Assembly (NCBI RefSeq): GCF_031181385.1
Contig: NZ_JAPSKV010000013.1
Span: 75,321 to 113,983, forward strand
Reading direction: 5' to 3'
From: Fredinandcohnia onubensis
GTDB taxonomy: Bacteria; Bacillota; Bacilli; Bacillales; Bacillaceae_L
Length of the DNA: 38,663 nucleotides
Numbering within the stretch: the first letter of the stretch is position 1; each line of letters starts with the position of its first letter. The notes under the pieces were generated by a model. The model was not told where the DNA came from, ran no database searches, and saw nothing but the letters and a program-made list of their open reading frames with translations. Below, one piece after another: positions 1 through 38,663 of this stretch. The position numbers were made by a program, and so were the translations under genes.

Positions 1-17
1 CGAAAGGGATGTTGTAG
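1..17 (+). CDS. hisB: C-terminal tail of imidazoleglycerol-phosphate dehydratase (partial)
   Basis: Only the last four codons (Lys-Gly-Met-Leu) and a TAG stop are in the window, in a frame that ends immediately before the hisH start. The identity rests on position, since hisB precedes hisH in Bacillus his operons, and on the short KG-M-L ending that fits HisB. The abutting stop and start suggest translational coupling. The rest of the gene lies upstream of the window. Confidence 0.55.
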
Positions 18-650
18 ATGATAGGTATAATTGATTATGGCATGGGGAATTTATACAGCGTTTCTAAGGCGCTTGAACGGATGAACTACGATTATTTCAT
101 TTCAAGTTCACCAGATGAGCTTGCTAAAGCAGACGGTCTAATTTTACCTGGTGTCGGCTCCTTTAAGGATGCAATGGGAATCTTACATGAAAAAGGATTA
201 GTCAGTTTCATTAAGGAATCTGTTGCAAAAGGGACACCACTCTTAGGCATCTGTTTAGGTATGCAGCTATTATTTGAAGAAAGTGAAGAAAATGGACTTA
301 CCCAGGGTCTTGGTTTCTTAAAAGGTAGAATTACAAAAATTCCTGGCATAACAGCGAATGGTGAAACCTACAAAGTACCTCATATGGGCTGGAATGATCT
401 TGAACTCAAAACTCCATCTCCACTTTTAAAGGACATCGAGGGTGGACACGTCTACTTCGTTCATTCCTACTTCGCAGAGACTGACAGTGAAAATGTGATC
501 GCAAGTAGCATGTATGATGTTGACGTTCCAGCTGTTGTTGGAAAAGGGAATGTGTTTGGAACCCAGTTTCATCCTGAAAAAAGCAGTGAGCTAGGATTAA
601 AAATCCTCCAAAACTACGCTGCTATCGTGGAAAAGAAGGTGACAATATGA
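18..650 (+). CDS. hisH: Imidazole glycerol phosphate synthase, glutamine amidotransferase subunit HisH
   Basis: This is the glutaminase half of IGP synthase: it releases ammonia from glutamine and channels it to HisF in the fifth step of histidine synthesis. The 210-aa protein is of normal length and is a class I (triad) amidotransferase. The nucleophile Cys79 lies in the motif GICLGMQ, and His185 and Glu187 lie in FGTQFHPEK. The N-terminal DYGMGNL motif is typical of the family. The ATG start follows directly on the preceding stop codon, with AAAGGG just upstream. The 3' end overlaps hisA by 4 nt (ATGA), as expected for a coupled operon. Confidence 0.97.
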
Positions 651-1381
651 GTATTTTTACAATTTACCCGGCAATCGATATGCGAGGTGGCAAATGTGTT
701 CGATTGCTACAAGGGGATTATAATAAAGAAACAGTCTATGGTGACTCTCCGTTTGATATGGCAAAAGCCTTTGCAGATGCGGGGGCTGAGTGGATCCACA
801 TGGTTGATTTAGATGGAGCAAAAGCGGGTAAACGTGTGAATGACCAGTACGTGATTGAGGTTGCCAAGAAACTTGACGCGAAAGTTCAAATCGGTGGCGG
901 AATTCGAACCGAGGAGGATGTAGCTTACTATATTGAAAATGGCGTCGACCGCGTCATTTTAGGAAGTGCGGCCATTTCAAATCCTGACTTTGTAAAGGAC
1001 ATGCTTAAGAAATACAAAGAAAAAATCGCGATAGGCATTGATGCGAAGGACGGTTATGTAGCCACTGAAGGTTGGTTAAATACATCATCTGTAAAAGCGA
1101 CCGATTTAGGTGTTGAGCTTGCGAAAGCAGGTGCACAAACGTTTATTTTTACTGATATTGCGACAGACGGCATGCTTAGTGGTCCTAACATCGACGCGGT
1201 TGCAACGCTTGCTTCTGTAACAGGAAAACAAGTCATTGCTTCTGGTGGAGTTAGTTCTATTGAAGATCTAAAAGCTCTTAGTAAGCTAGCAGATCAAGGT
1301 GTTGCTGGTGCAATTGTAGGAAAAGCCATTTATACCAACCAATTTACCGTTCAAGAGGCGTTAGAAGAGGTGAATGGCTGA
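647..1381 (+). CDS. hisA: ProFAR isomerase HisA
   Basis: Cytoplasmic isomerase that opens the ribose ring of ProFAR to give PRFAR in histidine synthesis. The 244-aa protein is a TIM barrel of the HisA/HisF family. The N-terminal [13 protein letters not shown] holds the first catalytic Asp, and [13 protein letters not shown] holds the second; the phosphate-binding GGGIR and ASGGVSS loops are both present. It overlaps hisH by 4 nt, and its TGA shares one base with the hisF ATG, so the four his genes form a tight transcription unit. Confidence 0.97.
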
Positions 1382-2139
1382 TGATCACAAAACGTATTAT
1401 TCCATGTTTGGACGTAAAAGATGGTCGCGTTGTGAAAGGCATTCAATTTGTTGGACTACGTGATGCAGGGGACCCTGTTGAACTTGCAAAATTCTATGAT
1501 TCAGAAGGTGCAGATGAACTCGTATTCCTAGATATTTCGGCCTCACATGAAGGTCGCAAAACGATGGTTGAGGTTGTCGAAAAAGTGGCCGCAGAACTTG
1601 CGATTCCTTTTACAGTTGGAGGAGGAATTAATTCCTTAGAGGATATGAAAAAAATCCTTCGTGCCGGTGCTGACAAGGTTTCACTTAATACGGCAGCTGT
1701 GACAAATCCTGACTTAATTAAGGAAGGCGCTGATTTCTTTGGCTCTCAATGTATCGTCGTAGCGATCGACGCAAAATTCGATGAGGAACTTAGTAGTTGG
1801 AGAGTTTACACTCATGGCGGACGTAAAGCAACTGAGTGGGAGGTTGTCTCTTGGGCGAAGGAAGCAATCAAGCTCGGTGCTGGTGAGATATTATTAACTA
1901 GCATGGACGATGACGGTAGCAAGGATGGTTTTAATCTTGAATTAACCAGACGTGTGAGTGAGGCAGTTACTGTGCCTGTCATCGCATCAGGCGGCGCTGG
2001 AAATGCGGAACATTTTGCTCAAGCATTCAAAGAAGGTAAAGCAGACGCTGCATTAGCGGCAAGTATTTTTCACTACAAAGAAACTTCCGTAAAAGAAGTT
2101 AAAACTTATTTAAAAGAGAAAGGAGTCAATGTCCGATGA
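1381..2139 (+). CDS. hisF: Imidazole glycerol phosphate synthase, cyclase subunit HisF
   Basis: The cyclase half of IGP synthase, which uses ammonia from HisH to convert PRFAR into IGP and AICAR. The 252-aa TIM barrel starts with the typical [17 protein letters not shown], which carries the first catalytic Asp. It also has VGGGI near residue 80, [12 protein letters not shown] with the second catalytic Asp, and ASGGAG. It starts inside the hisA stop (1-nt overlap) and overlaps hisI by 4 nt. Nothing is unusual in length or motifs. Confidence 0.97.
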
Positions 2140-2756
2140 ACACACCAGACATTAAATTTGACGAAAAAGGACTTGCTCCAGCCATTGTTCAGGATGCAGT
2201 AAGCAAAGAGGTATTAACACTTGCTTATATGAATGAAGAATCTTTACGCAAATCTATTGAAACGCGTGAAACTTGGTTTTATAGCCGCTCCCGCCAGGAG
2301 CTTTGGCACAAAGGGGAAACCTCAGGTAATACTCAAAAAATAGTGGATATCAAATATGATTGTGATCAGGATGCCATCCTTGTTTTGGTAGAGCCAGCAG
2401 GCCCAGCTTGCCACACAGGAAGCTATTCTTGCTTCAACGAATCAGTTCTAGGAGAAGCAAAAGAAGTGTCTTCCGACCGTTTTGCAATACTTAATGAGCT
2501 TGAAGAAGTTATTGCTAAGCGTGAAGCCGAAATGCCTGAGGGCGCTTATACTACATACTTATTTGATAAAGGGGTAGATAAGATTCTAAAAAAAGTCGGT
2601 GAAGAAGCTTCAGAGGTCATTATTGCGGCGAAAAACCGCGATCACGAAGAACTTAAGTGGGAAGCAGCAGACTTAATTTATCACTTGCTTGTTTTACTTC
2701 GTGAACAAAAGCTTCCACTTGATGAAGTATTATCAGTGCTTCAAAAAAGAAGATAA
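2136..2756 (+). CDS. hisI: Bifunctional phosphoribosyl-AMP cyclohydrolase / phosphoribosyl-ATP pyrophosphohydrolase
   Basis: Fused HisI-HisE enzyme for the second and third steps of histidine synthesis. The N-terminal half (about residues 1-110) is the cyclohydrolase, with [20 protein letters not shown] and the metal-binding segment with Cys around CDQDA and [11 protein letters not shown]. The C-terminal half (about 115-205) is the MazG-like HisE domain, with [15 protein letters not shown] and an [12 protein letters not shown] helix. The length, 206 aa, is normal for the Bacillus fusion. This is the last gene of the his operon; a hairpin follows directly. Confidence 0.96.
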
Positions 2757-2764
2757 AAATGTCA

Positions 2765-2796
2765 AAGGTGCTTATCCACAGATGAGCACCTTCTTT
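2765..2796 (+). terminator. Likely terminator of the his operon
   Basis: Arms AAGGTGCT (2765-2772) and AGCACCTT (2785-2792) pair perfectly over 8 bp around a 12-nt loop, and CTTT follows. The T-run is short, so termination may be partial. The loop contains a perfect DnaA box (2772-2780). Confidence 0.6.
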
Positions 2797-2955
2797 AATG
2801 CCTTACTATACTGGATTGTGTATTATTTATCCACGATATCCACATTATCCACAAATGTACTTAGATTAATGTGCATATGTTCACTCAATTCAGCAGACAC
2901 GCTACTTTATTCACAAAAAGTGGAATGGTTGTCCACATTATTCACATTACCCACA
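2772..2955 (+). promoter_or_regulatory. DnaA-box cluster (eight 9-mers, all in one orientation)
   Basis: Eight copies of TTATNCACA or one-mismatch versions lie in 184 bp. Perfect to the consensus: 2772-2780 TTATCCACA, 2845-2853 TTATCCACA, 2907-2915 TTATTCACA, 2938-2946 TTATTCACA. One mismatch: 2827-2835 TTATCCACG, 2836-2844 ATATCCACA, 2929-2937 TTGTCCACA, 2947-2955 TTACCCACA. Boxes 2827-2853 and 2929-2955 are two head-to-tail triplets with no spacer between 9-mers. Non-oriC DnaA-box clusters are known in Bacillus and can titrate DnaA. No convincing gene lies in 2757-3084; reading frames there run through these repeats. Confidence 0.75.
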
Positions 2956-3027
2956 AATTACCACTCATACTTTCTCTAAAAGTTTTTCCCTTTTACCCAA
3001 GCACCCCTATGTGTCAAGGATTATATA

Positions 3028-3036
3028 TGTTATACT
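3028..3036 (+). promoter_or_regulatory. Possible extended -10 promoter for the TPR gene
   Basis: TG-T-TATACT forms an extended -10 element 49 bp before the start of the TPR gene. No good -35 hexamer is seen 17 bp upstream, so this is a weak call. It lies 73 bp after the last DnaA-like box, so DnaA binding could affect it. Confidence 0.35.
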
Positions 3037-3084
3037 ACGTTGGGAAATATGTTTAAAAAGCAGTATTTATAGTGGAGGACCCCG

Positions 3085-4575
3085 ATGGAAAAACAAAACA
3101 GAAAAGAAAGTCAGCATAGTTCAAAGGTAATTCCGTTTATCCAGACGGGAGAATATTATTTTAAAAAAGGACTAAAGGCGTATCGCCAGCATGATATATA
3201 TAAATCCATAAAACATTTTAAACGAGCAATTCAGCTTGAACCAAAAGAGCCGATGTTCTTATGTCAATTATCAGTAGCGTTAACGGAAATTGGCGATTAC
3301 ATCCTATCTAATCAATATCTTACACAAATAATGGAAGATCCAAATTTCGATATGCCAGAGTGTTTTTATTTCATGGCCAATAATTATGCCCATTTAGGTT
3401 TGTTCCAAGAAGCGGGCAAACATGCACAAGCCTATTTAGATCGAGAGCCAGATGGAGACTTTTCGGAGGATGCTGAGGATTTGCTTGATTTATTGCTCCT
3501 TGAGGAAGTAGACTTTGAAGATTCAGCTAACCAACAGGATGAACTCATCGTCATGCAGGAACAAGCCCGTGATTTCCTTGAAACAGGAAGGTTGGACGAA
3601 GCGGTGACCCTTTTAAAGGAAATCATTCGCGAATATCCGGAATTTTGGTCCGCGTATAATAATTTAGCACTTGCGTATTTTTATTCTGGTGATGTGGAGA
3701 ATGCATCTGAGATCCTCGATGAGGTTTTGAGTAAAAATCCTGGCAATCTTCATGCACTTTGCAACTCATTGGTATTTCTATATTATCAACGAAAAAATCA
3801 ACAGGTAAAAGAGCTAACAAAACGATTAGCACTGATTCATCCGATTCTTTCGGAACATCGCTATAAGCTAGGTGCCACATTTGGGTTGGTCGGAAGACAT
3901 GATCTCGCTTATAAATGGTTGCGAAGTCTACAACGTAGCGGGTTTGAAGGAGACGAAACCTTCTATTATTGGCTTTCTCATTCTGCTTATTTTACAGAGC
4001 ATCATGACGTTGCCCAAAATGCATGGAAGCGGGTGCTTGAAGAAAATCCAAGTAAAAAGGGTTCAGCCCCATGGGAATCCGACCGTACAAAATCCATTAG
4101 TGATGTATTGGACCGTTGGTTAACAGGTGATTTTATCGAGGAACGCCTATATGGTTTATTTTTAGCAAGTAAGACAAATTCTTCTCTTGCCCGCAAGGAT
4201 ATTAAACATATACAATTCCATGCGACCCTTGAACAAGAATTTGCAAACTATGTACTAAGTAAAAAGAAAAAGACAGGAAACATTCCGACCTATATCATTG
4301 ATGGATATAATATTGCAGACACTTTATTTACAAAAAATAAACATGACGATTCTGCAAATGAGGAACTCTATTTAACATGGTTAATGATTTACGATGAAGC
4401 GGTTAAGCGTCAATTCAATGTGTCAAACTGGCAAGCATGGGCTGCAGCAACTGAATACATCTGGCGTAACCACGGATCGCGGACGATAACCCAACAACAG
4501 GTTGCGGCGAAATATAATATTTCCAAAACAACAGTGATGAAGTATGTAAAATTTGTTAAAGAACTCTTACAATGA
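3085..4575 (+). CDS. TPR-repeat protein with C-terminal helix-turn-helix-like segment (YvcD-like)
   Basis: A soluble protein of 496 aa with no signal peptide. Tetratricopeptide-type repeats are visible around residues 22-125 (for example YRQHDIYKSIKHFKRAIQLEPKEP) and 150-330 (YPEFWSAYNNLALAYFYSGDVENASEILDE). The last 100 residues differ: they contain PTYIIDGYNIADTLF and end in a segment (QQQVAAKYNISKTTVMKYVKFVKELL) that reads as a helix-turn-helix. The place between hisI and trxB matches B. subtilis yvcD as I recall it. The ATG follows AGTGGAGG with normal spacing. TPRs suggest a protein-protein role; no biochemical function can be assigned. Confidence 0.85.
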   Translation: MEKQNRKESQHSSKVIPFIQTGEYYFKKGLKAYRQHDIYKSIKHFKRAIQLEPKEPMFLCQLSVALTEIGDYILSNQYLTQIMEDPNFDMPECFYFMANNYAHLGLFQEAGKHAQAYLDREPDGDFSEDAEDLLDLLLLEEVDFEDSANQQDELIVMQEQARDFLETGRLDEAVTLLKEIIREYPEFWSAYNNLALAYFYSGDVENASEILDEVLSKNPGNLHALCNSLVFLYYQRKNQQVKELTKRLALIHPILSEHRYKLGATFGLVGRHDLAYKWLRSLQRSGFEGDETFYYWLSHSAYFTEHHDVAQNAWKRVLEENPSKKGSAPWESDRTKSISDVLDRWLTGDFIEERLYGLFLASKTNSSLARKDIKHIQFHATLEQEFANYVLSKKKKTGNIPTYIIDGYNIADTLFTKNKHDDSANEELYLTWLMIYDEAVKRQFNVSNWQAWAAATEYIWRNHGSRTITQQQVAAKYNISKTTVMKYVKFVKELLQ

Positions 4576-4631
4576 GCATATTAATAGCGGATTTTGTCAG
4601 GTTTTTATAGGATAGGGGTAGGAGATACTAA

Positions 4632-5621
<990 letters not shown>

Positions 5622-5631
5622 ATTAGAGAAG

Positions 5632-5656
5632 CACCTCCAACGTGGAGGTGTTTTTT
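5632..5656 (+). terminator. trxB terminator
   Basis: CACCTCC (5632-5638) and GGAGGTG (5644-5650) pair around a 5-nt loop and are followed by six T. It sits 11 nt after the trxB stop and 27 nt before the next start. Confidence 0.92.
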
Positions 5657-5682
5657 AATGAATTTAAGGTGGTGGCATTCGT

Positions 5683-6246
5683 ATGATCGATTTACATGTT
5701 AAACCGACAATCGTCGGAGCAAAAACCATTCTTAGACCATTTATAATGGATGAGGATTTCCCGTACATAGAAGAATGTTTAAAAGATCCTATCGTAATTA
5801 AATATACGGGTAGCACGTCGGGATATGAAAGAGATAAAACTCTTCTGTGGTACCGAACGAGAAATGAACAGGAAGATCGTTTAGATCTTGCAGTTGTTGA
5901 TAAGGGGAATCGAGTCTTAGTAGGTGAAGTGGTGGTCAATCTTTACGATGAAAAAACACATAGCATGAATTTTAGAATTCTGATTGGCCCAAATGGTAGA
6001 GATAAAGGAATCGGAACAGAAGCAACTCAGCTTATGGTTGATTATGTATTTCAAAACACTGACCTTAACCAACTAACCCTTAGTGTTTTTGATTTTAACC
6101 CGAGAGCCAAAACAGTTTATGAAAAAGTGGGGTTTATTACCGACAGTGTAGACAAAGATGACTTAGAGTTTGAAGGAGAATGGATTGACTCCATCAACAT
6201 GAAACTAACAAGAGCGGATTGGGAGAAGAAACGGTCGGTTAATTAA
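5683..6246 (+). CDS. GNAT-family N-acetyltransferase (RimJ/RimL type)
   Basis: A 187-aa single-domain protein. The fold is indicated by the order of motifs: an opening TILRPFIMDEDFPYIEE typical of RimJ/RimL-like enzymes, a central FRILIGPNGRDKGIGTEATQLMVDYVF carrying the acetyl-CoA-binding R/Q-x-x-G-x-G/A loop (here GRDKGIG), and a C-terminal LTLSVFDFNPRAKTVYEKVGF. The acceptor cannot be read from sequence. It stands between two strong terminators, with AAGGTGGTGG just before its ATG, and no obvious promoter is seen in the short gap, so it may live on read-through from trxB. A polyamine acceptor is possible but is only inferred from the adjacent island. Confidence 0.85.
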   Translation: MIDLHVKPTIVGAKTILRPFIMDEDFPYIEECLKDPIVIKYTGSTSGYERDKTLLWYRTRNEQEDRLDLAVVDKGNRVLVGEVVVNLYDEKTHSMNFRILIGPNGRDKGIGTEATQLMVDYVFQNTDLNQLTLSVFDFNPRAKTVYEKVGFITDSVDKDDLEFEGEWIDSINMKLTRADWEKKRSVN

Positions 6247-6260
6247 ATAAATTTAGTATG

Positions 6261-6290
6261 AAAGTGCGAGAGGATGCTCTCGCACTTTTT
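6261..6290 (+). terminator. Terminator after the GNAT gene
   Basis: AAAGTGCGAGAG (6261-6272) and CTCTCGCACTTT (6277-6288) form a perfect 12-bp stem with a GATG loop, ending in a T-run. It separates the housekeeping block from the polyamine island. Confidence 0.93.
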
Positions 6291-6380
6291 ATGCTTTTTT
6301 CAAAATTTAATAATCCTAAAACGAGCTACAAAATAGCATCATCCAAACAGTGACCGAGCTATAATTATTATTTTAAATTT

Positions 6381-6396
6381 TGGCACGGTATTTGCA
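6381..6396 (+). promoter_or_regulatory. Sigma-54 (-24/-12) promoter of the amidohydrolase-potD unit
   Basis: TGGCAC-GGTAT-TTGCA matches the -24/-12 consensus TGGCAC-N5-TTGCW exactly. The expected start site is near 6408, leaving a leader of about 87 nt. I do not see the palindrome found at the three other island loci within the 200 bp upstream. Confidence 0.88.
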
Positions 6397-6494
6397 TAAC
6401 TAATTCACGATGGATTTGGTATGTCAAAGGGGGAGAATACAAAAAAATATATAGTTATGAAGTGTCACTTGCCATTTTTGAGGAGGGATAGGGC

Positions 6495-8135
6495 TTGTAC
6501 GCAGATATTATCATTCATGGAAATGCAATATTCACGGGAAATGATTCTAGTCCAATACAGGGAGTAGTTATTATCAAGGACGATAGAATCTTAGAAGTTG
6601 GCGAAATTGTAAATGTGAACGACTATATTTGCCCTGAGACAAAGGTCATTCATGCAGAAGATAAGCTTGTTTTACCTGGTTTTCATGACTTTCATCTTCA
6701 TCTTGTTTTAGGGAGTATGTTTAGCGAATTCACAACACTAACAGAATGTACCTCAGAGGAAGAGGCTGCTCAAAAAATGTACCATTATGCACAGGAGAAT
6801 CCAGATGATCTTTGGGTGTTAGGATTTGGCTGGCATCATGTAAGATGGCCGGAGAAAAAGACGCCTACCCGGCATACACTTGATCAACTCATTCCCAATC
6901 GTCCAGTGTTCCTTTTGAACGAGGAAGCGCATAGTGCATGGGTGAACTCTAAAGCTTTGAAACTTTTAAACATTACGAAAGAAACTCAAGACCCACCATT
7001 TGGTTTAATTGAAAAAGATGAGAATGGGGAACCAACTGGATTTTTGTATGAAACAGCTGTTAAGCTTGTTGCCGAAATTGCCTATCAATTCTCAGAGAAT
7101 AAACAGCGTAAATTAATGGATGCTTTTTTGAAAAGGACTGCTTTCAATGGAATTACATCTGTAAGTGATATGCTTCCACTGCCTGGCTTTGAATTAGGTT
7201 CTCCATCCTTTTATGCAACATATGAAAAAGAAGGAAAATTAACTACTAGAATCCACTTTTTATCCGCCCTCGATGGGGACTTATCAAAGGCGAGGGCCTA
7301 CAGAGAACAATATCAATCTGATAAATTACAGTTTTCCGGACTAAAACAATTTATTGACGGTGTTCCGAATACGTATACGGGTTACTTAATTGAGCCTTAT
7401 ACAGACCGACCGGATACAAGAGGTGGCATTTTATTTAATCAAGCAACGTATATGAAGTGGATAAACGAAGCCGATAAGGAAGGGTTTCGCATTCGACTAC
7501 ACGCATGTGGGGATGGAGCAGTTCGATTTGGGCTAGATTGTTTCGAGGGAGCACAGAAGCAAAATGGAAAGCGGGATTCAAGACATACAATTGAACACAT
7601 CGAGGTCATTCATCCTGATGATATTAACCGATTTGTAGAGCTCCAGGTCATTGCGTCCATACAACCAGAGCACATGAGTGCTGAATCAATGGAAGGGCAT
7701 ACATATCTTGAACGATTGGGGCCAGAACGTTCGAGGTACACATGGCCAATTGGTTCCTTGAAGAATAGTGGCGCATCCATTGCTTTTAGCAGTGACTATC
7801 CGGTTGTTGATATGAACCCACTGCTTGAAGTTTTTCGCGCCGTAACAAGAAGAAATGCAGATGGAACACCAGAAGATGGTTGGAATCCACAAGAAAAAAT
7901 AACACTTGCAGAAGCGCTGCAGTTCTATACAAAGGCACCTGCCTATGGGAATTTTCGGGAGCATGATTTAGGAACTCTTGAGTCTGGAAAAAAAGCAGAC
8001 GTGGTCATCTTGGATCGTAATCTATTTTCAGTTGATGTGGTTGAGATTTTAGAAGCAAAGGTTGAGATGACCATTATGGACGGAAATATCGTTTACACAA
8101 GGGAGCAAACAAAAAAGTTGGAGGGGGCAATATGA
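6495..8135 (+). CDS. YtcJ-type metal-dependent amidohydrolase (amidohydrolase_3 family)
   Basis: A 546-aa cytoplasmic protein of the amidohydrolase superfamily, close to YtcJ-like proteins and N-substituted formamide deformylase relatives. The metal-binding HxH is His67-Leu-His69 in PGFHDFHLHL. Other superfamily landmarks follow: RLHACGDGAV, TIEHIEVIHPDD and SSDYPVVDMNP with the terminal Asp. The C-terminal LESGKKADVVILDRN is the usual beta-sandwich return. It starts with TTG after AGGAGGG; its N-terminus, YADIIIHGNAIFTGN, matches the family. Its stop directly abuts the potD start, so it is probably translationally coupled to a polyamine-binding protein. That suggests an N-substituted or acylated amine substrate, but this is inference. 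Confidence 0.85.
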   Translation: MYADIIIHGNAIFTGNDSSPIQGVVIIKDDRILEVGEIVNVNDYICPETKVIHAEDKLVLPGFHDFHLHLVLGSMFSEFTTLTECTSEEEAAQKMYHYAQENPDDLWVLGFGWHHVRWPEKKTPTRHTLDQLIPNRPVFLLNEEAHSAWVNSKALKLLNITKETQDPPFGLIEKDENGEPTGFLYETAVKLVAEIAYQFSENKQRKLMDAFLKRTAFNGITSVSDMLPLPGFELGSPSFYATYEKEGKLTTRIHFLSALDGDLSKARAYREQYQSDKLQFSGLKQFIDGVPNTYTGYLIEPYTDRPDTRGGILFNQATYMKWINEADKEGFRIRLHACGDGAVRFGLDCFEGAQKQNGKRDSRHTIEHIEVIHPDDINRFVELQVIASIQPEHMSAESMEGHTYLERLGPERSRYTWPIGSLKNSGASIAFSSDYPVVDMNPLLEVFRAVTRRNADGTPEDGWNPQEKITLAEALQFYTKAPAYGNFREHDLGTLESGKKADVVILDRNLFSVDVVEILEAKVEMTIMDGNIVYTREQTKKLEGAI

Positions 8136-9203
8136 ATGTATAGGAAAACAAAAATATTCGTAATTGCATTCATTTTATTGACGATGACATTTTTATCAGC
8201 GTGTGGGGGAAATGAAGCGGGAGGTGCTAAACAATCAGATGAAAAGGTATTAAATTTATTTAACTGGGCGGAGTATTTACCACAAGAAGTAATTCAGCAA
8301 TTTGAAGAGGAAACGGGAATAAAAGTAAATTACGATGCGTACTCAAGTAACGAGGAAATGATGGCGAAATTACAAGCGGGAAATACACAATATGATATTG
8401 CAGTGGCCACAACATTTTTCGTTGATATCTTGTTAAAACAGGATTTAATTCAAAAAATAAATAAAGAAAATATCCCAAATGTTAAAAATTTAGAACCTAA
8501 ATTTACTTCAGCAGAATTTGATAAAGATGGCGACTATTTCATTCCATATCTGTGGGGTTCTGGTGTTCTATTTCAAAATACCGATCTCGTTGATTTTGAG
8601 ATAAAAGGCTATAAGGACCTTTTTAGACCTGAGCTAAAGGATAAAATCGTCTTACCTGATGACCAACGTGGTGTAATCGGGTTAGCCTTACAAATGCTTG
8701 GCTACTCCATGAATACAACGGATGAAAAAGAATTAGAAGAAGCGAAAGAAAAGCTTCTAGAGCTTCGTTCAAATATAAGAGCATTTAATACAGAACCAAA
8801 AACAATGATGATTGCTGGGGATGTTGCAGCAGGAATGGCGTGGACAGCTGAAGTATTTAATGCACAGAAAGAAAATCCAGCTATTGTTCCGATTATTCCT
8901 GAAGAAGGTCTCATGGTTTTCCATGATAATTTTGTCATTCCAAAAGGTGCACCACATCTTGCTAATGCAGAAAAGTTTATTGATTTCTTACTTCGACCTG
9001 AAATTAGTAAAATCATTTCGACAACCTATCCGTATGGGAATCCGAATATGGAAGCGTATAAATTGTTACCGGAGGATTTAAAAAATAATAAAGTTGTATA
9101 TCCAGACCTAGACCAAGTTACTAATGTTCAACAGGCGCTTGATATAGGGGAAGCAACACAATTGTATGACCGTATCTATAGTGAATTAAAGGCTGGTAAC
9201 TAG
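8136..9203 (+). CDS. potD: Spermidine/putrescine-binding lipoprotein PotD, copy 1
   Basis: Extracytoplasmic substrate-binding lipoprotein of a polyamine ABC importer. The signal peptide is clear: Arg/Lys near the N-terminus, a hydrophobic stretch of residues 7-19, and the lipobox LSAC with Cys23. The mature part has the PotD-type NLFNWAEYLPQEVIQQFEEETGI, YSSNEEMMAKLQAGN and the C-terminal STTYPYGNPN. The length, 355 aa, is normal. The ATG follows the preceding stop with no gap, and GGAGGGGG lies within the preceding gene. A second, clearly related PotD is at 18103-19161. The permease and ATPase genes are separate units downstream. Confidence 0.93.
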   Translation: MYRKTKIFVIAFILLTMTFLSACGGNEAGGAKQSDEKVLNLFNWAEYLPQEVIQQFEEETGIKVNYDAYSSNEEMMAKLQAGNTQYDIAVATTFFVDILLKQDLIQKINKENIPNVKNLEPKFTSAEFDKDGDYFIPYLWGSGVLFQNTDLVDFEIKGYKDLFRPELKDKIVLPDDQRGVIGLALQMLGYSMNTTDEKELEEAKEKLLELRSNIRAFNTEPKTMMIAGDVAAGMAWTAEVFNAQKENPAIVPIIPEEGLMVFHDNFVIPKGAPHLANAEKFIDFLLRPEISKIISTTYPYGNPNMEAYKLLPEDLKNNKVVYPDLDQVTNVQQALDIGEATQLYDRIYSELKAGN

Positions 9204-9207
9204 GATA

Positions 9208-9241
9208 AAAAAGGTGGGCTCGTAAGTGGGTCTACCTTTTT
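9208..9241 (+). terminator. potD terminator, overlapping the next promoter
   Basis: An A-rich left arm running into AAGGTGGGCTC pairs with GGGTCTACCTT (three wobble pairs) and is followed by TTT. The last T is also the first base of the -24 element of the next sigma-54 promoter. Confidence 0.8.
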
Positions 9242-9256
9242 GGCATGTTTTTTGCA
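9241..9256 (+). promoter_or_regulatory. Sigma-54 promoter of potA
   Basis: TGGCAT-GTTTT-TTGCA has the invariant GG and GC at correct spacing. The expected start is near 9268, about 33 nt before the potA ATG. It begins within the T-run of the upstream terminator. Confidence 0.85.
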
Positions 9257-9300
9257 TCTAAAATCTTACAAAGGGAAACTACAAGGGGGAAGATAAAGTA

Positions 9301-10380
9301 ATGTCGGTAAATATGGTCGAACTACGAGACATCAATAAACAATTCGGGGAAACGAAGGTTGTTCAAAATGTATCATTGAATGTAAAAGAGGGAGAGTTTC
9401 TAACATTACTAGGGCCAAGTGGATGTGGGAAAACAACAACACTCCGGATGATTGCTGGATTTGAACAACCAACCTCAGGAAGCATTCTCTTAGATGGTAA
9501 GCAAGTGGAAGGAATACCTGCAAATAAACGAAATGTTAATACTGTCTTTCAGAGCTATGCCCTTTTTCCACATATGAATATTTTTGATAACGTGGCATTC
9601 GGTCTTAAAATGAGAGGCGAGGATAAGGGGGTAATTAAAGAGAGGGTATCGAAAATGCTAGAGTTAGTTCGTTTACAGGGCTATGAGAAAAGAACTCCAG
9701 CACAGCTTAGTGGTGGTCAAAAGCAGCGGATTGCAATTGCAAGAGCCTTAATTAACAATCCAAAAGTCATTTTATTAGATGAACCACTAGGCGCATTAGA
9801 CCTCAAGCTCCGAAAACAAATGCAGGTTGAATTGAAGCATCTTCAACAACAGCTTAAAATCACCTTTATTTATGTTACTCATGATCAGGAAGAGGCACTT
9901 ACGATGTCAGACCGAATTGCGGTAATGAATAATGGATTCATAGAGCAGTTAGGTTCTCCAACTGAAATATATGAGAAACCACAAACCAAGTTTGTTGCTG
10001 ATTTTATTGGAGAAACGAACTTATTTGAAGGACAAATATCAAGGCTAGATAATAGCTTTGCCTATTTAGATTTCGGTGGTAAGGAAATTGAAGTTAAGAA
10101 TGAAGGACTAAACGTTGGTGAAAAAGTATTTGTCACGATTCGCCCAGAACGAATTAAGATTGTTAGAGAGCAGTCCCCAACAACGAATTCTGTACAATTA
10201 AAAGGTAGGTTTAAGGAACTTATATATGTTGGATCTGTTTCAAAAATGGTGGTTTTACTCGAAAATGGGAAGGAAGTAGTTGTGAATGAACAAGCAGCTG
10301 GTTCCCAAGTAAATGAGTACATAAATAAGGATATTTATTTAACGTGGGGAGTCGACCATGGTGTTGTCATGAAGGAATAG
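9301..10380 (+). CDS. potA: Spermidine/putrescine ABC transporter ATPase PotA
   Basis: Cytoplasmic ATPase that powers polyamine import with PotB and PotC. The 359-aa protein has Walker A GPSGCGKT (38-45), the Q-loop TVFQSYALFP, signature LSGGQ (136-140), Walker B ILLDEP (157-162) and the switch THDQEEA. After about residue 235 comes the TOBE/MOI regulatory domain (IGETNLFEG; TIRPERIKI) typical of PotA. AAGGGGGA precedes the ATG. It is monocistronic here and convergent with potC, unlike the usual potABCD operon, but all pieces are under sigma-54 promoters. Confidence 0.96.
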   Translation: MSVNMVELRDINKQFGETKVVQNVSLNVKEGEFLTLLGPSGCGKTTTLRMIAGFEQPTSGSILLDGKQVEGIPANKRNVNTVFQSYALFPHMNIFDNVAFGLKMRGEDKGVIKERVSKMLELVRLQGYEKRTPAQLSGGQKQRIAIARALINNPKVILLDEPLGALDLKLRKQMQVELKHLQQQLKITFIYVTHDQEEALTMSDRIAVMNNGFIEQLGSPTEIYEKPQTKFVADFIGETNLFEGQISRLDNSFAYLDFGGKEIEVKNEGLNVGEKVFVTIRPERIKIVREQSPTTNSVQLKGRFKELIYVGSVSKMVVLLENGKEVVVNEQAAGSQVNEYINKDIYLTWGVDHGVVMKE

Positions 10381-10430
10381 AAAAAGGCTATCAGGTAGTT
10401 CTTTTTTGGTTGAGTATTGTACAAATGATA

Positions 10431-10468
10431 ACCCAAGAATGCTGAAGATAACAGCATTCTTGGGTTTT
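10431..10468. terminator. Bidirectional terminator between convergent potA and potC
   Basis: A perfect 13-bp stem, ACCCAAGAATGCT (10431-10443) with AGCATTCTTGGGT (10453-10465), is followed by T on the + strand. It lies between the convergent ends of potA and potC. The A-run on the left is short, so termination of the minus transcript is less certain. Confidence 0.8.
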
Positions 10469-10513
10469 GTTTTTGCCGGTATAAACATAAGAATTACCTG
10501 TCGTGTAGCTTTA

Positions 10514-11296
10514 CTATCCATTTTTCCTCATCAACAGGCGTTCACCGACAATGACTGCACCAAGGGTAACGACAAGCATTAATGTGGATAATGCATTAAT
10601 TTCCGGTGTGACCCCGTATCGAACCATTGAGAATATTTGTAATGGCAGTGTTGTACTTCCCGGACCTGCTACGAAGAAACTCACGATTACATCATCCAGA
10701 GATATTGTAAAAGAAAGCAATGCACTTGCGACAATTGCTGGACCTATAATCGGTAAGGTAATAAGTCGAAAGGTCTGCCATTCACTAGCCCCCAAATCCA
10801 TGGCAGCTTCTTCTACAGAACGATCAAATCCTTTCAGACGAGCCCTTACAACGACAACAACATAAGGAATACAAAATGTAATATGAGAAACAATGAGTGT
10901 CCAGATTCCTAATGGCATTTTTACCATCGAAAAGAATGCTAGTAATGCAATTCCCATAACGATTTCCGACATGACAAGGGGAATATATAGCATTCCATCT
11001 AGCATCGATTTTCCTTTGAAATGATATTTGTACAATCCTACAGATACGAGTGTTCCTAAAATGGTTGATACAATCGTAGAGACAATCGCTACTATAATCG
11101 TAATTTTGGCTGCCTCTAATACTTCCGTATTTGACCAAAGCTTTGCATACCACTCAAATGTAAAACCAGTCCAAACGGCGTTAAGCTTTGATTTATTAAA
11201 TGAAAACATAATTAAAATCAGAATCGGTAAATACAAAAAGGAATAAATAAGAGCGCCATAAATGATTGACGACCATTTTGTAAATCGTGAATTCAC
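10514..11296 (-). CDS. potC: Polyamine ABC transporter permease PotC
   Basis: Inner-membrane permease, 260 aa, with about six hydrophobic segments. The EAA loop that contacts PotA is EEAAMDLGASEWQTFRLITLP in the second half, and the N-terminal SSIIYGALIYSFLYLPILILIMFSFN is the typical first membrane span. It starts with GTG, separated by a single base from the potB stop, with a GGGGGTG ribosome site inside potB. Together with potB it forms a two-gene unit read leftward from a sigma-54 promoter at 12260-12275. Confidence 0.95.
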   Translation of the reverse strand: MNSRFTKWSSIIYGALIYSFLYLPILILIMFSFNKSKLNAVWTGFTFEWYAKLWSNTEVLEAAKITIIVAIVSTIVSTILGTLVSVGLYKYHFKGKSMLDGMLYIPLVMSEIVMGIALLAFFSMVKMPLGIWTLIVSHITFCIPYVVVVVRARLKGFDRSVEEAAMDLGASEWQTFRLITLPIIGPAIVASALLSFTISLDDVIVSFFVAGPGSTTLPLQIFSMVRYGVTPEINALSTLMLVVTLGAVIVGERLLMRKNG

Positions 11297-11297
11297 C

Positions 11298-12218
11298 CTA
11301 CATCACCCCCAAGTCATCTTTATTTCCTTTTGAAATACGTAGATAAACAGCTATTAGTATCATTGTTAAAATAACCAAAATAACGGACGATGCTGCTCCA
11401 AATGGCCAGTCCCTTGCAGTAAGGAACTGATTTTTAATCAGATTTCCAATCATCATCGTCTTTGCCCCTCCCATTAAGTCAGGAATGAAAAAGAGCCCTA
11501 AGGTTGGAATAAAAACAAGTAATGAACCAGCAACGATACCAGGCATTGTTAGCGGGAGTGTAATTTTCATAAAGGTTTGCCAGCCCTTTGCCCCTAAATC
11601 GCTGGCTGCCTCCAAATACGATTTATCAAGCTTTTCAATCGACGCATACAAGGGAAGAACCATAAAAGGAAACAGAGTATACACAAGACCTACCAATATA
11701 GCGCCATTATTATAAAGTAGCGCCAGTGGTTCTGAAATTAGACCGATACTCATTAAGAGATGGTTGATTACCCCTTCGGTACGCAGCAAGATGATCCATG
11801 CATATGTGCGTATAAGTGAGTTCGTCCAAAAAGGGATTATAACGAGAAATAATAACAAGGTTCGATACTTAGGGGAAGAACGCGCAATCAAATATGCAAA
11901 TGGATATCCAAAAATTATGCATATGGCGGTTGTAACAGTTGCCATCAGGATTGACGACAGTAGTATGTTCATATATAGAGAGTCAAAAAATCGTGCATAA
12001 TTCTCGAGGGTAAAGACGTATTCAATGCCACCATACGTGCCCCTCGACATAAAACTTACAACAAGTATTAAGACAATCGGAATAAATAGAAATGCAATCA
12101 TCCAGAATGTTACTGGGGAAATCATCCAGATGGCACCTGCGCTTTTTATCCTCCTCTTTTTCGGTCGTTTTGTTTGAAATTTGACCGGTTGACCTGTAGA
12201 TAACTCTTCTTTGTTCAT
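11298..12218 (-). CDS. potB: Polyamine ABC transporter permease PotB
   Basis: Inner-membrane permease, 306 aa. A basic N-terminal tail (KFQTKRPKKRRIKS) precedes a first membrane segment around residues 30-55, and several more spans follow. The EAA loop is YLEAASDLGAKGWQTFMKITLP. The ATG is preceded by AGGAGGGG at good spacing. It is the first gene of a potB-potC unit transcribed away from the FAD oxidase gene; the shared intergenic region holds two sigma-54 promoters and one palindrome. Confidence 0.95.
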   Translation of the reverse strand: MNKEELSTGQPVKFQTKRPKKRRIKSAGAIWMISPVTFWMIAFLFIPIVLILVVSFMSRGTYGGIEYVFTLENYARFFDSLYMNILLSSILMATVTTAICIIFGYPFAYLIARSSPKYRTLLLFLVIIPFWTNSLIRTYAWIILLRTEGVINHLLMSIGLISEPLALLYNNGAILVGLVYTLFPFMVLPLYASIEKLDKSYLEAASDLGAKGWQTFMKITLPLTMPGIVAGSLLVFIPTLGLFFIPDLMGGAKTMMIGNLIKNQFLTARDWPFGAASSVILVILTMILIAVYLRISKGNKDDLGVM

Positions 12219-12259
12219 CTTCGACCCCTCCTACATTAAAAGCGATTACCTTTTAAATA

Positions 12260-12275
12260 TGCAAGATTCATTCCA
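12260..12275 (-). promoter_or_regulatory. Sigma-54 promoter of potBC
   Basis: Read on the minus strand: TGGAAT-GAATC-TTGCA. The invariant GG and GC are present with N10 spacing between them; the -24 box differs from consensus at two less conserved bases. The expected start is near 12248, some 30 nt before potB. The palindrome centred at 12343 lies 68 bp upstream of the -24 box. Confidence 0.78.
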
Positions 12276-12326
12276 ACTTCAAAGTATCTGAATTAAAAAA
12301 GTAGTAAGAATCACCAAAGAGATTTT

Positions 12327-12359
12327 ATGCACATGTGAATAACTTATTCAATTTTGCAT
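12327..12359. promoter_or_regulatory. 33-bp palindromic operator, proposed enhancer for the sigma-54 activator
   Basis: Outer arms ATGCA (12327-12331) and TGCAT (12355-12359) and inner arms TGAATAA (12336-12342) and TTATTCA (12344-12350) form a perfect two-level inverted repeat around a central C. It stands between divergent sigma-54 promoters, 68 and 80 bp from their -24 boxes, the distance expected of an upstream activating sequence. The same architecture recurs at 19230-19262. Confidence 0.8.
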
Positions 12360-12422
12360 AGTGCTTATCCAAGATAAAAACGAATTCAAAATGTTGCTGT
12401 AAATTTTTGTGAAATTCTAAAC

Positions 12423-12438
12423 TGGTACGATACTTGCA
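12423..12438 (+). promoter_or_regulatory. Sigma-54 promoter of the FAD oxidase unit
   Basis: TGGTAC-GATAC-TTGCA keeps the invariant GG and GC. The expected start is near 12450, about 36 nt before the TTG start of the oxidase gene. The palindrome is 80 bp upstream. Confidence 0.85.
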
Positions 12439-12485
12439 TAATTCTATTTTAGGTAGAAACGGAAAGATGTAGGAGAGTGGAGAAT

Positions 12486-13760
12486 TTGAAACAAATTTCT
12501 ATGTGGGAAGCAACCTCAAATAAGAAAAAACAACGTTCACCCTTATCTGTTAATCAAGAATGTGATGTGGTCATTATTGGAGGAGGCTTTACGGGGCTAT
12601 CGACGGCATACCATTTACAAAAGAAAAACATTAAAACAATTGTACTTGAAAAAAGCTATATCGGTAGCGGTGCAAGTGGGAGAAATGGAGGTCAAATTTT
12701 AACAGGCTTTATTGATCCCATGAGCTCACTAGCAAAGAAAAAAGGTTTGGAAACTGCAAAACAAATGCTTCAAATGTCGCTTGATTCAATTGATTTAATT
12801 GAACAGATTAGTAAGGATAATCAAATTGCATGTTCCTTCAAGCGCACTGGTCACCTCTACGCCGCGTATAAGCCGACACATATTGACTGGCTAAAAGAAG
12901 AACAACAGATACTAGAACGAGACTTTAATTACAAGGTTCAGGTAATTGATCAGAAGGAATTACACACAGAGCTAAAAACAAATTTTTATCATGGTGGTTG
13001 TATTGATGAAAATAGTGCAACCTATCACCCTTTTGACTATGTACTTGGGTTGGCAGATGCTGTAGAAAAGCTTGGGGGTACAATCTTTGAGAATTCCGAG
13101 GCACGTCAAATCATAAAAGCTAAAAATGGTAAAGTCACCATTGAAACTCAAGATGGAAGGGTTACAGCTGCTCATTTGGTTATTGTCACAAACGCCTATT
13201 CAGGAAACCTGCATAAAACCATTTCCAGAAGTATCATTCCAGTTGAAAGCATAATGATTGCGACTGAACAATTACCAAAAGAACTTGTTTCTTCGTTAAT
13301 TCCAAATAATAGAGCGATATTTGATACAAAGCACATGCTTTATTATTTTAGGAGAACTCCTGACGATCGGATTGCATTCGGGGGATCTGGTAGATCCGTA
13401 AGTGGTGATACAGGTTCACTTTATCAAAAGTTAAAAGAGGGAATGGACACGGTTTTTCCAGAACTAAGAAAGTATAAGTCTGAATTTTGTTGGAGCGGGA
13501 AGGTTGGATTTACCAGGGAAATGCTCCCTTACATTGGTCAGCTTGAGGATGGCACGCATTTTGCGTTCGGCTATGCTGGTCATGGTGCCGCAATGTCGAC
13601 ATTAATGGGGAAGCTACTCGCTGAGAATATCCTTTCTGAGAACAATGGGAAAAATCCGTTCGAAAAAAATGATTTACGACCAATCCCGTTTTATAGTCAG
13701 CATGGAAAAGTAGTCGGTCTAATGAAGTACTATTTTAAGGTTAAAGACGCCATCTCATAA
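12486..13760 (+). CDS. FAD-dependent amine oxidoreductase (DAO family, PuuB-like)
   Basis: Predicted to oxidise a primary or N-substituted amine to an aldehyde with FAD. With the chosen start it is 424 aa. The dinucleotide-binding motif IIGGGFTGLS is near residues 30-39, and YIGSGASGRNGGQI is the typical DAO-family segment also found in gamma-glutamylputrescine oxidase PuuB. The C-terminal FAD motif is FAFGYAGHGA. I chose TTG at 12486: AGGAGAG at 12471 gives proper spacing, whereas the GTG at 12477 overlaps that ribosome site. It leads a unit with a C45 hydrolase, an aldehyde dehydrogenase and a GNAT-nitrilase. No PuuA or PuuD is in the window, so the real substrate is open. Confidence 0.87.
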   Translation: MKQISMWEATSNKKKQRSPLSVNQECDVVIIGGGFTGLSTAYHLQKKNIKTIVLEKSYIGSGASGRNGGQILTGFIDPMSSLAKKKGLETAKQMLQMSLDSIDLIEQISKDNQIACSFKRTGHLYAAYKPTHIDWLKEEQQILERDFNYKVQVIDQKELHTELKTNFYHGGCIDENSATYHPFDYVLGLADAVEKLGGTIFENSEARQIIKAKNGKVTIETQDGRVTAAHLVIVTNAYSGNLHKTISRSIIPVESIMIATEQLPKELVSSLIPNNRAIFDTKHMLYYFRRTPDDRIAFGGSGRSVSGDTGSLYQKLKEGMDTVFPELRKYKSEFCWSGKVGFTREMLPYIGQLEDGTHFAFGYAGHGAAMSTLMGKLLAENILSENNGKNPFEKNDLRPIPFYSQHGKVVGLMKYYFKVKDAIS

Positions 13761-13844
13761 TAGGTTCAACAGATGCCGGCATACAATAGTAAACGTGGAA
13801 AGTTTAAATTTTAAAGAAATATGCCACTAGAAAGGAATGTCGAC

Positions 13845-14921
13845 ATGATAAAAAAACTCCAGCTGTCTGGGGCGCCAAAGCAAATTGGGGAACAACACGG
13901 CAGCGAAGGGAAAGACGAGGTTCATCAAAGTCTTGAAACCTATGAATCTCTTTTTTACGGGTATAGCAAAATAAGTTGGAAGCAAGCAATTCAGTTGGCA
14001 CTAGGACATTTGCCAGCAATAGAATCCTATAATCGTGACTTTATAGCTGAAATGGAAGGAGTTGCTAAGGGGGCTGGGGTAATCTTTGAGGATATTTTAG
14101 TGTTGAATACTCGAAGTGAAATTGCATTAGCCGGAAGAAAAACATTTTCTGATGGTTGTACGGCTATTGCCATAACCCCACCATATACCGAGGAAACAAT
14201 CATAGGCCAAAATTGGGATTGGAAAATGGAACAAGCAAATAGCCTACTACTGCTTGAAATCGAGCAAAAGAATAAGCCAGCGATAAAAATGATAACGGAG
14301 GGAGGATTAATTGGGAAGATTGGCTTAAATAGTAGCGGAATTGGTGTCTGTTTAAATGCACTCCATACGAATAAAAAGTCTAATCAAATACCTATTCATT
14401 TAGGACTACGTAGTGTCCTTAATTCTCATACCCTCCATGAAGCTGTTTCTAACATAAAACATGGGCAAATGGCATCTGCAGCCAATTTCCTCATTGCCTT
14501 TGAAGATGATAATAAGCAGGCAATGGCAGCTAATTTTGAGGTTTCACCATATGGAATGGATATGATTTCAAACAGTGAAGGAATTCTTGTTCACACGAAT
14601 CATATTTGTTCACTCGAGGTTCAGAAACATCTAATCGATATGAATGAATACAAGTTTGAGGATTCGATGGTCCGTAAAAAACGAGCAGAACAGCTGATTT
14701 ATAAGAGCATTAGAGCGGGAAATGAAATTGATGAGAATTGCTTTAAGGAATGGTTTTCTGATACTTTCAACTATCCAAATTCCATTAATCATCATGTAAA
14801 TACAAGTGCACCGAAGCATCGCCAAATGGAGACAGTCTTTTCTGTCATTATGAATCTATCAAAACGAACCATGCAGCTCTGCATAGGAAAACCCTCGGTG
14901 AATGGATATGTTGAAATATAG
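13845..14921 (+). CDS. C45-family Ntn-hydrolase (acyl-CoA:6-APA acyltransferase-like)
   Basis: Member of the peptidase C45 / isopenicillin-N acyltransferase-like family, N-terminal-nucleophile hydrolases that cleave or exchange amide-bound acyl groups after self-cleavage before a Cys. The candidate nucleophile is Cys105 in SDGCTAIAI, matching the family Gly-Cys-Thr site. Other family marks are EMEGVAKGAG, NTRSEI (88-93) and IGQNWDW. The 358-aa length fits. ATG 13845 is chosen because AAAGGA lies 8 nt upstream; the ATG at 13821 has no ribosome site. Between an amine oxidase and an aldehyde dehydrogenase it could remove an acyl group from an N-acylated polyamine or acyl-GABA; this is inference. 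Confidence 0.83.
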   Translation: MIKKLQLSGAPKQIGEQHGSEGKDEVHQSLETYESLFYGYSKISWKQAIQLALGHLPAIESYNRDFIAEMEGVAKGAGVIFEDILVLNTRSEIALAGRKTFSDGCTAIAITPPYTEETIIGQNWDWKMEQANSLLLLEIEQKNKPAIKMITEGGLIGKIGLNSSGIGVCLNALHTNKKSNQIPIHLGLRSVLNSHTLHEAVSNIKHGQMASAANFLIAFEDDNKQAMAANFEVSPYGMDMISNSEGILVHTNHICSLEVQKHLIDMNEYKFEDSMVRKKRAEQLIYKSIRAGNEIDENCFKEWFSDTFNYPNSINHHVNTSAPKHRQMETVFSVIMNLSKRTMQLCIGKPSVNGYVEI

Positions 14922-14947
14922 AAAACGAAAAATTTAAGAGGAGTGAA

Positions 14948-16375
14948 ATGATGCTATATATTAATGGTGAATGGAGAGAAGCGAAATCTGGAAGGAGGCT
15001 TCAAGTAATCAATCCGGCTACATTTGAACCCGTTCAGGATGTTGCCTATGGAGGAATAGAAGAAACGAAAGAAGCAATAGCTGCTGCATCTGTATCTTTT
15101 CCTATTTGGAAAAGGGCAACGGGGAAAGAACGCGGACAGTACCTTGAACGGGTTGCAGCACTTTTACGAGAAAAAACACACGAAATTGCTGTCGTGATGA
15201 CATCAGAAATGGGGAAGCCAATCCCAGAAGCTATCCGTGAAATTGGCATTGCAATTGACTATGTAGATTGGTATGCCGAAGAAGCAAAACGAATTTATGG
15301 AGAAACACTGACTCCTTCCCACCCAGATAAACATTTAATGGTAATACGTGAACCTGTAGGTGTAACAGCCGCCATCACACCATGGAATTTCCCGATTGCA
15401 ATGATTACTCGAAAGCTAGCCCCTGCATTAGCAGCTGGATGTACAGTGATATTAAAACCAGCCTCAGCAACACCGCTAACAGCGATTAAGGTCTTTGAAT
15501 GTTTTCATGAAGCAGAATTACCTAAAGGCGTTGTGAATTTAGTTATTGGCTCTGCTTCCGAAATTGCGGACGAAATGACAAGTAATCCCGACGTGAAAAA
15601 AATTACCTTTACTGGCTCAACTGAAGTAGGAAAAAAATTAATCCAAGACTCTGCACGACAGTTGAAAAAGGTTTCTATGGAGCTGGGTGGACACGCACCT
15701 TTTATTGTATTTGAGGATGCAGATTTGGATTTAGCAGTCGAAGGGATCATGTTAACCAAGTTTAAAAACTGTGGGCAAACATGCATTAGTACAAATCGTA
15801 TTTATGTTGCAGAAAAGGTTGTGGATCAGTTTGGTCAAAGGCTTGCTGAACGTGTAAGTCAGCTTACAATCGGTAATGGGCTGGAGGAAGGCGTAGACGT
15901 TGGTCCCCTAATTGATAGAAAAGCATTAGAAAAGGTGAAGGAGCATGTGCAAGATGCACTTACACATAATGGAAAACTCCTTTGTGGAGGTAAACAGGCA
16001 ATTAAGGAGGGGTTAAAGGGCAGTTTCTATGAGCCTACAGTTATAGCTGGGGCCAGTGAAAATATGAAAATTCTATCTGAAGAAACTTTTGGACCAGTCG
16101 CTCCGATTATACCTTTTACGTCTGAAGAAGAAGTAATTGGGAAGGTAAATCATAAGCAATATGGGTTGGCATCATACTGCTACACAAAGGATTTAAGTCG
16201 GGCTATGAGGATTATGCGTGAACTAGACTATGGAATTGTTGGCATCAATGATCCAACACCCGTTGTGGCACAGGCTCCTTTTGGCGGAATGAAGGAAAGT
16301 GGCATCGGAAGGGAAGGTGGAAAATACGGTTTAGAGGAGTATTTAGAAGAAAAATTTGTATCTATACAAATCTAA
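14948..16375 (+). CDS. NAD(P)-dependent aldehyde dehydrogenase, succinate-semialdehyde type (copy 1)
   Basis: A 475-aa enzyme of the GabD branch. It has the cofactor-binding ITPWNFP and KPASATPLTA, general-base Glu245 in MELGGHAP, and catalytic Cys279 in CGQTCIS. QAPFGGMKESGIGREGG near the C-terminus is also GabD-like. The ribosome site is AGAGGAGTG; a second ATG directly follows the first, so the start may be one codon later. In its operon it would oxidise the aldehyde made by the oxidase or succinic semialdehyde. A clear paralogue lies at 28587-30020. Confidence 0.93.
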   Translation: MMLYINGEWREAKSGRRLQVINPATFEPVQDVAYGGIEETKEAIAAASVSFPIWKRATGKERGQYLERVAALLREKTHEIAVVMTSEMGKPIPEAIREIGIAIDYVDWYAEEAKRIYGETLTPSHPDKHLMVIREPVGVTAAITPWNFPIAMITRKLAPALAAGCTVILKPASATPLTAIKVFECFHEAELPKGVVNLVIGSASEIADEMTSNPDVKKITFTGSTEVGKKLIQDSARQLKKVSMELGGHAPFIVFEDADLDLAVEGIMLTKFKNCGQTCISTNRIYVAEKVVDQFGQRLAERVSQLTIGNGLEEGVDVGPLIDRKALEKVKEHVQDALTHNGKLLCGGKQAIKEGLKGSFYEPTVIAGASENMKILSEETFGPVAPIIPFTSEEEVIGKVNHKQYGLASYCYTKDLSRAMRIMRELDYGIVGINDPTPVVAQAPFGGMKESGIGREGGKYGLEEYLEEKFVSIQI

Positions 16376-16459
16376 TCAACGTTTCAACCAAACCGAGTAC
16401 AACAACTGTAGCTTTGGCCAACATTAAAAAACTGTATGAAAAAGAAAGGGTAGATATTT

Positions 16460-18028
16460 GTGTCAACCATCGATCTTTCGAAATTTGAGAAGAAGATCAT
16501 TTTGAGGAATATTAAACACGAGGATATTGATGAAATTATTAGTCTATCAAAAACTTGCTTCCCCAATATGGAGCCTTGGGAACGTGATCAATTAGAAAGC
16601 CATCTTTCTATTTTTCCAGAAGGTCAGTTTTGTGTAGAGTATGACGGGAAAATAATTGGTTCTTGCTCAAGCTTAATCGTAGAATTTGATGAATATGATG
16701 ACAAGCATACGTTTAATGAAATTAGCGGAAATTCCTATATTCGAAACCATGACCCTGAAGGGAAAAATCTTTATGGTATTGATGTAATGGTTCATCCAGA
16801 CTATCGAAGGATGAAAATTGGACGTCGTCTTTATGAGGCGCGTAGAAAACTTGCACAGGCACTAAATTTGGAGAGTATTATCATTGGTGGGAGAATCTCA
16901 AACTATCATAAATATGCCGATAAAATGTCAGCTAGAGAATATGTAGAACAGGTCATTCAACAGAATATATATGACCCTGCACTAACATTCCAAATGATGA
17001 ATGGGTTTGTCTTAAAAAGGGTTAATGCCAATTATCTCACTGATAAGGATTCTTTAGGCTATGCTACCTTAATGGAATGGAATAATCCGGACTACCTACC
17101 TAGGAAAACAAGACGTATATATACAAGAGCACTACCCGTTCGTATTTCTGTTATCCAATACATGATGAAGAAAATTAAATCTTTTGAAGAATTTGAGACA
17201 CAATGTGAATATTTTATCGACGCAAGTTCTAATTTCCATTCGGATTTTGCGGTATTTCCAGAAACGTTTACAATGCAACTTCTTTCCTTTATCAAAGAAC
17301 AAGTTCCAAGTAAACAAATTAAAAAGGTTGCAGAGTATACGGAAAAGTATATAAACCTCTTTTCAATGCTTGCAGTTAAATACAATATAAATATTGTTGG
17401 GGGCTCTCATTTTGTTGAAGAGGGGAATTGTATTTACAATGTAGCCTATTTATTTAGACGTGATGGAACAATTGATAAACAATATAAAATTCATATTACT
17501 CCTGATGAAAGAAGATGGTGGGGAGTTCAACCTGGCAACGGTATTCACGTATTTGATACAGACTGTGGAAAAATTTCAATCTTAATCAGCTATGATATTC
17601 TATTTCCTGAACTAGCACGTATTGCGGTCGATAAGGGAGCTCAAATTATTTTTACTCCGTTTAGCACAGAAGACCAGCAGGGGTACTTAAGGGTGCGTTA
17701 TTGTTCCCAAGCACGTGCCGTTGAAAATCAGGTATATACTGTGATTGCAGGAACGGTTGGGAACCTTTCGCATGTTCCACATATGGATGTTCAATATGCA
17801 CAGTCTGGTATTTTTTCTCCGTCAGATTTTACATTCTCTAGTAATGGAATTGTTGGCGAATGTAATCCAAATATTGAAACGATCGTGGTTGGTGAGGTCG
17901 ATCTTGAAAGCCTAAGACGAAACCGAAACGTTGGCACAGAAACCCCATTAAAAGACCGTCGCACTGATTATTATCAAATCATAACAAAAGACCCAAGGCC
18001 AATGAGAAAGGAAATACCTGTTGATTAA
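16460..18028 (+). CDS. GNAT acetyltransferase-nitrilase fusion (YhcX-like) with Ser at the nitrilase nucleophile
   Basis: A 522-aa two-domain protein similar in architecture to B. subtilis YhcX. Residues about 10-210 are a GNAT domain (GIDVMVHPDYRRMKIGRRLYEARR around 106-129 is the acetyl-CoA loop). Residues about 225-500 are a carbon-nitrogen hydrolase domain: Glu268 in FAVFPETF and Lys343 in QYKIHIT are present, but the third triad position reads LISYD with Ser377 where the family has Cys. The codon is AGC, one base from TGC. The GTG start follows GAAAGGG. It is 84 nt after the aldehyde dehydrogenase with no terminator between, so it probably belongs to the oxidase unit. The role is unknown; hydrolysis may be lost or altered. 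Confidence 0.85.
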   Translation: MSTIDLSKFEKKIILRNIKHEDIDEIISLSKTCFPNMEPWERDQLESHLSIFPEGQFCVEYDGKIIGSCSSLIVEFDEYDDKHTFNEISGNSYIRNHDPEGKNLYGIDVMVHPDYRRMKIGRRLYEARRKLAQALNLESIIIGGRISNYHKYADKMSAREYVEQVIQQNIYDPALTFQMMNGFVLKRVNANYLTDKDSLGYATLMEWNNPDYLPRKTRRIYTRALPVRISVIQYMMKKIKSFEEFETQCEYFIDASSNFHSDFAVFPETFTMQLLSFIKEQVPSKQIKKVAEYTEKYINLFSMLAVKYNINIVGGSHFVEEGNCIYNVAYLFRRDGTIDKQYKIHITPDERRWWGVQPGNGIHVFDTDCGKISILISYDILFPELARIAVDKGAQIIFTPFSTEDQQGYLRVRYCSQARAVENQVYTVIAGTVGNLSHVPHMDVQYAQSGIFSPSDFTFSSNGIVGECNPNIETIVVGEVDLESLRRNRNVGTETPLKDRRTDYYQIITKDPRPMRKEIPVD

Positions 18029-18045
18029 TCGTACATCTCAAGACA

Positions 18046-18061
18046 TGGCATATAATTTGCA
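18046..18061 (+). promoter_or_regulatory. Sigma-54 promoter of potD copy 2
   Basis: TGGCAT-ATAAT-TTGCA, with invariant GG and GC, begins 17 nt after the stop of the preceding gene. The expected start is near 18073. No copy of the palindrome is seen nearby. Confidence 0.85.
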
Positions 18062-18102
18062 GGAAATAAAATAGAATCTATTTTAAAAAGGGGAGAGTGT
18101 AT

Positions 18103-19161
18103 ATGCCATTTAAAAGGAAAGTCGGGATGATTTTTTTTATGATGATGTTTTTTGTTTCCTTACTTCTATCGGCTTGTGGCGGAGATAAAACAGAGGGTAA
18201 ATCTGATGAAAAGGTCCTGAATGTTTTTAACTGGTCAGAATATTTGCCGACAAGCGTGATCAAGCAGTTCGAAGAAGAAACAGGTATTAAGGTAAACTAT
18301 GATACGTATTCCTCCAATGAAGAAATGTTAGCAAAACTACAGGCAGGAAATACCGGCTATGATATAGCGGTCGCCTCTACTTATTTTATTGAGATTATGA
18401 GAAATCAAGATATGCTAGCGAAATTAAATAAGGAAAACATCCCAAATATCAAGAATATTGGTGATAGTTTTCTTGGCACACAAGCAGACCCTAATGATGA
18501 ATATTCCGTTCCCTATATGTGGGGGAAAGCAGTTATCGCATACAATGAAGATTTAGTTGATAAGGAAATAAAGGGATATGCAGATTTATTTGATCCTGAA
18601 TTTAAGGATAATCTTGTTGTACTAGATGATGTACGTGTAATCGTTGGAAATATGCTTGCCCTGCTTGGATACTCACAAAATAGTACGGACGAAAAAGAAC
18701 TTGAGGAAGCTAAGGAGAAACTACTTGAGTTTAAACCAAATATTAAAGCATTTGATAGCGACAGTCCAAAGACACTTCTTGTTAGTGGAGAAGTAAAAGC
18801 GGGGATAGTTTGGGAAGCAGAGGCCACCCTTGCTGCAAGAGAAAATCCATCTATAAAGACTGTATTCCCTGAAGAAGGAATGAACCTGTGGCAAGATAAT
18901 TTTGTTATACCAAAAGATGCTCCACATAAGGAAAATGCAGAGAAGTTCATTGATTTCATTTTGCGACCAGAAATTAGCAAGGAAATTTCAATGGAATATC
19001 CATACGGAAATCCAAATGTTGAAGCACTAAAGCTTTTACCTGATGATGTAAGAAAATCTCTTGAAGTTCCAGAGGAAGAACTGGCAAAAGGTGAATATAA
19101 CATTGATGTCGGTGAGGCTACTCAGCTTTATGATCGAATTTGGTCCGAAATTAAAAATTAA
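18103..19161 (+). CDS. potD: Spermidine/putrescine-binding lipoprotein PotD, copy 2
   Basis: A second polyamine-binding lipoprotein, 352 aa. The signal peptide is very hydrophobic (residues 7-22), followed by lipobox LSAC with Cys25. The mature part closely parallels copy 1: VLNVFNWSEYLP, FEEETGIKVNYDTYSSNEEM, then YPYGNPN near the C-terminus. The start is taken as ATG 18103 because GGGGAG is 7 nt upstream; the GTG at 18097 is too close to it. It has its own sigma-54 promoter and terminator. Two binding proteins for one visible permease suggest separate preferences, for example putrescine against spermidine or agmatine; the sequence alone does not decide this. Confidence 0.93.
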   Translation: MPFKRKVGMIFFMMMFFVSLLLSACGGDKTEGKSDEKVLNVFNWSEYLPTSVIKQFEEETGIKVNYDTYSSNEEMLAKLQAGNTGYDIAVASTYFIEIMRNQDMLAKLNKENIPNIKNIGDSFLGTQADPNDEYSVPYMWGKAVIAYNEDLVDKEIKGYADLFDPEFKDNLVVLDDVRVIVGNMLALLGYSQNSTDEKELEEAKEKLLEFKPNIKAFDSDSPKTLLVSGEVKAGIVWEAEATLAARENPSIKTVFPEEGMNLWQDNFVIPKDAPHKENAEKFIDFILRPEISKEISMEYPYGNPNVEALKLLPDDVRKSLEVPEEELAKGEYNIDVGEATQLYDRIWSEIKN

Positions 19162-19165
19162 CATG

Positions 19166-19208
19166 ATCCCTTCTATCCCTTTTGGGTAGAGGGGATTTTA
19201 TTTTTTTC
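19166..19208 (+). terminator. Terminator after potD copy 2
   Basis: Arms from ATCCCTTCTATCCC and GGGTAGAGGGGAT pair with one bulged T and a short T-rich loop, and are followed by a long T-rich run (19194-19208). Confidence 0.88.
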
Positions 19209-19229
19209 TTACCACTTAACCTAGAAGTT

Positions 19230-19262
19230 ATGCAAAATTGAATAACTTATTCACTTTTGCAT
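19230..19262. promoter_or_regulatory. 33-bp palindromic operator, second copy
   Basis: Outer arms ATGCA (19230-19234) and TGCAT (19258-19262), inner arms TGAATAA (19239-19245) and TTATTCA (19247-19253), and central C all match the copy at 12327-12359; only the two 4-nt spacers differ. It is centred 67 bp before the -24 box of the aldehyde dehydrogenase-patA promoter. Confidence 0.82.
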
Positions 19263-19312
19263 TCCCAGTCCAAAAAGATCTTGGGGCCAGTGGAAAGGAG
19301 TAACAACTAACT

Positions 19313-19328
19313 TGGCACATATTTTGCA
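19313..19328 (+). promoter_or_regulatory. Sigma-54 promoter of the aldehyde dehydrogenase-patA unit
   Basis: TGGCAC-ATATT-TTGCA is an exact match to the -24/-12 consensus. The expected start is near 19340, about 27 nt before the ATG at 19367. Confidence 0.9.
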
Positions 19329-19366
19329 TAATAAATAGTTGTGAAAAACCAAAGGGGAGGATGGAA

Positions 19367-20839
19367 ATGCAGAAGCTAAAGATGTTTATCAATGGGGAAT
19401 GGGTCGATGCCCAAAGTAAAAAGACTCGTTCAATCATAAATCCTGCAAATGGAAAAGTAATTGCAGAAGCTGCAGAAGGTGATGTTGAGGACGCTAAAAT
19501 TGCTATAGAAGTAGCACGACATGCATTTGATTCAGGAATTTGGTCCGATTTATCTGCTGCAGAACGGGCATCCTACCTGTTAAAAATTGCCGATAAACTT
19601 GAGGAACGTGCCGATGAGATAAGTAAACTTGAAACAGAAGATAATGGAAAACCACTTAGAGAAACAGAATTTGACGTAGCAGATGCAGTTGCATGTTTTC
19701 GCTATTACGCAGGCCTAGCAACAAAGCCAGATGGCCAAACCTATCATGTGGCAGACCCGATGCAGGCAATGGTGGTTCGTGAACCAGTTGGCGTATGTGG
19801 ATTAATTGTCCCATGGAATTATCCTCTTCTCATGGGTGTATGGAAAATCGCACCTGCACTTGCTGCAGGGAATACGATTGTTTTTAAGCCTTCTGAGGTC
19901 ACCCCAGTGACATCCATAAAGCTATTTGAGATTATTCAAGAGGTCGGTATCCCTGCGGGGGTAGCGAATATGGTAATGGGACCTGGATCGACTGTAGGTA
20001 ATGAAGTAGCAGAGAGCCATAAGGTAGATAAGGTTTCATTTACAGGTGGAACTGCAACTGGTCGGAGTATTATGAAGGCGGCAACAGGCAATATTAAGAA
20101 GATTTCATTAGAATTAGGTGGAAAATCGCCGAATATAGTGTTTGCTGATGCTGACTTTGATACGGCGGTTGATTATGCTTTATTTGGAATTTATTCAAAT
20201 GCGGGTCAGGTATGTTCTGCAGGTTCGCGACTACTTTTAGAAGAAAGCATCCATGACAAGTTTATCGATAGGTTGGTAGAAAGAGCAAAGAAAATACGAG
20301 TGGGTCCCGGTGATGATCCAAATACTGAAATGGGTTCACTTGTAAGCCAGCAGCATATGGAAAAGGTATTATCTTATATCGAGATTGGCAAACAGGAAGG
20401 AGCTAAACTTGTTTGCGGTGGTAACAGGATTACTAAGAATGGTCTCGAGAGCGGGTATTTCGTAGAGCCAACTATATTTATAGATACAACACCAGATATG
20501 AGGATTGTTCAGGAGGAAATTTTTGGACCTGTACTAGTGGTTCAAAAATTTAAAGATGAAGCAGAAGCAATTAAACTAGCAAATAATACAGATTATGGGC
20601 TTGCAGCTGGAGTATTTACACAGGATGGTGCCAAAGCACTCCGTGTCATTAAGAAAATTCGCGCAGGGATCACGTGGATTAACACTTACCATCCAACCTA
20701 CAATGAAGCTCCATGGGGTGGTTACAAGCAGAGTGGGATTGGTCGTGGATTAGGAACATTTGGTTTTGAAGAATTTACAGAAGTCAAACAAATTAATATA
20801 AATCTACAAGTTGAACCATCTGGCTGGTTCGAAAACTAA
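19367..20839 (+). CDS. Aldehyde dehydrogenase, probable 4-aminobutanal dehydrogenase (BetB/PuuC-like)
   Basis: A 490-aa NAD-dependent dehydrogenase. It has VPWNYPLLMGVWKIAPALAAGN and KPSEVTPVTS for the cofactor, Glu249 in LELGGKSP, and catalytic Cys283 in GQVCSAGSR. This signature is that of betaine-aldehyde and gamma-aminobutyraldehyde dehydrogenases. Being co-transcribed with putrescine aminotransferase (16-nt gap), it most likely oxidises 4-aminobutanal to GABA, the PatD role. ATG 19367 is chosen over 19361 because the ribosome site GGGGAGG ends at 19360. A betaine-aldehyde role cannot be excluded from sequence. Confidence 0.92.
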   Translation: MQKLKMFINGEWVDAQSKKTRSIINPANGKVIAEAAEGDVEDAKIAIEVARHAFDSGIWSDLSAAERASYLLKIADKLEERADEISKLETEDNGKPLRETEFDVADAVACFRYYAGLATKPDGQTYHVADPMQAMVVREPVGVCGLIVPWNYPLLMGVWKIAPALAAGNTIVFKPSEVTPVTSIKLFEIIQEVGIPAGVANMVMGPGSTVGNEVAESHKVDKVSFTGGTATGRSIMKAATGNIKKISLELGGKSPNIVFADADFDTAVDYALFGIYSNAGQVCSAGSRLLLEESIHDKFIDRLVERAKKIRVGPGDDPNTEMGSLVSQQHMEKVLSYIEIGKQEGAKLVCGGNRITKNGLESGYFVEPTIFIDTTPDMRIVQEEIFGPVLVVQKFKDEAEAIKLANNTDYGLAAGVFTQDGAKALRVIKKIRAGITWINTYHPTYNEAPWGGYKQSGIGRGLGTFGFEEFTEVKQININLQVEPSGWFEN

Positions 20840-20843
20840 ATGA

Positions 20844-22232
<1,389 letters not shown>

Positions 22233-22244
22233 TAGTTTGTGGAT

Positions 22245-22273
22245 GCCCTTGGAGTCATTTCCTTGGGCTTTTT
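22245..22273 (+). terminator. patA terminator
   Basis: GCCC (22245-22248) and GGA (22251-22253) pair with TCC and GGGC (22265-22268) across a symmetric TT/TT internal loop, followed by five T. The stem is imperfect. Confidence 0.7.
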
Positions 22274-22281
22274 CATTAGAT

Positions 22282-22316
22282 AAAAACCCGATAAGGTACT
22301 TTTGGCCTTATCGGGT
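22282..22316 (-). terminator. aguB terminator
   Basis: On the minus strand a perfect 11-bp stem (arms at 22306-22316 and 22286-22296, ACCCGATAAGG pairing with CCTTATCGGGT) is followed by a T-run. It lies just past the end of aguB, with patA converging from the other side. Confidence 0.92.
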
Positions 22317-22328
22317 ATGTCCTCGCTG

Positions 22329-23201
22329 TTATTTTAATACTCTCTTTAGTAGTTCACCATAGCTGTCAGGTCTTCGATCCCGATGGAATTGAAGAATATT
22401 TCTGGCTTTGGTGATTTCATTTAAATCAATCTCTGCCAGGATAATTTCATCCTCTTTTGTTTCCGCTTCTTTTAGAACAGTACCCCAAGGATTACTAATA
22501 AAGCTGCGTCCATAAAATTCCATATATCCTTCTTTGCTATATTCACGCCCAACGCGATTCACAGCAGCTATAAAAATATTATTGTGAATACCATGCGCTC
22601 GAATGGCGTCCATCCATGTTTGAGATGTATCAAGTTCAGGGTTATCTGGTTCTGTGCCAATTGCAGAGGGATAGAAAATAATATCGGCTCCTTTTAATGC
22701 TAGAATGCGAGATGGCTCAGGAAACCATTCGTCCCAACATATGAGAACACCAATCGTTCCGTATGTTGTTTCAAAAATGGGATAACCAGAATCCCCTTCT
22801 GTAAAATAGTATTTTTCAATATATTGGGGGCCTTCTGGGATATGATGTTTTCGATACTTTCCTAGATTGGTTCCATCAGCATCAAAAACTACGACCGTGT
22901 TAAAATAAAGCCCATCCATCACATACTCATATAAAGAGACAATCAAGACGACTTTAAGCTCTTTCGCAAGTTGTTGCATTTGATTACTGATTGGTCCAGG
23001 TATGGGTTCTGCCCAACCATATTTATTGACATCTATCGTTTGTGGAAAATAAGTACCTGTAAAAAGCTCTTGTGTACAAATTACCTGAGCCCCTTGCTTT
23101 GCGGCTTTTCGGATCATTTCTCTCGATTTTTCAAAGTTAGCATGTCGATCATCCGAGCAGCTATGCTGAATTAATGCGATATTCATCTTATCTCGATTCA
23201 T
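22329..23201 (-). CDS. aguB: N-carbamoylputrescine amidase
   Basis: Nitrilase-superfamily amidase that hydrolyses N-carbamoylputrescine to putrescine, CO2 and ammonia. With the ATG at 23201 it is 290 aa, the usual length. The full triad is present: Glu45 in CTQELFTG, Lys118 in YRKHHIP, and Cys155 in LICWDEWFPE. HSCSDDRHANFEKS and DTSQTWMDAIRAHGI are typical of AguB. The ribosome site is GGAAGGA; a TTG at 23228 would extend the protein but has no ribosome site. It lies downstream of aguA in the same unit, so agmatine is taken to putrescine in two steps. Confidence 0.95.
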   Translation of the reverse strand: MNRDKMNIALIQHSCSDDRHANFEKSREMIRKAAKQGAQVICTQELFTGTYFPQTIDVNKYGWAEPIPGPISNQMQQLAKELKVVLIVSLYEYVMDGLYFNTVVVFDADGTNLGKYRKHHIPEGPQYIEKYYFTEGDSGYPIFETTYGTIGVLICWDEWFPEPSRILALKGADIIFYPSAIGTEPDNPELDTSQTWMDAIRAHGIHNNIFIAAVNRVGREYSKEGYMEFYGRSFISNPWGTVLKEAETKEDEIILAEIDLNEITKARNILQFHRDRRPDSYGELLKRVLK

Positions 23202-23228
23202 GTGCACACATCCTTCCGATAATTTCAA

Positions 23229-24323
23229 CTAAATTGGTAGTTGTTGGGTTATACAATGAATATTCCCACCGCCTAGCGCAATTTCTCTTGTATTGACTTG
23301 CACAACCTTTCGATCTGGAAAAAGTGCTTCAAATTGTCGAAGTGCGATTGAATCATATGGATCCCCAAACCCAGGGATAATAATGCCGCCATTGCATATA
23401 TAGCTATTTACATAAGTACAGGCAAGTATCGTACCTGGCTTCCGACCATAACTGTGACGTGCAATATCAATTCCTTCACTTTCCTTATCTGTTATTTCAA
23501 TTTGAGTGGGGATGTGAATCTTATGAATCTTAAACTTTCTTCCTTTTGCATCTGTGGCATTTTTTAATTGGTTATAGCATTCAGTTAAGATATCATATTG
23601 TGGATTAGCTTTATCATCCGTCCAACTCATGGCAACTTCACCAGGGCGTACGAAAAAGACTACTTCATCGACATGCCCATCCGTTTCATCAAAAAGCATT
23701 CCATTTTTGAGCCAAATAATCGTGTCCACATTTAAATATTCTTTTAATCGATACTCGATATCTTCTTTTGATAAGTGAGGATTTCTATTTTTATTTAAAA
23801 GACATTGTTCAGTTGTAATGAGGGTACCATCTCCATCGACAGTAATCGACCCTCCTTCGAGGATAAAATCCTGCGCATCATAGCGATTGATTTGGTCAAT
23901 TTCCAATACCTTTTGTTTGACTAAGTTGTCTAAATTCCATGGAAAATAAAGACCGTTTTCAAGCCCTCCCCAGGCATTAAAGCCCCAGTCAATTCCACGG
24001 ATTTCACCTGCTTCATTTTTAACGTAGGTAGGTCCAATATCCCTCATCCAAGCGTCATTTGAGGAAATCTCAACAACACGAATGGAACGGGGGAGCATTT
24101 CCCGTACATGCTCATATTGGTTCGCAGAAACACCAATTGTGACAGGCTCAAACTTCGAAATGGCAATTGCGACTTGGGCAAAGGCCTTTTGAGCAGGCTT
24201 CGCACCTAATCTCCAAGTGTCCGTTCTCTCTGGCCAGAGCATCCAAGTTCCTTTGTGAGGCTCGAATTCTCCAGGCATTCTAAAGCCATCACGGCGAGGG
24301 GTGCCTGTTAATTTTTCAACCAT
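23229..24323 (-). CDS. aguA: Agmatine deiminase
   Basis: Agmatine iminohydrolase, which converts agmatine to N-carbamoylputrescine and ammonia. With ATG at 24323 it is 364 aa. Family landmarks are TPRRDGFRMPGEFEPHKGTWMLWPER at the N-terminus (so this start fits), DAWMRDIGPT, LEGGSI, DGHVDEVVFF with the catalytic His, and LGGGNIHCITQQ with nucleophile Cys357. A TTG at 24365 in the same frame also has a ribosome site and would add 14 residues, but the family alignment favours 24323. It is transcribed with aguB from a sigma-54 promoter at 24404-24419. Confidence 0.95.
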   Translation of the reverse strand: MVEKLTGTPRRDGFRMPGEFEPHKGTWMLWPERTDTWRLGAKPAQKAFAQVAIAISKFEPVTIGVSANQYEHVREMLPRSIRVVEISSNDAWMRDIGPTYVKNEAGEIRGIDWGFNAWGGLENGLYFPWNLDNLVKQKVLEIDQINRYDAQDFILEGGSITVDGDGTLITTEQCLLNKNRNPHLSKEDIEYRLKEYLNVDTIIWLKNGMLFDETDGHVDEVVFFVRPGEVAMSWTDDKANPQYDILTECYNQLKNATDAKGRKFKIHKIHIPTQIEITDKESEGIDIARHSYGRKPGTILACTYVNSYICNGGIIIPGFGDPYDSIALRQFEALFPDRKVVQVNTREIALGGGNIHCITQQLPI

Positions 24324-24403
24324 TCTATTTCCTCCAGTAATCTTGTGATTGCTTATTCTTTTCAACTAATCTCCTCCCATTTGAAATGCTCATCCTAGAA
24401 TGA

Positions 24404-24419
24404 TGCAAAAATCATACCA
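24404..24419 (-). promoter_or_regulatory. Sigma-54 promoter of aguA-aguB
   Basis: Read on the minus strand: TGGTAT-GATTT-TTGCA, with invariant GG and GC. The expected start is near 24392, about 70 nt before the chosen aguA ATG. Operator copies lie 59 and 80 bp upstream of its -24 box. Confidence 0.84.
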
Positions 24420-24461
24420 ATTTATCTCATTTAATCGGATAAAAATAAAAAATAGGAAGCT

Positions 24462-24510
24462 ATGAAAAAGTGAATAAACTATGCATAAATGAATAATTAA
24501 TCTATTCATT
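24462..24510. promoter_or_regulatory. Degenerate double operator between aguA and the lipoyl-like gene
   Basis: Two overlapping candidate sites. Site A (24462-24494) matches the 33-bp palindrome at 20 of 24 arm positions (ATGAA, TGAATAA, CTATGCA, TGAAT at the same spacing). Site B (24488-24510) is a perfect inverted repeat, AATGAATA and TATTCATT with a 7-nt centre, preceded by ATGCA at the usual distance from TGAATAA. Divergent sigma-54 promoters flank the pair, with -24 boxes 57-80 bp away. Confidence 0.65.
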
Positions 24511-24555
24511 GAAAACGGATTGGTTACCAATAAACGTGTAAAAAAAAATACGGAT

Positions 24556-24571
24556 TGGCACATAAATTGCA
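24556..24571 (+). promoter_or_regulatory. Sigma-54 promoter of the lipoyl-like gene
   Basis: TGGCAC-ATAAA-TTGCA is an exact consensus match. The expected start is near 24583, about 31 nt before the GTG start. Confidence 0.9.
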
Positions 24572-24613
24572 GCATACCTACTAAATTAATTGTTAACGAG
24601 AGGAGGTGGATAA

Positions 24614-24862
24614 GTGGAGCATGATGAAATCGTTACTAGCCCCTGCCATGGAATAATAAAAAAAATCAAAGTAAAAGAAAAAGATAAAATAATGGAATGG
24701 GAGCCACTTTTTATCATTCAAACTTATTATGGTGAGAATAAAGTAATCACGGTAGGGATAAGGGGGAGTGTTCAATCAATCGAAGTCCAAGAAGGGGATG
24801 AAGTGATACCTGGTATGGTTCTCAGTTATGTAAAAGACGATTCTTATATTGAAAGTTATTGA
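24614..24862 (+). CDS. Small stand-alone biotinyl/lipoyl-like domain protein lacking the modified Lys
   Basis: An 82-aa protein. Its two halves resemble the two strands-and-turn units of a biotinyl/lipoyl barrel: SPCHGIIKKIKVKEKDKIMEWEPLFIIQ (about 9-36) and IRGSVQSIEVQEGDEVIPGMVLSYV (about 49-73). The turn between them, where carriers have EAMKM or ETDKA, reads QTYYGEN, with no Lys at the modification site. GTG follows AGGAGG at 7 nt. It is under a perfect sigma-54 promoter, is the only gene of its unit, and stands next to the activator gene. I infer a fold, not a function; a swinging-arm carrier role seems unlikely. Confidence 0.7.
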   Translation: MEHDEIVTSPCHGIIKKIKVKEKDKIMEWEPLFIIQTYYGENKVITVGIRGSVQSIEVQEGDEVIPGMVLSYVKDDSYIESY

Positions 24863-24891
24863 GAAGATTATTTCTTCTCTTTTTTATTTTT
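24861..24891 (+). terminator. Terminator of the lipoyl-like gene
   Basis: GAGAAG (24861-24866) and CTTCTC (24874-24879) with a 7-nt loop are followed by a long T-rich run. The stem starts at the stop codon. Confidence 0.85.
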
Positions 24892-24928
24892 GAATCTTTT
24901 AAAAATTCGCTATAATAAATGGTATAAT
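24890..24928 (+). promoter_or_regulatory. Probable sigma-A promoter of the activator gene
   Basis: TTGAAT (24890-24895) is followed by TATAAT at 24911-24916 (15-bp spacer, short), and a second TATAAT lies at 24923-24928. The activator thus seems to be expressed by the housekeeping sigma factor rather than sigma-54. This region also rules out a longer N-terminus starting at 24890. Confidence 0.6.
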
Positions 24929-24961
24929 ACGAGTATATGGAAAAAAGGGGGATCGTTTTTC

Positions 24962-27097
24962 ATGTTTTCTGTGGATCCAAAAATTATTAAACCATTAACA
25001 GTATTTGATATTGAATCAATTGAAATGGAGTTTGGAGCGTATTGTATTACCAAAACTCAAGAACCCTACCTTTTTATTAAACAGAAACATAAAATAATAG
25101 GATATGTACCTATTAAGGTATTTTCAAAAATTGGAGATGATGATAAAGAAGCCACAGTAGAAAAAATTAAGAGCAAGCTAATTCGTATTGAGAAAATATT
25201 GCAACTCAGTAAAAGTGTTTCCTTGCCTATTATCTTTCAAATAATTGGAGAGCCGTTTGCATTGATAAAGGATGATACCGGAGAAATAAGTGGTTACATA
25301 CCGAGAGAAGATCTACTAGCTGAACTGTTTAGGCAAGGTAATAAAAATATTGATTTATTAAAGGTTATATTAACCTCGATTCCAATGGGAATATTTGTTG
25401 TAGATCGTGAGAGAAATATCGTTTCCTACAATGAATCAGCCTTAGAAATGATAAAAATGACTCCAGAAAATGTACTACACACACCCGCAGAGAAAATCTT
25501 CGCAAAAGAGCACATCAATAGCGTATTTCAAAATGGAACCACAGTGTTGAATCAGCTTCACATCACAGCTACAATGAGTGTTTTAGTTGATTACAGTCCA
25601 ATCTATACTCCTGAGAAACAAGTTGATGGGATGGTTATTATTGTACAGGACCTTCCCATGGTTGAAGAAATGGCAAATGAAATTGAATATATTAGGGATT
25701 TGAATCATGATATGCAAGCGATTCTTTCCAGTGTGTACGACGAAATTCTAGTAGTGAACGCGAAGGGAGAATTGATACGTTTCAGCGATACAGAAATCTC
25801 ACAATTTTGGGGAGTTGAATTAAGAAGCCTTCTAGGAAAAAACATCATCGAGCTTGAACAAAAAGGGTTATTTACCCCTTCGGTCACGAGGTTGGTCCTT
25901 GAACAAAAGAAAAAGGTATCTGTCGTTCAAGAGACGAAAGCTGGGAAAAGGATACTTGCCGTTGGTAAACCAGTGTTTAATGAATCGGGTGAGCTCATTC
26001 GAATCATTATTGCCTCCCGAGATATTACTGAAACTACAAAACTTAAGAATGAACTTCGTCAAATGAAGGAAATCTCGAATCAGTATAAACGTGAACTTGA
26101 TGATATGAAAACAAAAGATTTATTTTATAAGAAGCTAATTTATTGTAGTCCAAAAATGGAAGAGATTATGACACAAGTAAAAAAGATAGCCGATTTTTCC
26201 TCAACGGTACTCATAAATGGAGAATCTGGGGTGGGGAAAGAGGTGATAGCTCAAGCGATTCACCAACTCGGAAGTCGTTCGAAAAAACCTTTCCTAAAGC
26301 TTAATTGTGGAGCAATACCGGAGAGCCTACTTGAAAGTGAGTTATTTGGCTATAGTAAGGGATCTTTCACAGGAGCAGATAAAAATGGAAAAGAAGGGTA
26401 TTTTAAACAAGCCGATGGAGGGGTCTTATTTCTTGATGAAATAGGTGAAATGCCATTGCATTTACAAGTTAAACTACTACGGGTTCTCCAAGAGAAAGAA
26501 GTCATTCCAATTGGCAGCACGAAACCAATTAAAGTTGATGTTCAGATTGTTGCAGCTACCAATAAAAACCTTGAAAAAATGGTAGAAAACCGTGAATTTA
26601 GAGAAGATTTATTTTATCGATTAAATGTGATTCCGATTCATATTCCTCCATTAAGAGAACGTCCAGAGGACATACCATTACTTGCCTTTCATTTCGTTCA
26701 ACAAATGAATGAACGATATAATAAAAACTACCATTTAACTCCTGATGCTTTAAACCTACTAGAGGTTCATTCATGGCCAGGAAATATTCGAGAGCTTCAA
26801 AATATGATTGAGCGGCTTGTTGTATCAGCCGATGATGAAGCCATTGATGCTGAGTTTGTGAATCGCTACCTTGTTCTTGGGAAGGATATAAAAAGTTCAA
26901 AACCGATTGTTACAAAAATTGCGCCCCTTCAGGAAGCATTAGAATCGGTTGAAGAGCAGTTGATTTTACTAGCCATAAAGCAATATAAAACAACTACTAA
27001 AGCTGCTAAAGCGCTGGGGATTAGCCAATCCTCTGTTAGCAGAAAATACCAAAAAATCTTAGCTGAACAGCATGGAAACGTAGAAAATGTTTACTAA
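24962..27097 (+). CDS. Sigma-54-dependent transcriptional activator (N-terminal repeat-PAS-PAS-AAA+-Fis HTH)
   Basis: A 711-aa enhancer-binding protein that would activate the nine -24/-12 promoters here. Order of parts: residues 1-125, a region with an internal repeat (EPYLFIKQKHKIIGYVP near 34 and EPFALIKDDTGEISGYIP near 97), CBS-like in look; PAS domains at about 131-230 and 250-355; a coiled linker to 390; AAA+ from 392 to about 615, with Walker A GESGVGKE (420-427), sigma-54 contact loop GSFTGA (467-472, usually GAFTGA) and Walker B GVLFLDEI; and a Fis-type HTH at about 677-697 (TKAAKALGISQSSVSRKYQ). No receiver domain, so it senses a ligand rather than phosphorylation. ATG 24962 follows AAGGGGG. 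Central position in the island supports its being the local regulator. Confidence 0.92.
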   Translation: MFSVDPKIIKPLTVFDIESIEMEFGAYCITKTQEPYLFIKQKHKIIGYVPIKVFSKIGDDDKEATVEKIKSKLIRIEKILQLSKSVSLPIIFQIIGEPFALIKDDTGEISGYIPREDLLAELFRQGNKNIDLLKVILTSIPMGIFVVDRERNIVSYNESALEMIKMTPENVLHTPAEKIFAKEHINSVFQNGTTVLNQLHITATMSVLVDYSPIYTPEKQVDGMVIIVQDLPMVEEMANEIEYIRDLNHDMQAILSSVYDEILVVNAKGELIRFSDTEISQFWGVELRSLLGKNIIELEQKGLFTPSVTRLVLEQKKKVSVVQETKAGKRILAVGKPVFNESGELIRIIIASRDITETTKLKNELRQMKEISNQYKRELDDMKTKDLFYKKLIYCSPKMEEIMTQVKKIADFSSTVLINGESGVGKEVIAQAIHQLGSRSKKPFLKLNCGAIPESLLESELFGYSKGSFTGADKNGKEGYFKQADGGVLFLDEIGEMPLHLQVKLLRVLQEKEVIPIGSTKPIKVDVQIVAATNKNLEKMVENREFREDLFYRLNVIPIHIPPLRERPEDIPLLAFHFVQQMNERYNKNYHLTPDALNLLEVHSWPGNIRELQNMIERLVVSADDEAIDAEFVNRYLVLGKDIKSSKPIVTKIAPLQEALESVEEQLILLAIKQYKTTTKAAKALGISQSSVSRKYQKILAEQHGNVENVY

Positions 27098-27100
27098 ACA

Positions 27101-27139
27101 AAAAAACTATTGGTTCTCTTTCGGAATCAATAGTTTTTT
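27101..27139 (+). terminator. Terminator of the activator gene
   Basis: AAAAAACTATTG (27101-27112) and CAATAGTTTTTT (27128-27139) form a perfect 12-bp stem; further pairing (TTC/GAA) is possible in the loop. The symmetric A/T tracts could stop transcription both ways. Confidence 0.9.
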
Positions 27140-27150
27140 GTCTATAAAAT

Positions 27151-27166
27151 TGGCATAGATTTTGCA
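27151..27166 (+). promoter_or_regulatory. Sigma-54 promoter of gabT-gabD
   Basis: TGGCAT-AGATT-TTGCA with invariant GG and GC, 12 nt after the terminator. The expected start is near 27178. A single TGAATAA half-site (27168-27174) overlaps the start region; no full palindrome is seen upstream. Confidence 0.86.
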
Positions 27167-27204
27167 ATGAATAAAATTATATAGACCAGAAAGGGTGATG
27201 TAAT

Positions 27205-28560
27205 ATGGGTTACGCTTCAATCAAAACAAATCTACCTGGAAATCGTTCAAGAGAATTATTAGAGCGAAGAGAGCAGGCTGTCCCAAGGGGAGTAAGCTTT
27301 GGTGCACCGCTTTTTGCCCAGTCGGCCGAAGGTGCTCTAATTAAGGATGTTGATGGGAACACTTTTATAGATTTCGTAGGCGCAATTGGAACAATTAATG
27401 TTGGGCATTGTCATCCTAAAGTAAAGCAGGTCCTACACGAACAAGTCGATCAATTCATTCATACTGGTTTTAATATCATGATGTATGAGGCGTATATCGA
27501 GCTTGCTGAAAGGCTTGCAGGTATTGCTCCTGGGGACCATGGAAAAAAGGTACTGCTTCAAAATAGTGGTGCTGAAGCTGTCGAGAATGCGGTGAAGATT
27601 GCAAGAAAATTTACGAAAAGACAAGGGATTGTTTCTTTTTCAAAAGGCTTTCATGGTAGAACCCTATTAACGATGACAATGACGAGCAAGGTGAAGCCTT
27701 ATAAATATGAATTTGGTCCATTTGCACCAGAAATTTATAAAGCGCCATATCCATACCATTTTCGACGACCTGAAGGATTATCGATTGAACAGTATGAAGA
27801 ATACATGGTCGAGGAATTCAGAAACTTCCTTATTACCGAAGTAGCTCCAGAAACAATCGCCGCAGTTGTAATGGAACCGGTCCAAGGGGAAGGTGGCTTT
27901 ATCATACCTGGAAAACGTTTCGTCCAAGGAGTCTATCAAGCTTGCAAAGAACACGGGATTCTCTTTATAGCAGATGAAATTCAAACAGGATTCGCGAGGA
28001 CGGGACGCAATTTTGCGATCGAACATTTTGACGTTGTTCCTGACATCATTACTGTTTCGAAATCCTTGGGTGCAGGTGTGCCTATTAGCGGTGTAATTGG
28101 ACGAAAAGAAATTATGGACCAGTCGGAACCGGGTGAATTAGGTGGTACATATAGTGGGAGTCCACTTGGATGTAGAGCAGCCATCGCAGTTCTTGATATT
28201 ATCGAAGAAGAGGAACTTAATGTAAAAGCACAAAACATTGGTTTTAGAGTGATGGAAATGTTCGAACAATTGTATGATAAATATGAGTGCATCGGTGATA
28301 TACGCGGCCTAGGTGCAATGTGCGCTATGGAGATTGTCGAGGATCGGACTTTAAAATCTCCTTCTAAGAAATTAACAAATGAAATTATACAGGAAGCAAA
28401 TAAACGTGGACTCCTATTATTAAGTGCAGGAGTTTACGGAAATGTTATACGCCTCCTGATGCCGATTGTAATTACCGACGAACAACTAGAGGAAGGACTA
28501 GAAATTTTAAAACAATCCATCGAAACAGTTGAACAACGTAGAGAAGTTCTAACGTCTTAG
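27205..28560 (+). CDS. gabT: 4-aminobutyrate aminotransferase
   Basis: Class III PLP enzyme that transfers the amino group of GABA to 2-oxoglutarate, giving succinic semialdehyde. The 451-aa protein has DFVGAIGTINVGHCHP, LLQNSGAEAVENAVKIAR, FHGRTLLTMTMTSK, the ring-contacting Asp in FIADEIQTGFARTG, and PLP-Lys286 in TVSKSLGAGVP. GTYSGSPLGCRAA near residue 315 is also GabT-like. AAAGGGTGATG precedes the ATG. It is followed after 26 nt by a succinate-semialdehyde dehydrogenase, forming the standard GABA shunt pair, driven here by sigma-54. Confidence 0.95.
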   Translation: MGYASIKTNLPGNRSRELLERREQAVPRGVSFGAPLFAQSAEGALIKDVDGNTFIDFVGAIGTINVGHCHPKVKQVLHEQVDQFIHTGFNIMMYEAYIELAERLAGIAPGDHGKKVLLQNSGAEAVENAVKIARKFTKRQGIVSFSKGFHGRTLLTMTMTSKVKPYKYEFGPFAPEIYKAPYPYHFRRPEGLSIEQYEEYMVEEFRNFLITEVAPETIAAVVMEPVQGEGGFIIPGKRFVQGVYQACKEHGILFIADEIQTGFARTGRNFAIEHFDVVPDIITVSKSLGAGVPISGVIGRKEIMDQSEPGELGGTYSGSPLGCRAAIAVLDIIEEEELNVKAQNIGFRVMEMFEQLYDKYECIGDIRGLGAMCAMEIVEDRTLKSPSKKLTNEIIQEANKRGLLLLSAGVYGNVIRLLMPIVITDEQLEEGLEILKQSIETVEQRREVLTS

Positions 28561-28586
28561 AATGAAAGATTCAAAGGGGGATAATT

Positions 28587-30020
28587 GTGATGCCAACGCA
28601 TTTTATGTACATTAATGGGAAATGGGTAGATACTGATACGAAGAATGTAATTGAAGTAATCAATCCTGCTACAAATAAGGTGATTGCTTCCGTTCCAAAG
28701 GGAGGAACGACCGAAGCAAGAAGAGCAGTTGATGCAGCTCATGCTGCTTTTAAAGAATGGTCTAAAAAAACAGCTGGAGAACGTGGACAGTTACTGATGA
28801 ATTGGTTTCGATTAATTGATGAGCAAAAAGAAGAGCTTGGTCGATTAATGACAGAGGAACAAGGAAAGCCATTAAAAGAGGCTGTTGGTGAAATTTCCTA
28901 TGCAAACAGCTTTATTTCCTGGTATGCAGAGGAGGGAAAAAGAATTTACGGTGAAACGATTCCTGCTTCCCATCCTAATAAACGAATTTTAGTACACAAA
29001 CAACCAGTAGGAGTTATTGCGGCTATCACTCCTTGGAATTTTCCAGCTGCCATGATTACAAGAAAAGTAGCGCCAGCCCTTGCAGCAGGTTGTACTACAG
29101 TTATAAAACCGGCTTCACAAACCCCACTTACTGCAATAAGGCTTGCTGAACTTGCTGGTGAGGCAGGTATTCCTAATGGAGTCATTAATGTTGTTACAGG
29201 AAATGCTCGTGCGATTGGCGATGCTTGGTTAGAGGATGAGCGAGTTCGAAAAATTACATTTACAGGCTCAACTGAAATTGGAAAGCTCTTAATGAAGGGA
29301 GCTGCTGAAACGGTCAAGAAAATTTCCTTAGAGCTTGGAGGGCACGCTCCATTTATTATTATGGACGATGCAGACCTTGATAAAGCAGTTGAAGGCGTGA
29401 TTGGATCAAAATTTAGAAATGCCGGTCAAACTTGTATATGTACAAATAGGATTTATGCCCATGAGTCTGTTGCGGGAACCTTTCAAGAGAAGTTCCAAAA
29501 AGCAGTAGCTAATCTTAAGGTGGGGAACGGGCTTGAGGGTGGTGTAGATATTGGGCCATTAATTGATGTAGCAGCATTGGAGAAGGTAACAGAACATATT
29601 GAGGATGCAGTTTCAAAGGGAGCAACTATCCTGCATGGAGGAAATAAAATTTACAACAGTGAAGGCTATTACCATGAACCAACAGTTCTAGCAAATGTGT
29701 CAGATGAGATGATTTGCATGCAGGAGGAAACGTTTGGCCCGTTAGCCCCTGTTACGACTTTCAAAACGGAAGAAGAGGTAGTTGAACGAGCAAACAACTC
29801 GCCATATGGATTGGCCGCTTATGTCTTTACTGAAAATATAGGAAAAGCTATACGCATAAGTGAGCAGCTCGAATATGGAATTGTTGGTTTAAATGATGGG
29901 CTTCCATCGGTAGCTCAAGCTCCATTTGGGGGTTTTAAAGAAAGCGGACTAGGAAGAGAAGGCGGACATTTCGGTATTGACGAATATATTGAAGTTAAAT
30001 ACATTTCAATTGCATTCTAA
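28587..30020 (+). CDS. gabD: Succinate-semialdehyde dehydrogenase (copy 2)
   Basis: Oxidises succinic semialdehyde to succinate, the last step of GABA degradation. The 477-aa enzyme has ITPWNFPAAMITRK, KPASQTPLTA, Glu249 in LELGGHAP and catalytic Cys283 in GQTCICTNR; the second Cys two residues later is common in GabD. Adjacent starts GTG 28587 and ATG 28590 are both well placed after AAAGGGGG. Co-transcribed with gabT, it is the better candidate for the true GabD of the island; the paralogue at 14948-16375 sits with the amine oxidase. Confidence 0.95.
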   Translation: MMPTHFMYINGKWVDTDTKNVIEVINPATNKVIASVPKGGTTEARRAVDAAHAAFKEWSKKTAGERGQLLMNWFRLIDEQKEELGRLMTEEQGKPLKEAVGEISYANSFISWYAEEGKRIYGETIPASHPNKRILVHKQPVGVIAAITPWNFPAAMITRKVAPALAAGCTTVIKPASQTPLTAIRLAELAGEAGIPNGVINVVTGNARAIGDAWLEDERVRKITFTGSTEIGKLLMKGAAETVKKISLELGGHAPFIIMDDADLDKAVEGVIGSKFRNAGQTCICTNRIYAHESVAGTFQEKFQKAVANLKVGNGLEGGVDIGPLIDVAALEKVTEHIEDAVSKGATILHGGNKIYNSEGYYHEPTVLANVSDEMICMQEETFGPLAPVTTFKTEEEVVERANNSPYGLAAYVFTENIGKAIRISEQLEYGIVGLNDGLPSVAQAPFGGFKESGLGREGGHFGIDEYIEVKYISIAF

Positions 30021-30028
30021 CTTTAACA

Positions 30029-30060
30029 AAAACTGCCACAATTAAAATTGGGGCAGTTTT
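30029..30060. terminator. Bidirectional terminator after gabD
   Basis: AAAACTGCC (30029-30037) and GGCAGTTTT (30052-30060), extended by CAAT/ATTG across one mismatch, form a strong stem with A and T tracts on either side. It lies between the converging gabD and the minus-strand aminotransferase. Confidence 0.88.
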
Positions 30061-30091
30061 GAATATATGAGTGTTAAATGACATTGCCGTA

Positions 30092-31405
30092 TTACACGCT
30101 TCGTTCAACCCTAAATATCGCATGATGTAGCATTTCAATCATAAGCTCTACTTCCTCTTTGTTGATACAAAGTGGAGGAGCGAAAACGAGTGTGTCCAAA
30201 CCATCAAATACGACAGATCTGCAGATTAATCCGATTTTCGCTGCCTCATTCACAATTTTAGGGGCAAGAGGGCCTTTTACATGCTGAGGGGTATTGATTT
30301 CGACAGCACCCATGAGTCCAAGTGCACGGACGTGACTAACAAGACTGCTTTCACTTTGAATCCATGAAAAACCATCAAGCATTTTTGCGCCCATTTTTGC
30401 CGAATTCTCAATTAATCCTTCATTTTCAATGATTTCGATATTTTTCAATGCAACAGCACATGCCATTGGATGACCACTATACGTATACCCGTGTAAAAGA
30501 GTACCGGTTGAAAGTCTTTTGAAGTCCCCAAAGATAGCTTCGGATAGCATGACACCACCTAACTGGGCATATCCACTCGTAACCCCCTTGGCAAAGCACA
30601 TCATGTCAGGTGCAACCCCATAGTGGTCCACTCCGAAGAATTCACCTGTCCGCCCAAAACCTGTAATCACTTCATCTGTAATCCATAAAACATTGTATTC
30701 ATCACAGATTTCCCGCACTTCTTTAAAATACCCTTCTGGGGCGATATGGACCCCGCCTGCCCCTTGTACTGGCTCTGCGATAAATGCCGCAATTGTTTCT
30801 GGACCTTCAGCCATAATTGTCTGGCGAAAATCTTCAGCTGAGAAATTATCCGTATGGTAAAAATCAGGCGCCAATGAATTTGTGAAATCTCGAAAAGGCT
30901 TTAGGCCTGTTGCACTTGTCGACCCCATCGCAACCCCATGGTACGCCCTATTTCGAGAGATGATTTTCTTTTTCTCAGGCATTCCACGTAGTATCCAGTA
31001 ATGCCGTGCTAGTTTATATGCCGTATCATTAGCTTCCGAGCCACCTGAAGTGAAAAAGGTCGTCGATAAACTTCCAGGTGAAATTTCCGCAAGCTTGGCT
31101 GCCAAACGGATTGCGGGTTCATTGCTAAACGTTGCAAAACAAGAGCTAAATGCAAGCTTATTCATTTGCTCCATCGCTACTTCCCCTAATTCTTTCCGAC
31201 CGTGTCCAATATTGACATTCCATAAAGAAGACATGCCATCAAGTACGCGCTTTCCATTTACATCCTCAAGGAACACACCTTCTCCTTTTGTGAAAATAAA
31301 GGCAGGTCCTAAATCCTGCTGTTGTTGAATCGGAGAGGTTGGATGCAAAAAATGTTTTTGATCAAGTTCCATCAATTCCTGACGCACCATTAATTTTTCG
31401 TTCAT
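30092..31405 (-). CDS. Class III aminotransferase, probable omega-amino-acid/polyamine:pyruvate type
   Basis: A 437-aa PLP enzyme. It has SSLWNVNIGHGRKEL, FFTSGGSEANDTAYKLAR, AYHGVAMGSTSATG, Asp in WITDEVITGFGRTG and PLP-Lys273 in CFAKGVTSGYAQLGG. LHGYTYSGHPMACAVAL is typical of the SpuC, beta-alanine:pyruvate and taurine:pyruvate group, which transfers amino groups to pyruvate. AGGAGG precedes the ATG. It is at the edge of the island on the opposite strand. No sigma-54 promoter is seen upstream of it, unlike its neighbours, so it may be outside that control. A polyamine substrate is suggested only by location. Confidence 0.85.
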   Translation of the reverse strand: MNEKLMVRQELMELDQKHFLHPTSPIQQQQDLGPAFIFTKGEGVFLEDVNGKRVLDGMSSLWNVNIGHGRKELGEVAMEQMNKLAFSSCFATFSNEPAIRLAAKLAEISPGSLSTTFFTSGGSEANDTAYKLARHYWILRGMPEKKKIISRNRAYHGVAMGSTSATGLKPFRDFTNSLAPDFYHTDNFSAEDFRQTIMAEGPETIAAFIAEPVQGAGGVHIAPEGYFKEVREICDEYNVLWITDEVITGFGRTGEFFGVDHYGVAPDMMCFAKGVTSGYAQLGGVMLSEAIFGDFKRLSTGTLLHGYTYSGHPMACAVALKNIEIIENEGLIENSAKMGAKMLDGFSWIQSESSLVSHVRALGLMGAVEINTPQHVKGPLAPKIVNEAAKIGLICRSVVFDGLDTLVFAPPLCINKEEVELMIEMLHHAIFRVERSV

Positions 31406-31632
31406 TCAATTCCTCCTTCGTAAATAAGCTTTTATTGAAATATATGCGAAGGGTTCAAGCTTTTGAACTACGAATAAGTGAAGGGACTAGTCCTTTCAGG
31501 TAATGTTTCTTTTATGTAAAACATTTCCTTTAAAACGTAATTTTGTTTTAACTCTCCTGTAACACGGATGAAATATATTTTGAGTATGATAATAGTAGTA
31601 ATTGACCCCCTTTTTATAAAATAGATTTTTTT
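31406..31632. other. Non-coding gap between the aminotransferase and yvcI
   Basis: No supported gene. There is an inverted repeat GTTCAA/TTGAAC at 31453-31468, in the likely promoter region of the minus-strand aminotransferase, and a weak hairpin (TTAAAAC/GTTTTAA) near 31530-31552. A -10-like TATGAT lies near 31585 on the + strand, but I see no convincing -35. Confidence 0.4.
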
Positions 31633-31666
31633 GGGCATGGGTACATCCCCCGTGCCCCCTTTTTTT
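31633..31666 (+). terminator. Orphan rho-independent terminator upstream of yvcI
   Basis: GGGCATGGG (31633-31641) pairs with CCCCGTGCCC over 9 bp with one G-T pair, and a CC then seven T follow. It points in the + direction, but the upstream gene is on the minus strand, so what it terminates is not obvious. Confidence 0.8.
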
Positions 31667-31706
31667 GCCCAAATTTCCCCGACAAAAATTATGAAAATCT
31701 TGTTCG

Positions 31707-31735
31707 TTGTGACTACCTGTTAGAAATAGTATAAT
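31707..31735 (+). promoter_or_regulatory. Sigma-A promoter of the yvcI-rapZ-glmR-whiA operon
   Basis: TTGTGA (31707-31712), a 17-bp spacer and TATAAT (31730-31735). The expected start is near 31742, about 57 nt before the yvcI GTG. Confidence 0.85.
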
Positions 31736-31798
31736 AATATCAATATGAATGCTTACAAACGGTCTACCTAAAAAGGGACCGACTTGGGGTGAAAGAGA

Positions 31799-32257
31799 GT
31801 GCAAAGAGTAACAAATTGCTTAGTACGCAAGGATAATAAAGTCTTGCTTTTACAAAAGCCACGTCGCGGGTGGTGGGTTGCTCCTGGTGGAAAAATGGAA
31901 CCGGGTGAATCAATACGTGACTCCTGTATCCGTGAATATCGTGAAGAAACTGGACTTTATCTTAAAAACCCAGATATTAAAGGGATTTTTACATTTATCA
32001 TTAAAGAGGGTGACAAGGTAACCTCTGAATGGATGATGTTTTCCTTCTTAGCCAATGACTTTGAAGGAGAAAATGTCGATGAATCTGAAGAGGGAATCCT
32101 AAAATGGCAGGACATCGGGGACATACCTAATCTGCCAATGGCACCAGGAGATTATCATATTTTAGATTATGTACTTAAAGGTTCTGGGGTCATATATGGG
32201 ACATTTACATATACACCCGATTTTCAATTATTATCCTATCGATTAGATCCAAGCTAG
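31799..32257 (+). CDS. yvcI: Nudix hydrolase YvcI
   Basis: Small cytoplasmic pyrophosphohydrolase, 152 aa. The Nudix box is complete from Gly31 to Leu53: G31, E37, R45, E46, E49, E50 and G52 all stand at the right spacing for Mg2+ and diphosphate binding. It resembles 8-oxo-dGTP diphosphatase-like members, though the true substrate cannot be read. It starts with GTG after GGGGTGA. It is the first gene of the conserved yvcI-rapZ-glmR-whiA(-crh) cluster of Bacilli, 19 nt before rapZ. Confidence 0.9.
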   Translation: MQRVTNCLVRKDNKVLLLQKPRRGWWVAPGGKMEPGESIRDSCIREYREETGLYLKNPDIKGIFTFIIKEGDKVTSEWMMFSFLANDFEGENVDESEEGILKWQDIGDIPNLPMAPGDYHILDYVLKGSGVIYGTFTYTPDFQLLSYRLDPS

Positions 32258-32276
32258 AAATTAGGGAGGCAAAACA

Positions 32277-33167
32277 ATGAGTGTTGGTTCAACAAGTGAA
32301 ATACAATTAGTGATTATAACTGGAATGTCAGGCGCCGGAAAAACGGTTGCCATTCAAAGTTTTGAAGATTTAGGGTATTTTTGCGTAGATAACCTTCCCC
32401 CAACTTTGCTTCCAAAGTTTCTAGAGCTGATGAAGGAATCTGGCGGAAAAATGAATAAAGTTGCACTCGTCATGGACTTACGGGGACGTGAGTTTTTCGA
32501 TAGCTTATTTGCATCACTTGATGATCTCTCAGAAGTCTCATGGATTTCTCCACAAATTTTATTCCTTGATGCAAAGGATACGACCCTTGTTACTCGGTAT
32601 AAGGAAACAAGACGTTCTCATCCGCTTGCTCCAACTGGTTCTCCATTGGAAGGAATTCAGGCAGAACGCGAAATTCTTGATGAACTTAAGGGAAGAGCGC
32701 AGTACATTTATGACACTTCTGATTTAAAACCAAGAGAACTACGCGAGAAAATCTTAAAGCAATTTGCATCAGAATCAAGACCTACCTTTACAGTCAACGT
32801 GATGTCATTTGGTTTTAAATATGGCATTCCAATTGATGCTGACCTCGTGTTTGATGTGCGTTTTCTTCCAAATCCACACTATATCGAAGCGATGAGACCG
32901 AGAACTGGACTTGATGATGATGTTTCAGGCTATGTATTAAAATGGACCGAAACCCAGAAGTTTATCGAAAAGGTAACTGACTTGCTTTCATTTATGCTTC
33001 CTCAATACAAACGGGAAGGTAAAAGCCAGCTTGTTATTGGGATTGGTTGCACAGGTGGACAGCATCGTTCTGTTACACTAGCTGAATATATCGCAAATCA
33101 TTTCAAGGATGAATATCAAACCCATGTTTCTCACCGCGATATTGAGAAGAGAAAGGACAAAAAGTAA
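32277..33167 (+). CDS. rapZ: RNase adapter / nucleotide-binding protein RapZ (YvcJ)
   Basis: A 296-aa P-loop protein. Walker A is GMSGAGKT (16-23), followed by [14 protein letters not shown], a family signature. The C-terminal domain has [24 protein letters not shown] and [15 protein letters not shown], which is the conserved RNA/ligand-binding half of RapZ proteins. In E. coli RapZ guides GlmZ decay; in B. subtilis YvcJ binds and hydrolyses nucleotides and affects competence. GGGAGG precedes the ATG. Its TAA overlaps the glmR ATG by one base. Confidence 0.96.
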
Positions 33168-34141
33168 TGACCGAGCCAAAACAGCCTAAGATTGTCATCG
33201 TTGGTGGGGGAACAGGACTTTCTGTACTTTTACGAGGGTTAAAATATCTACCTGTTGATATCACGGCAATTGTGACGGTTGCAGATGACGGGGGATCTTC
33301 TGGTCGTCTTCGAGATGAGATGGATATCCCACCGCCCGGTGATATTCGAAATGTATTAGCTGCGTTATCTGATGTGGAGCCTTTAATTGAGGATTTATTT
33401 CAGCATCGGTTTGCTGGTGGGAATGGATTATCCGGTCATTCGTTAGGAAACTTGATTCTTGCAGCCATGACTACTATTACAGGTGATTTTGTTCACGCAG
33501 TTGGTGAAATGAGCAAGGTTCTCAATGTAAGAGGGAAGGTTCTTCCGGCAGCAAATAAAAGCGTCATTTTACATGCTGAAATGGAGGATGGCACTGTTGT
33601 TTCAGGTGAATCCAAGATTCCATATTCGGGTAAAAAAATAAAGCGTGTATTTTTAACACCTAGTGATGTAGAGCCACTACAAGAATCGATCGAAAAGATT
33701 CAACAGGCAGATATGATCATCATTGGACCTGGTAGCCTCTACACCAGTATTTTACCGAATCTACTTGTACCCAAAATCGGCGAAGAGGTTTTAAAATCAA
33801 ACGCGAAAAAAGTTTATATTTGTAATGTAATGACACAGGCTGGGGAAACCTTGAATTTTACGGCAAGCGACCATGTTCAAGCTTTGTACGACCATATGGG
33901 TATTAAGTTCATTGATACGGTTCTTGTCAATAATGGAGAGATTCCTGAGAATATTAAAGAAAAATATGCAAAAGAGCTAGCAAAGCCTGTAGTTTACGAT
34001 ACTGAAAGGCTTTCTGCTTTAGGTTTAGCCATCATTCATGATAAAATCATTTCATACGATAATGGCGTTATCAGACACGACACAAAAAAAGTGGCAAGCC
34101 TGTTATATGATTTGCTCATTAAAAATAAAAAGGGTGATTGA
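33167..34141 (+). CDS. glmR: Gluconeogenesis factor GlmR (YvcK), UDP-sugar-binding protein
   Basis: A 324-aa protein of the YvcK/CofD-like family that is needed for growth on gluconeogenic carbon and binds UDP-GlcNAc in B. subtilis. Family marks are [16 protein letters not shown] at the N-terminus, [25 protein letters not shown], the [14 protein letters not shown] segment and [16 protein letters not shown]. It is coupled to rapZ by a 1-nt overlap. Its stop lies inside a hairpin that precedes whiA. Confidence 0.96.
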
Positions 34142-34159
34142 GTTTTAATCACCCACTTT
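34127..34159 (+). terminator. Terminator-like hairpin inside the operon, between glmR and whiA
   Basis: GGGTGATT (34132-34139) pairs perfectly with AATCACCC (34147-34154) around a 7-nt loop, flanked by A-rich sequence on the left and ACTTTTT on the right. It includes the glmR stop codon. It could lower expression of whiA and crh relative to the first three genes. Confidence 0.65.
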
Positions 34160-34179
34160 TTAAAAAGGGAGGTGGAACT

Positions 34180-35121
34180 GTGTCATTTGCATCAGAGACG
34201 AAAAAAGAACTTACAAATATAGACATCAAAGATTGCTGCGCTAAAGCCGAGCTTTCCGCTTTGATCCGAATGAATGGCGCACTTTCCTTCTCTAACCAAA
34301 AAATGGTGGTCGATATCCAAACGGAAAACGCCGCGATTGCGAGAAGAATTTATACACTTCTGAAAAAATGCTATAATGTAGGGGTAGAGCTCCTTGTTCG
34401 AAAGAAAATGAGACTCAAGAAGAACAATGTATATCTTGTTCGCCTTATTGAGGATGCAAAGGAAATACTAGAAGACTTGAAGATCTTCGAAGGTTTTTCA
34501 TTAAGACAAGAAATCTCTTCAGAATTAGTAGCGAAGAAGTGCTGCAAACGCTCCTATTTACGCGGAGCCTTTTTAGCAGGTGGCTCTGTCAATAACCCAG
34601 AAACATCCTCGTACCATCTTGAGATTTTTTCATTATATAAAGAACATAATGACTCACTTTGTGAATTAATGAACGTTTTTGATCTCAACGCAAAGACGTT
34701 AGAACGAAAAAAAGGTTTTATCACCTACTTAAAAGAAGCGGAAAAAATCACAGAGTTCCTAAATGTCATTGGTGCCCATCAAGCTTTGCTTCGATTCGAG
34801 GACGTCCGCATTGTTCGTGACATGAGAAATTCGGTGAACCGTCTCGTCAATTGTGAAACAGCAAACCTAAATAAAACAATTGGGGCATCGATTCGACAGG
34901 TGGAAAATATCAGATACATTGATGAAACAGTCGGCCTGGGTATCCTACCTGATAAATTAAGAGAAATTGCTGAGCTTCGCGTGGCCTACCAGGATGTCAC
35001 ACTTAAAGAGTTAGGGGAAATGGTAACATCGGGTCAAATCAGTAAGTCGGGCATTAACCACCGACTTCGAAAAATTGATGAAATTGCTGATAAGCTCCGA
35101 GCAGGCCAATCTATTAAGTGA
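34180..35121 (+). CDS. whiA: DNA-binding protein WhiA
   Basis: A 313-aa protein with an N-terminal LAGLIDADG-like fold and a C-terminal HTH, conserved in Gram-positives; in B. subtilis it affects cell division and chromosome segregation. Family marks are [13 protein letters not shown] at the start, [38 protein letters not shown], and the HTH part [30 protein letters not shown] 34180 is the right start, matching the family N-terminus with AAGGGAGGTG just before; an upstream TTG (34138) would read through the hairpin. Confidence 0.96.
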
Positions 35122-35268
35122 GACCTTGCTCACATGGGGAAAAATAAAGCGTTATCATTTTTTTGAAAAAACATGAAACCTTTAGAGCTCAACCTACGTA
35201 ATAATAGGAAACAACTAAAAAAAACACAACTTAAGAATGTACAGAAAAATTTGAGGAGGAAGAAACGA

Positions 35269-35526
35269 ATGGTGGAAAGACAAGTTGAGGTTGCTTTAAG
35301 AACGGGGTTACAAGCACGCCCTGCAGCGATGTTTGTTCAGGAAGCAAATAAATTTTCTGCAGATATCTTTTTAGAAAAAGACGGAAAAAAGGTAAATGCA
35401 AAAAGCATCATGGGACTAATGAGTCTAGCGGTTGGCAGCGGTACAACAGTTACATTAATTGCTGATGGAAATGATGAAGAAGCTGCAGTTGAAGCATTAA
35501 CTGAATTTGTTCAAAAAGAAGCATAA
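35269..35526 (+). CDS. crh: Catabolite repression HPr-like protein Crh
   Basis: An 85-aa HPr paralogue. Residue 15 is Gln in RTGLQARPA, where HPr has the phosphorylatable His, so it cannot take part in PTS phosphotransfer. Ser46 in KSIMGLMSL is kept for HPr kinase; Crh-Ser-P is a cofactor of CcpA in B. subtilis. The start is ATG 35269, preceded by GAGGAGG; the upstream in-frame codons have no family match. It follows whiA by 147 nt. Relevant to this window: CcpA control may also reach rpoN through a cre-like site at 36891. Confidence 0.96.
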   Translation: MVERQVEVALRTGLQARPAAMFVQEANKFSADIFLEKDGKKVNAKSIMGLMSLAVGSGTTVTLIADGNDEEAAVEALTEFVQKEA

Positions 35527-35565
35527 AAAAATCCTCTCACGATTCAATGTGAGAGGAATTTTTTT
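35527..35565. terminator. Bidirectional terminator between crh and clpP
   Basis: A run of A, CCTCTCAC (35533-35540), an 8-nt loop, GTGAGAGG (35549-35556) and a run of T. It serves the converging crh and clpP. Confidence 0.93.
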
Positions 35566-35570
35566 CGTTT

Positions 35571-36161
35571 TTATTTATTGTCTTGTGGGTACATAACCTT
35601 GTCGATTAGACCATATTCCATTGCTCTTTCAGCAGTCATAAAGTTATCGCGATCTGTATCTTTTTGAAGAACCTCTATTGGTTGGCCAGTACGTTCAGCT
35701 AAAATTTGGTTTAGCTTTTCACGTAAGAAAAGGATTCGTTTAGCCGCAATTTCGATTTCTGTTGCTTGCCCTTGTGCTCCACCAAGTGGTTGGTGAATCA
35801 TAACTTCACTGTTTGGTAGCGCAAAACGCTTGCCTTTTTCACCAGCCGCAAGTAAGAAAGCACCCATAGATGCAGCCATACCAATACAGATTGTAGAAAC
35901 CTTTGGCTTAATGAACTGCATTGTGTCATAAATAGCCATACCAGCTGTAATTGAACCACCAGGGCTGTTAATGTATAAAGAAATATCCTTTTCAGGATCT
36001 TCAGCTGCTAAGAACAATAACTGAGACACGATTGAGTTAGCAACATTATCATCAATGGCACTTCCAAGCATGATAATACGGTCTTTTAATAAACGTGAGT
36101 AAATATCATAGGCGCGCTCTCCACGGTTTGTTTGCTCAATAACTGTAGGGATTAAATTCAT
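35571..36161 (-). CDS. clpP: ATP-dependent Clp protease proteolytic subunit
   Basis: Serine protease core that degrades proteins fed by ClpX, ClpC or ClpE. The 196-aa protein has the triad Ser98 in GMAASMGAF, His123 in MIHQPLGG and Asp172 in DTDRDNF. The N-terminal [22 protein letters not shown] is typical of Bacillus ClpP. The ribosome site is AGGAGG. It is monocistronic, converges with crh, and has a sigma-A promoter overlapped by a CtsR box, so it should be induced by heat and protein stress. Confidence 0.97.
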
Positions 36162-36208
36162 TTAACTTCCTCCTTCAAAACAAATTAAAAACTTTACTAT
36201 GTATTTCC

Positions 36209-36238
36209 ATCATACAATTAAGGTCAGTAAAGGTCAAA
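36209..36238 (-). promoter_or_regulatory. clpP sigma-A promoter with overlapping CtsR operator
   Basis: On the minus strand: TTGACC (36232-36237), 17-bp spacer, TATGAT (36209-36214). On the + strand 36222-36238 reads GGTCAGT-AA-AGGTCAAA, a direct heptad repeat matching the CtsR consensus with two mismatches in one half. The operator covers the -35 box, the usual arrangement for CtsR repression. Confidence 0.88.
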
Positions 36239-36361
36239 CAATTCGCTTTACTAACTTATCTTATTCTACAAACATTTATGACATACCTTTATAGATGTGA
36301 AAAAAACAAAATTTCATACGTATACCATCATACCCGATTTGTAGTGTTTTAAACATACATC

Positions 36362-36390
36362 TTGCATTCAAATGAGTTCTATCCTATAAT
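36362..36390 (+). promoter_or_regulatory. Sigma-A promoter of tRNA-Arg
   Basis: TTGCAT (36362-36367), 17-bp spacer, perfect TATAAT (36385-36390), with the tRNA starting 27 nt further on. Confidence 0.85.
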
Positions 36391-36416
36391 GATGAGTGCA
36401 GTTTCTATTCAGACAT

Positions 36417-36488
36417 GCCCTCGTAGTGTAGTGGATAGCACAAGAGATTCCGGTTCTCTTATCGTGGGTTCGAATCCTGCCGAGGGCG
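36417..36488 (+). tRNA. tRNA-Arg (anticodon CCG)
   Basis: A 72-nt cloverleaf. Acceptor arms GCCCTCG (36417-36423) and CGAGGGC (36481-36487) pair over 7 bp; the anticodon arm AGAGA-TTCCGGT-TCTCT gives anticodon CCG, reading CGG; the T arm holds GGTTCGAATCC. The discriminator base is G. CCA is not encoded (GCT follows). A single tRNA-Arg near clpP also fits B. subtilis. Confidence 0.96.
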
Positions 36489-36500
36489 CTAATGAAGAAA

Positions 36501-36528
36501 GGACCAGATTATGATCTGGTCCTTTTTT
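36501..36528 (+). terminator. tRNA-Arg terminator
   Basis: GGACCAGAT (36501-36509), TATG loop, ATCTGGTCC (36514-36522), six T. Confidence 0.94.
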
Positions 36529-36567
36529 GCATATTACGATATTTTTTCTCCACTTTACTACAACTCC

Positions 36568-36744
36568 CTAGTTATCTTTATACCCCAATGTCCCTTCGTA
36601 GACATCCTCGTCAACTGGATTCACAGCCCACATTGTTTGGATAGGATCAAATTCAGTTGCGAACTCTTCTTTGTTTTTCGCCTTGTTTGCTTCATCCAAA
36701 GTACCCGTAACCGGGCCGGTGTACATAATCTCATTTTTTCTCAA
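36568..36744 (-). CDS. Small hypothetical protein, 58 aa
   Basis: A short minus-strand reading frame of 58 codons, TTG start at 36744 and TAG stop at 36568-36570. AGAGGTG lies 7-8 nt before the TTG, a good ribosome site. The product is acidic and soluble with no membrane segment: it contains MYTGPVTGTLDEANKAKNKE, then FDPIQTMWAVNPVDEDVYEG, ending GYKDN. I do not recognise a family. An in-frame ATG at codon 7 has no ribosome site. It stands alone between tRNA-Arg and rpoN, on the opposite strand to both. Confidence 0.6.
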   Translation of the reverse strand: MRKNEIMYTGPVTGTLDEANKAKNKEEFATEFDPIQTMWAVNPVDEDVYEGTLGYKDN

Positions 36745-36890
36745 CACAAATCACCTCTTTAAGGTAGATTCTTTCAAAAAATGAATAAAAATGCGTGCTA
36801 AAATTTAACTTTTTCGATACCATAGAAGTAAGATAAAATTAACGATAGAACATATTCAATAAAATGATAGAGTTCATTGTAAACTAAAAA

Positions 36891-36908
36891 AAAGTAAACG
36901 CTTCCATT
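36891..36908 (+). promoter_or_regulatory. Putative cre (CcpA) site upstream of rpoN
   Basis: AAAGTAAACGCTTCCATT matches the Bacillus cre consensus (WWTGWAARCGYTWWCWWW) at 16 of 18 positions; the central AACGCT and the outer G and C-A are right. It begins 51 bp before the rpoN start. CcpA control of sigL through a roadblock is known in B. subtilis, which supports the call. Confidence 0.65.
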
Positions 36909-36941
36909 TAAAAAAACTCAGGTGAAAGGGGGAGAACGAGA

Positions 36942-38252
36942 GTGAATATGCAAACTGGACTTTTTCAGCAGCAATCATTAAAGCTAGTCATGACAAAGGA
37001 GTTAACTCAAGCTATAACTCTTTTACAATACTCTTCTTTGGATTTGACTAAATTTCTTGAAGAGCAAACATTAGAAAATCCCCTAATTGAAGTAAAACAA
37101 ACGGATTTTAGTCGACGAACAAAATCAAAGGTCTCAAAAGAATCCTATACAAATCCGATTGACTATATTGAAAAAAAAGAAACAACCCTTTATGAACACT
37201 TGCTTACACAACTTTCATATATGAAGGTGAACAACGAAAAAAAGCGAACGATGGAATATATCATTCAACTCTTGGATAGCAACGGTTATCTGTATTTTCC
37301 AGAGGAGGAGATTGCAAAAGACCTCAATACCGATACTGAAACCATCGAAAGTGCGATTCACTTTATCCAAAGTTTAGACCCGATTGGGGTAGGAGCTAGG
37401 TCCTTACAAGAATGCCTGCTCCTACAACTAAGGAAATTGCCAAAAAGGAATAGTCTTGCTGAAACAATTATTCAGGACTATTTTGAAGAATTTGCAGAAA
37501 AGTCCTGGAAGGAAATCGCGAAACAACTTGATGTAAAGCTTTTTGATATTCAACAGATTTTTGACTTTATCCAAACCCTACAGCCAAGACCGGGTGCAGC
37601 TTTTCATGGAGGAGAAGCACAGTATATAGTCCCGGAATTTGATATTCAAGTCGAAAATGGTGTTGTCATAATGAACATGCACGATTCATATTTGCCAAAG
37701 GTTTCATTAAATCTTCAGTACTACCAGCATTTTTTACAAGAAAAGGATTCACAAACTCAATCCTATCTCCAAGAAAAAGTGGATCAGTGCCAATGGATTA
37801 TGAGAAGTTTGGAACAGCGAAAACTCACCTTGCAAAATGTCATGAACGAAATCATTAATCGTCAAATGGATTTCTTTCTAAAGGGACCAGCTCATCTAAA
37901 GCCACTAATAATGAGTGAAGTTGCACAAAGTTTAGACATTCATGAATCAACCGTAAGCCGTGCAGTAAAAGATAAATTTGTTCAAACTCCATATGGTATT
38001 TTCGAAATGAAATATTTCTTTAGTCGTAACATCCAAACAACGGGATCAACCGATACTTCATCAACGCAAGTTAAGAACGTTTTAAAACAGCTGGTTGATG
38101 AGGAAAATAAACAAAAGCCTTTGTCAGACCAGGAGATTGTCAGTATACTTAAGGAAGAGCATGGTATTCTTGTGTCCAGAAGAACAATTGCAAAATACCG
38201 TGACCAATTAAATATACCATCTTCATCGAAGCGAAAAAGATATAGCAAGTAG
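36942..38252 (+). CDS. rpoN: RNA polymerase sigma-54 factor (SigL)
   Basis: The alternative sigma factor for -24/-12 promoters. The 436-aa protein has the Gln/Leu-rich activator-interaction region at the N-terminus (MQTGLFQQQSLKLVMTKELT), the core-binding domain in the middle (LDPIGVGARSLQECLLLQL near 145), the HTH region HESTVSRAVKDKFVQTPYGI, and the C-terminal RpoN box SRRTIAKYRD for -24 recognition. The start may be GTG 36942 or ATG 36948; GGGGGAG precedes both. It is followed after 16 nt by a glutaredoxin-like gene. Its nearness to the sigma-54-driven island (about 7 kb) may be coincidence of synteny. Confidence 0.96.
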   Translation: MNMQTGLFQQQSLKLVMTKELTQAITLLQYSSLDLTKFLEEQTLENPLIEVKQTDFSRRTKSKVSKESYTNPIDYIEKKETTLYEHLLTQLSYMKVNNEKKRTMEYIIQLLDSNGYLYFPEEEIAKDLNTDTETIESAIHFIQSLDPIGVGARSLQECLLLQLRKLPKRNSLAETIIQDYFEEFAEKSWKEIAKQLDVKLFDIQQIFDFIQTLQPRPGAAFHGGEAQYIVPEFDIQVENGVVIMNMHDSYLPKVSLNLQYYQHFLQEKDSQTQSYLQEKVDQCQWIMRSLEQRKLTLQNVMNEIINRQMDFFLKGPAHLKPLIMSEVAQSLDIHESTVSRAVKDKFVQTPYGIFEMKYFFSRNIQTTGSTDTSSTQVKNVLKQLVDEENKQKPLSDQEIVSILKEEHGILVSRRTIAKYRDQLNIPSSSKRKRYSK

Positions 38253-38268
38253 ATTGGAAGTGTAACAG

Positions 38269-38520
38269 TTGAGTCGCATTCAAGTCACCATGTATTCAAA
38301 GGAAAATTGCTCCCTTTGTACAAAAGCGAAAAAGGTTATCGAGGAATTAAGTGAAGAATTTCCTTTAGACCTCAATGAGGTTGATATTTATAAAGATGAT
38401 GAACTTCTGGAAAAATATCAGATCATGATTCCGGTTATCGAAATTGACGGAAATGAAGTGGGGTATGGGATTATCCATAAAGAGGTCATCCAAGAATACC
38501 TAAGTAAATATTTAAAATAA
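38269..38520 (+). CDS. Glutaredoxin-like thioredoxin-fold protein
   Basis: An 83-aa protein with a CxxC motif (Cys14-Ser-Leu-Cys17 in ENCSLCTKAKK) right after a first beta strand (IQVTMYSK) and a cis-Pro in IMIPVIEIDG: the layout of small glutaredoxin-like (DUF836-type) proteins. It starts with TTG with GGAAGTG about 8 nt before. Only 16 nt separate it from rpoN, so the two are likely co-transcribed. The redox partner is unknown. Confidence 0.82.
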   Translation: MSRIQVTMYSKENCSLCTKAKKVIEELSEEFPLDLNEVDIYKDDELLEKYQIMIPVIEIDGNEVGYGIIHKEVIQEYLSKYLK

Positions 38521-38536
38521 TCTGACTGCCTAAAAA

Positions 38537-38663
38537 TGAACTGCCCCCTGTCAAGTAGACAGTGGAAATAATAAAAATTGACCTAAGCGGCTTTAGCTCT
38601 ATATTCTACAGGGCTGAGGCTGTTTAGTCGTTTTTGATATCTATTGTGATTATAGAAATATAT
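38537..38663 (-). mobile_element. End of an IS3-family insertion sequence (cut by the window edge)
   Basis: A terminal-repeat-like sequence starts at 38537 (TGAACTGCCCCCTGTC...GTAGACAG), the form usual for IS3-family ends. It is followed inward by the C-terminal coding part of an OrfB transposase read on the minus strand. The other end lies outside the window. Confidence 0.75.
38583..38663 (-). CDS. IS3-family transposase OrfB, C-terminal fragment (partial)
   Basis: The last 26 codons of a minus-strand reading frame that enters from the right edge. It reads YFYNHNRYQKRLNSLSPVEY-RAKAA, then TAG. The pattern N-x-x-R-x-Q-K-x-L-N-x-L-S-P-V-E-Y-R is the characteristic end of DDE integrase-core transposases of the IS3/IS150 type. 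The catalytic residues lie outside the window, so whether the element is intact cannot be told. Confidence 0.85.
   Translation of the reverse strand: MYFYNHNRYQKRLNSLSPVEYRAKAA

Follow-up and report, generated by a model that had tools for sequence, protein, structure and literature searches.

A 23-kilobase block of polyamine uptake and breakdown genes lies within the 38,663-nucleotide stretch of the Fredinandcohnia onubensis genome analysed here (the window; Table 1). One part of these genes encodes the conversion of agmatine, via putrescine, 4-aminobutanal and GABA, to succinate (AguAB, PatA, an aldehyde dehydrogenase, GabT and GabD). The aldehyde dehydrogenase is probably a 4-aminobutanal dehydrogenase, because it resembles the BADH family (below cut-off) and is the companion of patA in relatives. 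The other part would provide uptake and a putative second amine route (PotABCD, amidohydrolase, FAD oxidoreductase, C45 enzyme, a further aldehyde dehydrogenase and the GNAT fusion). Profile matches agree with the gene content originally assigned to the island, namely polyamine uptake, agmatine and putrescine breakdown and the GABA shunt.

Carbon-nitrogen hydrolase domains usually have a Cys at the position that is Ser in the GNAT fusion. Among the eight sequences that a search with the motif yielded, this residue is Ser in seven and Gly in one. The proposal that the fusion forms an acylase/de-acylase pair is weakened by this replacement (8/8).

Table 1. Features of the polyamine island and of the neighbouring part of the window
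Feature	Position	Strand	Remarks
Putative sigma-54 site before amidohydrolase-potD1	6381..6396	+	Strict pattern; no nearby dyad
Amidohydrolase (Amidohydro_3)	6495..8135	+	Pfam; the top matches among solved structures are uncharacterised metal-dependent hydrolases
PotD1, spermidine/putrescine-binding lipoprotein	8136..9203	+	PRK09501 E 2e-83, below cut-off
Putative sigma-54 site before potA	9241..9256	+	Strict pattern; no nearby dyad; conserved in 4 genomes
PotA, polyamine ABC ATPase	9301..10380	+	TIGR01187 over cut-off
PotC permease	10514..11296	-	PRK09500 E 3e-94, just below cut-off
PotB permease	11298..12218	-	PRK09497 over cut-off
Putative sigma-54 site before potBC	12260..12275	-	Strict pattern; conserved in congeners
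Enhancer-like dyad between divergent sites 12260(-) and 12423(+)	12326..12360	.	
Putative sigma-54 site before FAD oxidoreductase operon	12423..12438	+	Strict pattern; conserved in congeners
FAD-dependent amine oxidoreductase (DAO fold)	12477..13760	+	
C45 autoproteolytic acyltransferase/hydrolase	13821..14921	+	NF040521 over cut-off; AAT
Aldehyde dehydrogenase, succinate-semialdehyde type	14948..16375	+	TIGR01780 601 bits, below cut-off
GNAT fused to carbon-nitrogen hydrolase domain	16460..18028	+	Ser at usual Cys position
Putative sigma-54 site before potD2	18046..18061	+	Strict pattern; conserved in congeners; no nearby dyad
PotD2, spermidine/putrescine-binding lipoprotein	18097..19161	+	PRK09501 E 2e-86, below cut-off; 1pot E 5e-78
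Enhancer-like dyad upstream of site 19313	19229..19263	.	
Putative sigma-54 site before aldehyde dehydrogenase-patA operon	19313..19328	+	Strict pattern; conserved in congeners
Aldehyde dehydrogenase, probable 4-aminobutanal dehydrogenase	19361..20839	+	BADH family 636 bits, below cut-off
Putrescine aminotransferase PatA	20856..22232	+	PRK11522 770 bits, over cut-off
AguB, N-carbamoylputrescine amidase	22329..23228	-	TIGR03381 E 1e-97, below cut-off
AguA, agmatine deiminase	23229..24365	-	TIGR03380 over cut-off
Putative sigma-54 site before aguAB	24404..24419	-	Strict pattern; conserved in congeners
Tandem enhancer-like half-sites between sites 24404(-) and 24556(+)	24461..24496	.	
Putative sigma-54 site before small biotin-carrier-fold ORF	24556..24571	+	Strict pattern; conserved in congeners
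82-aa biotinyl/lipoyl-fold protein	24614..24862	+	Without biotinylation motif
Intrinsic terminator between small ORF and activator gene	24861..24889	+	
Sigma-54 activator, 711 aa	24962..27097	+	AAA+ (GSFTGA), HTH
Putative sigma-54 site before gabT	27151..27166	+	Strict pattern; conserved in congeners; no nearby dyad
GabT, 4-aminobutyrate aminotransferase	27205..28560	+	PRK06918 over cut-off
GabD, succinate-semialdehyde dehydrogenase	28587..30020	+	TIGR01780 over cut-off
RpoN (sigma-54)	36942..38252	+	TIGR02395 over cut-off; 7 kb beyond gabD

The initial annotation had described nine -24/-12 elements at fixed spacing, all ending in TTGCA, and each was found at its position (6381, 9241, 12260(-), 12423, 18046, 19313, 24404(-), 24556 and 27151). 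GG and GC stand at fixed spacing ahead of a gene at 9/9 sites, and all nine fit TGG-N-A-Y-N5-TTGCA. The end of the site is 32 to 44 nt ahead of the ORF start in eight cases and 98 nt ahead of that of the ORF at 6495; every site is intergenic (0/9 within an ORF of ≥ 100 aa). A match at 13550, which is ORF-internal and ends in TTGCG, was left out. Nearly every transcription unit does have such a site, the two exceptions being the activator gene and an aminotransferase gene at 30092(-).

Genome-wide there are 68 matches to the strict pattern TGGNAYN5TTGCA. Nine of these sites fall within the island's 20.8 kb, for which 0.29 would be expected from the rate elsewhere (Poisson p ~3e-11), while outside the island a stretch of this length, started at a site, holds two at most. 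Judged by ORFs of ≥ 100 aa only, without gene annotation, 48 of the 59 non-island sites are ORF-internal. The 11 remaining candidates comprise four clean sites (no covering ORF and a same-strand ORF within 300 nt), one with neither criterion and six ambiguous ones (within 150 nt of a same-strand ORF start), so that 9 of the 13 clean intergenic sites genome-wide are in the island. Each of the four clean non-island sites adjoins one of the genome's remaining strong sigma-54 activator genes, four in number; the genes that follow these sites are rocD, kamA, ptb and that for a GntP-like permease, which provides a positive control for the pattern. The related form TTGGYAYN5TTGCT is present six times in the genome; the classification covered TGGNAYN5TTGCA sites.

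In a genome scan of the kind proposed in the initial annotation, no comparable cluster lies outside the island. Such density is not unique to this genome, since eight or nine strict sites were counted in the stretches read from each of the genus's four carriers, and about six within 12 kb of a distant genome (G207). Conservation of eight of the sites extends to B. timonensis, Bacillus sp. HNG and F. quinoae. For the ninth (6381), the same 16-mer precedes the ortholog in B. timonensis, the sole congener in which this place was read. In F. quinoae agmatinase replaces aguAB, with a sigma-54 site at the same place. The island is accessory (4/9 genomes of the genus), and rpoN is also found near trxB in the five congeners that do not carry it.

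The activator encoded in the island consists of an unclassified N-terminal domain, one PAS domain (by Pfam), an AAA+ domain (Sigma54_activat, 245 bits) and an HTH (HTH_50), with no receiver domain among its Pfam matches; a second PAS domain is suggested by a weak model. Its AAA+ loop reads GSFTGA, as in G027, G050 and L004, and GAFTGA in the 11 other orthologs read. Because the structure model of the N-terminal domain has low confidence (mean pLDDT 64) and its only Pfam matches, to CBS, are below threshold (2/4 sequences), they are not used for any claim on the activator's ligand. Of 396 genomes sampled from the order, 42 encode a member of the family. At 21 of the 24 loci mapped, PatA is a neighbour of the activator and stands behind a sigma-54 site (12/14 and 9/10). 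In three genomes (G067, G050 and G324) the activator lies beside other amine genes and not PatA, so the inducer could differ.

Enhancer-like elements of the form TGCA-N4-TGAATAA occur at three places in the island, as a dyad (TATGCAAAATTGAATAA-C-TTATTCACTTTTGCATA) at two and as tandem half-sites at the third. They are within 80 bp of five of the nine promoters and, in this genome, are confined to the island. Among nine genomes of the genus the dyad is present in exactly the four that possess the activator, and in relatives it is linked to this activator, often 75 to 80 bp from the sigma-54 site. At ten distant ortholog loci, a half-site matrix derived from the window's own sites gave 24 matches, 19 of which are followed by a (looser) sigma-54 match 20 to 180 bp downstream; with 200 matrices of permuted columns the mean was 0.1 and the largest count 2. 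Ten further loci yielded 19 dyad-like matches at up to 5 mismatches; 16 of them precede a site by no more than 190 bp, eight of these by 76 to 80 bp, and 40 permuted dyads gave none there. Six of these later ten loci have an element within 190 bp. The sole match in G067 carries 5 mismatches, that in G362 is 4.7 kb from a site, and G225, G163 and G324 have no element at up to 5 mismatches. Helical phasing of the spacings in a hand-made list depends on the period chosen (for the distant loci, p ~0.1 for 10.5 bp, 0.0007 for 10 and 0.002 for 11).

The nine elements look like sigma-54 promoters because they are rare in the genome, intergenic, conserved in congeners and, in five cases, adjoined by enhancer-like elements, and because an activator gene lies inside the island and rpoN within the window; the sigma-54 control originally claimed is supported on all these counts. 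What the sequence itself shows is the nine sites and the elements, how they are conserved, and that they are linked to this activator. It is likely that the region from 6381 to ~30020 constitutes a one-place sigma-54 regulon. RNA polymerase with RpoN would wait in closed form on the nine promoters, and the activator would bind the elements at the three places, sense a polyamine or breakdown product (probably putrescine or a near derivative such as 4-aminobutanal or GABA) and then open the promoters. For promoters 6381, 9241, 18046 and 27151, DNA looping would have to bridge the 1.2 to 6 kb to an element, and with these four, action at a distance could be tested directly within a single locus. 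For the activator family as a whole, the analysis adds a likely binding element and a link to polyamine use.

Control might instead be split, with the activator running only the five element-bearing promoters, and potA, potD2, gabT and the amidohydrolase gene depending on another activator or on the same one acting from solution. This would fit the finding that the latter four promoters have no recognisable element within 230 bp, nor was such a block seen in congener alignments of the 170 bp upstream. However, strong sigma-54 activator genes number only five in this genome, the other four each with its own neighbouring target. The two divergent promoters of F. quinoae have degraded half-sites between them, which counts against the proposed regulon; a 3-mismatch dyad is found 1.05 kb away, and its place beyond the 3' end of speB suggests that distance is tolerated. 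Split control is not very likely. It is extremely improbable that the sites arose by chance or are decayed motifs of the AT-rich DNA between genes. With up to three mismatches the window total (116) barely exceeds that of 100 shuffles (mean 91.7, SD 9.5, largest 117), which is why the argument is built on the strict pattern; strict sites, in contrast, are clustered far beyond expectation, stand one per gene set in intergenic DNA and recur in congeners.

The island could also be an enlarged GabR regulon, its signal being GABA or succinic semialdehyde and the polyamine genes having been recruited as GABA makers. In the available text on B. thuringiensis GabR (57 kDa), the gabT promoter is the described target and GabR's own promoter is unbound (PMC4279683). 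As there, a PAS-AAA+-HTH activator adjoins a gabT that has its own sigma-54 site, and a long inverted repeat is the binding site there and the putative one in the island. Unlike GabR, however, the island system has nine promoters, polyamine uptake and agmatine/putrescine genes and a longer activator (711 aa), and none of its elements lies by gabT (absent within 230 bp of 27151) (PMC4279683). A 16-bp inverted repeat upstream of the gabT site (27101-27139) looks like the activator gene's terminator. Admission to a tree of 23 rows required GA or GE in the loop of the activator and an ORF of sufficient length. Its 11 long activators group in one 100/100 clade, outside which falls the 470-aa activator that neighbours gabT-gabD in G088; this row, a proxy for B. 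thuringiensis GabR, has a long branch that makes its place unsure. G088 encodes both a long activator and this gabT-linked one. The island's own activator, those of G027 and G050 (GSFTGA), the genome's own KamR and BkdR and several other fetched activators stand outside these rows. PatA is, in addition, the most constant neighbour of the activator. An enlarged GabR regulon is unlikely.

Sigma-54 control of putrescine genes in E. coli, of GABA genes in B. thuringiensis and, as a prediction, of agmatine genes in Clostridium is already known from the available texts. The view that no sigma-54 polyamine regulon of this size had been described in Bacilli stands in so far as no such regulon for polyamines was found in the literature searched; in E. 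coli, sigma-54-dependent putrescine breakdown is on record, NtrC/sigma-54 controlling patA and the puu cluster together with sigma-S promoters (PMC9397018). In both systems the genes for putrescine aminotransferase and putrescine breakdown stand behind sigma-54 promoters (putative in the island), but the island has nine promoters in one block and a local PAS activator of another type, without receiver domain, in a Gram-positive host (PMC9397018). The predicted AguQ regulon of Clostridium, likened to the island by gene content, also places agmatine genes under sigma-54, but its row comprises aguDA, aguBC and aguQT only (PMC6615313). The B. thuringiensis regulons (RocR, KamR, BkdR, SoxR, AcoR, LevR and PrdR) likewise concern amine and amino-acid breakdown, mostly with PAS activators near their targets, but have, in the available text of that survey, one or two promoters each, and the words polyamine, putrescine, spermidine and agmatine are absent from it (PMC4428206). 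A P. putida report was rejected as a precedent, RpoN being, in its available text, merely a qPCR reference gene (PMC10606097).

The conserved biotin-carrier-fold ORF beside the activators encodes a small unexplained protein. Its structure model (pLDDT 89.5) has a TM score of 0.81 to a BCCP. The biotinylation motif of biotin carboxyl carrier protein is MKM, which is absent from the product of the small ORF in five aligned sequences. The ORF stands behind its own sigma-54 site (24556) and is closed by its own terminator; a hairpin and T run follow it in 9/13 ortholog rows (by eye). Site 24556 was rejected as a direct activator promoter, since the small ORF and terminator intervene, and there may be read-through from it into the activator gene. 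A sigma-A-like match lies at 24899-24928, in a scan that found two such matches against a shuffle mean of 3.8. It is possible, if rather less than probable, that three shared enhancers with a reach of up to 6 kb, one activator and nine promoters form an 'enhancer hub' with the small protein as dedicated regulatory partner, for example as a feedback brake on the activator's sensor domains. The small ORF is directly before the activator gene in 11/15 ortholog loci, and in G088 it precedes a GabR-like activator.

All nine -24/-12 elements that the initial annotation had placed before the polyamine genes were present at their positions, each reading TGG-N-A-Y-N5-TTGCA. As the number of matches in the window was unremarkable when three mismatches were allowed, the strict pattern (TGGNAYN5TTGCA) was used genome-wide. 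It gave 68 matches, nine of them in the island (the ~23-kb polyamine gene block from 6381 to about 30020), where 0.29 would be expected per 20.8 kb at the rate elsewhere (Poisson p about 3e-11). The unusual density was borne out, with a maximum of two sites in any 20.8-kb stretch outside the island. No ORF of ≥ 100 aa covering any of the nine sites was found, and the distance from site end to ORF start is 32 to 44 nt for eight of them and 98 nt for the first (6381).

The 59 non-island matches (57 stretches) were all sorted by ORF coverage: 48 are coding and 11 are candidates (four clean, one without an adjoining ORF and six ambiguous). The island holds 9 of the 13 clean sites of the genome. 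All four clean sites elsewhere adjoin the genome's four other strong sigma-54 activator genes and precede genes for ornithine aminotransferase, lysine 2,3-aminomutase, phosphate butyryltransferase and a GntP-like permease. RocR, KamR and BkdR control rocD, kamA and the ptb-bkd operon; the strict pattern therefore recovers known biology. RocR, KamR and BkdR are named among the sigma-54 activators of B. thuringiensis in PMC4428206.

Family searches, in which several assignments score under curated cut-offs, indicate that the island encodes transport (PotA, PotB, PotC and two PotD proteins), breakdown (AguA, AguB, putrescine aminotransferase, GabT, GabD and two further aldehyde dehydrogenases) and other enzymes (an amidohydrolase, a FAD amine oxidoreductase, a C45 acyltransferase/hydrolase and a GNAT-nitrilase fusion). 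The usual nitrilase Cys of the fusion is Ser in seven of the eight sequences found and Gly in genome G050; its hydrolase domain is likely to be inactive or reworked.

Features of the island and its surroundings (window positions)
Feature	Position	Strand	Remark
sigma-54 site	6381		
sigma-54 site	9241		
sigma-54 site	12260	-	
dyad	12326-12360		flanked by two divergent sigma-54 sites
sigma-54 site	12423		
GNAT-nitrilase fusion	16460-18028		
sigma-54 site	18046		
dyad	19229-19263		
sigma-54 site	19313		
sigma-54 site	24404	-	
tandem half-sites	24461-24496		flanked by two further divergent sigma-54 sites
sigma-54 site	24556		
small ORF	24614-24862		82 aa, 3' of site 24556; followed by terminator
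activator gene	24962-27097	+	711 aa
sigma-54 site	27151		
rpoN (sigma-54 gene)	36942-38252		7 kb past gabD

Comparison of upstream sequences revealed a 35-bp dyad, TATGCAAAATTGAATAA-C-TTATTCACTTTTGCATA, at two island places, which are the only matches in the genome with ≤ 3 mismatches. The half-site pattern with zero mismatch matches only three places, all in the island. Five promoters have such an element ≤ 80 bp away, and none was found within 230 bp of 6381, 9241, 18046 or 27151.

The link between element and site extends to other loci encoding the activator. With a looser sigma-54 pattern (TGG[ACT][AT][CT]N5TTGC[AT]), 34 of 41 half-site matches in 13 ortholog loci sit 20 to 180 bp upstream of a site, a zone making up 2.5% of the sequence. 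Without three congeners (10 loci) the count was 19 of 24, against a mean of 0.1 and a maximum of 2 for 200 column-permuted matrices. In the ten non-congener loci 17 of 19 dyad matches (≤ 5 mismatches) were near a sigma-54 site, spread over nine loci. In ten further loci, 16 of 19 dyad matches lie no more than 190 bp upstream of a site, eight of them at 76 to 80 bp, and these matches fall in only six of the ten loci; 40 permuted dyads gave a mean of 0.5 matches and zero near a site. A preferred element-to-site spacing of 75 to 80 bp is visible; any sign of helical phasing depends on the period assumed. F. quinoae (L053) has degraded half-sites in the region that separates its divergent promoter pair; a three-mismatch dyad lies ~1 kb off, in the gap where patA and speB converge (G008 C14:53905-53935).

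Fourteen of 119 genomes, this one among them, encode an ortholog of the activator (≥ 786 bits, with 490 for the next best match). In a sample of 396 genomes of the order, a threshold of E 1e-200 gave 42 with an ortholog, belonging to 20 of 135 genera. Within the genus, four of nine genomes have the activator and exactly the same four have the dyad. Across the 119 genomes the dyad (≤ 3 mismatches) was found at 11 places inside activator loci and seven elsewhere; a reversed control pattern matched three genomes. Carriers in the genus include B. timonensis AF060A6, Bacillus sp. HNG and Ferdinandcohnia quinoae SECRCQ15, with nine, eight and eight strict sites in the stretches read, which for HNG exclude the first-site place; F. 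quinoae has no amidohydrolase there. In congener promoters the -24/-12 elements are intact and the flanks have diverged. The sigma-54 contact loop of the activator is GSFTGA rather than GAFTGA, as in three other orthologs read.

PatA, behind a sigma-54 site, adjoins the activator in 12 of 14 first-set and 9 of 10 later loci. The aldehyde dehydrogenase that pairs with PatA stands beside the activator in 12 of the 14 and in 8 of the 10. Agmatinase (replacing aguAB in F. quinoae), an amino-acid-permease-type transporter, glutamate dehydrogenase and GabT or GabD also lie behind sigma-54 sites in ortholog loci. In genomes G067 and G050 the activator instead adjoins an aminotransferase, C45, aldehyde dehydrogenase and GNAT-fusion set (the fusion is a partial match in G067), and in G324, without PatA, this set plus Pot genes, amidohydrolase and FAD oxidoreductase. 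These arrangements are read as a pair of modules served by a single activator, one for agmatine/putrescine and the other for a second amine route; the window contains both. The distant genome G207 (L151-L152) has about six densely placed sigma-54 sites beside a 51% ortholog, at genes for aminotransferase, aldehyde dehydrogenase, glutamate dehydrogenase, AguAB and PatA.

On the favoured reading, a polyamine, or a product of one, would activate the 711-aa protein on its elements; the activated protein would then open RpoN polymerase at the nine promoters, four of them reached from a distance, presumably by looping. The sigma-54 site before the putrescine aminotransferase operon resembles the situation in E. 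coli, where PMC9397018 describes NtrC and sigma-54 control of patA and an NtrC-sigma-54 promoter for the puu cluster. In PMC12316311 the putrescine-binding protein COG0687 is assigned to Proteobacteria classes and arginase/agmatinase to Bacillota. A literature search, with most subscription journals outside its coverage, found no sigma-54 polyamine regulon in Bacilli.

The island is absent from the 17.5 kb after trxB in five congeners, in which activator and dyad are absent genome-wide. After trxB these retain the aminotransferase of 30092 (5/5) and the GNAT fusion (3/5), then rpoN (5/5; a partial match in G002). Since rpoN also lies 3' of trxB without the island, its proximity may be incidental. 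In the two closest congeners, both island-less (L132, L133; G004, G006), flanking genes show 92 to 99% DNA identity and the GNAT fusion 80%, yet the fusion of the window shows 88% to two more distant carriers, which suggests that the island moved by recombination within the genus or was lost.

In 11 of the 15 ortholog loci (14 plus L004) the small ORF immediately precedes the gene for the activator; it is away from the activator in G075 and was not found in G027, G050 or G109. It also occurs before a GabR-like activator in G088. Five of ten later loci have it. In several distant loci it is 3' of glutamate dehydrogenase, and where so placed in first-set loci the nearest sigma-54 site is 1.5 to 1.7 kb upstream. 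The sequence lacks the biotinylation motif; its predicted structure (pLDDT 89.5) resembles biotin carboxyl carrier proteins (TM 0.81).
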